A stretch of 64,000 bases of DNA from Bryoerythrophyllum caledonicum. Taxonomy: Eukaryota; Streptophyta; Bryopsida; Pottiales; Pottiaceae. Both the position numbers and the translations under genes were made by a program. Positions 1-64,000 of this stretch are shown here, piece by piece; the first letter of the stretch is position 1; every line of letters starts with the position of its first letter. The DNA lies in assembly GCA_963971425.1 (NCBI GenBank), contig OZ020524.1:2947773-3011772 (forward strand), read 5' to 3'. The notes beneath the pieces were generated by a model, which did no database searches, was not told where the DNA came from, and worked only from the letters and a program-made list of their open reading frames with translations.

Positions 1-1896
1 GCATCTCTTGTGCATCGGACACTTCAATAACCTTCACACGTGTAATCCATGGGTCCCTGAGAACGACTCTCTCGACAATCGCCCTACTTGCAAAGTAGAG
101 GTCGGAATGAGTGAGAGCAACAACAACATCTCTACGGCGCTTCCATCGTCGAGACTTCCCGTTCCTTATGAACGACAGCATGGGTTCAGGATCCATACTG
201 ACGTTAGTGATATGAAATCACTTAAGACAAAGGATAAGGGAATGGCACCTACAATGATTTCGTCGGCCGCACGCCGACGAGGGTGGCTCTGAAATCTCAA
301 AGTCAATGAACCTGACCAACAACCATATCAATCCTTTAATTAGTTTCAGAGTTGCTGGGCAATGGGTCTTATAAACCATGCCGTCGGGTGCCCGCCGACG
401 GCTGAATATTACACGTAAAGTCTACCATGTGAAGGATGTGACAGGCATCCGCCGAGTGGATATTATCATCCGCCGACAGACTTTGGAATAGAAAACAAAA
501 TTGGTGGGCACATAGTCAGTAGTACTTGATTTCTAATGAGTAATCTAATATAATTAACTGCCGGATACATGACAGTGAATAACCAAGCATATTCAGGTGA
601 AGGAGTGAGATAAAAAAGGACCCATGTTGGACCAATGATAACGGACTTGTGCATGACCAAATATATGGACTCGTGACGAAAGGACTCTAAGAGAATCAGT
701 ACCAGTTGCGAGTGTGAGAAGGCAGAGCATTGAATAGGTTGCGTGCGAGTCCAAAAATGACGAGTGAATTCCAGGGGTTGAGTTCATATCCCACCATCAT
801 GCGAACTTTATCGCGCGCGAACTTTAAATTTGAAATTAGCCGCCAAAATCAATCAACGACACCCGCTCAAGGGCTGTCGAGAGCGCACCAAATTTTGCAG
901 ATTCAAAATGGAATGAGGTGACAAGATGAAATCAAATCAGTCGAAGTGACATCGTAGGTGTAAGACCCTATATCCTAGGCCAAATGATAGTCAAGGCGAC
1001 ATTAATGATGTCACATCAATTCGAGGTATCATGGCCTCAAAATCCTAGTTTCTATGTTTTTATCCGAGATGACACTTCGAGATGGCATGTCACTTGGGAA
1101 TTGATATCTGGATCAGGCTTAGCACCCAAGCATGAAGTCTCGACCGTTTGTCATCCTTCTTATGAAGATCGAACGATTGCGACGGTCCACTGGATCCGAG
1201 TACAAAACCCAGTTGTCTTCCTATTTCTAGTCATTTCTAATCTTGCTCTTCTTGATTTTGCGTGCTCGCTTAGTTAAGCGCGCTTACACCTTTAGGCTTA
1301 GATTTTGGGTTCATCCGCCAATCTTCAGCAATCGATGGACGTCGGAGGCTAGCAGAGGCGCTTCAGCGCAAGCCATCAGCCGAGGAGTAATTGCCACCGG
1401 CCGACGAAATGGCGACAACGTAGAGGTATGTACATCATCGTCGGCGGCGGCCAGCCGAGGGATTTCGAGTTCCGTATTAGAGATGCCCTTGTAGTTTATA
1501 GTGATTCGTCGGCGGCCCGCCGATGGATGTTGTGTACAATGTAGTTAAATTTACTGTTGTATTTGAATTTTCGTACAGAAGTGATCACAAGGGGATGTAG
1601 TCAGGTTTCAAAGTGAATATGTTGTAGGATCTTCAAGAATGTTATTTTGTGATACACATTCGACTGTGTTCGTCGGCGGCCCGCCGACGAATGCTAAGTT
1701 CAATCTAGTAAAAGCCTTTGTTGTATTAGGTCTATCGCACAGAGGTGATAAGCAGAGTGTGTAGTGAGGTTTCCCAGGTCATAGTGTCTCCAAACATCCT
1801 TTTATGTGGTATACACTTGTCACTGTGGTTGTCAGCGGCCCGCGGATGAAGTCTATGGCTGGTGGTCTGATCATCGTCTTCCTTTCTGTTGCGCAG
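1..1896. other. Upstream or intronic region of element A, no convincing gene
   Basis: No reading frame here resembles anything I recognise or the counterpart region of element B. The open frames at 8-292 and 984-1277 are short and unsupported. The region carries five copies of the A-type GC palindrome and two half-sites near 445-480. A GT-AG acceptor at 1882-1896 (pyrimidine-rich, ending GCGCAG) ends it and starts the first homologous exon. Element B has a similar palindrome-rich stretch at the same relative place (24578-25032). Confidence 0.5.
262..1847. repeat. A-type GC palindromes, left set
   Basis: Copies at 262-278, 383-399, 1508-1524, 1672-1688 and 1831-1847. Consensus is a 17-mer, arms GTCGGCGG and CCGCCGAC around one central base. 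The copy at 1672 is perfect and its symmetry extends three bases further on each side (TTC/GAA, about 1669-1691). Half-sites lie around 445-480. The spacers between copies are unrelated to each other, so this is a dispersed family rather than a tandem array. Confidence 0.85.
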
Positions 1897-2720
1897 GACT
1901 ATGATTCCAAGTAAGCCGAAGTGGCTCGTCGGCAGTGTTGTGGACCTCAAAGTGGATGTGGGATGGCCGGCTGATAGCAAGCCACAAGTCACATGTGAGG
2001 TTCACCCACAGTTAAAGTCGTGGGGCATCACATGGAGAAAGGAGGTGATTGCCGAGTTGGGTATCAACAGGAACCACAACTCTAAAACATTTGTGGATGG
2101 GAGCATGGTGTCCGTGCTTGACATGAAAGAGGACCCGCAGGACGAGTAAGAAGTGCGACTCCTAATTCAGGTGTGAAGGTCAAAATGGCTGACGAAAACC
2201 CAGACATCATCGCAGTTCGAATGCCCTAGATGACATGTAGTCAAGAGCTATGCATCACTGCTCAAGAGAGCGGGATGCAGTTCATCAACGTTATCCCTGA
2301 AAACAGGAAGGATTTGCTTACATGTTTTGGAGAAGCGAAAGACCTCAGGGACACAGAGAACTCTACGGCCGAGATCATGACGGCCTCAAAGTTGAAGACG
2401 ATGAGGAAGCCCAGGAACTCCAGGAAAGCGGCTGGCGACGCTCTAACTGAAGATGTTGGAACTCCCGACACCGGAGAGTCGAGTTTGAAGGTGGTCAAGA
2501 AGAGGGCGTCAGAGAAGGAGCCAAAGGTAAAGTCCGTGGCCGATGCGCTTTCATTTGCCAACCACATGTCTGTCAAGACGACTGGTCAGGAGCTGGACAT
2601 CATGTACAAGGCGTTAGAGGATGGTCTTAGCGCCTGTTATCCATTCGAGCAGAATACGCTCCCAGCGAAGATTTCCTCCGCAAAAATTCATGTTGCTCCT
2701 GACTCGATGAAGTACAGACC
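1897..2720 (+). pseudogene. ParB-like gene of element A, 5' exon (broken, interrupted by Gypsy-1)
   Basis: The exon starts after an acceptor ending GCGCAG, with one base completing a split codon, the same phase as its counterpart in B (24353). The first 85 codons align by eye with the B protein: IPSKPKWLVGS here against LPTESRPGKLGA there, then a GITWRKE/GMKLLK segment. After 2146 the frame meets stops and at least one frameshift. From 2230 it is open again for 160 codons: a lysine-rich linker followed by a helical segment (VADALSFANHM...) matching IEKCLNFTQADLAKM of B. At 2716-2720 it is cut by the Gypsy-1 insertion and resumes at 55073. The last 13 codons of the apparent 2230-2763 frame are LTR, not gene. 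Confidence 0.7.
2716..2720. repeat. Target-site duplication of Gypsy-1 (left copy)
   Basis: AGACC here is repeated at 55068-55072 directly outside the other LTR end. Removing everything between restores an open frame of the ParB-like gene (codons ...KYRP then IIAKHTKQLV), which independently supports the boundary. Confidence 0.9.
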
Positions 2721-4066
2721 TATAGAGCCTAAATCCTACAAATGGTTTTTTTCAGAAAATTAAGTGTAAAAAGGGTTGTAGATATATAGAGAATTAAATA
2801 ATTAATGATTAACTTTATACTAAATAGTTAATTAACCAAAAAGTACCTATTCATATCCAAGAGATAAGAGATAATGGGAAAAGGGTTGAACTCGCACCCT
2901 TTGGAAAGGGTGTGCCTTTTCATAAGTAGATATGAATGGATGTGGGGATCAAGTGAAGTTAGTTTTAACGGTTAATTGTTGAAAACACAGTTTTTCCAAG
3001 AGGTGTGCCTCTTGGCTTTTAGTAGAATGAATAGCTTGAATTTTTAGCATTCTTGGCCATTTCCATAGACATTCCTTGGAGGAAGATTGGAGTGAGCCGT
3101 AGCTTAGGTGAAAAAGCTAGCAATTGAAGAAATCTCTTATGTTGTAAGAGTATTATGTTATGTGTGAAATTATTAATATATAATTATTATTGAATTTGCA
3201 TATGTAAAGTCTTGTGTGTGACTTAATTAATATGTATAATTGCAATAATATTAGTGCTTCATAGAATAAATTTGACATTGTATTTTGTAAATGCAATTAT
3301 ATGCATGAGGTATTAATTGTGAGTAAATTCCTATGCATAATTGTATTATTTATTTAAATCTTCATTGTAAAAATTAGGATACTATCCTAATTAATTATGT
3401 GACATGAAATTGTGTGTATTAATGAATTAAATTTAATGTATTGCATATGAGTGAAATATGAATACTTAATATTAAAATCTTCAAGAGATAAAGTTAGGGA
3501 AGATCCTAACTATGTCAAAGTGATATTGTAAATATTAATGTAATAATTCTAAGTGTATGTAAGGCATTTAGAAATTAATTTGAAGTAAGAAACTTAATGC
3601 ATTAAGGTGAGAAATGCATAAGTAATTAATGTTAGACTTAAGTTTGAGTGTGGAAACTTAAGTATTAAGTCATAAGACAGGAGTCTTGTGCATGTGTAAA
3701 TAGGTAAACTTAAGTCTAAAGTGGAATAGAACTTAAATTTAAGTTAGAAAACTTAAGTCTAGAGTGATAGGACTTAAGTATAGAGTGAGAAAGAACTTAA
3801 GTATAAACGATAGGACTTAAGTCTAAGTGTTAGGACTTAAGTCTACAATGAGGGAAAACTTAAGTTTGGGTGATATGTTTTAAGGCTTAATTCCCTAAAA
3901 ACGAGTGTATAAACTTAAGTAATCCAATAGAAAGATAGCTTTTGACCCATAATTAAAGACAAACTACTTAACAGTTGACGCTAGACCATCCCGGGAAGAA
4001 TTTAGAATCATGGAGAGACTGGTGTGAGTTTTGGGTGTTTTGCGAATGTGAATTTTTAGGATTACA
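2721..4066 (+). repeat. Gypsy-1 5' LTR (1346 bp, with internal deletion)
   Basis: Matches the 3' LTR from its first bases (TATAGAGCCTAAATCC here, TGTAGAGCC at 40295) to ...TTTAGGATTACA. Scattered substitutions and a small length difference separate the copies, so the insertion is not recent. Near 3870 this copy jumps from GTTTGGGTGATA straight to TGTTTTAAGG, whereas the 3' LTR has some 460 bp of extra sequence there. A TGATA motif at both edges suggests deletion between short direct repeats. The U3-like part is AT-rich and holds an array of CTTAAG motifs. Confidence 0.92.
3640..3870. repeat. CTTAAG palindrome array in the Gypsy-1 LTR
   Basis: ACTTAAGT or close variants recur about every 15-40 bp (roughly ten times), separated by variants of GATAGG, GAGTGAGAAAG and TCTAG. 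The same array in the 3' LTR (41210-41510) has an extra unit, so it changes copy number. It may be a promoter or enhancer array or simply a minisatellite. Confidence 0.7.
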
Positions 4067-4072
4067 TTTTTT

Positions 4073-4091
4073 TGGCGACCATGCTGAGGAT
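4073..4091 (+). promoter_or_regulatory. Gypsy-1 primer-binding site candidate
   Basis: Six T residues follow the LTR end, then TGGCGACCATGCTGAGGAT. TGG pairs with the CCA end of a tRNA. The pattern TGGCGAC....CTG.GGAT resembles what I recall for tRNA-Arg(ACG), with mismatches, so the tRNA is a suggestion only. The downstream leader to 4289 shows no gene. Confidence 0.5.
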
Positions 4092-4289
4092 GGTATAGCC
4101 AAGTGTCAAGTAGTTTTTAATTAAAGAAAGTTGTCATTATTTGAGTTGAATACTTAAGTATTACAGTGAATTAAAGTGTAGAAATGAACGAGAACGTTCA
4201 TCATAAAAAATACTAAAATTAAAGGTTTGATCCAAAGTGAATTGGACATTCTTAGTGTGAGATTCCATAGGAGACAAGGTGAAGAGAAC

Positions 4290-4784
4290 ATGTCTTTCCC
4301 ATAGAAAATTAATGAAGAAAGTCTAAGTGATTTCTTCAAAGGACCATATTTATTTAGCGCTCTATATCGTATTTATAGAGGTGCGTATTATGGTCAAGGA
4401 TTTCAATTTTATGGAGTGCACCGAAAAATTGATAAAAACTTTAAGGAAAAGTTTGAACAACTACCGATAGAAATGAAACAAATAATTCTAAATAAAGTGT
4501 GGAATAAAGGCAAAGGATTTAATGAAGTAATTGTCAAGAAAAAGACATTATATTTAAAATACCAACTACAAATTCTTTTTGCTCAATACGGTAGATTAAA
4601 ACTTCAATCCCAACCCTTAATTTCTAAAGGTATTGGAGCTTGGAATGGATATAAGTTCGATAAAGAAACTTATATTTTTTTTTATAGTAAACTTAATGTC
4701 CAAACTAAGGTGTTTTTTCCAGATTTCTTTTCTAAATACCCAGAACTTGCCGTGACTGTAGCTTTTGATTTATTATGTCTTTGA
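4290..4784 (+). pseudogene. Small pre-gag ORF 1 of Gypsy-1
   Basis: An ATG at 4290 opens a frame with one TAG at codon 5 (possibly CAG before decay), then open for about 160 codons to a TGA at 4782. The product is basic and rich in Lys, Phe and Tyr (segments FKGPYLFSALYR and FEQLPIEMKQIILNKVW), with no motif I recognise. The next ORF starts 4 bases after the stop. AT-rich codon use matches the gag-pol of the same element. Function unknown; position before gag recalls the extra 5' ORFs of some large plant gypsy elements and of plant pararetroviruses. Confidence 0.45.
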
Positions 4785-4787
4785 TCA

Positions 4788-5105
4788 ATGAGTCTTGAGA
4801 ACGAGACACCTAAGGACTTAAGAACTAGATTGAAAAGATTGTTGATAATTTATGAAAAAATAAAATATAATGAATTAAAATTATTTAACCTTTTAGGGAA
4901 GGAGATAGAAAGAATTAGGGAAAATAATAAATATTCAAAAAAGAAGATTGATATCATTAATGGTCTTTTACAAAAATTTAAATATCCGAGGGAGTTAATT
5001 ATTGAACCTTTACCATTAATGATAAAAGTAGAAAACTTTACCTTAACATCTTGGTATAATTACCAAATTCTTTATGGATCAACCAGGGGAGAGTCCTCTA
5101 AGTAA
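4788..5105 (+). CDS. Small pre-gag ORF 2 of Gypsy-1, unknown
   Basis: Intact 105-codon ORF with ATG at 4788, four bases after the preceding stop. It is highly charged and helix-prone (KDLRTRLKRLLIIYEKIKYN), likely forming a short coiled coil around residues 10-65. Its end overlaps the start of the next ORF by 32 bases. Tight packing suggests translation from one RNA by reinitiation or leaky scanning. No family recognised. Confidence 0.45.
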   Translation: MSLENETPKDLRTRLKRLLIIYEKIKYNELKLFNLLGKEIERIRENNKYSKKKIDIINGLLQKFKYPRELIIEPLPLMIKVENFTLTSWYNYQILYGSTRGESSK

Positions 5106-5352
5106 AAGATCTAGATTAATAAGACGCATAATATCCAAAGTTCAACGTTATAAAACTCTTGCACCTAATGATCGGAAAGAGTTAAAAAAACTTGAGGACG
5201 GGATAGACGGATTACTTGGCGAGTTAAGTCAATGGGTAACTGCTGAGAAGATGGGAGAATTGTTGATTATATTAAGTTATCCTAGGCATATCCATGAAGA
5301 TGTTAAGGAAATGAATTTGACGGAGGAAGCTATTTACCTTTGTTTAAATTAA
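5074..5352 (+). CDS. Small pre-gag ORF 3 of Gypsy-1, unknown
   Basis: Intact 92-codon ORF, ATG at 5074 overlapping the previous ORF in a different frame. The N-terminal 30 residues are basic (SKRSRLIRRIISKVQRYK), the C-terminal half acidic. Gag follows 35 bases after its stop. Together with the two ORFs before it this forms a compact polycistronic leader. No recognised domain. Confidence 0.45.
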   Translation: MDQPGESPLSKRSRLIRRIISKVQRYKTLAPNDRKELKKLEDGIDGLLGELSQWVTAEKMGELLIILSYPRHIHEDVKEMNLTEEAIYLCLN

Positions 5353-5386
5353 GAATAAAAATTAAAAGTTAAGAATAACTAAATAA

Positions 5387-8077
5387 ATGAGTAGCCAACA
5401 TTTGAAATATTAAATTTCAATAGCCCAAAAGAAGAAAATTGGGAGACTCAAAGCGAGAAATTGGTCTAATTCCTTAGAAAATGAAGGATCCTCAGAAGAG
5501 GAAGAAATAGATGAAAAACTTGTTAATGAAGATATACTTAACGTTAACGCTCAACAACTTGATGAGTTAGAACAATTGTTTAGAATTCCCATACCACACT
5601 CTTTAACAATTGATCGTACCTACGAAGTAGGTAACTCCTCAAACCAAACAGACTTTGAGACTTCCTATCCCAGTTCTTTTGCCCAAAGATTTGAGTCAAA
5701 ATTAGAAACACCAATATTTACTCACAGTGAAGCAAAAGAATCTATTGACCACTTCCATAATGCCAGACCATTGGAAAATGAGGAAGAAAAACATGAGTTT
5801 CGTAAGGAAATATTAGAAGCATTTAGCCAAATTCTTAGATCTACTACCTTAAATTTTGACATACAAGAAGAGATTGACCAATCTAGTGTGGAAGAAGAGG
5901 AAGTTAAGTACAATCATATTAAAGAGGAAGAATTTGACGTAAGTGGGCAAAATGAGCTTAAAAGAGGTGAAAGTAAACTTAATAGTGTTAGTGAAGAAGA
6001 AGAGCACTCAGAACCACCATCACGAGTAGAGAGTCCAGTTGGACATTCCTCAGGTACTTCTGGGAGGACTTCTCCTTCTGACACTTCTTCTATTAATTCT
6101 ACCTCTAGCAGGTCCTCATTATCCTCACCACCTTCAACCCCTCCTACTCCTGACGATCCTTTGATTGATCCCGTTGCTATGGCGCATCATAGGATGCTTA
6201 ATATAGCTCCATTTTCCATATTCTATGGAGATTTAGGAGAAGATCCAGATTCCTACTTGGAAAGATTCCAAGTACTGGCAATAGCTAACTATTTAGCAGT
6301 CGATAAGTATATCACTAGTTTTCCTAGTAATTTACTAGGGGAAGCTCAGAGGTGGTATGCAGCATTAAATCCTCGACCAGCAGATTGGGATGCTTTAAAA
6401 GATGCAATTTTGGCTAGATTTAGACCCCAGTCTTATCACAATACCTTGCAAGATCAATTACAAAGTTTTCATATGTATCCTACTAAATCTATAGCGGGTT
6501 ACTATATTCGACTTAAAAATTTGTTACATAGATGGAGGGATAATGAGATGCCCGAGTCATGGATTATAAATACATTCACCAGAGGATTATTAGACCCTTT
6601 GTGTATCTATCAAGTTAAACTTTCTAATCTTGCAAACTTAACTGCAGCATATGATGCTACCATAAACTGGGAAGCTGCTATGGAGAGATCTAACATGTTG
6701 TACCAAAATATGAGAATTATACAACCAGATCCTCAATATATGCCTATACCTTACCCAATTGGAATGGATAGAAGTGGAAGAGACTACTATCCTAAATCAA
6801 TAACCCTACAACCTCAATTAATGTTACCAGGACCAATCTCAGATAGAGAAAAACAGTTAGCTTTAATGCCTGCTAACAGTGAAGAAACTGAAATCCAAGC
6901 TTTACAAAAACAATTCAGGGAATTGTCAGTTCAAATTAATGAGGGAAAGAACAAGAGACCTAAGGCTATAAACCAAAGAACTAATATTTGGTGTAATAAC
7001 TGTAAAGGACATGGACGCTTAAGTACAGAGTGTAGATATCCTATAGGGGGAATCCCTAAACTTAAATGTGTATATTGTGGTGCAAAGGGCCATGACATAA
7101 CTACATGTAGAAATATAAAAGAAGTTAAGGCCTCGGTGCAAGAACAACCTGCACAAAGTAATAATAATAATCAAAAAGTCCCTTATAGGATTACTTCTAA
7201 ACAACCATTTACCAAACCCGGTGATAATAGACGTCCCAATGGGACCAATGGATATAGTCAACATACGGTTTGGAAAGGACCATCTAATCAAGATAGGAAT
7301 AAGGGAGTTGTATGTTTTAGGTGTGGAGAGTCGGGTCATTACTCAAGGGAATGTCCGAATCCACGTCAGCAAGTGGGATATAATCCAGTCTGTGGAAAAT
7401 ATGGACGACCAGGTCATGTTTCTACTTATTGTACTGCTGTTATCGCAGAATTTCCTAATGTAAGAAAGCAAGTTCAAATTCAAGAGGTAGAATCCTCTAA
7501 TGCTAGAGATGTAAATTATCTGGCTGTTGATACACCCCAAGATGTTTTTATTACCATATCACAAGCTAGAAAAGCTAAAGAGCAAGAGCCAATTAGTAGT
7601 TCAGAAAGTGATTACAGTAAAGTTAAACTTAACCCGGTGCTTAGTAGACAAATGCCTACTATACTTAAGAAACCTGAACCCCCTAAATCTAATCCAGAAA
7701 CAATAGACATAACAAATAGTGATTCCCAGACCAACATTAGGCCAGAGCCTATACAACCAAAAGATATATCTCCACTTAAGAATAAGCGAAGTATTTCAAC
7801 GAAGCCGTTGGACTTACCTACTTTTTATAGACCTTCAAAGACCATTGTTAAAGAACCATCATTGACATTGATAAAACGAAAGTATATTAGAATTATGAGA
7901 TTAGCTATTGGGATGAATCCTTATGACATCTTTACAAATTTGGATAGATTGCAACCTCAAATTTCTTTAAGACAGTTACTTGCTTTGTCACCATCTTGTA
8001 AGAATGAATTGACATCCTCTTTAATAAGGAAAAGAGCCAAAATAGTTGAGGACAACAATACTAAGAAAGCTAAATAA
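5387..8077 (+). pseudogene. gag: Gypsy-1 gag
   Basis: The likely start is ATG 5387, but a TAA at 5411 breaks the frame after eight codons; from 5414 it is open for 887 codons to TAA 8075. An acidic, Ser/Pro-rich N-terminal third is followed by a Retrotrans_gag core at roughly 6180-6700 (motifs FYGDLGEDPDSYLERF and EAQRWYAALNPRP). Zinc knuckles follow: KCVYCGAKGHDITTC (about 7066-7110), VCFRCGESGHYSREC (about 7310-7354), and a third in which the second Cys reads Tyr (about 7390-7430). The protein packages RNA in virus-like particles. The protease frame lies directly downstream in the same frame after the TAA. Confidence 0.88.
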
Positions 8078-8530
8078 AAAACAAACAAAGAGACTAGCAA
8101 ACTTCAACCTAAGATTGTAAGTGTCCATGATATCTCTTTTGATCTAGGAGCACCCACAGTTGATGTTACTATCGATGGAACTTTAGTTGATGGAGTTCAA
8201 ATTGATAGTGGGAGTAGTGTTAATCTTATGAATGTTAACACTATGGAAGAGTTAGGAATAACTAACATAGTACCTATTCCTATTATCTTAAGAATGGCAG
8301 ACCAAAGCCGAGTGAAACCATTAGGTAAATTGTTGCAATTAAATACCATAATTGGTGGGATTGACTATAAAGTTGATTATATTGTTTTTAAAGTAACTGA
8401 GTCTATATCGACTTACCCTATTCTCCTTGGTAGACCTTGGTTATCCTTAGCCAAAGCTAAAGATGACTGGGATAAAGGGACGTTAAGAATAGGGGAGGGT
8501 AAAGGAATACTACGGAGAAACTCAGAATGA
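8078..8530 (+). pseudogene. Gypsy-1 aspartic protease
   Basis: Same frame as gag, separated by one TAA (8075-8077); whether this stop is natural (readthrough) or decay cannot be told. The catalytic motif is QIDSGSSVNLM near 8203-8235, typical of plant gypsy proteases, with the ILLGRPWL flap-side motif near 8420. The frame ends at a TGA at 8528. An acidic linker with a shifted frame follows before reverse transcriptase, so gag-pro-pol is now split into several frames. Confidence 0.85.
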
Positions 8531-11500
8531 AGATTCAGATTGGACCACTGAGGAAGACTCTGAATCTGAACCTGGTGACACTAATAAAGTCCAAGATATG
8601 CCTACTAAAAAGTTTAGGTCCTGGAGAATACTATGTTCCTCCTAGTCAGATGGATGACTCAGATGCAGCCATAGAGGCATGGCAAAATGCCCCAATATAT
8701 AATGTGACAATTGAGAAAGAGCCAGATAAGGAACTTCGTTATGTAAGTGATTCAGAAGAATTCCTGGGTGAAAATAAGACACCTACTGTGAGACCCTTAA
8801 TAAAAAAACACTACAGTAATAAACTTAGGGACTAAAGAAGACCCTAAGCCAATAAAAATATATGACGGATTACAACCTCAAGAATATGATGAGTGGTTGG
8901 AATTTTTTAAGAAGGAGAAAGATGCCTTTGCTTGGACATATAAAGAATTAAAAGGCATACCTCCAGATGTTTGTCAACATCGTATTATCCTAGAAGCAGA
9001 TGCTAAACCTATTAGGCGAAGACAATACAGGATGAACCCGAAGTATTCTTTAATGGTCAAAGAGGAAATTGATAAATTACTCGAGTGTAATTTCATTTAT
9101 CCCGTACCATTTAGTGAATGGGTGTCACCTATTGTCATAGTACCTAAGAAAAATGGTAAGATTCGCATTTGTCAAGACTTTAGGCACTTGAACAAAGCCA
9201 CTAAGAAAGATTTCTTTCCCTTACCATTTTCTGATGCAGTTCTAGATGGTGTAGCTGGGCATGAGTGCTATTCTTTCCTAGATGGATTTTCGGGCTATAA
9301 CCAAGTTCAAATAGCTGTGAAGGATAGACCATTAACCACCTTCACCACATATTGGGGAACTTTTGCATATAATGTTATGCCCTTTGGACTGTGCAACGCA
9401 CCCGCAACTTTCCAAAGAATTATGACACAAGCTTTTACAAAATACCTAAGAAAATTTATGGAGATATTTTTAGATGACTTCTATGTATTTGGATCTAAGG
9501 AAGATCATCCAAAAGCATTAAAGCAATGTTTCGACAGTTGTCGAGAGTATGGAATATCCATAAATGTTGCTAAGTCTAAGTTTGCAACTGTATGTGGTAA
9601 GTTATTAGGTCATGTTGTCTCAAAAGAAGGGATGGCAGTTGATCCTGACAAAGCAGTAGTTATGATCACAATGGAAATCCCTGAACACTTAACTGCACTC
9701 AAAGGATTTCTGGGTGCCACTAGGTATTATAGAAGATTTATATATAGATTTGCATTTATAGCTGCACCTTTGAATGCTTTAACCAAATAAACCCTTATAC
9801 CTAGAGTTTGGTCAGATGACTACACCAAGGCTTTTAATGAGTTAAAACGCCGGCTTAGCAAAGCACCAATCTTAATTCCTCCAAATTGGGACAAATCTTT
9901 TGAAGTTTATGTTGATGCTTCCAACGTGGCAATTGGAAGTGTCTTGAGTCAGGAAAATAGTAAAGGTCATGATAGACCCATATATTTTGCCAGTCGCCAA
10001 TTAAGTGCTGCTGAGAGAAATTACTCTGTCACTGAACGAGAAGGTTTGGGGATGATCTTTTCTGTTCAAAAATTTAGACATTACTTATTGGGATATAAGT
10101 TCACTTTCCACATTGATCATGATGCATTAAAGTACATGATCAATAAACCTCAATTGAGTGGACGGGTTGTAAGATGGGTTCTACTTTTACAAGAATTTGA
10201 CTTTACCATTAATGTGAGACCTGGAAAGATCCATCAAAATGCCGATTTCTTATCTAGACTTAGTGAGACAATCAATCCAGAATCTATTGATGAGAGCTTT
10301 CCAGATGCACATATCTTTGAAGTTAAAGATGGTATAGAAATACTTGACATAATTCCTCAAGAATATGCAGATATTATCTATTATTTAATTAAAGGAATTT
10401 TCCCTATTGACTACACTACTAAAGATAAAACAAGGTTAGTACACCAATCCTTACCTTACACTATGATTAGTGGAGTTCTTTATAAAAGAGGAAAAAATGA
10501 TATACTTAGAAGATGTGTAAATCCTAGTGAAGTGCCTATGGTTTTACAAAGTTGCCACACAGATGTTTGTGGTGGACATTTTGCGGGGTGGGCTACGGCT
10601 CAAAAAGCATTAAGAACAGGCTATTGGTGGCCTACACTTTTTTCCGATGCCACTACCTACGTTAAGAAATGTGACCCTTGCCAAAGAGTTGATAAACCTA
10701 CAGCTACTAAAGCTATGCCTTTGACACCAATTTTAGCCCAGATCCCTTTCGAGAAATGGAGAATAGACTTTGTAGGCCCCATTAAGCCACCTAGTCGGGT
10801 GGGACAAAAACCTTACATCCTAGTTGCCACAGAGTATGTAACTAAGTGGGTTGAAACCATAGCAACTAAGACAAATGATGCAGATACTGTAGCAAATTTT
10901 TTTATGAAAATATTATTGCTAGATTTGGTTGCCCCAAGGAAATTGTAAGTGATAGAGGGACTCACTTTATTAATGATACTATTGCAAAAATGTTACAACG
11001 ATATTTTATTAAGCATCGTAAGTCATCTCCCTATCACCCCAGAGCTAATGGGCAAACCGAGAAGTCTAATGGCATTCTTTGTAAAATAATAACAAAAACA
11101 TTAGAAGGAAATGCATCAAATTGGGATTATGAGTTAACTAATGCTTTGTGGGCCTACCGTTGTACCATTAAAACTACAACTAAGGCTACTCTATTTTCAT
11201 TGGTCTATGGCCTGGAAGCCATGTTACCAATTGAAGTGGAACTACCATCATTAAGGGTTGCTATTTCTGAAAGATTGGGAGATTTGGCTTCTTTAAGGGA
11301 ACGTCTAGATAATTTAGAGCGACTCGATGAGATTCGAGCACAAGCTTACATGAATATGGAAGCAATTCAAAAGCAACGAAAAACTTACTATGATAGTAAG
11401 CTACAATCAAAAATATTAAAAGATAATGATCTAGTCTTACTCTATGATAGTAGATTCCAGAAATTTCCAGGGAAATTCAAAATGAGGTGGTTTGGTCCAT

Positions 11501-11598
11501 ATCGGATACTTAAGTCTTATCCTAATGGATCTGTTGAGTTACAAGATTTTGCAGGGAATATCCATGCAACAAAATACAACGGTTACAGATTGAAATAA
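8531..11598 (+). pseudogene. pol: Gypsy-1 pol: reverse transcriptase, RNase H, integrase
   Basis: Linker 8531-8835 (frame 1), then RT from about 8890: WVSPIVIVPKKNGKIR, MPFGLCNAPATFQR and the catalytic FLDDF near 9465. A TAA at 9788 interrupts the frame before RNase H (VYVDASNVAIGSVLSQ near 9910; FASRQLSAAERNYSVTERE). Integrase follows with its HHCC zinc region (CHTDVCGGHFA...CDPCQ, 10550-10685), first Asp in WRIDFVGP, then a one-base frameshift near 10900, second Asp in SDRGTHF (about 10953) and Glu in ANGQTEKSNG (about 11045). No chromodomain follows. Several breaks make it non-autonomous as it stands. Confidence 0.9.
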
Positions 11599-13632
11599 TA
11601 TGTAACTTGAGGGCAAGTTAAGCATTAAGAAGGGGGCAGGACCTCCAAGATGTGACCTTTTATGTGGTCCGGAATGACCCTAAACTACCCAGGTGAAAGT
11701 AAGAAATAATGGCAAAGTTTTGAAGTCTAAGTGAGGGTGATTTTTAACTTTGCATTAAAAAATTTCTTACTTGATGGGATAGGTCACAAGTTGCTAATAA
11801 AGTTACTTGTGTGGTATATAAAAAATTAAAATAAATAAAATAAAAAATAAAATTACATAATAGTGCCTCATGAAAGAAGTGAAAATTAAAGCAACAAATT
11901 GGGAAAGTACCCTCAACAAGTTAATTTTTAAGTGATTAAATGATTCTGCATTTCTTGAATGAAAGTGGAAAAATATCTAAAAGATTTAGAAGCATTATGA
12001 GTTGAATAAGTTAAACACTTACGACTTCATAATAAAAACTTTTTTTGGATTTTAGAAGATTTTTGAGAGATCACTAAAATAACCATTTGTTTATGTTAAA
12101 AAATAAAAACGAAAATAAAAAGAAATTTTGAGTAGAATTCTCAAATTTACAAGTGGTAAAATTTTTTAGACATGATGGCATGAGTATGTACTTAAGAAAA
12201 AAGTTAATGAGTAAGATTGACAAAATAAACGCAAGATAAAAAAGAGTTAAGTCTCGACCAACTTTAATTTTAACAAAAAACTGTGAGTGTAAGCTCATTG
12301 AAGCTGAGATTATGCACTTGAAGGAAACCAGAAAAGTGTGGAAAAAATTAATGGTTGAAAGGAGACATACTCTATTGGAGCTACTTTCCACATGGATGCC
12401 AGACAACATGATCATGAAAAAATCACAAGAAAACGAAGATTTGATCTTGACAATGATGAATGGTGTCGAAATCAGAGATATTGACACGTTCCGTTGATCT
12501 TGACACGGTTCCGTTTATATTGACACGGTACGTTACACTCGTTGAATTACTCATCATGCAGACTCGTCAAGAACGAGTAAAAGAAGTTCTCTTTCTGCTT
12601 GTTGATGTCCGCCATAGCTACGAAGTTGAGAGAGCATGGGGGAAACTGAGAGTGTAGAAAACCAGGTGTTGTGAAAGAATAGGGAAACTTGACTTTGTAA
12701 TTCAGACAAAACTCGCGAGATAGTGCGTGAACGTCCTGCGTTGAGACGAGCAACTGAGGTATGTGTTTCAGCATTTTGTGATGGCTAGAAGTTGATTTCC
12801 ACACCAACCTTGTAAGTTGATTTCTGCACAGACTAACGGAAGTGTGTGTGACAAAAGAGACGAAACTGCGGTTCGGAGCCAAGACCAAACCTTGTTGAGG
12901 TAAACAATGCTGACTCACTCGTAGGAAGTAATATAGTGGCTGCCGCGGAAATTGAAGAACAAAGTTAGTAAGTTTATTTTGTGTGTAACCGTCAAGAAGT
13001 TTAAACTGGAAAGTTCAGTCGAACTGGGGAACGTTATGATAGTTAAGAAAAATCTTTGAAATTGTACAGTAGTTATGGATCAGAGGCATCAAATGGAAAT
13101 TGTCATGAATAAACACAGTCATGCGAAGGTGAAGTCTCTGAGTGAATAAACAAACGTATACTCCAACACGATGGGGAGTATTTGCTGTAATCTCTCTGTC
13201 GTATATGAGTTAACATGAACCCTAACAATTTTTCTAAGAAAAAAAAAATCAGACTTAAATCTAAAGACATTTAAGTTGTTGTGTGTGTGGGAATGGTGTT
13301 AGCAGACTGAATCGTTAGAAGGGAGTGTAATCAGGAAAGAAAAAAGAGTCTGTTAAAGTCTCAGTCTTTTTAGTAAGATTAGCGCTTAAGTGAACTTAAT
13401 GTATTTCAATCTGCATGTAAAAAAATAAAAAGTGTGGAAGTCGAAACTACATTTTTGTGATTAAGTTGATAGAACACAGTCGTCAATACGTTCTGCCGAG
13501 TGAACAATGAGGAAATAACGAAAACAGAAGAAGAGTGACGAAGAAGACGAACATCGAAGGAACCTTCTTACTATGGTGATGCCAAGTTGGAGTATTGATG
13601 AGGCCTGCACCAGATCAGACACACAAGACAAG
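11599..13632. other. Non-coding spacer between pol and the extra ORF of Gypsy-1
   Basis: About 2 kb of AT-rich sequence with stops in all + frames at short intervals. Three short degenerate copies of TTGACACGGTTCCGTT occur at about 12480-12535. Short minus-strand frames (for example 12074-12487) are low-complexity Phe/Leu/Ser and not believable genes. Confidence 0.55.
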
Positions 13633-16600
13633 ATGACGGCACCCAAGAGCAGGAAAACCGACTTCCTATTGGTCTGATCTAAAATGCACTACTTGACGGA
13701 GAAGGCAATGACAGCCAATCGTCAGAATTTGGAGAGCGCAAGATTGTGGCCGTTTATCATGCAGAGATGGCCCGAACCGAATCTTCAACGAGCACGAGCG
13801 TTCATCATCGCCAGTGACAGAGGGACCCTTGACGAATTCGTCATTGAAGACCAGGTGGTGGTGTTCGACCTTGCGACTATCAAGAGCCACTTTCCTGGAC
13901 TGAGTGACAACATGCCGACACTTGTGAATATTCCCCTTGTGGACCGTGAGACCTTGCTGAAGATCTTTGATGCCCCAGAGAGCGCGAAGGTTGACAAGAA
14001 AGATACAAAGAAAGGTTACACAGTGACTAAGGCCAAGTCACGGTGGAAGGACTGGCTTCAGTTTATAAATCAACGATTGTTGATGTCACTACCAGGCCCA
14101 AACGTGATCTCATTCGGAAGACTTGCAGCAGCTTATAGGGCTTGGCATGGTGATAGATTCAACTGGAGCAAGATCATGTATGTGCACATCAAGTTGGAGA
14201 TGGCGAACAAGACCACCTGCCACACGAAGTCCTACTTCTGCACCACCTACCTTTCTGAGTTTTGTCCTGAATTACGGAAGCAAGCTTCATCTAAGCGGAT
14301 AGAGGAGAAGAAGAAGACAGTACCAACTATCAAGAAGCGACCGAGGCGAGGTGAGAAAGCACAAGAGGAATAAGAGGATAAAGGAGAGACATGGGCGTTG
14401 GATGTGCATAACAGGCTTACCCCGGAGGTTCCCACTATCCAAATGGGAGAGACGCCCGAACCTCAGCCAGAGAGTGAAGAGCAACGGACTCCCACCTTGG
14501 ACGTACAGAAGACCACCAAGAAGAAGGCGTGACAGGAAGCACTCATCGATACTAGACCTGCACCTCGGAATCTAGCTGCTGCCTTGGAGGAGACAGAAGG
14601 AACCAAGAGCAGACAGACCGAAATGAAGAAGGTGGAGGTCGTCATCGACTTGGAAGATGGAGAGGATACGACTTTTAAGGCCGAAGAAGTGATTTCAACG
14701 AAAATTGCAGACCCAACCACCAGTTCGAAGGCAGCTGAGGAAGTGACGACTTCAAAGGCCTCGAAGGGTAAGGCCAAAGTGGACGAGAGAGTCGTCAACT
14801 CATCCGGAGGAAAGTCAACCAAGGATGATGCTATCTTGCCAGTGGGCAAGAAACAATTAGAGTTGTTGGTCGTGGAGAAGGATGATTTGATAAAGGAGTA
14901 TCAAAGAACTAACGAGGCCATCTTCCGCGCCACACAAGAAATGGAGTTTGCACTTCACAAGGAGAAGGTACGGGCTGCAGCAGATGTGCGGAAGGTACAA
15001 CAAGAAGCCGATGACTGGAAACACAAGCATGCTGAAGAACATGCACAGAGGAAAGCTAAGGAGCAGTTGAATGAGCAGTTAGCGAACGAGAGAGACGAAT
15101 TGAAGAAAGAGGTGGCACAGCAAGTCACTCACGTGACACACTGGAGGAAGAAATGTGCCGACCTGCAGGAACAAGTGAGATAAGCCCAAGGACGTGAGAA
15201 GGAGGTCCAAGACCTTATCACCGAACGTGATGCGGCAGTTGCAGGAGTGCATACGACAAAAGAACTGTACGAGAGTGAGCGAAGCCGTGGGGAGCAGTTG
15301 GCTAAAGAACTGGTGGAGCTCAAGCAACGGCATGCAAGAGAAGTCGCGGACTTGCAAAAATAACATACCAAGGATGTTGATTTGAAAGGGCAACATGCGC
15401 TAATAGTTGGAGACTTGAAGAAGCAAGTCAAAGGAGTCAGTAGTGCTCCTCGAGAGTGGAATGTCCTCTCCAAGTTACAGAAGGAGGTGGAGACTCTAAC
15501 TGAGGAGCGAGATCAACTTTGGTCGAGAGTTGTGACTGAGTGTGAGGCGAAGAAGCGAATGCAGGAGTGTTTGTGGGAGCATGAGTTGCAATCCTCTCGT
15601 CCTTTCTCCCTTTTTCGTAATTACGAGTTATAGCGGGAGACCTTCCTTCGCATGACCCAGATAGCTCTAGGAGCAACACTCCAAGATGCGGAGTTTGATG
15701 TCATATGGGATAGTGCAGAACATTATCCCAATATGAGAAACTTGATCTGTGAAATGCTAGCACGAGGTGCTTTGCAATTTACAAGTGTAAGTAAGTTTAC
15801 ACACCCGATAGGCGATCTGGGTGCCAGAGTTTTTCTTTATTATATGACACTAGAGCATGAGCTTGCCTTCAAGAGGGTGCGGGATAAGCCCAATGAAGTT
15901 TTTAGAATGGTGAAGATCCCTGAGAACAGGATGGCTCCAGCGAATCTTCCAGAGTGGAGACAGTTGATTGAAACTCTATCACGAGATACGTGATGAGAAT
16001 GCGCTCATAAGTACCTTGACTCATGTACAAGCTCGAGAGGCAATTGCTTAGAGAAGAGAACTTTCTACAGGACAATATGTCCGTGAGTACACCAGAGTGT
16101 GTCAACGTCTCAAGAAGATAGTGAAAGGGCAACAAGTGGTTGTCCATAGTATAGAAAATACTTATCAGCAGGTGCTTTTTGCTCCACCTCCATTCGACTT
16201 CAAGGTGCCACCAGGTGTGAAGATATCCCTACCAGTGACGGGATCCTTCCTCAAGCAGCAATATTTGGGCAATTATGACCTCATGTTTGATGAAGCTTCG
16301 GAGAAGCCCTTTGCTACGTGGACTGCGATGGAGTGGCTGCTTGAAGATTTTGGTGTGTCACCCAAGCAATGGCGACCATGGGATGTAGTGTATCCATTGC
16401 TTACTCAGAGTTGGCCGGTGATTGTCCGAGCGGCGGTAGCTCTCGACGCACATCTATGTCCGCTACAGGGACAACGGCGTTATAAGTGGGCGGTATGGGC
16501 GAAGCTGGACACAGTGCCATACAACTGGCCCATTATTCCGGGAGCATTCGACACACCAGAGGAGTGTGTGAATTCTTACCGAACCTTTTTTGAAGCTCAC

Positions 16601-17029
16601 CGTCACCATACAGATCCAGTTTGCTTTAGAGCTGCAATATTTTGCAATATGCTATCGTATATGTGCTCATTCTACAGGATCGTGGTGAATGTTAATCGAT
16701 ACAACGAGAAGAAGGTGGATTTTTTGATGTGGATAAAGTTCCAACATCATCCGGCGCGGTGGATTCGGATGTTTGAGTGCATGATCATCACTCAGTTCCT
16801 GTCACCATCTAGTTCGGCGTTTGCATTGGAGTTCGAGCCAAAGAGGTACAAGGATATCTCATTATGGTTGAATTTTCAACGGACCCGTAAGACTAACCTG
16901 TTACGAGATGAAGATGTGTGTTGCAACTTGGAAGAAGCGGACAGGCAGAGTCTTCTGAGTGAACTGGAGACGGAAGATGAAGTTAAGCACAAGCGTCTGC
17001 AACATGACAAGCGAAGGAACGATGGTTAG
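13633..17029 (+). pseudogene. Long post-pol ORF of Gypsy-1, about 1130 codons, unknown
   Basis: One frame runs from ATG 13633 (a better-supported ATG is at 13684) to about 15985, interrupted only by TGA 13675, TAA 14371, TGA 14530, TAA 15181, TAA 15361 and TAG 15631. After one frameshift near 15985-15993 and a TAG near 16050 it continues to TAG 17027. Every internal stop is one C-to-T step from CAA, CAG or CGA. Predicted order: a globular N-terminal domain (LWPFIMQRWPEPNLQRARAF, FPGLSDNMPTLVNIPLVD), a Lys/Glu-rich linker, a long coiled coil (about 14830-15600), and a globular, aromatic-rich C-terminal domain (WTAMEWLLEDFG, YKWAVWAKLDTVPYNWP). Codon use is less AT-rich than gag-pol. I recognise no family; the place would suit an env-like or accessory protein, but no signal peptide or membrane span is evident. 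Confidence 0.6.
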
Positions 17030-18004
17030 ACTTGTTCGTAGTGGAGTAAAGAAACTGATTATGCTCATGAACAAGTTTTATTTGTTAGTCAGGATTGGCT
17101 AGCTAAGTAGAGCTGCGATTTTGAGACCTACGATTATCCTGAACTGTTGATGAAGACTATGATTTTCGGATGTTGGGACTATAACATTCCACATTAAGGA
17201 TGGTTTATCAAGTCCACATGTGTGTGAATAAAAAATTAACAAAGGAGTATAGACGGCTTTGCAAAACACCAGCTAAGACATAGTGACTTAGAATTGTTAG
17301 ACTGTCGCATGCTTCTCATGCACAAACATATGAAGACCTGATACAAAAGCCCGAAGATTTTAAGTATGATTAAGGAACCCCAAAGTGGACTAAACTTCAA
17401 AAATCACCTCAAGATAGAAAAAAATATGGAAGATGACATCAGGCATAACTTAAATAATTTTAAGACGTTCCATTCATATGTATTACGCTACACACAGGTT
17501 GTGAAGAAAGAGTTTGAAGATTAAAGACCAAAACTAGGTGTTCCAACCGTGAGAAATTGTAAAAAGTTTGAAGAATGCTATAAGTGCAGCAAAGTGCAGG
17601 AATTTGAAAATAAAATAAAATAAAATAAAATTTTGCACCAACTGCAAACCTATATCTACACTTGCACCTATACTACACTACGTGGCGTGGAAAGGCGGGT
17701 GTCGAGTGGATGAGTAGAGACCCGACACTAGCACCCAGAGGTTGCCACGGCAGCGTCTACTCGCGTCCCACGATCACCAGGCCACCAAGGCCGAACTGAA
17801 AGAGTGTGTTCCAAGAAGCCATTATATACTGGCGCGTCAAGGGCGCGCCAAACGATATGGGACAATGTGGTTGCACACACGGGCTCGGCTACCCGTCACC
17901 GTGGCGAGAATCATTTGCAACAACTAATTACGAGCTGCTGGAATGCCACGTGCTAATGATGTTTTTGATTAAGAAGTTGGGCTGCCTATCGAACAGATAA
18001 AGAT
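17030..18004. other. Gypsy-1 post-ORF spacer up to element B
   Basis: No credible gene. A short AAAAT run at 17609-17632 and a GC-richer patch at 17690-17900 with short, unsupported + frames. The last four bases (AGAT, 18001-18004) are the left target duplication of element B. Confidence 0.5.
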
Positions 18005-18030
18005 ATGCCATATTTAACTATTTCTGGACT
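18005..18030 (+). repeat. Element B left terminal inverted repeat
   Basis: 26 bp, ATGCCATATTTAACTATTTC then TGGACT, an exact inverted match to 38622-38647. A shorter echo (TTTTGGACTAAGGACTAAAAG) follows at about 18038, so the subterminal region is repetitive as in many TIR transposons. Confidence 0.9.
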
Positions 18031-18225
18031 ATGAGGTGAATTTTGGACTAAGGACTAAAAGAAAGATCCAGAGATGTGCCTCATAAAAGATAGTGAAGCA
18101 TAAAAGTCGAGGAGTTTAGAGTACTATTCAAGCATTAAATGCATCACCAATGACACTTATGAAGGAAGAAATGGCTAGAGCGACCAAATTTGAATTTAGA
18201 CAATACGTGAGTCCGCAGCATGCAG

Positions 18226-21200
18226 CTGGATATCTCCGGGTAAATATCAAGGTGGAATTCAGAAGAAGAACCGAGTCCTGAGAACAGAAATTGATGGACA
18301 TACTGTACATCACAAATGTGTGGTTGGGAAAAATGTGGTAGGGAAAACTGGGACAGAGCTGCGGACAGAAAATACTCGCAATTGATAGAACATGCAACCG
18401 GATATCTCCGGATGAAATCAAAGTAAGAGTCCAATACTAAACTGTTTCATTATAAAAAAGTGTCATACAATAAATGAGGGGTGGCTGTTGCTAAGAGGCG
18501 CATGTAATCTATGGAAAATCGATTCAACTATTCTAATTTAAGTGCTTTACAGATGCCTTCTACCCGTCCAGTATAGTGTCTCCCATAAGTTAGATAATGA
18601 ACTATAGCATTTCTAGGATTCTTGAATGGATCTAGATCTGCAACAACAACACATTTTGGCCACAAATAATGCCTTGTTCGAGGATTAAATGAAGCCTTCT
18701 TGAAGATGTGGAGAAACCTAACATAGCTGGGCCTTCGAGTCTGTTTGCTGGCATAGCAAAAAAGAATATCTGATAAGATGTCTGGGGGCAATAACACTTG
18801 GGCCGCCTCCATGAGCCTATCTGGACGCATAGGAGACCAGATCCCGACATTGAAATACCGCAGTAGTATTCGAATAACATCTGCCATGTCATCAAAGGAA
18901 GGCAGCTACGTGGAGCGGGATTTGGCCGAGTCAAGGACCTCGTCCGAGCAGAGAGGACCGCGGAGAGATATGATTATGACCTGCAAATAAGAAGGCAAGA
19001 CCATCGAATTAGAAATAGAGCATTGGAATGAGGAGAAAATATGGTAGGAGGAGTTCAAGTGACAGGAATTCGACCGGAGATCTCCGGGTGCCCCTCCCAG
19101 ACCAACGTTCGGCAGTTGAAATGGTCAGGAGAATACTCAGAAGTGATCACAGATATTGGAAGGTGAAGTTTGGGGGCAAGACACTAACAATAACAAATAA
19201 AAAGAAGGACCTCAACAAATAACGTTACTGACAACAACATTTATCTTCAAAATTGAATGGTCGAAATCCCACAGACATCCTTCACTTAACATTTACAAGC
19301 ATAGAGTTTATAATATCCAATATAATTCATTGTTCTAAGGCGCCGAAATTATGCCCTTCACCACGCACCGGGCCTCTTTGGAATTTTTGTCTACTGGATC
19401 ACTGGCAAACATCAAAGGATGACGTCTAACAAAGTCGGGAACATCTTCATTTGACGCTAGCAGTCCGGAGAGCCATGGGAGAAAAATGGTGGACAACCAG
19501 GTTTCTTTCGAATTCCCAGTCCATGATGGCGGATGAACTGCGCTGAATGGATTGTTAAGGACGTTCTTTAGTGGAGTATCGTCCACAAGCAAGACATCCT
19601 TGGGAGACCTGGGCCACGCCTTGGTGTTATAAATTGTCACGTCCTTAAGGAAAATTGGCTTCGATGAATGGGATGGGAGCGTATATGATGTATTTGTGCA
19701 ATGGGCCTGCGTCAGGATTGTGACGCCTTCCGGAATGACAGCACCTTTCTTGCGCAACTCCTTGATAATATCCACAATATTCTTTTCCACCACACTGCTC
19801 CAGAATGAGACAGTAGCCTTCTCTCCCACGAAGTTCAGGAGTTCAATGGAACCAGGCCTTACTTTGATGTCTCTCGGTTGTCCCTGTTTAAATTCCCCCC
19901 TGTGCACAAGAACTCCATTTAAGTCAAAGATGACATGATAAACCCGATTGGATGTTACCTGATCCTCGGTTGGAGGCTCTCGGACGATCGTAGTACGCTT
20001 CGTCGAACCTGAACCCAAAATACGAGTACGTAGACTGAGATGAGGAAGTTGTTAAGCAAAGTGAAATTTCAATTATACATATAGAAGTGTTCTGCACTCA
20101 CAATCCAAAATTGCTCGATGGAAGAATGAGCACTATGTAGATGATGGCACATAAGTATGAATGTACATATTAGGCACCTGAGACAGTAGGTGGAGTATCC
20201 CTAGAAGTCTGAGCTACACCAGCAACATGAGCAGTCTGTGCGGGGTTTCTGTCACCGACATCCTTCGACTGTGTTGATCCTGCGGACCCCTGAATACCAG
20301 TAACAAAGTGGTAAGAATAAGGTCCGCATCGAGTGAACTGTCTTTAGAACAATGAAGAAGGTTTGATGGACAAGTAACTATTCACCTTATCTTTCTGGGC
20401 CCTTGTCCGAATTGTAGGTGGAGGAGGAGGAGCTTTTGCCGTAGGATTCTTCGCGATTGCCTTTTTCTTCTCTTTTTGAGCCAGCTGCCCGTGGCTCCGC
20501 GGAGGGCTGCGCAGAGGGCTCATAGCATGTAATTCATGCAATGTCTGTTGCGCCGACGCCTCATCCATCGTTTGATCGGTGTCACGGAACGTCAAGTCTT
20601 CGGCACTCTTGCACACAACCTCCACTTCTGGACGCGTCCTCGAAGGGTCGGCCAGCGGGAGATCTCCGGGTGCTCTTTGGGAGTCGTCGAAGTCCAGGCG
20701 ATCGGACATTGCCGTGTCATCGTTCCGATTTGGCGAAGGAGAACGTGGCATGCCGGAATGCCAACTGGTTTCCTTTTCAGAAGTACCCAGTCTAGCGTCC
20801 GGAGTAGAGTTGCTTCTTGAACTAGGCGAGGCTTGCATGATAGGAAGAGGTGGTTTATCAACGTCTACCTGTAAGGGGTGGATTGGGGTGCCCGCACCGA
20901 TGATCCGTGCGGCAGTGGCCAAGGACTGGAGTCCAATGTTGGGTGCCGCTGATGAACTCGGTTCATACCTCACATCAACTTCAATCATCGTGGCATCAGG
21001 TGTCTGCGTCACATTGACGAAGTCAGTGTGAAGAACATTAGGATGCAAATGAGAACGGTATGATACACCCGGAGATCTCCGGTTCAAAGTGGTCCATGTC
21101 TACCGGGTGAACTATATCTGAGCATGGCCATGAGAAATATGAGCCCTAAAATATGGAGGGCATCCTAAACGTATGAACAGCCGGAGATCTTTGGGTCATG

Positions 21201-22941
21201 AAGTTTTCTTAGCTGTTATACCTCGCCGCTGTAGTTCATCCTCGACATTGTCCATGTTAGAACACCAACGCCTGGGGTTGACCCAGTGATGGCAGTCTCC
21301 TCTGACTCCTCTGCAGCGGCGTCGGGTACATCGGCTAAGATATTCAAGTGGTACTATGATATTTCTTCTGCGCAGGATTCTGCCTTGAATTTGGCATCTT
21401 CGCTGCTCACAATCTCGAGGACCCGCGCGTCGTGAGTCTGCAAGATAAAACCTGCGTAAGGCGTCATCGAAAACACATAACTGAAGACGGACCAGAAATC
21501 TATGACGTTGAAGTTGCTTGGGAAGGATGTCCTACTTACCAATCCGAGGTATGTTAAATGTGGTCCACCATGGACATTGACAACCACCATATCCTCTCTA
21601 ATGAACCCCGTGAACAGCAAATCGAGGACCGAGATCCTCAGCTGTGGGACACCGGTTTGCTTCCAGCGCTGGATGGTTTCTTGATGTTGAGCAGCTGAAT
21701 AGAAGGCCTGCATTTTGTCTGCGTGGGCTTTGTAGAGCCTTTTGAATGACTGAGCAGGCGTCTCGCTCAAGTCGTATTCACACAGGAATACACAATACAC
21801 TGCCTCCTCGACCCCGATTACTGGGGTCGGAAACCAATCACCTGGGTGGAGGAAGTAGTAGACCACATGCGTCGCCCACAATTTCACCTTGCCCCTGGAC
21901 TCTCTCTACCGAAGACTGATGTACCTCTTCAATTCAATGAATCCCGCGACATCGGTGATAAGAACGGACGGTGATGTGACCCTCGTCCTCCCGTCCTTCG
22001 TGTCCACTTCCAGATGGTCGAAAATGGTTCTGAAGTCCAACGCATCCAGGACCTGTGCACGGCATATGTCGTCTTTCACGCGATAGAGGAAAAAGAAGTA
22101 AAAGTGAGGGTCATTGACGTTACGCCACTCCTGAATGTCCGGCATGATAAGTACTTCGGCGATCTCGCCCCCTCTCTCTGGCATAACCCTGCAGGTGTAT
22201 TTGGAGTCGAAAAGGGACTTGTCATCCGTAGGTGTGGCCTCGGCAGCATCTTCAACGATGTGTTGACTCCAGATGGACACAAGGACGTCCGGGGTGGGGT
22301 CGGTCTCCTTGTTGATCGCCTTCAGTCGACCCACAAGCCAAGCTTTACCCTTGGCAGAGTGATTAGCGGCGTCCACCCAAGACTCGAGCTGAACCCGTCC
22401 AATATCCCACTCTGCCGCAGAGGCATCCCACTGCTCCTTCGTGTAAGGGACGAAGTCAGCAGCCTTCGAGGGAAGGGGGTGCGACTTGTAATTTAACATG
22501 AATTCATTCTTCATAGCCCGGATTCTCTTCTCCTTGTTCGCCGCGTTTTCGAGTGTCTCGGTCTGCCCTTTCATAGTACCTTGGTTTGCCGCTTTGGAGG
22601 ACTTCACACAGACCTTCGCGAGCGCTAACTCCGCGAGGTAGTCAAGGTCTTCAGCGCGCATTTTATAGAGTGGCTTGAAGTCGTTCTGCACCAAAGGCTT
22701 CCGCTTCAGCTTAGCTGGGTCGCCAGTCTTCCCGTTCGAGTCTGGTAGGAGTCCAGCGACGAACATCCTATCGATTAGGATCTACTTCTGGACCACCGCG
22801 TCATCCATCTCGAATAGAAGAGGGACCTTTGCGTCTTTTGGGTAAGTTTTGCCGAGGTGAGTGAAAACCGTCGGCACCACTTGCCGTTGGAACGTCTGCA
22901 ATAATATATAACTCAGTGTGTGAGCACCCGGAGATCTCCGG
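18226..22941. repeat. B-type palindromes CCGGAGATCTCCGG, left set
   Basis: Perfect copies at 19074-19087, 21069-21082 and 22928-22941. Copies with one or two changes at 18226, 18398, 20656 and 21181. Those at 21069, 21181 and 22928 lie in introns of the ParB-HAD gene; 20656 lies in an exon, where it encodes APGDLP in the disordered linker. Copies nearest the left terminus are the most diverged. Confidence 0.9.
18528..18978 (-). pseudogene. Small gene downstream of the HAD gene in element B, unknown
   Basis: A minus-strand exon starts after an acceptor ending TTATTTGCAG (18979-18988) and runs about 150 codons to TAG 18528. The frame is open except for one in-frame TAG near 18906 (CAG before decay is likely), 20 nt upstream of the first Met (18887). 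The product is mostly helical and hydrophobic-basic (DVIRILLRYFNVGIW, YVRFLHIFKKASFNPRTRHYLWP). No domain recognised. Upstream exons were not identified. The equivalent place in element A lies beyond the copia insertion. Confidence 0.45.
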
Positions 22942-24353
22942 TAGATTGGATTTGTTGCTTGAAGAATGAGCTCATTAATGAAATTGAAATATATTCAGGT
23001 GGAGGATGTAAGCTTACCGAGAATTCGTCAGATTGTAGACGACCATAGAGTTGGGGGGCGGGTTTTCCGAACTCAAACCACTTCACTCTGCACGTTTGCA
23101 GCTGCTCGGTAAAACTCTGCTCCTTCCGCAGACCCGTCAGATCTTGGTTCAGAGCACGCGAGAGTTGTAGCAGGGTCATGTCTTTGGGGTTTGGTTTGGT
23201 CCAAACCGGGATGATAGAGAAGTGCGATATTTCTTCGAGCGTCCACGTTGATGGCAGTTCGTGTGACAAGATCTTGTGCGCCTCCACAGTATGTTGACCA
23301 CCAATAATGTAAAAGTGTGTCGTGTCCCTAAGGCAGTCCTCCTTCGTTGGTTTGGTCGCGAAGAACTCCACCTTCGTTCCGTCAGGTTTATTCTTCAGTG
23401 GCAAGACTCGAATGTGAATCTTTGAGGCCGTGGCCTTCGAGGACGCACGAACTGCGTTGATGATTCCTTCGAGCCGTTCTTTCTGGATGCCCTTGTACAC
23501 TAATCCTCCAGGGGGGGCCCTATGTAGATTATTGAAATGAACGAGCTTCACGACATCCTTCTTCGTGACAGGGTCTTCTACTGTCAAAGGCTTATTCTTG
23601 AGTATATAAATGTTCTTGAACGCGTTGTCGAGAACCTTGCCAATTGCTTCAACTTCAGTCCTCTTCATTTTGGCGAGGTCAGCCTGTGTGAAGTTGAGGC
23701 ACTTTTCGATCGCAAGGCCAGGCTCATCGACCTTCGCTTTCTTTCCCTTCTCTGCCCGCGACGAGGAACCTGGGGTCGAAGTTTTCAAGGTGGTCTTGCG
23801 TTTTCTTCCCGGGGTTGATTCTGGTGTCAGGGACAGAGTGGATGTCGGGTCTGGAACGGGCTTTCGGGACTTCTCTTGTGCTTTTGCCATCCACTTCCAC
23901 TGCTCAATAACGTACGCCGGGCTCCATGTATCAGTCGTGGGAGGGCCGTATAAGAAGTTCTCACTCTGACATGTCTGCGCCATCTCATCCAAAATCTTAG
24001 AGGTCTCCAGAATCAAGCCGTATATGAGAGGCTCGGTGGATGAGTCCACGTTCTCCTGGACGACAAGGAGGCAGACCTCGTTGTCAAAACCCTGCATCTC
24101 TAGAACCTCGAGTCCAATGTCGGGGTGTCCCCGTTTGTCAATCCGAAGTTGGGGGACGTATGTCCAGGGTTCTTCAGGGGTTTTCAAGAGCTTCATTCCC
24201 CACTGGCTAATGCTCTCTCGGCATTTGTAGACGTAGCCAACATTGTGAATTCCTCTGTAGACAAACTCAGGGAGCCAGAACTCTACAAACGCCCCAAGCT
24301 TCCCGGGACGACTTTCAGTCGGAAGTGTGGTTGTCCACGAATCCCTGCAAGAT
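19335..24353 (-). pseudogene. ParB-like / linker / FCP1-type HAD gene of element B (six or more exons)
   Basis: Exons on the minus strand: 24353-23018, 22895-21540, 21437-21222, 21003-20386, 20289-20178, 20008-19335. All junctions are GT-AG and every phase agrees, giving about 1436 codons plus missing 5' exon(s). Domains in order: an N-terminal region (FVEFWLPEFVYRG); a Ser/Lys linker; a ParB/sulfiredoxin-like domain with THFYIIGGQHTVEAHK near 23290; a large helical region; a disordered Pro/Ser/Lys linker; and an FCP1/NIF-type HAD domain (VIFDLNGVLVHRG, FWSSVVEKN, LLVDDTPLKNV). The second Asp of the DxD motif is Asn, so phosphatase activity is doubtful. Three in-frame TAGs (22782, 21906, 21354) fit CAG decay; alternatively these mark separate genes, which the unbroken phase argues against. 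Related to the broken gene of element A. Confidence 0.75.
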
Positions 24354-24577
24354 GAGTTCGAAAGAACATAAACGCAGTTAGAAATCACTGCAATTGACCG
24401 GTAACCTATGGGGAGTCCGTCACTCAAAACCGGCTGTATTCCTAGGGATGGATGATAGAAATCGAGCTTCTAAATCAATTAATTACTGCTCAAGCTAGGA
24501 GAGGTCTTCGCACAATTATCAGATCTACAGACACTTGAATGATCTTAAATCGCTTGAAGTATCTTGCATGCGCTCAG

Positions 24578-25032
24578 CCGGAGATCTCCGGTTCGTCAGG
24601 AACGATCTGTAGCCGGCATGAGGGGGTATCGAAACATGCTTGAAACGTCTCGAGATCTACAGCTCTATGTCGGATTGTGAGCAGCAATGGCGTTCGTTTT
24701 CGTTAAATTCCATTGCGAAAGTATCCGGAGATCTCCGACTGATTTGCGGATGTCGTGTGCATCCGTCCAGGAACGATTCGGTGCGTATCAGTCGGAGCCA
24801 ATTCTGTCCTCAACCGGAGATCTCCGGATGATGACCAGAATGTCGAGATTCACATCTTCCTACGTGCGTATATGCACTGCTTCGTAACGTCCGGAGATCT
24901 CCGGTTATTTTTGAGATTTACTAAATCGTGGAAAAATATTTCAAGACTCATCAGACCTTGACATTATCCGGAGATCTCCGGCTGATTATTGGAACTCCGT
25001 ATTCCGTTCGGGATGCAACCGGAGATCTCCGG
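24578..25032. repeat. B-type palindromes, cluster upstream of the ParB exon
   Basis: Six copies in 455 bp: 24578, 24814, 24891, 24968 and 25019 are perfect, 24725 has one change. Spacing is 51-147 bp with unrelated sequence between. They lie in the upstream intron or promoter side of the ParB-HAD gene, the densest set in the element. Confidence 0.92.
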
Positions 25033-25599
25033 CTGAAGCAAGTACGGATTAACATTGCACTCATCGCAACTTACCATCACGCGTATATTCACATTCATTC
25101 ACAGAGAAGTTTGACATACTACTCTGGAAGTTTTACATACTCAAAATTCATGTTTCAAATTACAAAACACACTGAGACGTATCAAAAGCTCACACAATGC
25201 TTTCAATAACCGACCTTACACACAGGAAATTGAATCTGCAAATGTTCCGATGGAACGCCAAATGTAACGTTTGCACATGGATTACTCTTGTCATTAAATC
25301 GGGCCGGACTCGAAAGACTCAGAATGGACAAGCACATTCTAACGCTCGTACAATACATAACCACACGCATATACATGAATTGAAACACACTTTTGTTCAT
25401 GGGACATCAAAAAATGAATCGACTATAGCCTAACAGATATCTGAATTCTAGTACTCATCCTCTGAGGTTTCTCTTCATTATTTAAGTGTACTTTGTTGTC
25501 ATACACCCGCTAGGAATCAAATGAACAAACTTGAATCACAATAAAATATAGAATCCACACACAGTCGCTCGGACACAGTGGAAACAGTTCAATGTTGTA

Positions 25600-26190
25600 G
25601 ACTTACCGGTCTCTTTTCCATGAAGTCTCACTCAACGTTCCAGCTCCAGTCGCCATTTCCCAACCTCCTCGAGGAACTCCTCGGGATCGAAGCGAATTCA
25701 CAGCTCTGAATGACATCAACATTCAACAACTCAGCTTCACAAACTCTACAATTTTTCAGATGCCCTAGAATTTCAGGTCCACATCTGATTGACAAGATTT
25801 CCGCGAAATATATTTCAACACTGCTCATTTACGGATAACATGCTCATTTACACGCATAACATGCATAACATGCTCATTTACGGACCTTCTATACTGAATG
25901 CACTGAATACCAGAACCCTATACCCTAAGCCCTACAATTCCGCTTCAACGTCTAACAACATCAGAATTACTCGACTCTCTTGAACCCTAATGGCGCTTAT
26001 CGAATCCTACACCTACCCCAGTGCCGATTCTAAGCAGTCCTGGGAAACTACGATATTTGATGACACTGAATTTTAATCTGTGAGAGAGTACATACATCTT
26101 CACTGACTCGGCGCACCCGTTCCTCGTGGTCGTTCGTGAAGACGCCACCCTCAACCGCAACGTCGTTGCAGCTTCGCTGGTGAATCGAGG
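25600..26190 (-). other. Candidate 5' exons of the element B ParB-HAD gene
   Basis: The first securely homologous exon (24353) begins at an acceptor and lacks a start codon, so 5' exons must exist. Candidates are a minus-strand ATG at 25621 with a good GTAAGT donor a few codons later, and an open stretch at about 26180-26092 ending in GTATGT. Neither could be confirmed from homology with element A. Confidence 0.3.
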
Positions 26191-27840
26191 CGCTCGCTAA
26201 ATTTAAAAACCTATTTCAGTATCTCTGTTCCAGTCCTGCTCTCCGACCTTCAGTCCATATCCAGAAACAACCTCTGGACGATATGCTCAATGTCCCTCAC
26301 TTTTATCAACACTCACCTCGTACACCGACAGCCTCTCACAGCGCACACCGCCCTAACCTAATGCGTTGACGCCTATTGTGCAAACCACGAAAAAAACCCC
26401 TCCCGCCACTTCCGCTCACTACCTACGACATTACAAAGACAACACCCATAAAAAAACAAGAAAGGTTTGATGCTTGGAGTTCCCCTAACCCGATAGGGAC
26501 AAGCTGGATGGCTCAAGGGCTGTGACGGCTCATGATGACAGTGGGTGAACTTAAAAATCAGCTCTAATCACGTACATATACAACGTGTACATTTCACAAT
26601 CATGAATTGTCAATGTCGTGAGCATGCGTGACGAGACGTATTGATACCCGGATTCCTGGATATTACATATGGCTACAGTAGATACTCGGGTTCACCGGGT
26701 ATTAGAGTAATCATCATACTTGAATTTAAAACGTCATAAGTGAATAAGCTTAATCTCCCTCTCCGTTACTCTCCCTCCCTTCTTTCCCTCACTTGTTTTT
26801 CTTATTTATGTTTTGCTCTCCCCTCCTTCTCCATCTCCATCTCATTTTTAATCTTGATTCTAGTAATTTTTAGGCTCTCCGTGATTTCAATAATTACACA
26901 TTCTTAAATTAACCTACTACTCTAAAAATAAATCCCGCACTCTTCCTCGTTTACTCTCCCTCCCTATCCCTTATTCTCCCTCACTTCCTTACTCTCCCTC
27001 TCCATCTCTTTTCTAGTTTTGACTTTTTTTTTTCCCCTAAATTCCCCTAGTGGCATATTCTAAAAATATAAACTACTTTAAAATAAATCCCTCCCTTACT
27101 CTCACTCTCTTACTCTCCTTCTCAATTACTGTCCTTCCCTTACTCTCCCTCTCCCTTGATTTTAATTTATTTTACTTTTAATTACCCCTCCTACTCAATA
27201 TCCATCCTTGGTTAATAATATTGTACTATTGTAATAGTAAAATTATTTTTTCTATTCTATTCTATTGCATTATTAAATCATGCATAGGTTTCAAAGAGAT
27301 ATATACTTTGTTGTTACCTTTCTTCTTAATTATTTTGTGATATTAAAACTACATTAATGGTTGAACTAATGCATTGCAAAGCAAGCGCCAACTCCTAGCC
27401 ATAGTACTAAAATCATAATTTGCGCAATAAACCACAAAGTGAACTATCGCGTAGTCAACCATGCTGTGAACTACAAAAACGCTACTTGAACCACGGTGTC
27501 AACTGTACAGTGAATCATTCCACCTTTCATTTTTGGTATTTTTAAATATAAAAAATACATAAATATGGTTGGGCTAATGCATTGCAAAGCAAGCGGCAAC
27601 AGCTAGTCTACTCTAAAATTAGATCCATTATCCTCCCTCTCTTCTTTATTCTCCCTCTAACTAAATTATAATGTATCAAAGTCTTAAATAGTTAAAGTTC
27701 AATTATCACTAAATTTTCTTACACGCTATTGAATCCAGTTTTTTTTAAAGTTATAGTTATCGATAAATTTAAGGTTATAGTTCATAGTATCAATAAATTT
27801 TTAATTTATAGATTTAAAGGTGATATAAGCCCTCGACCTT
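26191..27840. repeat. CT-rich and AT-rich low-complexity spacer in element B
   Basis: 26740-27180 is a degenerate CTCCCTCTC-type pyrimidine repeat, with another short block at 27620-27660. The phrase GCATTGCAAAGCAAGCG recurs (27371 and 27578). No gene seen. Confidence 0.6.
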
Positions 27841-28065
27841 CATGAACCCAGAACCTTCCACGGTGAACCCTAAACCGTGAACCCTTAACCTTCAACCCCA
27901 AACCGTGAAGTAGAAACCCTGAACCCTAAACCCCAAACCGTGAAGTAGAAACCCTGAACCCTAAACCCTAAACTGTAAATAGTGAACCCTGAACATTAAA
28001 CCGTAAACCCTAAACCCTAGACCCTAGACCCTAGACCCTAGACCCTAGACCCTAAACCCGTTGTC
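27841..28065. repeat. Interstitial telomere-like repeat
   Basis: Degenerate CCCTAAA units, mixed with AACCGTGAA and GAACCCTGA variants, end in about six perfect CCCTAGA heptamers (28015-28052). This is the C-rich strand of the plant TTTAGGG telomere repeat. A weaker patch is at 30738-30775. It could be a relic of break repair or an expansion by slippage. Confidence 0.75.
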
Positions 28066-29720
28066 GAGTAGCGAGAGTTTTTCTTTGGGAAATCGCGGAG
28101 ATCCTAGTTGCTGCTAGAAATGGTTTGAGAACAAAGATTGTCTCCAAATAAATCTCTAGTCTTGACCACAAAATCCTCTTGTCTTCAAATCTTTAATCTT
28201 CATTCTTCAATCTTCAATCTTCAAACTCCTCCCCGTTGGCCTATCATGTGGTGGCTCTAAAGGGTTAAGGGTAAGGGTAGGTGATAAGAAACCACGGCCT
28301 CGGACGGGTAAAACGGGACGGCCAAACCACGAGCTGACCGTCCGAAAGATTGGCTCCTAAACTTTAAACCCACGGTGAACAACAATCGCGCCTCACCGGT
28401 GGGAACAACATAAACACGACCGTGTGGGCCATTAACCCCACTTCGCCGCAACAAAGTTTACGAAGTAGAATTGAAAAAAACAACTAGCCTCCAAAACCGG
28501 CTGGGAATAACAAATAAAGACAACGAGCCTCCAAAGCTGGCTAGGAATAACAAAGCCACAAGCCACAACATGCGAGTCTTCTTGTCTTCTTATCTACAAG
28601 TCTTCAAGTCTTCATTCTTCAAGTCTTCATATCTTCATTCTTCAAGTCTTGAAGTGTTCAAAAACACAAAAGACCTCCCAAAGTTCTTTACCACACTAGC
28701 TGCGAGCTTCAGATTGATGCCACAAATGGTTTGAGCCTCCATATGCCAAGTGCTATAACTTTTTGGAAAGCTGGTGCAATAAGCTAACACCCTCCAAAAT
28801 CTCACGTTATTCTAAACTACCTTCTAAAAGTTATGGAGGTTCAAAATTTGTGCCTTCTAATGTCGATGGCAGCAAACCCTCTCCAACTTTGGCGGCTATA
28901 ACTTCTATAGTACAATTCTAAATGAGTCCTATAATAGCTTTATAGAAAGCTAATTTAACAAGCTACAATTTCTCCAAATTTCACTTTAAACTAATCTATT
29001 CACTAAAAGTTGTGTAAGCTCAAAACTCACGCCTCCCCACTTACAAGACGGCAGAACTCTCTTCTACTTAGATGGCTATAACTTTTTCATAGAGCATCTA
29101 AATGAGTCGAATGATAGCTTCTTAGAAAGCTAGTACAATGAGGTATGTTTTTCTCAAATTTCAAGTCCGAACACAAAGTATCAAAGCCGTGGTGAAGGCC
29201 CGAAGTTGCTGCTCCTCTAATTGAGTAGCGGCCAGCTACTCCGCACTCAATCTCTCATAACTTTTGCGTATGAACTCCAAATTGAACAAAAATACCGCTC
29301 AAAAAAGTGCAACTTCACAAGGAACAACTCCACAAATTATCATAACATTCTCATGAAAAACGAATACACACCGCCCGATCTCCCTCTCGGGAATTTTCTC
29401 ACAGCACTCTCCACACATCAAAAACACACACCAAGAAGAAAAGAGAGTCGCCCCCCCTTATCCTTCCACATCAGCCCATGTCTAAGCCACATGGGCATCT
29501 AAAGCCTATTGGTTAACCTCCAAAAGCACTCTAAAGTCTACCAAGATAAGATAGGAAAAAAACTCCAACCATTGGGCTTCAAAAGGTGAAGTTCCAAAAG
29601 AATTCTAAGACGGTCAAACCTTTTCTTAGTTTCTTTTCTTTTTCTTTCTTGGATCTTGATCTAACATAAACATAAACACATAACAAACTCCTATATTAAC
29701 AACTGAATGGATTCTACCTT
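28066..29720. repeat. Non-coding repeats in element B
   Basis: A roughly 40-bp direct repeat (AGCCTCCAAA.C.GGCT.GG) lies at 28485-28555, a CTTCAAGTCTTCATT-type run at 28570-28660, and three diverged units of 140-180 bp at about 28745-29150, each with GCTATAACTT followed by a TAGAAAGCT motif. No gene is supported. Confidence 0.5.
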
Positions 29721-29723
29721 TAT

Positions 29724-30146
29724 CTAACCGAATAAAAACTCTAGAATTTGACGGAGCACCGTAGAAACATAACTCGCTCTCCGTTCATCGCTTAAGTAGG
29801 TCAGCGGCCCTCGAAGCCAAAGACGGTGGCCCATCTCATTAGAAATGCGACTCACCATTTGGCCTTTATTGGTATTTTCAAAACACCCTTCAAACACCAT
29901 CTGATGGCCACCCATCAATGAAGCTTCAGCCTCCAATAGTATCACTAGAGCTCTCGCGTCCGGTTGTAGATTCACAAATGCAAATTGCCGCAGACTTGGA
30001 TCTGGGCGTGGTTGAACACGACGCTTGGAAGGCCCCGCTTCATCTCGCACTCGCCGTCTGGAAGTTGATGGCTGAGAAGATTGAAACGGATCCTCCGGTA
30101 ATTGCGATAACGACAACTCCCACTCATCTGGGTCTTGAGAATCCAT
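29724..30146 (-). CDS. Hypothetical 140-residue protein in element B
   Basis: ATG at 30146, stop at 29724. The first 60 residues are acidic then Ser/Arg-rich (MDSQDPDEWELSLSQLPEDP, STSRRRVRDEAGPSKRR), followed by a compact-looking C-terminal half (ALVILLEAEASLMGGHQMVFEGC, YVSTVLRQILEFLFG). Codon composition is GC-richer than its surroundings, which supports coding. No homologue in element A within the window and no family recognised. Confidence 0.45.
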   Translation of the reverse strand: MDSQDPDEWELSLSQLPEDPFQSSQPSTSRRRVRDEAGPSKRRVQPRPDPSLRQFAFVNLQPDARALVILLEAEASLMGGHQMVFEGCFENTNKGQMVSRISNEMGHRLWLRGPLTYLSDERRASYVSTVLRQILEFLFG

Positions 30147-30985
30147 ACTATCAACTCTAAGCAATCCAAGCTATTGGCTTGAAGCAAAACATGTGAGGCA
30201 AAGGAACTATCTTCCTTTTTATATCTCTTAGTAATTTCTTTAAGAAGCTTGCCTTCACTGAATTACTCAAATAGCCATAAATAATTCTATTTACTAAAAG
30301 TAGCCCGCATCAAAAGATCTGGCTAAAGGACAAGGTCGCGACATTGTACAGTCCCTCAACAGTTGTATAAAGCCGCCTTAAGTCCACTAATGGTCGCCAA
30401 GTTGCGGACTTGGTTGGCTGTCAAGGTCCGTTGATTGTTGCCTGCCGGTTCCGGGTTCGAGCTTTATCAAACTCGTTGAACGGCCTGGATAGTTGCAACT
30501 TGGTACTTGCTAGTGAAAGCACGAAATAAGCATCCAATCGGCCACCTACGCTTCCTTGAGCTACAGTGACAAGATGCAGGCTTCCAAGTTATACTAACAA
30601 GCTCCGGTTATCCTCCATTGAACCAAACCGTCGATTTCTCCATGACCCCAACCTTTTGTATCTTTCTCCTCATATTCTATTCGATGTCCAAGGCAACATC
30701 TTTAATATTTTCACACAATATATTAATTTACAACACGACACCGTAAACCCTAAAACCGTAAATCCTAAAACCCTGATGAACAATCCTGCCTTACCACGGA
30801 AGCTGTACCCGTTTTCATAGGACCAGATTGCTGTACTTTTAAAAGCATCTGCTCAGTTATATATTTCTGCACGTATCTTCAAAAGTAGACAAATAGCTTA
30901 TGTCGAACTAGGAAATTTTGGAGATATTTCACATTGGAAACGAATGTCGACGTTCTACTTGTGTCCTGTAGTGTCAGTTGAACAA
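30147..30985. other. Spacer without recognised gene
   Basis: Mixed-composition sequence. A short patch of CCGTAAACCCTAAAA units at 30738-30775 echoes the telomere-like repeat. Nothing else supported. Confidence 0.4.
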
Positions 30986-32030
30986 TACTACACTAAAAGT
31001 TTTATTTAGTGTAGTGGACACTAAATACGAACCCATACACTAATTGTCAACTACGCAATTATTGTAGTGACAAAATAGTACACTAAATGTGAACTACTAT
31101 ACTATTTGTGAACTTTTGTAAAGATTGGAATATTAACTATTTTACTCGTGCATGTTTAGTGTATTGAAAGTAGAAGAGAAAAAATAAAACTCACAAACAA
31201 AAATTGGAAAAAACAACAATTGGGAAAAAATAATAATTGGGAAAAAACAACAATTTGGGAAAACAACAAATAGGTAAAAACAACATTTTTGCGAAAACAA
31301 CAATTAGGAAAAAACATTTAGGAAAAAACAACATTTTTGAAAAAAACAAGAACTATGAAAAAACATCAATTCGGGGAAAAAAGACAACTTACCATTTGAA
31401 AAGGTAAACTTTTGTAAAAATAAGCTTTCCCAAATGTGAACATTTGAAAAAGTAAAGATTTGAAAAAGTAAACGTTTGAAAAAGTAAACGTTTGAAAAAG
31501 TAAACGTTTGAAAAAGTGAACTTTTGGAAAATTTTACTTTTGAAAAAGTGAACTTTTGAAAACGTGAACTATTTCAAAAGTTCACTATTTCAAAGTAAAC
31601 TTGGAAGAAAGTAAATTTTTGAAAAAGTTAAGTTTTGAAAAAGTAAGTTTTTGAAAAAGTAAAGTTTTGAAAAAGTAAATGTTTGGAAAAAGTAATTGTA
31701 TGGTAAAGTAAAATTTTGAAAAAGTAATTGTATGGTAAAGTAAAGTTTTCAAAAAGTAAATGTTTGGAAAAGTAAATTTTGTAAAAGTAAACTTTTTAAG
31801 AAGTAAAACTTGAAAAAGTAATCTCTTGTAAAAGTAGGCTTAAAAAAAAAATTCCATGAAGTGTACTCAGATCTAGTTATCATTGATAAAATAAATTTTG
31901 ATCGAATTAACTATTTAGAATGTACACTTGTTTGCAATTAGTACACTATTTGTCAACTTGTTTGCAATTAAAGTACAAAGGTAAGTACACTATTCGTGCC
32001 ATTACACTAAATGAAACTTTTTGTGTAGTG
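30986..32030. mobile_element. MITE-like insertion with CACTA-type ends, nested in element B
   Basis: The ends are imperfect inverted repeats of about 30 bp: TACTACACTAAAAG at the left and, inverted, CACTACACAAAAAG at the right. Subterminal TAGTGTA and ACACTA motifs repeat near both ends. CACTACA resembles CACTA-superfamily termini, but I could not find a clear 3-bp target duplication, so the class is uncertain. There is no gene; the middle is the GAAAAAGTAAA repeat. Confidence 0.5.
31190..31860. repeat. AAAAAGTAAACGTTTG minisatellite
   Basis: Two interleaved blocks: GGGAAAAAACAACAATT units at 31200-31380, then many 15-17-bp units of the type TTTGAAAAAGTAAACG at 31400-31830. Copies near 31460-31520 are almost identical, so the array has recently slipped or been homogenised. 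Confidence 0.8.
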
Positions 32031-32869
32031 GGCAGCAGTGGGCCGACTGTTTTCCATGCGTAGGGTATAATTTCATTTACAATGGTGAGTACAAGAAGAA
32101 TAATACGACTACATTATACTGTGACTTAGTCCATGACGTGATATGGCCCTTGTAATCACAAAGGCACACCATGGGGCATACTTTATCTTTTGTTTTCTAA
32201 TTTGCAGCACTCTGGGAACTAGATGGTTTCCTTACAATATGGTCATGCCATGAGTACGAGTCTTTCATTTATCATGAGTGGAATGTGGCCTCGGTCGTGG
32301 GCACGTCGAAGAATGCGTACTATCATGATGGTGTACAGCAGTTACTATGATAGTGTATGCATGCCCAAGATTCGTTTCAAATTTGAGCGCCTGAATTTTC
32401 CCACCAGGAGGTGATGAGGAGGTTGATAAGAGTATCCTTCAACTCAGCTCTCATCCTTTTTTGCTCTAGAGGTTTGGGAGCTGAGCCAGTTAGTGAGAGT
32501 GTTTGCGTGCGCGACATCGTGCTAGAATTCTGCAGGGAAACAATTAGAAAGTAGGTATTCCAGGAGTGTTAGGATTGTATCCTCATATAATTTCATATCG
32601 GCATTCAATTTGATAGGATTGGTGTAGATTGTGTTTCTCTCTGCCCTCAAAGTCGACCGGAAGCTGTCGTGTAGTGATTCAGTAACTAAATCGTCTCCTA
32701 ATTAAAAAATAGATCCGGAGCGTCTAATATATTTCGACTCGAGAAGTAGGATGACGTGACTGATCGGGCTGTGAATCCGAACAGTTCTCAGGGATTGGCG
32801 ACTGAATCATTCTGCCACACCCTCGAATATTCCGTACGGCCGATGTTTCGATAACGACATAGATGCGAA
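32031..32869. other. Spacer upstream of the transposase gene
   Basis: No gene supported; the short + frame at 32223-32414 lacks coding signs. It leads into the palindrome cluster and transposase promoter region. Confidence 0.4.
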
Positions 32870-33166
32870 CCGGAGATCTCCGGCTATTCTAGCCGTGACA
32901 TTCTGGATTCTGCCATGCTCACTTGCAGGCCACAGCAACTATCCCAAAAACATCTGGCTGTCCCATTTTACGAGCCCAGGGTTCCCGGAGATCTCCGGCT
33001 ATTCAAGGGCGAGATGATCATTGAAAGATATCACGGCAGCGTGGTTCGGATGAACCGGAGATCTCCGGTAAGATTCGAATAGAACTTCCAGCTTCACCCT
33101 TCACATCTTCACTTACACGAGGAGTGGACGTTGCTGATCAATATCGAGTCATCCGGAGATCTCCGA
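32870..33166. repeat. B-type palindromes, cluster before the transposase gene
   Basis: Perfect copies at 32870, 32985 and 33055, and one with a single change at 33153, within 300 bp and ending 115 bp before the transposase start codon. Most are followed by CTA or GTA. The position is suited to promoter control or to binding by an element-encoded protein. Confidence 0.9.
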
Positions 33167-33280
33167 CTAGACATACCATACGATTTTGACCATGGTTATT
33201 CAGTTCTAATCCACGTCCACTTATTCATGTACTAAGGCCATCGGCCACCAACCGAACATCAACCGACGGAGGCCGGAAGA

Positions 33281-36200
33281 ATGTCTGACTCTGATTGGTG
33301 GGAGAGTGACTCGGACGATCTTGCCATCGTCTCACCTCAGTGCCCCGATTTTGGTCGAGCGGATTCTATGGAAGAAGATGATCCATCCGAAGAGTCTACT
33401 GGAAGGTCGGAGGTTTTGTGGTCAGGATTGTCCGTGAACCTCTTGAGGCCAGGCTCAGGCGAAATTGGAGAAGCATCAATTGTTGAGGTTCACCCAATTG
33501 GTCAATGGCTTGGAGTTGACATACCAGTCGGTTCCAGTGAGTTCGTGTTACTTAGACCAACGGCCATAATGTCCTTGGCGGAAGAATTTCCACTCAGTCC
33601 CTTGCAACGCGGATATTGTTCACTTGTTCAAACACTTCGGCGGACGGTCCTGTGGAGAAGGGTGGATGTGAAGATTCCAACCGGAGATCTCCGGTCCGAC
33701 GAGTCCCCTTTCGTTCCACGTGAGCGATGGGTTGGACTTGAAGTACAGCGATTGGACGGGAATCTGTTAGTACTCTGCTCTGGTAGAATCATGGCGTCGT
33801 TACCAGCGGATCATTTCCGAAGTGGATGCTTGGGAGAAGATAACATTGGTGTAACTGTCCTCGACGTTTTTGTGGGGGACACGGAGAGAATTATGAGTCA
33901 TGAATTATGGCCCATTCTTGAATGTTGTTTTCCTTCCGGGAGGTCTTTAAAAAGCACAATAGATCATTACGCATCCCTGCCTTTACAACCTGATTCTGGT
34001 GCTCATTTGGGGGGTCGTGCGAAGGAGCCATACCGCTTTATTTTCCGACAGCAAGACCTCAACAAGAAAGAATCCTTGTACACTAAGAGGACTATGGATG
34101 ACAAAATTCGCAAAGTCAGCTCAGAAAGGTGCTGTCCCAGACAATGCTGCCAATATTTTCAACAATTCCAGACTCTTTCTGTTAGACAGAAATTCTATGA
34201 CAAATCCTTTGAAGACCGAAAAGAGTATGCGATCTCGGTAGGCGGGCAGTTTCACTCAATTGACGGGGACCGGAAGAGAAAGTACGTCACTCTATTAGGA
34301 ACGGAGGTCTGCTCCGTTGCATGGTACACAATCCATGGAATTCGAAAGTCCACGTTTCACTCGTACATCGTACATTTCAGTAGAGGAATCATCAATGCAA
34401 CTCACGGTAAGAAGGGCATCAAGCGTCCACGGCTTGCCACTATACAAGAAATGGGGTCAATGACGTCGATTATTAATGACAACGCGGATCAGATGCCTCA
34501 CCAAATGCGTAGTGTCGAGAATGGTCGGATTGACACTCTCAAGTATCTTCCTGCGGGAAACAACTGGAAGCAAATTCGAGCCAGCGTCAATGCTGTACGT
34601 TATTTGTCCCTGTATAATGATATGGATTAGAACTCTCTTTCTTCAGTCGACCGAAGTCCTAGTTAGTGAACCGGAGATCTCCGGCTGTGTCATCGTTGAC
34701 ATGAAATGACCTTCATTTGCTATTCTCTATATTTTGCACTGTCCGCTGGATTGTCCTTTTGAAATACTCGTCTCATTTGAAATTTTTTTTATCTTGCAGA
34801 CAAACGACTCTTACGATCTTCCTCCTGTAAGTCAGTCCACAGTTAGTAGGGTAAGAAAGGAATTCTTCGGGAATGTTGCTATTAAGCCATCTGGAAGCAA
34901 CTTCGCAAAATGCAATACTTGCGATGAATTCAATCAGTTCTTACTGACGACTCCAAAGGGAACGCCCGTTTACAAGCTATTCTATAGCAACAGGCAGACT
35001 CACTTGAATCACCAGCAATCTTGCCGGAAGCTCTACGCGACATGGAGAGAAGAGTCGAAGGCGAAGCCGCTGACCTTTCTTTGTGTCATTCACGACAAGA
35101 TGGACACTGCGAAGACTACCCTTCCTCGCATGTGGAGGACTACGAAGGCGACATCTGGTCTCGGACAGCTTCCCATGAATGTCACTAGAATGGTGGCTCA
35201 CGGTCATGTCGACGGAGCGTATGCTCACTATGCTCCTGCTTTATGGCCTGGAGATTCGAACGCCACCATCTCCTCTCTAGCAAAACTTTTTCGGCGGCTT
35301 GAGGGAGCACCTTTACATGAGACGTGCACGCTCTTCGAGCACCCTCCTCCAAACTCGATGTTCGCGGCGCTCATGAGGGGAAAGAGCAGGTGCGTGGACG
35401 CTTTAGAGCCCGTGGAGTCGAGTGCTTTTAAGGGACCGAAACCTTTGCCACCGAAATTGTTCCTACAGCTTGATAACTCAGCGAAGGACAACAAGAACCA
35501 ATACTTGATGGCATTCTTATCACTGCTAACCGCTCGAGGTGTTTTCAAGGAGATACAGGTTGGCTTCTTGGTTGTCGAACATACGCATGAAGATATTGAT
35601 GCTTACTTTAGTCATCTTTCGAAAGAATTGAAGAAAAGCAGTACATATATTCTAGCGGATTTGATGAAGGCATTCATGAAGTCACAGAAACTAGCCTTCA
35701 TGCCGGAAGTTATCCAAGAGGTCGCCGACTTCAAATCGTATGTCGATGGCTATCTATACAGCGGGGCGGGACGTCTGGTGGGACTTAGTGATATGCATCT
35801 TTTCAAGTTCTTCGTTGACAATGACGGTGTTCCGGTCATGAAGTTCAAGAAATCTGCCGTTGACGCAGAGTGGTTACCCATGAACAGAGAGCCGATAAAG
35901 CTTTGGAAGGTAGATGACTTCGGACATCCCATGCTTCCAACATGATCTCCCAAGCCCGTTCCTTTCAAGCCTATATGGGGTAATGAGGAGCAGAGCCCTG
36001 TTGGAAACCAAGATGTTGCCAGAGATTAGGCCAGGAAAGCGACGGAAAACAAAAACTTTATAAAGACGGGGCTTCGGAAGTACGTTGAGTACTGGGCATC
36101 CGGAATGACTAAGTGCGCAGGGTACGCGGACTCCATCTGCCTATACCTGCAGTACTGGAAGGATGTCATCGACGAGCTAGACAAGCCACTTCCCCAGACG

Positions 36201-36737
36201 CCTTCCGAACTTGAAGAGGGATTCTGGCCTGCCCATGATTGGAGAGGCCCTCATGAGGGAGGTGAAAATCTTCTAGGACTGCTTCCACAACCAGAGGATG
36301 TCACTCCCGAGGATGAGGTTCTTGAGCCTTACTGCGGACCCGCTAATGAAGCCCCCAAGTCCACATTTAATCCTTGGCGTGACATTCGTCATGGCTCCTA
36401 GGTTTTAGTAAGACCTAGTGATCCTGACATCTATCCTATCTGGCAGAGAAGAGCAGTTTCGGAGGTCGTCAGGGAAGATGGTAATGTCAACTACGGGAAA
36501 TTCCTCGTTAAGTATTGGGAGCCTGATAACAAGTAGAAGAATCTGAAGAGGAAGTACCAGGATTGTTGGGAAGCCACTTGGGTTGCGAACCAAGTGAAGC
36601 CTGTTTGGTGTCATGTGAGTTCCGTGCTGTTTGCGACCTGGTCAAGCAAAGTTAACCAACTTACGAGGTCCATTCCACGGAAAATGAAAGAAGCAGTGCT
36701 TGTGAACTTAGAGAAAGCGAATGGCGTTGATCCTTGA
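33281..36737 (+). pseudogene. DUF7869-type probable DDE transposase of element B (two exons)
   Basis: Exon 1 is 33281-34594 (ATG at 33281, 438 codons). A GT-AG intron at 34595-34799 holds a palindrome. Exon 2 starts at 34800 in phase 0. The protein has an acidic N-terminus, a Cys-rich region with CCPRQCCQYF and VCSVAWYTIHGIRKSTF (about residues 285-370), a CNTC zinc-like motif (about 475), and the core FLQLDNSAKDNKNQY (about 661) followed by EHTHEDIDAYFS (about 697). These motifs resemble the DUF7869 group common in mosses, algae and invertebrates; the spaced Asp and Asp/Glu suggest an RNase H-fold DDE enzyme, an inference. The frame meets TGA 35943, TAG 36027, TAG 36399 and TAG 36534 before its natural-looking end TGA 36735; all four fit C-to-T decay. 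Likely moves element B, now inactive. Confidence 0.72.
33681..34684. repeat. B-type palindromes inside the transposase gene
   Basis: The copy at 33681-33694 lies in exon 1, in frame, encoding part of PTGDLRSDE. The copy at 34671-34684 lies in the intron. Both are perfect 14-mers, so the motif is kept even where it changes the protein. Confidence 0.88.
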
Positions 36738-36829
36738 TACGTTTATGAGTCCCTCTACGTATAATTCAGTTCTGTGAAACTCTATTCTTGAAAATCCTCG
36801 AAGAGTTGCTACGTTCACACCGAAGAGCA

Positions 36830-37247
36830 CCGGAGATCTCCGGTTGTGGGCGCTTTTATTTATCTGGGTTCGAGTTCGGCATCCTTTCTTTTAGCTCTCG
36901 CCAGTCATCGTGAAGAGGACCGAAAGTGTGCTCTTCCATTCAATGAAATTTGGGTACATTGAGGAGTGACAGAGTTACTCTTGACTTAATTCTGCCAGCG
37001 GTATATTTTTGGACCCTCACGTCTTTTTGAAAGCTTACCGGAGATCTCCGGCTATGGAAGTTATATTTTGTGGACCTAAGGATGTTCGTATATTGCCATG
37101 TTTCAGTCGGTGAGATCTAGCCGGAGATCTTCGGATAGGAGATTCACATCCCCCATTCTCGTCAATGGGGTTCCAATTTTGAGCTTCCCAATTTTGAGCT
37201 TACCTAGGTGTTCTGAATAGTATTGAATCATATCCGGAGATCTTCTG
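36830..37247. repeat. B-type palindromes, right set
   Basis: Perfect at 36830 and 37038; one change at 37121; more diverged at 37234. Two further diverged copies lie near the right terminus at 38311 and 38507. As on the left, copies near the end of the element are the most altered. Confidence 0.88.
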
Positions 37248-37722
37248 TGACTTCGATAATGCATTTCATTTTACGATGGATATTTCAACAATGTATCAGA
37301 GACCTTTTGGTTATTCCCGTGGCTGTTTCCTTCTTAGATTTTTGACATGCCACAACTAAATTGATAATACGCGGTCAATTACACACTTTATATCAGTTGT
37401 ACGAGGACCTTCTTATCATTGATGTGATGCTAATGGTTGGCGGTGGAGATTGTACTTCGCACATCACGTTACGACAGCACGCTTGACGCGTGGCCTACCA
37501 TGTTGGTCATTCGTGTCTGTGGAAGCTGCCTTTATTTCTATCAGTCTCGGTGTTATGGCGACTTATATCAATGACTCATCCTTTACCTACGCTCAAGACC
37601 TGTAATTAATGGGTTGATAGGGAGGATAGTATAAGAAAGGGTTCGGGTCTGCACCAATTCATATGTTTTGTCTTTCAACTTGTTAGTTTTGTTAGTCGAT
37701 AGCCAGGGTTGAGAGAGAGGAG

Positions 37723-38127
37723 ATGGCTTTTGCAAGTAGGAAGAGGGAGATGGAAGAGTCTGATTCGGTAGACCGGAGAGTTTCACGAAGGATGGTGAGC
37801 AACGTTCAGGGTTCGGAGAAGGGACGACTGCTACGCTTTTAAGTCAGGTACACAGGGGCGATAGGTTCCATTCGGCGTGTTCGGGACAAATTGGAGGAGG
37901 ACGGCAGCAACTATGAAGCGGAGGACGAGAATGAGGTCGACTGTGATGAAGATGAGACGGTCTTCGGAGGTCGTTTGGTTGAAGAAGAGGAGGAGGACGA
38001 CCTATGGTATGTTGACGAGGAGGAATCTTCTTCGGAGGGCGGCTGTAGTCCATTTCAAACTGGTTGTGATATTGGGTCTGATGTTGATTCGGACATGTAC
38101 GCGCCGGTGCACTGGAAAGATCTTTAG
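37723..38127 (+). pseudogene. Small acidic protein gene near the right end of element B
   Basis: ATG at 37723, 134 codons to TAG 38125, broken by one TAA at codon 40 (37840). The N-terminal 60 residues are Arg-rich (SRKREMEESDSVDRRVSRRM). The C-terminal half is strongly acidic (EAEDENEVDCDEDETVFGG, EEEEEDDLWYVDEEESSS). A TATAAG motif lies about 90 bp upstream. The charge split resembles histone-binding or DNA-mimic proteins, but no family is recognised. Confidence 0.45.
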
Positions 38128-38602
38128 AAGTTTTCAGAGGTAGTGCCAAGATAGGTTTTGGTCTTTCATGCAGGAGTTTTACTGAGACTAGTCATTGCTG
38201 TCTCGTAGAGTTGATCAAGTATGTGATGGTCTTGTAAACGGACTCCCTTCCAAAAAAGCAATTTTGTTTTTGAAAACTGACCAACTATTTTCTGTTTTCC
38301 CTGCTTTTGATCAGATATCTCCGGCTGTTTTAACGGCATCCATGAAATGTCAATGCCTTCTGCTCCAAATTCATTTTCTCAAGGCAACCCCTAAGTACTC
38401 CCTGGGAAGAAAATCGAGTCAGTACAATTTCTGTCGATAATACCGTACCTCGCCTTGACCAAGGTTCTATCACTGTAATCGATTCGTATCGTCTGACTGA
38501 AATCATCCGGAGATATCCGGCTGAATGACTAAGTTTAATTTTATTTGTATCCCTCTCAATCTATTTGGTGCCACAATTCTACTACACTGAAATCCTTCTT
38601 CC

Positions 38603-38647
38603 TTATTTCTGGACTTTACAAAGTCCAGAAATAGTTAAATATGGCAT
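38603..38647 (-). repeat. Element B right terminal inverted repeat with fold-back
   Basis: 38622-38647 is the inverted match of 18005-18030. Immediately inside it, TTATTTCTGGACTTT (about 38603-38617) repeats the inner half of the repeat in the opposite direction, so the right end alone can fold into a hairpin around ACTTTACAAAGT. AGAT (38648-38651) is the right target duplication. Confidence 0.88.
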
Positions 38648-38651
38648 AGAT

Positions 38652-39029
38652 CGTGGTGGACAGCAATGAGCTGAGCATGGAAGATATTAAACAGTCTATG
38701 TGAAGATGGACTTGGACGTACAAAAGATGGACTCATTGACAGAGATGATACGTGCTCGCAAACACACGGTGTTGATTATACATGAAGATATGAACCAGAA
38801 TATTCACAACATCACCATGCGCGAGTTATGAGCTGAATTATCTCAGGAGTGGATCACGCCTAATCTATTCGCCCGTAGTAACAACGTGCAGCAGATGTCA
38901 CCAGAGCTCAACTATGCACTGCTGACAGAGCTAGAGGACTACATGCATCGTACTGAACACAGTAAGCGTTTCGAACAAAAGAGCGTAGCTATCAACTTTA
39001 AGCTGAAAGAAGATCGGCACAGTTCATGA
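38652..39029 (+). pseudogene. Fragment of an unknown Gypsy-1 ORF right of element B
   Basis: Reading resumes in Gypsy-1 with VVDSNELSMEDIKQSM (38655-38700), a frameshift, then ATG 38706 open to TGA 39027 except for one TGA near 38829. Segments RARKHTVLIIHEDMNQNI and FEQKSVAINFKLKED look coding. It may be the remains of the gene into which element B inserted. No family recognised. Confidence 0.35.
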
Positions 39030-40282
39030 AGCAGTAAAAATTTATTAAAAAAAAAAAAAATTGAATGAAAGAGGATATGAAAAGTGAACCTTAAGGTAAT
39101 CCAAGTTAGAATAAAAAGAACAACTAGGATAGCTCCTTAAGATGTCTCAAGAAAAAAGAGAAAATTAGAAAAACAAGGAGTAAAATACGAAGTTAGTATT
39201 TTAAGAAAGAATAATTTGAATAGAACCTTGAGTCTAGGTAATGTATTAAGAGAATCTTATAACAAAAGAACAATTACATAAGAACATACCTATAATAGCT
39301 CAAGAGAGACTTAATATGTAAGCAATGTTAAGTTTAGATCTAGTAGTGAACGATGAAACAAAATGGATGAGAAACATTCTAGTTTAGAATTTCTTAACTC
39401 TAAAAAAAAAAAATTAAAAAAAAAAAAAAAAGCTTGAGTGGATTTAATCAGGATTTGATAGAGTTCAAAGTAAATCTAAAAAAACTTAATGATTTAGCAA
39501 GTCTAGGTAAATAGAGTAGTACCTAAACTTCTAAGTCTAAAAATGTGTTGAAAAAATAAAAATTGGAAGAAATGAGAGAAATTAGATGAAAGGAAAAAAT
39601 GAGAGAGAATATAATAACATAATGAGAGAATCTTATATAAAGAGAGAATAGGCTAGAATAGAAAAAGATAGTTAGCACAATTAGTAGTGAGGTGATATAC
39701 ACACTATTTAAATTGTATGTAGTATGATACTTCAACTGAAATTGAAGTTATAAGTAGAAGAGAGAAAAGAAAGTAAGGAAATTAGCAATATAAAATTAGT
39801 AATTATTAGTGAGAACACAATCTACTAACATACTAATTTACTGATGTAAGTACTAATGAGTGCTAATTTTCCAAAAAAAAAAAAAAAAAAAAACTAGGAT
39901 GGCAAGTGAAGCCTAAACAAAGAATGAAAAGAAAAATTAAATTGAAGAGAAGTATTTGAAGAGCAATGAAGTAAAAAAGAGAAGATGAAGATCTAAAGGA
40001 GAATAAAAAATTTAAAGTTAAAATGAAAAATATTAATGTCTAAGTGGAAGACTAAAGTAAAAAAGTTAAGTTCAGAAGAAACTTAAAAACTCAAGTATAT
40101 ATAAGACATACTTATTAAAGATGGAAGCATGGAAAAGCAAATAAAGACAATCAACAATCCTTGAGAAGAAAAAAAAAGAAAAGCTATATAGAGACTAAAG
40201 GAAATTAAAGTACAAGATGAAGAGCGAAAGATTAAGTTCAAGGACAAAGGTCGTTGAAGTCGACGAGGACGTCTCCGAGCTA
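39030..40282. other. A-rich non-coding tail of Gypsy-1
   Basis: Purine-rich on the + strand with A runs near 39045-39060, 39400-39431 and 39872-39892, and many GAGAGAA motifs. No gene. Such A-rich leader or tail tracts are common before the polypurine tract of large gypsy elements. Confidence 0.55.
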
Positions 40283-40292
40283 AGAAGGGGAC
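40283..40292 (+). promoter_or_regulatory. Gypsy-1 polypurine tract
   Basis: AAGAAGGGGA lies two to three bases before the 3' LTR start TGTAGAG (40295). Position and composition fit the plus-strand primer of LTR retrotransposons. Confidence 0.75.
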
Positions 40293-40294
40293 TA

Positions 40295-41639
40295 TGTAGA
40301 GCCTAAATCCTACAAATGGTTTTTTTCAGAAAATTAAGTGTAAATAGGGTTGTAGATATATAGAGAATTAAATAATTAATGATTAACTTTATACTAAATA
40401 GTTAATTAACCAAAAAGTACCTATTCATATCCAAGAGATAAGAGATAATGGGAAAAGGGTTGAACTCGCACCCTTTGGAAAGGGTGTGCCTTTTCATAAG
40501 TAGATATGAATGGATGTGGGGATCAAGTGAAGTTAGTTTTAACGGTTAATTGTTGAAAACACAGTTTTTCCAAGAGGTGTGCCTCTTGGCTTTTAGTAGA
40601 ATGAATAGCTTGAATTTTTAGCATTCTTGGCCATTTCCATAGACATTCCTTGGAGGAAGATTGGAGTGAGCCGTAGCTTAGGTGAAAAAGCTAGCAATTG
40701 AAGAAATCTCTTATGTTGTAAGAGTATTATGTTATGTGTGAAATTATTAATATATAATTATTATTGAATTTGCATATGTAAAGTCTTGTGTGTGACTTAA
40801 TTAATATGTATAATTGCAATAATATTAGTGCTTCATAGAATAAATTTGACATTGTATTTTGTAAATGCAATTATATGCATGAGGTATTAATTGTGAGTAA
40901 ATTCCTATGCATAATTGTATTATTTATTTAAATCTTCATTGTAAAAATTAGGATACTATCCTAATTAATTATGTGACATGAAATTGTGTGTATTAATGAA
41001 TTAAATTTAATGTATTGCATATGAGTGAAATATGAATACTTAATATTAAAATCTTCAAGAGATAAAGTTAGGGAAGATCCTAACTATGTCAAAGTGATAT
41101 TGTAAATATTAATGTAATAATTCTAAGTGTATGTAAGGCATTTAGAAATTAATTTGAAGTAAGAAATTTAATGCATTAAGGTGAGAAATGCATAAGTAAT
41201 TAATGTTATACTTAAGTTTGAGTGTGGAAACTTAAGTATTAAGTCATAAGACGGGAGTCTTGTGTATGTGTAAATAAGTAAACTTAAGTCTAAAGTGGAA
41301 TAAAACTTAAGTTTAAGTTAGAAAACTTAAGTCTAGAGTGATAGGTCTTAAGTATAGAGTGATAGGACTTAAGTATAGAGTGAGAAAGAACTTAAGTATA
41401 AACGATAGGGCTTAAGTCTAAGTATTAGGACTTAAGTCTACAATGAGGGAAAACTTAAGTTTGGATGATAGAACTTAAATTTGAGTTAGAAAACTTAAGT
41501 CATACAAGTATAAGAGTGAAGATACTCTTTTGGCATTCAAGTGTTAAGGACTAATAGATAGTTAGACTTAAGTCGGGACTTAGAGTAGGATTATTTAGGA
41601 ATTTAATCTAACTTGTAGGTTGTTTGAACGTAATACTTG
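40295..41639 (+). repeat. Gypsy-1 3' LTR, left part (interrupted by Gypsy-2)
   Basis: Starts TGTAGAGCCTAAATCC and matches the 5' LTR with scattered substitutions. It includes the CTTAAG array (41210-41510, one unit longer than in the 5' copy) and sequence lost from the 5' LTR. The last five bases, ACTTG (41635-41639), are the left target duplication of Gypsy-2; the LTR resumes at 54603. Confidence 0.92.
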
Positions 41640-44288
41640 TGTAAGCCCAAAAATAAACCCCCTAAGAGAATCCATTTTTAAACCTACGAGGTCCTATTGT
41701 TACACCACTTACCATTCCTTATGCTTAACTGTAAACCCTAATTTCTACTGGATTTGGATCTTGGCGTATCCATTTATATATTTAGAAATCAATAGTACTA
41801 TTATCTTAATCCAGTTAAGTGAACTCGATTAACCCTCCTTGGTATTTAAAGGCTTAACTCTGGATAAATTAGATAGGTATGAATAGTTAATTAATTAATT
41901 GTTATCTAATTATTATGGCTATTAGTTATTATGATTATTATTACTTATTCTTTATTTATTTATTTATTTTAATTTTTTGTTGTTTTATTATTATTATTAT
42001 TATTTTTTTATTATTTTTTTTAGTTTAGGTCAGCTGATCAGGCCTGATCCAGACCCTGGTTGGAGCAGCAACTTCGGCAGCCTTTATCTATTGATTCGGG
42101 ACTCCGAATACCAAAAAATTTCCTCTTAAAATGATCACCAGCTCAATTCCAACTTGGTTGAAACACTAAATACCTAATTTGAGATTGATACCGGCCTCCA
42201 CCAGCAGTCGCAGCAGACAGTCCCTGTGAGTCCCAGGTTTTGTCTTTTTTTTTTTAAAACATCTTAACTTCCTAGGATTAACTCCGAATTGAGCGTTTTC
42301 AACTTCTAATCTTATTAGTTTTTCGTGCTCTTGACGATGGACTCCTCAGAATGTCCAACCAGACCTTGAGGACTGCCACATACAGACGGACAGCGGCGAC
42401 CCAACAACCACAACAAGTATTCACAGCTTCCTCATGAGCTCACACATCATTCAATTGGGAACACCATTCACCAAATTCTCAACGATTCCAGCAAGCACCA
42501 ACTTACAAGCATCAGCATTCTTGCATCGGCCAGCGAGCAATCATCACCAAGTTTTGGAACCCTAATGTCAAAAAAAATCCTCCAGCGCTTCCGCACAAGT
42601 TTAGAGATCCCACAAATTCAATCAACACAAGAAGGAAACCGCAACGACCGCATGCAGGTAGGAATTAGGGAAGGTAGCTTCACCCAGGAAATACTCCCTG
42701 GTCCGAGCGCCGCAGCCTCTTCTCGCCTGGATCCTCCAGCTCGAGTCTTCTCAGCTCGCGGCACCTTCACACCACCGCGCGCACACACGGCTCCTCGATC
42801 ACCAACGCCGACCTTCAACAGCGCCTCCACACCGAAGCTCCCACCGCAGGAGCACTCCAGCGCGCTCTCTCAAAACCACAAAAAAAAAAAAAAAAAAAAA
42901 CACGGCTCTCTCTCCCGTGCTCAGAGCCAGACCTCGTGATCACAATCACGGACCCTTGCGCGCACAGGTGCGCCCCTCGCCGAGCAGCCTTCCGGAACAG
43001 AGCCCAGCTCGTGCAAGCCCCAGCTCCGATCCCCGCGCACACACACAAAAACAGAAGAGTCCAGCTCTTCTCTCGCGCCGGAGCTCACCCTTCAGCTCCC
43101 CGAACACGAGACATCCTCGCGCAGGCAGGCGCAGACCCTCCTCGCGCGCAGCCGGTGCGCTCACCACAAAGACGAGAGACTCTCCTCGCACAGGAGCCTC
43201 GCACAAGAAAAACGAAGAAGAAAAAAACAGAGAGGCCAGCTCTCCCTCGCGCCCAGGGCGCACACACCACCAACCACCAAACAAAACAAACCCAACCCAA
43301 AGAAAAAAACGAGAGCTCCAGCCCTCTCTCCTGCTCGCAGGAGCTCCTCCTCGCTCCAAAAACGGCCCCCCGAAAATCCCGTGACCCCAGCTCTCTCGCC
43401 AGCGACTCAGCCTGGCTGGTTCTCCTTTTTTTTCTTTTTTTTTCTTTTTCTTTTGGTCTTTCTCGTTTTTCTTCCCCGACAAGACTGGCTTAGTTTAAAT
43501 GAGGCAGCCCATGACCTCTCACAGAAGTGCAGGATTGGCCACTTACAGCCGTTTTTGCATGTTTTTAGTTTATTACTAGCATTAACTCGCCGCTTTGCTC
43601 CTGACAAGCCTCCCTAAAATTAATTCCATGGTGGCAAGAATTGTCATGTGGCATGTGCATGGGGAAGCACACCCAACCACCTTCTTTTCTTTTCTTCCCC
43701 TTTTTTTTCTTTTCCTTTTGATCTTTTAACGACCATTACCCTAGATCTACTACTATCTACTGATGATTTGCAATTTACTTATAACTTCAAAAACTAACCA
43801 CATAGCTGGACTCCTAGCACCCTAATTAGTCTACACAAATTTTCCTAGCATTTTTGGAGTTCATTAAGTATTTTTTCCGAGTGGTCAACCCGTCGACTAA
43901 CTAGTCAACCCCTAGAATTAAATAGTAATTCAACTCGGAAATTTCTAGAAATTTTACCACTACTTCTACCTGCTAGGAGACACTCTCTCAATTTTTTCCA
44001 TAATTTTTGTCCCATTTCTCAATTTTTAGTCATTTTCCAAGGACCTTTTTTTTCCTTTTTTATCTTTCTCTTCATTCCCACTCCACTTCCACTACACTTT
44101 CAAGCATATTAGTAGGGAAGAGGAAAAATACGAACCGTAGTGTGACATCATGGCACTAAGTTTATTACTCTAGGAATTTGACTCTAGTAGATGGATTGAC
44201 TACTACTTTAACTAAAATTGGGTCAATACTATCAAAAACTCGAAAAAAACAAAGAAAAAAGAGTGAGGGCCCACTTTGGCCACTCACA
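41640..44288 (-). repeat. Gypsy-2 LTR, left copy (its 3' LTR)
   Basis: Composition is sharply zoned: AT-rich with TTA repeats at 41930-42020, a C/G-rich pyrimidine- and CpG-rich block at 42650-43400 with an A run at 42879-42900, then AT-rich again. Short open frames in the GC block (for example 42565-42939) recur in the other LTR and are composition artefacts. The GC block may be the promoter/leader region. Confidence 0.93.
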
Positions 44289-44926
44289 CATGGCGACCAT
44301 CTGGGCCGACTCGTGAGAGGAGAGTGGACCTAGACCTCTTGCTCACTACGGCACACGGTAATGAGAAAAAATAAAGAGATGTAGAAAGACAATTATGGAA
44401 TTTGGAAGAAAACTAGGAAGTTAGACAAAAGTGATGGGATTGAAGAAAAGCTAGGAAATTTCAATAGAGAAGGGGGAAAAAATGAGAGAAAAATAGGGAA
44501 AATAGAGACGGCATTCGACTAGAAAGAATTGAAAGATTAGCAGAATGGATGCACGTCCCAATTTTTGAGTTAAACCCATTCGCCCTGGAGGGACCCATGT
44601 TGAATCTACAGCCAAAAAAGATTTCAAAACCGCCTTCCGCCTTCATCGGAGTGAACTTGGACTACAGAGAGATAGAAGTTCCAATCTCTTTGGAAGGTAA
44701 GGAAAGCAAGGAGAGAAAACTATATTTTTGATAAGAATTTGGGAGAAAGGAAAACACTTGTCTCTAGTGTAGTGATGAAACTAGTATGGTTGACCCATGG
44801 AGAAGAGATGACCGGCTGCAACTAGTGGTCAAAAGGCACTTAGTTGAATCGGAAGAGTCATGTCCTCCCCGTTGTGAGGCCAATTGTCACGAAGTGAGGT
44901 GGGCTAGTGATAGTGAATCCACTCTA
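44289..44926. other. Gypsy-2 spacer between pol stop and LTR
   Basis: Non-coding 638 bp. A polypurine tract would be expected on the minus strand just right of 44288, but that sequence (CATGGCGACCATCTGGGCCG on +) is not pyrimidine-rich. A 60-codon + frame at 44549-44731 is unsupported. Confidence 0.5.
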
Positions 44927-47900
44927 TCATGTCCGGTATTCCTTGCAACGACTCCCAGCCGTGCGCGTTGGAAATGATTCACCATTCAGGGTTTCGAGTT
45001 GGACCGAGTTGTTGGGAAACACCTTGGTAACGAGATAGGGGCCCAACCACAACGCATCAAACTTCCCAGGGAATTCTAGCCTTCTCGCATCTTGAAGCAA
45101 AACCAACATCCCTGGCGACAATGTCCGCTTCTTGTGGCGTTTATCAAACGCAATTTTCCGGCGCCTCTGGACAACCTCAATGTGTTGTGCGCTCAGTCTA
45201 CGATCGTCATCCAATTTCTCCAACCGTTCCAATCGATGGATCAGGGACTGCTTGGTGGTCAATCGAGTGTCTATCGCTATTCGAAGTGATGGCACTTCAA
45301 ACTCTATGGGGAGTACAGCCTCTACACCATAGACTAATGAAAACGGAGTGGCTTGGGTGGTCACCTTGTACGTTGTTCGGTAAGCCCACAACGTAGCGGG
45401 GAGTTTAACATCCCAATCTCTCTTCGAGTCTACGACCGTTTTCCTCAGGATCGTGGCCAAGGTTTGATTGACCCTCTCAGTGTGCCCGTTTGTCTGAGGG
45501 TGATAGGGTGTAGTTTTACGGTGGTCAATTTGAAACCGATTGGTTAAGTCCTCAACCACCTCATTGAGGAAATGTTTGCCTCGATCACTAATGAGGATTT
45601 TAGGGCATCCAAACCGGGTTATCACTTGCTCAAACAAAAACGTAGCAGCACTCTTGGCATCATTTGATTTTACCGCTTTGGCTTCTGCCCATTTGGTGAG
45701 ATACTCTGTCGCCACCACTATGTACTTCATCCCTCTACTCGAATGGGGATGAATCTCTCCGATGTAATCCACTCCCCACTTCTCGAAGGGGACGAGGGGA
45801 AGAGAGACATGAAGTGGCAGCTCTATGCGTAGATCATTTCTAGCATAACGTTGACAAGCATCACAACGTCGAGTGTAACCATGGGCATCCCGAAACATGG
45901 AAGGCCAATAGTAACCAGCGCGTAAGGCCTTCTGGCCTGTTAAGGTACCAGAAAAATGCCCCCCGCATGCACTATCATGACAAGAAGCCAAGATAGCTGG
46001 AATCTCCATGGCCTCTACACACCTACGCAAAACGCCATCAATGCCTCGGCGATAGAGACGGCCACCTACAAGGGCGAAGTGGCGGCTATTAATGCGCACC
46101 TTCCGTCGATCGTTTTTCCCCAAGTTGTCCGGCATTTGTTGGGTTTTGAGGAACTCCGCAATGTTTTGGTACCAAATAAGAGAAGAAGAGACCAGGAAGA
46201 GGTTCTCATCTACCAAGCTATCATCGATGGGCGTGGTAATTGGATCTCCAGATAGTCTAGATAGGTGATCCGCTTGCAAGTGTTTCCTACCCGGTTTGTA
46301 TTGCACGGTATAATCAAACTCCTCCAAGAGGAGTACCCATCGAGCAATCCTACCACTAAGGTCGGCTTTGTTCACCAAGTATTTGATGGCCATGTGGTCT
46401 ACGAAGAAGACCACCCGATTTAGCAATAGATAGTGGCGAAATTTCTTCAAAGAGAACACCATGGCTAGACATTCTCGTTCCGTGGTGGTGTAATTTTTTT
46501 CTGCCGGGTTTAACTGGCGACTAGCAAAGGCCACGGGGTAGTCCTTCTCCTTCTCTCCAGTTGGTTGGCATAATGCACTCCCTACCGCCATAGAGGAGGC
46601 ATCGCAATAAACATGGAAGGGCAGGTTCCAGTTTGGAGGTTTTAACACTGGAAAGGTGCTAAGCTTGGTCTTAAGGATATCAAATGCCCCTTGGCACTCT
46701 GGAGTCCATTCAAACTTTACCGCCTTTTGTTGCAACCGATTAATGGGTAATGAAATTGTCGCATAGTCAGGAATTAATTCCCGATACCATCCCATGTGAC
46801 CAAGAGTCCTTTGGACTCCTTTAACATCTGTGGGTGGAGGCAGTTCAACTATCACCTTGACCTTCTCCGGATCTGGTTCCCTACCATGTTTGGAGACCAC
46901 ATAACCCAACAAGACACCCCTCTCAACGGCTAAAAAGATCTTGTCTGGATTAAGGGCGATGCCCGTCCTCCTACACCGCTCGAAGCTTCCTCGAACACAT
47001 GCCAAATGTTCCTCAATTGATGATTGGGTACTAAAATCATCTATAAACACTGTCATAGATGTGTGTAGGAGATCAGAGAAGGCATGGGTCATAGCCCGCT
47101 GGAAGGCGGATGGTGCATTACACAATCCAAATGGCATGACTACATAGATAAAGGTGCCCCAAGGAGTGGTAAAGGCTGTTTTGTGGTAGTCATCGGGGTG
47201 TATGGATATTTGATTATAGCCAGAATAACCATCCATGAAGGTGTAAAGTGCATGACCAGCCACTTCTTCCAAAATGGTGTTAATGAAAGGAAGAGGGAAG
47301 TGGTCCTTTTGCGTGGCTTGGTTAAGTTTGCGATAGTCTATGCAAACTCTCAACTTTCCGTTTTTCTTCTTGACTATCACCATGGGGGAAACCCAGTCGG
47401 TAATCTCTACTGGGCGGATAAATCCAGCCTGAAGGAGTTTCTCCAATTCCGCCTTAACTATAAGTTGGAGTTGTGGATTCATTCGGCGCTCTTTCTGGCG
47501 AACGGCCACTGAGCCTGGAATTAAGGGAATTCGATGTTGCACCACTTCTGGAGGGATGCCTTTGAGTTCTCTATAAGACCATGCGAACACATCGCGATAC
47601 TCCATGACTAGGGCTCTAAAGGGCTCTAATCCTTCCCTTGTGAGTTGGCTCCCAACCTTTATCATTCGCGGCCCTTCTCCCTCAAACGATACATCTATCT
47701 CTTGCCAATCTTTTGGACTCGCATGAGGTTGTTCCGTTGGTCCCTTGTACCAGTCATGGGGGATTGGTGGATAGATGGGTAGATCACTTCCCACTTGTAT
47801 TCCTGATGAAGTGGATTTGAAGTGCAACGGAGAAATGAGGGCTTCTTCATCCAAGATAGGATCTACATTGGACAATTGTGTGCCATCTAAGGTGACACCA

Positions 47901-50900
47901 CAAACATCCTCGTAACGTAGGTCATCTACGAGAATGGCTAAGTCAATGTCCTTGAGAGGATCACCACTAAGTTCTTCCATGAAAAACGTATCCATGGATC
48001 GGTCAGACTCAGTGTGCGGGTGCTCAGCCAACCAAGTAGAGAATTCTCCATCATCCTCCCATTCGTATAGACTAGGCCCCAAGCAACTCAATGAGGGAGG
48101 AGTGGTGGTTTTTGTTACTTTTGGAAGCGCGAACTTGACCCCCTTGATTGTCTTCCTAGCACCGCGGGGCACGTGGTCTTCATCCTCCGATGATGAGCTA
48201 GAAGATCCTAAGGTCTTAGGGAAGCTAGGTTGAATATAAACCTTGGTTAGATTCGACCCCACACCATAGGTGATGTGAGGTTTTTCGCCACTCCAATCTA
48301 CCTTAGCATTGGCTGCCCTCAACCACGGTCTCCCTAGAAGCAAGGGAAAGGAATTTTTGTTCGAGTGCATTCGAAGCACTTGGAAGGTGATCGTGTAGTC
48401 CTCCCCTCCTGTGTTCATCTTACACCCAGAAATTTGGCCTATTGGTGCTTCTGGAATCTGGTTGGCCATGTTGATCACATAAGGTGAGGGCTCTGTGATC
48501 TCTAGCCCTAATTGTTCCATGGTGTGAAGAGGCATGATGTTCACACCACTACCACCATCCACCAATACTTTAGGCAACACCTTATCCACTATAGTGGCCT
48601 CAATTTCTACCGCACGAACCTCAAATGCTTTTTTAGAAGGCTTCCTAGAAGAGCTCATTCTAGCAGCTAAATTGGCCTTGACCTTTACCCTTTTGGCTAG
48701 GGGAATCTTCTTCTTCAATTCCTTTCGTACCAAGGGAGCCAAGTGGATGAGTTGGGCAATGGTAATGTTGGCATTCAACCTATTCAAGTCCTCCCAAAGA
48801 TCATACGGTCTAAACGTGGGGGTGGATGAAGGGTTTTTAATCCCCATTTCTTGAATGGGAATTGTTGGACCCTCCCAGGTTGGCTCGGGTGTGTGGGGAT
48901 TCTGGGGTTTTTCACCTCCTTCAGAAGGGGTGGAATCTAACATCAACGGATTTACCGGAGGCACCTTCTGGTTGGCCTCCTTTGTGGACTTCAAGGCTTC
49001 ATGAACTACATCATTAAGTTCTGATAAGTGTGGTGAATCCTCGAAGCTAGCATCTGACTCCTGAGCTACGAAGGGTTGGTTGGCCTTTTGGGCTCGTGTC
49101 AATACCGCATTTACGGGAAGTGAAAGGTGAGCCATTTGATGTGGAATGACAGGTTCATGCGATACAAAATGGGATTGAGAAGAGGTAGAACTCTGAGGAG
49201 CTCCTTGAGACCCGAGTTCTGTCAATGTGACGGTGGTAGAGGAAGATGAAGAAGAAGGAGATGCAAATCGGGCATCTTGGTTAGGTGCCTGGTTTTGGCC
49301 AAAAGGCACAAAACCGTGTTGGGTTTGTAAGCCTTGGGGAGGTTGGTGGTTTTGACGATGATTATTATAATCATAGTACATGTTGGGAGGATGGAGACTA
49401 TTGTCATTCGAAGAGTTTCGAGCCCCTCTCTGGTTATCCATGGCTTGTTGGGCAAAATTCCCTCTCATTGGCCTCATAGGAATGACTTTGTCCTTCTCCC
49501 TACATCTAATTGTGGGATGATTACCACCGCAATTCCCACACACTACCCCATTTTCCAACCAACAACTCCCAGGTGGATGTCTTCTTCCACAGGATTGGCA
49601 GATCTCCCAACGAGGCTGGGACCTCAGACCTTGACCACGGTTAGGTGGTTGATTCCGGTGTGGGGGTTGATAGACGTTTGAATGGTGTGGGAAGGTGGTA
49701 CAAAACTGCATGGTGTGACCATTCTCGCCGCATGAAGTGCACCACATACCAGAAGAATGCCTACCTGACTCTATCTGAGGAGGTGGGGCATTAGGGTTCT
49801 GGTTCCTGAGTAGAAGAGCCATCTGATCTGTCATTGCCCTCAATTGTTGTTGGAGTTGGTCTTGGAACCCTTGCTGAGCGTCGTGGATCTCCTTCTTCAT
49901 CTCGTGACGCCAAGTGGGTCCATATGTAAGAGCGGGTAGAGGAACGGGGGGCCTGACATTAAGAGGAATAGTATTCACCACAGGTGGAGAATACACTGTT
50001 GGGCCAGGTGGAGGTTTAACTGAGTCTGACTTCTCCCGGGCATGGATGGGAATAAAGCTAGGAATGCTCTCATTCTCCTTCCTCCATAGTTTCTCGTGTT
50101 CTGTTGCCACCGCTGCCACGGTCCTAGCTGCCTCCTTAGCTTCCTCTAAGGTGGTGGGCCTTGTCTGGAGGATTTCCCGTATCGTTTTCTCTAGATAAAA
50201 CCCCTGAAGGAAAAAGTGTCTCAAGATATCATCCGTGAGCAAATCACCCACGAACCGGGTGACAACTTGTTCAAACCTACGGATGTAGGATGAAATATCC
50301 TCATCCTTCCCTTGTCTAAAGCTTGCCAAGGCTGTCAAGGCTGCACTCTGGCCTACTTCGGGTCTGTATTGTTCCAAGAATGACCTCATGAGGCCATCCC
50401 AATCACGGAAGGTGGATGCCGCATGATTGCGGTACCATTCGTAAGCCGATTCCTTGAGTGTGGTTGGAAACCACACCAAGTAGTAACGGTTGTCGGTTAT
50501 CAAACACGTAGTCAATAACTCTATAAACCGCTCCACATGCATCGAGGGATCCTCATCCCTAGTTCCCTTGAAACTAGGAAGATTTGGGGGCATAGGGGCA
50601 GCTTGAAGCCCTTCAGGAACTACAATAGGCAAACCCCTTGGTTGAACCAAGGGGTTTAGGGGTGGGTTGACAATTGGATCTTCCATGTCACCAGGACTAG
50701 GAAGAGGGGAAGAGTGAGGAGAGGAGGAAGACCTAAAGCTTGATTCCTCAACGGTTGTACGGTCTTTTGGGCCTCCCGAGTTGGTTCTTGTACTAGGACC
50801 TCCTTCTAATGTCTCAGGATTGGGAAATGAAGTTGGAGTAGTAGAAATTAGGGGAAGGGGAAGCGGTCTATAACATCTTCCAGATCGAGTCACAGGGCTC

Positions 50901-50902
50901 AT
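44927..50902 (-). CDS. gag-pol: Gypsy-2 gag-pol polyprotein, 1991 residues, intact
   Basis: A single frame from ATG 50902 to TGA 44927, with no gag stop or frameshift. Approximate residues: Retrotrans_gag core 105-290 (ESAYEWYRNHAAS); zinc knuckles 390-480 (WCTSCGENGHTMQFC and two Cys-rich repeats); protease at 780 (LVDGGSGVNIM); RT 1080-1330 (WVSPMVIVKKKNGKLR, MPFGLCNAPSAFQR, catalytic FIDDF near 1288); RNase H near 1432 (YCDASSMAVGSAL); integrase zinc HHCC near 1640-1680, Asp in WGVDYIGE, Asp in SDRGKHF (about 1773), Glu in NGHTERVNQT (about 1808). No chromodomain. All catalytic residues are present, so the protein should be functional. Gag and pol must be produced from one frame, with ratio control by other means. 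Confidence 0.96.
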   Translation of the reverse strand: MSPVTRSGRCYRPLPLPLISTTPTSFPNPETLEGGPSTRTNSGGPKDRTTVEESSFRSSSSPHSSPLPSPGDMEDPIVNPPLNPLVQPRGLPIVVPEGLQAAPMPPNLPSFKGTRDEDPSMHVERFIELLTTCLITDNRYYLVWFPTTLKESAYEWYRNHAASTFRDWDGLMRSFLEQYRPEVGQSAALTALASFRQGKDEDISSYIRRFEQVVTRFVGDLLTDDILRHFFLQGFYLEKTIREILQTRPTTLEEAKEAARTVAAVATEHEKLWRKENESIPSFIPIHAREKSDSVKPPPGPTVYSPPVVNTIPLNVRPPVPLPALTYGPTWRHEMKKEIHDAQQGFQDQLQQQLRAMTDQMALLLRNQNPNAPPPQIESGRHSSGMWCTSCGENGHTMQFCTTFPHHSNVYQPPHRNQPPNRGQGLRSQPRWEICQSCGRRHPPGSCWLENGVVCGNCGGNHPTIRCREKDKVIPMRPMRGNFAQQAMDNQRGARNSSNDNSLHPPNMYYDYNNHRQNHQPPQGLQTQHGFVPFGQNQAPNQDARFASPSSSSSSTTVTLTELGSQGAPQSSTSSQSHFVSHEPVIPHQMAHLSLPVNAVLTRAQKANQPFVAQESDASFEDSPHLSELNDVVHEALKSTKEANQKVPPVNPLMLDSTPSEGGEKPQNPHTPEPTWEGPTIPIQEMGIKNPSSTPTFRPYDLWEDLNRLNANITIAQLIHLAPLVRKELKKKIPLAKRVKVKANLAARMSSSRKPSKKAFEVRAVEIEATIVDKVLPKVLVDGGSGVNIMPLHTMEQLGLEITEPSPYVINMANQIPEAPIGQISGCKMNTGGEDYTITFQVLRMHSNKNSFPLLLGRPWLRAANAKVDWSGEKPHITYGVGSNLTKVYIQPSFPKTLGSSSSSSEDEDHVPRGARKTIKGVKFALPKVTKTTTPPSLSCLGPSLYEWEDDGEFSTWLAEHPHTESDRSMDTFFMEELSGDPLKDIDLAILVDDLRYEDVCGVTLDGTQLSNVDPILDEEALISPLHFKSTSSGIQVGSDLPIYPPIPHDWYKGPTEQPHASPKDWQEIDVSFEGEGPRMIKVGSQLTREGLEPFRALVMEYRDVFAWSYRELKGIPPEVVQHRIPLIPGSVAVRQKERRMNPQLQLIVKAELEKLLQAGFIRPVEITDWVSPMVIVKKKNGKLRVCIDYRKLNQATQKDHFPLPFINTILEEVAGHALYTFMDGYSGYNQISIHPDDYHKTAFTTPWGTFIYVVMPFGLCNAPSAFQRAMTHAFSDLLHTSMTVFIDDFSTQSSIEEHLACVRGSFERCRRTGIALNPDKIFLAVERGVLLGYVVSKHGREPDPEKVKVIVELPPPTDVKGVQRTLGHMGWYRELIPDYATISLPINRLQQKAVKFEWTPECQGAFDILKTKLSTFPVLKPPNWNLPFHVYCDASSMAVGSALCQPTGEKEKDYPVAFASRQLNPAEKNYTTTERECLAMVFSLKKFRHYLLLNRVVFFVDHMAIKYLVNKADLSGRIARWVLLLEEFDYTVQYKPGRKHLQADHLSRLSGDPITTPIDDSLVDENLFLVSSSLIWYQNIAEFLKTQQMPDNLGKNDRRKVRINSRHFALVGGRLYRRGIDGVLRRCVEAMEIPAILASCHDSACGGHFSGTLTGQKALRAGYYWPSMFRDAHGYTRRCDACQRYARNDLRIELPLHVSLPLVPFEKWGVDYIGEIHPHSSRGMKYIVVATEYLTKWAEAKAVKSNDAKSAATFLFEQVITRFGCPKILISDRGKHFLNEVVEDLTNRFQIDHRKTTPYHPQTNGHTERVNQTLATILRKTVVDSKRDWDVKLPATLWAYRTTYKVTTQATPFSLVYGVEAVLPIEFEVPSLRIAIDTRLTTKQSLIHRLERLEKLDDDRRLSAQHIEVVQRRRKIAFDKRHKKRTLSPGMLVLLQDARRLEFPGKFDALWLGPYLVTKVFPNNSVQLETLNGESFPTRTAGSRCKEYRT

Positions 50903-51953
50903 CTAACGATTAAGTTGCCGTTCTTAGTTTTCTAGACTTATGTGAAGACATTTCGTAAACACCAATAATTGACTTACAATGATTCCAAGTTTCTCCCAAA
51001 CTCCCCCATGCTGGGAAGTAAACAAAACAGAAGGTTACATGTGGGGCTAACCTCCGGACGAGGTACACCCACTATGCCCCATACGATACAGACTCTTAGT
51101 TGGGCTGACCACCTACTTGGAGGTTTCTCCTCGGTATCAAGGTATCCCCAAATTCTCTCCAAGGGATGGCATCACCAACTTAAGAGAAACGACACCAACA
51201 TGTACGAAAAATCCTTCATTGGTTCATCACAATTTGTTCATTAAGAAGGGGAGAACGTACCTGGCTGCAATTTCACCATCCCTGTTCGATCCCTAAGCGA
51301 ATCTAAGTGCCTAGTGTAGGGTTTGGTGTAGTGAGGAAGGTTCGTGTACTCACCTTATGCCGTGCTCCTTCCTCACGACCCCTTCAACATGCATATCATT
51401 CCATGTATGCAACATTCATCCCATTCAACAACCAAGGCTATTGATAGCACGCAAGTTGCTCTTACCTTGGTGGTAGATCAAGTTCGGGGGGGAAGGGAAG
51501 GGCGCCCTTGTCCCATGCCCGGGCACATGCACCTTCCCTCTTTGGCTTAGAAGCTCACTGATTACTTTCAAGCAATCGTGGGAGGGCCTCAACCTTTCAC
51601 CCCTAAGCCCCCTAACTCAACCAAAGCACAAGAGTTAGAAGGTGGTCCGCCTAACACAATGTGCTTGTGTTAGGAGGTCGGGAATTCCACACACCCTTCT
51701 AACTCCCCACCTCCATTACAACTTGGACAAAACACTTCATACAAGGATATATGCACAAAAGTAGTTCAGCAACTTACCTCAAGCAATAGCGCACTCCACT
51801 CCCCATATGTGGCAAAAACCACTCCATTCACGGTTTAGGTCAGAAATAGACCATTCAGAACCCTAGAAACCCTAAATTTAGCAATCCAGCAGTAAGACAA
51901 ACACCTTCCAAGCAATGAACCAAACAAAAGCTCCTCCCGGCAGACGCACCAAA
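50903..51953 (-). promoter_or_regulatory. Gypsy-2 leader and primer-binding site
   Basis: About 1 kb of untranslated leader. On the minus strand the LTR is followed after two bases by TGGTGCGTCTGCCGGGAG (51951 to 51934), a plausible tRNA 3'-end complement. TGGTGC....GCCGGGA resembles tRNA-Gly but is not exact. No gene in the leader. Confidence 0.6.
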
Positions 51954-54602
51954 TGTAAGCCCAAAAATAAACCCCCTAAGAGAATCCATTTTTAAACCTA
52001 CGAGGTCCTATTGTTACACCACTTACCATTCCTTATGCTTAACTGTAAACCCTAATTTCTACTGGATTTGGATCTTGGCGTATCCATTTATATATTTAGA
52101 AATCAATAGTACTATTATCTTAATCCAGTTAAGTGAACTCGATTAACCCTCCTTGGTATTTAAAGGCTTAACTCTGGATAAATTAGATAGGTATGAATAG
52201 TTAATTAATTAATTGTTATCTAATTATTATGGCTATTAGTTATTATGATTATTATTACTTATTCTTTATTTATTTATTTATTTTAATTTTTTGTTGTTTT
52301 ATTATTATTATTATTATTTTTTTATTATTTTTTTTAGTTTAGGTCAGCTGATCAGGCCTGATCCAGACCCTGGTTGGAGCAGCAACTTCGGCAGCCTTTA
52401 TCTATTGATTCGGGACTCCGAATACCAAAAAATTTCCTCTTAAAATGATCACCAGCTCAATTCCAACTTGGTTGAAACACTAAATACCTAATTTGAGATT
52501 GATACCGGCCTCCACCAGCAGTCGCAGCAGACAGTCCCTGTGAGTCCCAGGTTTTGTCTTTTTTTTTTTAAAACATCTTAACTTCCTAGGATTAACTCCG
52601 AATTGAGCGTTTTCAACTTCTAATCTTATTAGTTTTTCGTGCTCTTGACGATGGACTCCTCAGAATGTCCAACCAGACCTTGAGGACTGCCACATACAGA
52701 CGGACAGCGGCGACCCAACAACCACAACAAGTATTCACAGCTTCCTCATGAGCTCACACATCATTCAATTGGGAACACCATTCACCAAATTCTCAACGAT
52801 TCCAGCAAGCACCAACTTACAAGCATCAGCATTCTTGCATCGGCCAGCGAGCAATCATCACCAAGTTTTGGAACCCTAATGTCAAAAAAAATCCTCCAGC
52901 GCTTCCGCACAAGTTTAGAGATCCCACAAATTCAATCAACACAAGAAGGAAACCGCAACGACCGCATGCAGGTAGGAATTAGGGAAGGTAGCTTCACCCA
53001 GGAAATACTCCCTGGTCCGAGCGCCGCAGCCTCTTCTCGCCTGGATCCTCCAGCTCGAGTCTTCTCAGCTCGCGGCACCTTCACACCACCGCGCGCACAC
53101 ACGGCTCCTCGATCACCAACGCCGACCTTCAACAGCGCCTCCACACCGAAGCTCCCACCGCAGGAGCACTCCAGCGCGCTCTCTCAAAACCACAAAAAAA
53201 AAAAAAAAAAAAAACACGGCTCTCTCTCCCGTGCTCAGAGCCAGACCTCGTGATCACAATCACGGACCCTTGCGCGCACAGGTGCGCCCCTCGCCGAGCA
53301 GCCTTCCGGAACAGAGCCCAGCTCGTGCAAGCCCCAGCTCCGATCCCCGCGCACACACACAAAAACAGAAGAGTCCAGCTCTTCTCTCGCGCCGGAGCTC
53401 ACCCTTCAGCTCCCCGAACACGAGACATCCTCGCGCAGGCAGGCGCAGACCCTCCTCGCGCGCAGCCGGTGCGCTCACCACAAAGACGAGAGACTCTCCT
53501 CGCACAGGAGCCTCGCACAAGAAAAACGAAGAAGAAAAAAACAGAGAGGCCAGCTCTCCCTCGCGCCCAGGGCGCACACACCACCAACCACCAAACAAAA
53601 CAAACCCAACCCAAAGAAAAAAACGAGAGCTCCAGCCCTCTCTCCTGCTCGCAGGAGCTCCTCCTCGCTCCAAAAACGGCCCCCCGAAAATCCCGTGACC
53701 CCAGCTCTCTCGCCAGCGACTCAGCCTGGCTGGTTCTCCTTTTTTTTCTTTTTTTTTCTTTTTCTTTTGGTCTTTCTCGTTTTTCTTCCCCGACAAGACT
53801 GGCTTAGTTTAAATGAGGCAGCCCATGACCTCTCACAGAAGTGCAGGATTGGCCACTTACAGCCGTTTTTGCATGTTTTTAGTTTATTACTAGCATTAAC
53901 TCGCCGCTTTGCTCCTGACAAGCCTCCCTAAAATTAATTCCATGGTGGCAAGAATTGTCATGTGGCATGTGCATGGGGAAGCACACCCAACCACCTTCTT
54001 TTCTTTTCTTCCCCTTTTTTTTCTTTTCCTTTTGATCTTTTAACGACCATTACCCTAGATCTACTACTATCTACTGATGATTTGCAATTTACTTATAACT
54101 TCAAAAACTAACCACATAGCTGGACTCCTAGCACCCTAATTAGTCTACACAAATTTTCCTAGCATTTTTGGAGTTCATTAAGTATTTTTTCCGAGTGGTC
54201 AACCCGTCGACTAACTAGTCAACCCCTAGAATTAAATAGTAATTCAACTCGGAAATTTCTAGAAATTTTACCACTACTTCTACCTGCTAGGAGACACTCT
54301 CTCAATTTTTTCCATAATTTTTGTCCCATTTCTCAATTTTTAGTCATTTTCCAAGGACCTTTTTTTCCCTTTTTTATCTTTCTCTTCATTCCCACTCCAC
54401 TTCCACTACACTTTCAAGCATATTAGTAGGGAAGAGGAAAAATACGAACCGTAGTGTGACATCATGGCACTAAGTTTATTACTCTAGGAATTTGACTCTA
54501 GTAGATGGATTGACTACTACTTTAACTAAAATTGGGTCAATACTATCAAAAACTCGAAAAAAACAAAGAAAAAAGAGTGAGGGCCCACTTTGGCCACTCA
54601 CA
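51954..54602 (-). repeat. Gypsy-2 LTR, right copy (its 5' LTR)
   Basis: Same 2649-bp length as the left copy and near identical. The T/C run near 54361-54375 differs by one base from its partner at 44047-44061. Flanked on the right by ACTTG. Confidence 0.95.
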
Positions 54603-55067
54603 ACTTGTGATGAATGCGTGAGCGGATTGGACGCATATGAAAAGTAAAACAAATTGTATGAGGTAATTTTACAAAATTTAAATGGAATTAATTAAGGAGC
54701 AAACAATGAGTGCAATGGATAGTATCCATGAGCCGAAGATGGAAAAAATTAAAAAACTAACCAACAAGCACATTCATAGTTAATTCAAGAGCAAGGCTCT
54801 TTAGAGGAGCAAGGCTCTACCTACGCACTTAAATCCTTGGGATTAATACCTTAAGAGTGGAATGTTAAGTGTGATATGTTTTAAGGCTTAATTCCCTAAA
54901 AACCAGTGCATAAACTTAAGTTATTCAATAGAAAGATAGCTTTTGACCCATAATTAAAGACAAACTACTTAACAGTTGACGCTAGACCATCCCGGGAAGA
55001 ATTTTGAATCATGGAGAGACTGGTGTGAGTCTTGGGTGTTTTGCGAATGTGAATTTTTAGGATTACA
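54603..55067 (+). repeat. Gypsy-1 3' LTR, right part
   Basis: After the ACTTG duplication the LTR continues. The first 270 bp have no counterpart in the 5' LTR because of its deletion; from about 54870 (GTGATATGTTTTAAGG) the sequence matches 3870-4066 to ...GATTACA. AGACC (55068-55072) follows. Confidence 0.9.
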
Positions 55068-55072
55068 AGACC

Positions 55073-55582
55073 CATCATTGCGAAGCACACAAAACAACTC
55101 GTCCTAATCTACAGAGGATTGGGACCATGGCGGGTATAGCCACCTCTGTACTGTGTTTCTCTGCGGGGTCCTCCGGAATGAAAGACAATGGGAGGGAGCT
55201 GCACGGGATCGAGCTTGTGCTGCCAAGGATTCCAGCGTCCATGGACGTCGAGGGTGTGCTTGACGGAGTACACTATAAGTGGTGGAATTCTCCAGCATGC
55301 CACTGGTACATCATTGATGGCCAACACACGTACCTAGCATGCAAAGCACTTGGCGAGTTGGAGCCCGTGGATTCGGACAGGGCAAATTACTTCCTCGAAT
55401 ACGATATTATTCCATTGTGGTCGAGGGATCCGGAAAACCTCGTGAAGATCTCCAACCTTTTGAACATTGAAATCAAGGACAAGAAAGCGGAGGAGACCTT
55501 CGTGTCGCAGCTCTGGAAGATGAGGGATAAGTGGATCGAGCATGGTCGGCTCGACCGGAGGACCAACAATAAGAAATGGAAG
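55073..55582 (+). pseudogene. ParB-like exon of element A (after Gypsy-1)
   Basis: Resumes the frame broken at 2715. After a TAG near 55136 the open frame from 55127 (different register) covers the ParB/sulfiredoxin-like core: HWYIIDGQHTYLACKALGE near 55301-55360 parallels HFYIIGGQHTVEAHK of element B, then DIIPLWSRDPENLVK and FVSQLWKMRDKWIEHGRL. It ends at KKWK before a GTAATG donor (55583), the same intron position as in B. In ParB-fold proteins the G-x-H segment is part of the nucleotide-binding or catalytic loop; here the usual R after H is T. Confidence 0.72.
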
Positions 55583-55730
55583 GTAATGTGTTACTTCATT
55601 CAGTAATTTCTCTCCATTATTGGCAATCTCATGAGCATGGCCGAATTAAATTATTGATTATGTTTCATTGGCGGCCAGCCGACAATATTGTAGTTGAGCT
55701 CATGTAAATGTGTTCTATATCATTGTGCAG
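55583..55730 (+). other. Intron of the element A ParB gene with palindrome
   Basis: GT donor at 55583, acceptor CATTGTGCAG ending at 55730. It contains an A-type palindrome (55667-55683), while the equivalent intron of element B (22896-23017) contains a B-type palindrome. Confidence 0.7.
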
Positions 55731-55785
55731 GACTTCTGCTAGGAATACCTTGCAACACTGTTGGGAAATGACTCCAAGACGGACA

Positions 55786-57713
55786 TGTGAGCCGCAAAAA
55801 CGGCTCACGGTGACGAAGGGACCACGCATCATGTGTGTTAAGGTTAACAAGTAGTAGAAATGGATTATCCCATTGGATTAGTTCATGATTTTTTATCAAA
55901 ATGGCTTAATAGCCTTTTCATTCACTAATTCTAGAGATAGGAGCCACATTATGGCAACTAAGAGTTTTATGAAGTTAATCAAAAAATAAATAGAAAGAAA
56001 AAAATAAAGAAAAGGTTAGAAAAAATAAAAACAATAGAAAGGAAGTAGAAATAGGAGTGGAGAAGAATTTACCTCCTACTGAGTCGGGAACCGCAATTGG
56101 CCACGATGAGGAAAGCACGGAAAAAATTAGGAGAAGAAGAAGAATGATGGTGAGGAGAAAAGAAAAGAATGAGGCTCAAAAAGCCCTTAAAAAAATAGTC
56201 AAGGAGGTCCAAAAGAATTGGGCAAAACCCTCACCAATCACTAAATAAATTAGGAATTCCTCCAAGCAAGGGAAATTCATGCTAGGTGGAGTATTAGATT
56301 TTTGCGTCCTTGAATTAGTTAAAATAGCTCACTTATTGGTGATCATGCGCACACCATGTGGCATAAGGTTAAAGTAGGAGATTTAAGTATTCCTTGGTTA
56401 GTGGGACACCGACCTTTGTTAATGCAAGGGTGGCACGGAATTAAGTAGTTATAGGTTAAGAGTTTTTTATGAAGAAGGTCATTTATGGAGGAAGGAAAAG
56501 GCGGCAGGGAGCGACCTTGGGAATGCAAGGGGAGCAAAGGGCTTGGGGGTTACCCCCTGGAGAGACTCTCATTTTTCGTGTGTGTGACAGAAGGACCGTG
56601 AGTGAGGAGACTGAGGGAATGTAGAAGTGTGGACTGGAGAGGAGCCGGAAGCCCCGGCCGTGAATAGAGCTGTTTTGGTAGACAATAGGAAATTCGAGAG
56701 AAATTAGGTTACGAGCAGCACGAAGAGCAGAAGGCGACCACGACTGAGAGGAAGACAAGCATCAAAAAGAACACGAGCAGCACGAAGAGCAGAAGGCGAT
56801 CACGACCAAGAGGAAGACGAGCATCAGGAAGAACACGAGCAGCACGAAGAGCAGAAGACAATCACTAGACACCAAGGGCAGAGGGTGAATTGAGCGGGAT
56901 CAGGGAGCCTCCTTCCTCTCCCAAATTGATTTATTATCCTCTTGATTGCATGTGGAGAAGGAACCCTAAGTTTTCTAGTTACAACAATCGCGCGGAAGCG
57001 CTGCCAAATTTTCAATAGAATTAGGCTTTTCTATCAACCTAACAAAACAACCGGTTTTAATATAAAATAGTAGGTAAGCGCAGCTAGAGGTGCATGTATG
57101 GTATGAGGTTCGAGTAGGACCCTTGTGGGAATGTATATGATATGCACGTGATGTATGGTGCATGGGTTTATATAAACGTATAAGTTGAAGGTTGCACTGC
57201 TGGTTGCTGGGCTGTGAGTCCAAGGTTAGTCGGAGGGGTAATTGAATGCTGCCATTGTGTTAAGCACAAAAAAACAATAAGGATACAAAAAACAAACATA
57301 GAAAACGGAGTAATAACCAAAGAGATACGGGGAATATAAATTCTGGACAAAAAAAAGAAACCTGTCTGCTGTCATATGCTGTTAGGGTCGTGCCTTGGTC
57401 TGGAATTGGTAATTGAGGGTCTAATCAAGTTTATCAGGTCAAGCTGAACCCATCTAAGCTTTAAAATGTTGAAAACGGAGTCCTAGGGTAAAACTTACCT
57501 GTGTATGAAGTTCGGAATTGACTTAAGGCTGAATCCAGTCATCACCACCCATTGGTCCACTAAAATCTCAAGTAACCACAACCTAACCACTATGAGCTGA
57601 ATGTGGCATGTATGGTTAAGTTCCAATAGTGATTGCACGTGGGGTTTTATCCCGGCTTTAGGATCTTGTGTTTAAGATAGGCCATCCGCTAGGGGCGGTT
57701 TATTTGGCTCACA
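55786..57713. mobile_element. Solo-LTR-like insertion, 1928 bp
   Basis: Starts TGTGAGCC and ends GGCTCACA (8-bp inverted ends, TG...CA), flanked on both sides by GGACA (55781-55785, 57714-57718). No gag-pol and no internal pair of repeats is seen, so a solo LTR is the best reading; a non-autonomous short element is the alternative. It interrupts the middle exon of the element A gene. The copy holds a 62-bp tandem repeat. Confidence 0.8.
56711..56870. repeat. 62-bp tandem repeat, about 2.5 units
   Basis: Units start at 56711, 56773 and 56835 with ACGAGCAGCACGAAGAGCAG and differ by a few substitutions. It lies within the solo-LTR-like insertion. Confidence 0.88.
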
Positions 57714-59056
57714 GGACACATTGAAGCTGCCGCTTGTCTTTACACCAGACAATCTTTACAACAAGTGGCAAAAGTCTTTGACGCATGGGATTGGGACAAC
57801 CTGATTGGTGAGGAAGGGAAAAAACCCCAAAACATCCTCAAAATTCCTCAATGGGACCTCACCCTCCACGACCTTCAACACATTCTCGCCCTCCGGGACG
57901 AGGAATCCATGAGGCTTACTCATGAAATCCTTACAAAAGAGGTATGCTTGAAGATAACGGGGCGGCGCGACAAGGATGCAGAAGGAGTTTCGTTGAAATC
58001 CTGGTGTCAGGATAAGAAGATGGAATACATCATCAAGAACGAGCTCATGTTGATGTGTCGGAAGTATCCATTGAAGAAGGTTGGCGATAATACCTACTCA
58101 CCTTGGCCGATTGAAGAATACATGCAGCTGGCAGACGAGAAGGGCATCAGCGACGAAACCATCATGAACATCAGACGCAAGCTGGAGCTTAGTGATCCGG
58201 GAAAGGCCTACCTCAAAGGAAGGTACAACGGAATTACTCCAAGTACCATCCCAGCTCCAGCGGAGTTCCATGTGGCGTTACGGAAGTATGCTCTCAACTG
58301 CAGCGATGTTGTAGATGAGTATAGTGTCCGCCATGAAGTTCAGGTTGCACAGGAGCTTGAGGACGTCGTGAGCCATATCAACCAACGCGGACTCTTCAAT
58401 CTTGAGAAGGCGGCGCGCGAGATGTTCATCGTGTTCGGCTTTGATAAGTGCGAGGTTCCGATCTACTGCAACAAAGATGGGCTCAAGGCTGTTGCAGAGA
58501 GGGTGTTGCGGGGTGAGGTGGATGACGGGAACTTTTTGCCTCTTCAGTCTTCATCACAAACGATGAGTCCATTTTGTTATTGAGACTAAATGTCGTTCGA
58601 AGAAGCTGGATTGCGCAGTCGATACCATCCCCTACCTTCCAGACTCCAGTGGTACATTTACTCCCTCTGCCATGGATGAGAGACCCATCGTGCATGTCGG
58701 CATCCTTTTCAACCAGCTCGAAGCTCCACAGGACCGCCGCGCCAGTTCCAAAAGGTTACTGGATTGACGAAGCCTCTTAGTCCACTCTACGACGAAGTTG
58801 CCTCTACCTCGGCTGAGAGTTGGGCTGGAGATGAATGTCATCCAAGCTTAGAATTGCTCTCATCAATTTTGCAACCTACACTGGTGAAGGGCGACTCAAG
58901 TCTGACCGTCTTCAACACTTAAGGTAGAGGCAACGTGACTGCATTGGCCTTGGTAAGTCACCTCTCTTTCATCCATTCATTCCTTCTTTCCTTCACCTTC
59001 TCGTGTCCGTTGGCAGCCCGCCAATGAGACAATTTTCATACTGATCATTGACCCAG

Positions 59057-60128
59057 ACTATTTGCCCAACAGCGACACTAAGCGACAGTGATCGAGTTTG
59101 TTCGCTAGGAGACAGAGGTTGTTGTCGCGATGGAGCGAGTGCAGGCTATGTCCTTCCTACCAGGGAGAGCTCACCCGCTTGTGCTAACACTTCCAGCTGA
59201 GCCCGCTGTGGAACCCAAGGAGGTGGTCACATTGATTGAGACCGACCAGGATTCAGAGAATGGGACCGAGATAGGCGACGATGCGATGGACGACAGCTTC
59301 TTCCCCGGCAACATGCAGAACGATGGACTGCTCACAACAACCGACATAGGTGTTTGTCTTGATGAAACACACCTGATAAGGCTTCAAAAGGGTGGAAAGA
59401 CACCAAATGTGGTGAGACCAGAGGTGGAGCCGCGGCACGATGACTGTCCCCCTGCACAAAGCGGGATGACCGTCCCCCTGTTCGCACAGCCTGTGGATAA
59501 AATCGTCGTGCGCTCGCAAGGTATCTTTGTCCCTCCTCGAGTTGTGACCTCCATCGACCCTGGAGTTGGCGGCCCGCCGACGCTGCCTGCACCAAGCCAA
59601 GTTGTATCTGGAGGGCCTGTACCGCGTGAGAATCCTTTGAGTTCTTCACAGCCAAACGCGTCCACTACTCCAAAATCTAGCGATGTTCTTCATTATGCAC
59701 CGGTGCCAGAAGTGGTGAGCAAGAAGAAGAAACCGAACGTGAGGAATATTCCTCCAAACCGGACTACTCACGTTGTGGCTTCCGAAATCAATGGAGGCTA
59801 GACTCCCCAGAGTTCCGCCCCCACCGAGCCACCGAAAAAGAAGCAACGGAGCCAGTCGCGGAGTAGCAAGGCACCGTCGGAAGAAGGTGGTGTTTCCTCG
59901 GGGGTGCCGTCACCGAAGAGCAGTTCGAAGAACAATAAGGAAGGGCGGTCTTGGAAGCGGTCGCCTCTGCCTCCGAAAAATGGATTGCAAAAGGCCAAGA
60001 GGGGGGGTTAGTACTGGTTCCACCCCAAGAGAACTTTTGATGTCCCCTGACTCTGCTGATCATCCCAACACGGGGCTTTCGCCTACTGCTCCTCCTGTGA
60101 GGCAGGATACAGACAATACATCTGGAGG
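59057..60128 (+). pseudogene. Linker exons of the element A gene
   Basis: Acceptor ending CCAG at 59056; open frame 59130-59801 (Pro, Thr, Ser-rich, disordered), continuing in frame after a TAG at 59799 through PPKKKQRSQSRSSKAPSEE to about 60009. A further exon, 60010-60128 (STGSTPRELLMSPDSADHP), matches the B exon 20289-20178. The Lys/Arg/Ser blocks could be nuclear-localisation signals. Ends at a GTTAGT donor. Confidence 0.55.
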
Positions 60129-60345
60129 TTAGTCATGAGATAGTGCACCTAGGAGATTTTTCTTGCAGTTTAGCACACTACCTTTCTAATAAATGTACTT
60201 TATCACGTGAACACCAAACCCCTTTTCTATGGTTGTTCTTCTGAGTTCGCAGTCTATAATCTTAATGTATTTTCATGTTCCACTTCTCTGTCGGCTGCCC
60301 GCCGACTGTATATCTAATAGCTTCCATATTTCTATCAATCAGCAG

Positions 60346-61208
60346 TTCATCTGGGTATCCCTCCTCCTGTTGTTTCAACTTTAGCAATAGACGAAGAAGG
60401 AGCGGATCAGGAAACGGAGGCATTTGAGCACAACATTCAGATGGGGAGACAACCACTCAATAACTATTTCCTTGTCCTCCATATAAACAGTCTGTTACTC
60501 ATCCTAGATATTAGTAAGGACGGGTTGTTGTATAGCAAGATCCTGTCACGCATGGTTGAGCTTCTTAACTACTGCGTTACGAACTTCAATATTGTGATCT
60601 GGAGTTTGGAGAATCCAGATAGGCATGCCCATGAACTGAAAACCCTTAGAGATGCATGTCCCAACATTAGAAGGCTTGGTTATATTTTTTATCAGTCATA
60701 CTGCGACGTGGCAAGGTTTGGTGTTGGGGGTCAGAAACTCTACCTGAAGAGGCTATCTACGCTTTTCTTAAGTCCTCGGCGCTAAAAAGAACTGAAGCAA
60801 ATAGCAGCAACACCTTGTTGATTGACGTTTCTCCTTTTACGAACGTCAAGAACAATCCATGTAATGCCATCCATCTGGTTCCCTTCACCATAGATTCTAT
60901 TGAGACCTCTAGGAATGAGTCCTCTGTTCTCTTCAAGGCCTCAAAATTCCTTGAAGCCATGAAAATGTTGGGCATGACTGTACCCTTGTATATCGTAGAT
61001 TGTAGATTGCCTTTCCTTGGTGAAAGAATCGGATGTGCCTTTCAAAAGTCCAAGAAAGGCACGCATTCGCGTGGTAGAGAAAGACAAAACTTCCACTGCC
61101 AAGGCCGTCATCCCTGGGATCCGTCGTCTTCTACCAGGTGACCCTGAATGGGAGCAATACATATGGTCGTACCCAAGCAATAGGCGTCCACGTCCTAGTA
61201 CTACTTAG
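60346..61208 (+). pseudogene. HAD/FCP1-like module 1 of element A
   Basis: Acceptor CAG at 60345, with the same intron phase as the HAD exon of B (two bases complete the codon). The module begins NYFLVLHINSLLLILD, where FCP1-type enzymes have a DLDxTL motif; both catalytic Asp are absent (His and Asn). FNIVIWSLENPD corresponds to motif II. After a TAA at 60782 and a frameshift, NTLLIDVSPFTNVKNNP matches motif III (LLVDDTPLKNV in B) with the second Asp changed to Val, and the module ends PGDPEWEQYIWSYPSNRRPRP at 61208. Pseudo-phosphatase or dead gene. Confidence 0.72.
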
Positions 61209-61274
61209 AACTTGCCGTCGGCTGGCAACCGACGCTTGCAAAACCCATGTTGTAATTCACGTCTGTATAAATCT

Positions 61275-61282
61275 ACAAAAAT
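61275..61282 (+). terminator. Possible polyadenylation signal after HAD module 1
   Basis: AAAATAAAGAC contains AATAAA about 70 bases after the module 1 stop. It may be chance, since a near-copy of the region (AATAAAATCC at 62220) follows module 2. Confidence 0.3.
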
Positions 61283-61404
61283 AAAGACTGTCTCCAACAA
61301 CTTTCTGTGGTTCATATTCCAAATTAATGTCGTCATAACAATCACAGTGTCCAGCACTTATGTTTGATACTTATTATATCTATGTCATCGATTGTTGCCT
61401 CCAG

Positions 61405-62131
61405 GTGCCCCACATTGTCGATGGGTCTCAAGCGGGGGGAGATTCCATACAGAAGCATCCTGAGGTGCCAACTGTGAAGGTCAATCACTACTTCCTTGTC
61501 CTTGGTGTAAACGGTTTGTTGATCGTACATAATATAGGCAAGGACGGAAAGTGGCATACCAAATTCAGGCCGAAGTTGGCTGATTTTATCAACTTCTGCG
61601 TGGATAACTTCACAGACACATAATTGTGCTTTGGAGTAGCGAAAGTGAGCCTAAGCTTGCTGCTCAATTGGTAGCCCTCAGAGGCCACTACTCGGTTCTT
61701 AAAGTAGTCAAACAAGTATACGATAATTCCTACTATGATGTAGCTAAGAAACTAGTAGGAAATCGGAGGGTTTACCTCATGAGACTATCTATATTGTTTT
61801 TGAACCGAAAGGCAATGTTAGGATCTAGCGTGAATAGTCAGAACACCCTTTTGCTTGACGACTGTCCTTATAGGAATATTAGGAATAGTCCTCTGAATGC
61901 AATGCATCCGATGACATTCACCCTAGAGTCTATGGAGTCGGACAAGAACGTCATTCTTCCAAGGGTCGTTAAGTACCTTTCTGCTTTGTTAGAGTTAGGC
62001 TTGCCTATACTCAAATATATTCGGAGGAATCCTAGCTCTGGATGCCCTCAACTCTCCCCCGGTGACCCATAGTGGGAGGACTTTGTTCTGGCGTACCCAA
62101 GCAATACGCGTCCCCCTCGTACCGTTGCATA
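61405..62131 (+). pseudogene. HAD/FCP1-like module 2 of element A
   Basis: Acceptor CTCCAG at 61404. HYFLVLGVNGLLIVHN replaces the nucleophile Asp by Gly. A frameshift near 61620 separates it from LWSSESEPKLAAQL (motif II side). NTLLLDDCPYRNIRNSP (about 61850) keeps the motif III Asp-Asp. It ends PSNTRPPRTVA before TAG 62129, with one TAG near 62070. It clearly shares origin with module 1, including the final PSN.RP motif. Confidence 0.72.
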
Positions 62132-62305
62132 GTAGTCCGGCGTCGGCGGGCAACCAATGCCAAAATCGCCCAATTTTTCCAGGCTTTGACATTCATGTCT
62201 ATAACACCACTTCTCTATGGAATAAAATCCCTCACAATAATCACAGTCTCCCTTGCACATGGCTCATCACTTATTGTATGCATTTGAATCGATTTTTCCC
62301 TTTAG

Positions 62306-62982
62306 GTGGACTGTCTTGATGAGGAGATGGAGGAGTTGGTTACGATTGCTGAGAACCCGGTCGTTATATTTCTGGATGATAGCACACCGGCGAGACCGAG
62401 TCCTCACCCGATCGACGGCTCGCAGTCCACGGCTTCCGTTCCCGGAATTCGTCCTACCCACAACTTCGGTATGGAAGATGACGATTGAGACTTTGCACCA
62501 TCACCGATGGAGGTGGGGCCCAAATGTGTCCACCGTGTTCTTGTCAAATCTGTCGCGGACCACAGTATCAACCGAGAAGACGACAACCAAGCGTTTGCCT
62601 TTGACGGAGCTTGGCCTGGGGTGGTCGGAGTAGTCGGCGGGCCGCTGACCGCTACATCTACCCCATACCCAACTGCCACCGTGAGCTCCGAAGTTGTTCC
62701 AAGGAACATTCAGGTGGGTCCTTCAAGATACTACCTCGTCCTAGAAGTTAGAGGGCTTCTAATGGCTGAACAATATGGTTATGGAGGAAAAGATAAGAAG
62801 ACCCATTTTCATCAAAAACCTAGGCCGGGTCTTCTTGAGTTCCTGATGTTCTGCCAGTCCAACTTCTGGTCCACCGGGAAACACAAGCCCATGATTAGAT
62901 ACATGGGTTACCTGTGCGAGATAGACGTTATCTTATCGGACCAGACACTAATGAACGGAACACACTTTTGATCGATCATTAC
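62306..62982 (+). pseudogene. HAD/FCP1-like module 3 of element A, cut by copia
   Basis: Acceptor CTTTAG at 62305. The frame is shared by 62306-62485 and 62489-62971 with one TGA at 62486. A linker holds an in-frame palindrome (62633). The HAD start RYYLVLEVRGLLMAEQ replaces the nucleophile Asp by Glu and the second Asp by Arg. The copia element at 62983 interrupts motif III: in a shifted frame the last codons before it read NTLLIDHY. Confidence 0.68.
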
Positions 62983-63209
62983 TGTTGAATAGTGAGTGCT
63001 TAACTAGTGTAGAAAGGTAGGACCAACCCTACCTTAGAAGTAGAAAAGGGTAGCTTGGTGTCATTGTCCCATAAGGATTACAATCAAGGGCTGATGTATT
63101 CTATTGATAAGAAGAGCATGGGAAGTGGGAGATTTCACCTCTCTCATTGCAAGCATTACCACCAACTTGTTTATTCTTCATTGTCTTCCTTTCATTTCAT
63201 TCTTCAATA
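62983..63209 (+). repeat. Copia 5' LTR, 227 bp
   Basis: Starts TGTTGAATAGTG. The end TTCAATA would be the inverse of TGTTGAA if the penultimate base were C, so it has probably suffered one C-to-T change (TTCAACA is typical). The primer site follows without a gap. Short LTRs like this are common for copia. Confidence 0.7.
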
Positions 63210-63223
63210 GGTTATGGGCCCAC
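63210..63223 (+). promoter_or_regulatory. Copia primer-binding site: anticodon arm of initiator tRNA-Met
   Basis: GGTTATGGGCCCAC is the reverse complement of the anticodon stem-loop of plant initiator tRNA-Met (GTGGGCCCATAACC). There is no TGG for the CCA end, so priming would use a tRNA half or internal cleavage product, as known for Drosophila copia and yeast Ty5. Confidence 0.8.
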
Positions 63224-63795
63224 AAACGTGAGTTGCGAAGGAGGGGAGGGCTGATCTACTTGGAACAAGCTTGGAGCACCTTGGGAGAGCTGGATTGCTC
63301 AACATTATGCCTTGGTGAGTGCCTGCTTGTTGTTGTGTTGTTGAGAGGTCGTTTTGGCTGATTTGAGGCTCCTTGGAGCAATTAGGGTTTCATGTGTCTT
63401 GATTTAGGGTTAGGTCAGCACATTTGACCTTGGGATTGTGCTCTTGATGTTTGGAGTGCCCATTTGAGTGCATTAGAGTGCATGGTGTTGCACTAGCATC
63501 TAAACTAGTGAGTTTAGTGGATGTGCACTTGAAGAGGGGCTAATGTGGACTAGAGGTGCCAAGGTGAGTGCCTAGGGTTGTGTGTAGCACTAGAGGTGCT
63601 GATTTGAGTGTTTAGAGTGGTCATTTACCCTAGAGGTGCTAAAGTAAGTGCTTAGGGTTGCAAGTGACACTAGAAGGGGTGGTTAGCACTTGCAAGTGCA
63701 TTTGGTATTGTTTATTGGGTGCATTGGAGTTGGATGGGTCTTGTGAAGAGGGCTGAAGTGCTTGGAGTGAGTGGGAGCTACTCCACTCGCAAGCT
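63224..63795. other. Copia leader with degenerate short repeats
   Basis: Non-coding. From 63400 to 63720, units with CTAGAGGTGC and GAGTGCCTAGGGTTG recur at about 50-60 bp in diverged form. Confidence 0.5.
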
Positions 63796-64000
63796 ATGGC
63801 CTCAAGTGAAGGAGAGGGGTTGCGCCTCGTGGACAAGTTCAATGGAGACAACTTCAGCCTATGGAAGTTCAAGATGGAGATGATTCTCTCCGCCAAGGAC
63901 CTATGGGACATCGTGGATCAATCGGAGCTGCCCCCACCATCCACGGCCGATGAGAAGGACAAGAAGGACTATGAGTGGCGTTGCAAGCGCGCCTTTGTAG
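63796..64000 (+). CDS. gag: Copia gag, N-terminal part
   Basis: ATG 63796 with an open frame to the window end (68 codons). LVDKFNGDNFSLWKFKMEM and LSAKDLWDIVDQ are characteristic of the copia gag N-terminus (DUF4219/UBN2 type). The rest of the polyprotein lies beyond base 64000. Confidence 0.85.
   Translation, partial: MASSEGEGLRLVDKFNGDNFSLWKFKMEMILSAKDLWDIVDQSELPPPSTADEKDKKDYEWRCKRAFV

Follow-up and report, generated by a model that had tools for sequence, protein, structure and literature searches.

In bacterial ParB-parS systems a palindromic site is recognised by a dimer, and in CACTA (En/Spm) transposons multiple short subterminal sites are bound by an element protein (TnpA). Subterminal repeats are common in DNA transposons, for example in CACTA or hAT elements, and CACTA elements are recognised by their CACTA ends and 3-bp duplication. 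VANDAL elements are Mutator-like, and their VANC protein is not known to be ParB/HAD-like. According to the sections on VANC in PMC5735166, this transposon-encoded anti-silencing protein of Arabidopsis VANDALs binds short motifs in the non-coding DNA of its own family, and related VANC families have different motifs, YAGTATTAY in VANC21 and AGTTGTCC and AGTTGTAC in VANC6; the VANC/VANDAL system is also treated in PMC10398659. In giant elements of algae, Sola1-1_Ec32 of Ectocarpus is described as a 21.5 kb DNA transposon that carries a ParB-like protein gene on the opposite strand to the transposase, and the authors, who cite Iyer 2011 and Petroll 2025 (references 50 and 51), suggest that the ParB-like proteins bind and modify their own transposon (PMC12477816). 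For Sola2 a 4-bp target site duplication has been stated (PMC3627910). Our search of the open-licence literature listed no paper that reports private palindromes for elements of this kind. Here we describe two related elements, A and B, each with a palindrome of its own.

Results

Two related elements in a nest of mobile elements

The window, by which we mean the whole 64 kb stretch of DNA that was analysed, is a nest of mobile elements with the following main features (TSD, target site duplication; TIR, terminal inverted repeat).

1..2720, forward strand: element A, left piece; start ATG of gene P at 1409; palindromes in intron 1 at 1443 (doubtful), 1508, 1672 and 1831, and upstream at 262 and 383
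2721..55067: Ty3/gypsy element 1, inside gene P of element A and holding element B; TSD AGACC; LTRs 97% identical
18005..38647: element B, DNA transposon of 20.6 kb; TIR ATGCCATATTTAACTATTTCTGGACT; TSD AGAT (18001-18004 / 38648-38651)
19335..25656, reverse strand: gene P of element B; 7 exons with GT-AG introns; end stop reached after 1450 codons; TAG stops in frame at three places
33281..36738, forward strand: gene T of element B, DUF7869 protein (PF25273, 1.2e-42), likely DDD/E-type transposase; two exons; in-frame stops
55068..62983, forward strand: element A, right piece; exon with the ParB-like part (to 55582), linker and three degenerate HAD copies; probable further inserts

Element B sits inside the first Ty3/gypsy element, between its LTRs, and has intact ends, read exactly from the printed flanks, with a perfect TIR of 26 bp in the TIR alignment. 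Element A is a broken relative, split into 1-2720 and 55068-62983 because the Ty3/gypsy element (2721-55067) inserted in it. From the nesting of B in this gypsy element, and of the gypsy element in A, it follows that B probably arrived after A was broken. The original prediction had placed both elements in 18005..62982; B does begin at 18005, but A also occupies 1-2720, outside that interval. A second gypsy insertion is found within the 3' LTR of the first (LTR copies 41640-44288 and 51954-54602, 99.96% identity), and a copia-like LTR from about 62984 on seems to have truncated the right end of A, the LTR start and the inserts being read by eye. An ORF at about 63.8 kb presumably resembles a copia-like gag. 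Together with decay of the C>T/G>A type, this makes a plant the probable host.

These structures are best explained by B being a giant DNA transposon of the cut-and-paste type and A a relative in decay. B has in common with the Sola superfamily the terminal inverted repeats (26 bp, perfect) and a 4-bp TSD (AGAT on both sides), a duplication length that Sola1 also makes and that other superfamilies can share; with its ATGCC ends and AGAT duplication it is not a CACTA (En/Spm) element. The stretch 25701-32599 of B is a presumed insert, in which there are 0 palindrome sites, and native B with this stretch excluded comprises 13.7 kb, of which 55% is coding. Of element A there is one copy, decayed and with its ends and transposase region outside the window, and the comparison is thus one of two elements (n=2).

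Genes of the elements

Genes P and T of B are divergently oriented. In B, gene P encodes in order an N-terminal domain, a ParB-like domain with the motif IIGGQHT, a linker and a C-terminal HAD/NIF domain; the last acceptor of the splice model was picked to keep the frame, an earlier acceptor candidate having put the last exon out of frame. The second exon has three homologs (P0121-P0123) at 52, 34 and 32% identity, and all four share the IIGGQHT motif, which by eye reads like ParB/Srx. At thresholds up to E 10, Pfam, NCBIfam and PHROGs gave no ParB match for these four members, and no other DNA-binding domain was found in P; the ParB label of P, which comes from the reading of the motif, is a putative one. 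The fold model of P, with a mean pLDDT of 43.6, is unreliable and too poor to judge the ParB assignment. An alternative genetic code with TAG as Gln was considered for the three TAG stops of P and rejected, given that a nearby gypsy ORF of 1991 codons is open under the standard code.

The last exon of P in B matches the NIF phosphatase family (PF03031, 8.6e-13) with 48.7 bits against a Pfam cutoff of 21.8, whereas one HAD copy of A reaches 12.1 bits (E 0.16) and another has no match. The signature of NIF/FCP-type HAD proteins is a catalytic DxD motif. This motif is absent from B, where the sequence is FDLNG with the second Asp missing, and from the three A copies (LHINS, LGVNG and LEVRG), where the first Asp is missing in all, although B passes the Pfam cutoff of the family. 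The HAD/NIF domain of P would thus indicate kinship of fold, phosphatase activity not being proven by it, and because of the FDLNG of B and the lost first Asp of the A copies, a binding role for this part appears as likely as catalysis.

For the T protein, 154 homologs were obtained at E<=0.001, and the best among the 120 listed has 72% identity at 94% query coverage; the stops in the reading frame of T are seen in comparison with the homolog P0001. DUF7869 is the sole domain that Pfam recognises in T, and in the scanned ORFs of the window Pfam found no Mutator-type domain. The alignment of the homologs has conserved Asp columns (D129/D132, D255 and D295/D297), which fit a DDD/E transposase, and T is likely to be one; its fold model was of unusable quality. 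An N-terminal domain common to T and P ('VHP...WG') was considered and discarded, as lenient tblastx of the left piece of A against the T region gave chance-level matches only. The yield of 3 homologs for P against 154 for T, from queries of unequal length and a word-limited search, is in line with P being a fast-evolving specificity factor.

In A as in B, the first exon of gene P is short and contains the ATG. Place and phase were compared for two introns, namely intron 1, which follows this exon and is in phase 2, and the phase 0 intron that comes next to the ParB-like exon on its 3' side, and both match. The original prediction of the same gene with matching introns is to this extent confirmed, the homology between the A and B genes being weak but real; the first P exon of A, which is short and carries an in-frame TAG, is less sure. 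DNA of close relatives was found neither in viral contigs (scans with T and with the P alignment) nor in GTDB genome contigs (T query). In the latter, T met two contaminant-like contigs (L121 and L122) at 23-25% identity, and these contain neither palindrome, the fewest mismatches being 4 to the B motif and 5-6 to the A motif.

Private palindromes of A and B

The palindrome of B is the 14-mer CCGGAGATCTCCGG, present in 15 exact copies and in 25 when decayed copies are included (15 perfect and 10 diverged), all of them inside B. At up to 3 mismatches the window has 26 matches against 1.37 expected, a number reached in 0 of 100 shuffles; within B there are 15, 21, 24 and 26 matches at up to 0, 1, 2 and 3 mismatches, of which the one at 36820 overlaps the perfect copy at 36830 and was left out of the 25. 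Neither A (10.7 kb) nor the other window DNA counted (31.7 kb) has a match at any of these levels. The palindrome of A is the 17-mer GTCGGCGGNCCGCCGAC with about 12 copies, one of them exact, all inside A. It has 11 matches at up to 3 mismatches in the window against 0.02 expected, and A contains 1, 5, 7, 11 and 13 at up to 0, 1, 2, 3 and 4 mismatches, site 1443 among the 13 being doubtful; at up to 4 mismatches, neither B nor the 31.7 kb of other sequence has a match. At 5 mismatches, which is chance level, the A motif is matched in B and elsewhere too, and the separation ends there. The window end (62991-64000), outside the three counted regions, comes no closer than 6 mismatches to either motif. 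The original prediction of 15 perfect and about 10 diverged sites in B, of about 12 in A, and of the absence of each family from the other element and from the retrotransposons is borne out at these thresholds. When perfect palindromes of 10, 12 and 14 bases were counted without bias across the window, the most frequent one at each length was contained in the B 14-mer. In viral contigs the B 14-mer was a single copy in 80 of the 80 loci listed, and such single copies are unremarkable.

The B sites, located by motif search and with the exon map, are as follows.

18226..18411: two left subterminal sites with a variant centre (CCGGATATCTCCGG type)
19074..19087: one site 3' of P
20656..20669: one site (1 mismatch) in the coding linker exon of P
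21069..21194: two sites in the intron of P that precedes the linker exon
22928..22941: one site in P intron 2
24578..25032: cluster of 6 sites in P intron 1
32870..33166: cluster of 4 sites upstream of the start codon of T
33681..33694: one site in T exon 1 (coding)
34671..34684: one site in the T intron
36830..37247: cluster of 4 sites downstream of T
38311..38520: two subterminal sites at the right end, sharing the variant centre of the left pair

The B sites avoid exons: 23 of the 25 are outside them in a native element of 13.7 kb that is 55% coding (p 9e-7), and with the presumed insert 25701-32599 included, which lowers the coding share to 37%, p is 1e-3. Gene P holds 10 of the 25 sites (9 intronic, 1 exonic), 4 are just upstream of T, and 21 are non-subterminal. 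The subterminal sites, two per end and 127-393 bp from the ends, all have the variant GATATC-type centre, which is found in none of the other sites (4/4 against 0/21; p 8e-5, post hoc). The 25 sites contain 15 mismatched bases, namely 9 C>T or G>A changes, 4 of the shared subterminal variant and 2 others, and the ancestral B sites were accordingly nearly invariant.

The B site also extends as a longer dyad. Of the 24 copies with up to 2 mismatches, 19 have A at -2 (binomial 3e-7) and 20 have T at +2 (binomial 2e-8), and 0 of 20000 random draws reached either count; none of the copies has A at -3 or T at +3. The 30-nt flanks of the sites have chance identity (mean 7.6/30, best pair 14). Symmetric outer bases in flanks that are alike at chance level have the look of independent sites for a symmetric dimer and not of a copied repeat.

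The A sites of the right piece, found by motif search, include one that is placed on the exon map.

55667, 59009, 59565, 60290, 61217, 62142, 62633: palindromes of the right piece of A
55667..55683: the one in the A homologue of B intron 2

The A sites are more degenerate, with the arms GTYGGC/GCCRAC mostly kept and the central 5 bases variable. Sites 1508 and 1672 are in a local duplication (105 nt, 74% identity) with flanks alike at 19/30, and the flanks of 1672 and 1831 are alike at 18/30. Since part of the intron 1 cluster thus comes from local duplication, A is weaker evidence of site independence than B. Two A sites (59565 and 62633) and 2 of the 25 B sites are in reading frames.

Several sites of A and B are at homologous positions of gene P. 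Intron 1 holds six sites in B and three or four in A, and intron 2, in phase 0 in both, has one site in each, 76 and 84 nt past the donor. Just ahead of the linker exon, the intron of B has 2 sites and that of A has 1, and the linker exon itself has 1 in each, the linker region of A being read by eye. The intron before the HAD exon of A has a site (60290), whereas the homologous B introns 5 and 6 have 0. The differing site sets at homologous positions support the view, also part of the original prediction, that each family spread within its own element: replacement or build-up of the sites came after A and B diverged and kept several positions, which argues for function.

Discussion

From the sites themselves, their privacy within the window, symmetry, placement and homologous positions, all of which are observed, we infer binding, a binder and an anti-silencing role. 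With a probability of about one half, the private palindromes of B and A are sites for an element-encoded protein that serves self-recognition and anti-silencing, with P the likeliest binder and the sites changing together with the protein. Each element would thus carry about 12-25 copies of its own dyad-symmetric site, in B mostly in first introns, in upstream and downstream DNA and near the ends, and an element-encoded protein would bind them as a symmetric dimer. Bound sites could then mark the DNA of the element as self and protect the transcription of its genes from host silencing; the variant sites near the ends may contribute to building a transposition complex or to pairing the ends. 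The candidate binder is the product of gene P (N-terminal, ParB-like, linker and HAD/NIF parts), and at the divergence of A and B the protein and the sites may have changed together, leaving sets that no longer overlap. That the sites are bound by the ParB-like protein of the element, as originally suggested, fits in so far as the B sites look like protein-binding dyads and avoid exons; the ParB label itself is without a match in Pfam, NCBIfam or PHROGs, and the DUF7869 protein or a host factor are possible alternative binders of the B sites.

It is conceivable, if rather unlikely, that the DUF7869 transposase or another product of T binds the sites as in the subterminal repeats of CACTA and hAT elements, P being unrelated cargo. 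The sites at 127-393 bp from the ends with a variant of their own would suit such a role, but the 21 of 25 that are non-subterminal, the 10 in P and the 4 just upstream of T are odd for sites of pure transposition. Their upstream and first-intron placement could be expected if the elements had gathered sites of host transcription factors that drive their genes, and the A arms GTCGGC/GCCGAC contain RCCGAC, the plant DRE/CRT core. We nevertheless consider a host origin of the sites unlikely, as long exact dyads that differ between two homologous genes and a symmetric extended B site would be unusual for it, and 0 sites are found in the nested retrotransposons.

Palindromic mini-repeats that spread by themselves, hopping or being copied inside each element with no function for it, would explain that the many B copies are nearly invariant in sequence and have flanks unrelated to each other, and also that some A copies are in a local duplication. 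This explanation is improbable because no target duplication is apparent, the B flanks being A..T and not direct repeats (by eye), and because the sites avoid exons, include an end-restricted class and are lacking in the neighbouring DNA. Both motifs are inverted repeats, and RNA or cruciform structures could in principle account for them, but with 0-1 nt between the arms there is no loop and hairpins would be short (by inspection), and the B sites are for the most part intronic or outside genes, which makes a structural origin very improbable.

Beyond self-recognition through private sites as outlined above, we propose only tentatively that ParB-like/HAD proteins of giant eukaryotic transposons are an independently evolved means of self-recognition that would load on parS-like dyads and coat a 20 kb element against silencing, with dyad and protein switching in each lineage as a lock-and-key barrier between related elements. 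Two candidate sites from two homologous elements are ready for a binding assay. If the main reading, self-recognition through the private sites, is right, sequence-specific self-recognition of transposons would have arisen again with other protein parts than those of VANC, and the switch of sites between the relatives A and B would show how such systems diverge.

As in CACTA elements, several short sites are near both ends of B, but the ends of B read ATGCC, its duplication is of 4 bp, and the majority of its sites are far from the ends. The likeness to ParB-parS is in the palindromic sites and in the GGQH-type motif of a ParB/Srx-like stretch of P; here, in contrast, there is no match to a ParB model and no ParA partner in the scanned ORFs, and the host is eukaryotic. 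Among known systems, VANC of the Arabidopsis VANDALs appears to be the closest worked-out case, with family-specific motifs that are mostly non-coding, which is found for B, and for A by position only. The transposase is Mutator-like in VANDALs, and the likely transposase here is a DUF7869 protein, Pfam having recognised no Mutator-type domain in the scanned ORFs. The VANC motifs are presented as non-palindromic tandem repeats in the sections concerned (PMC5735166), whereas ours are dyads, mostly dispersed, and candidate sites.

ParB-like accessory proteins in giant transposons of algae are already known from the account in PMC12477816; new here are the extended dyad of B, the exon avoidance, the variant centre of the subterminal sites and the own palindromes in homologous introns of P. 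By its description there, Sola1-1_Ec32 is closest to B in anatomy, a giant element with a ParB-like gene opposite the transposase, but its ParB-like protein is partnered with a DNA methyltransferase and that of B with HAD/NIF. The passage on Sola1-1_Ec32 makes no mention of private palindromes, and for elements of this kind A and B supply candidate target sites.

The gene P of element B, which encodes a ParB-like region, a linker and a C-terminal HAD/NIF domain, is interrupted at three positions:

22782, 21904 and 21356, minus strand, premature stops

All three stops are TAG and none is a frameshift (0/3), a pattern that deamination of CAG to TAG at CHG sites would produce. Element B has one copy of HAD/NIF, whereas its decayed relative, element A, has three degenerate copies in tandem (60465-62968), and the first catalytic Asp is absent from every one of them.

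In the presumed insert of element B, GC skew is strongly negative over 26000-30000 (-0.33 at 26-28 kb). Runs resembling CCCTAAA/CCCTAGA were seen by eye near 27.9-28.06 kb, and these are possibly interstitial telomere-like repeats. An AT-rich array of 16-bp repeats of the type TTTGAAAAAGTAAACG (31378-31825, 22 register copies) is enclosed by what, as judged by eye, is a possible MITE-like insert in B at ~30.99-32.04 kb. Near the right end of element B, inspection by eye indicated a possible third small gene (37723-38127), preceded by a TATA-like sequence and with an acidic, Glu/Asp-rich predicted product.

Distant relatives (23-25% identity) of DUF7869, the domain of the likely transposase of element B, were found on contigs from two Bacteroidetes MAGs, and these contigs are probably eukaryotic contamination.
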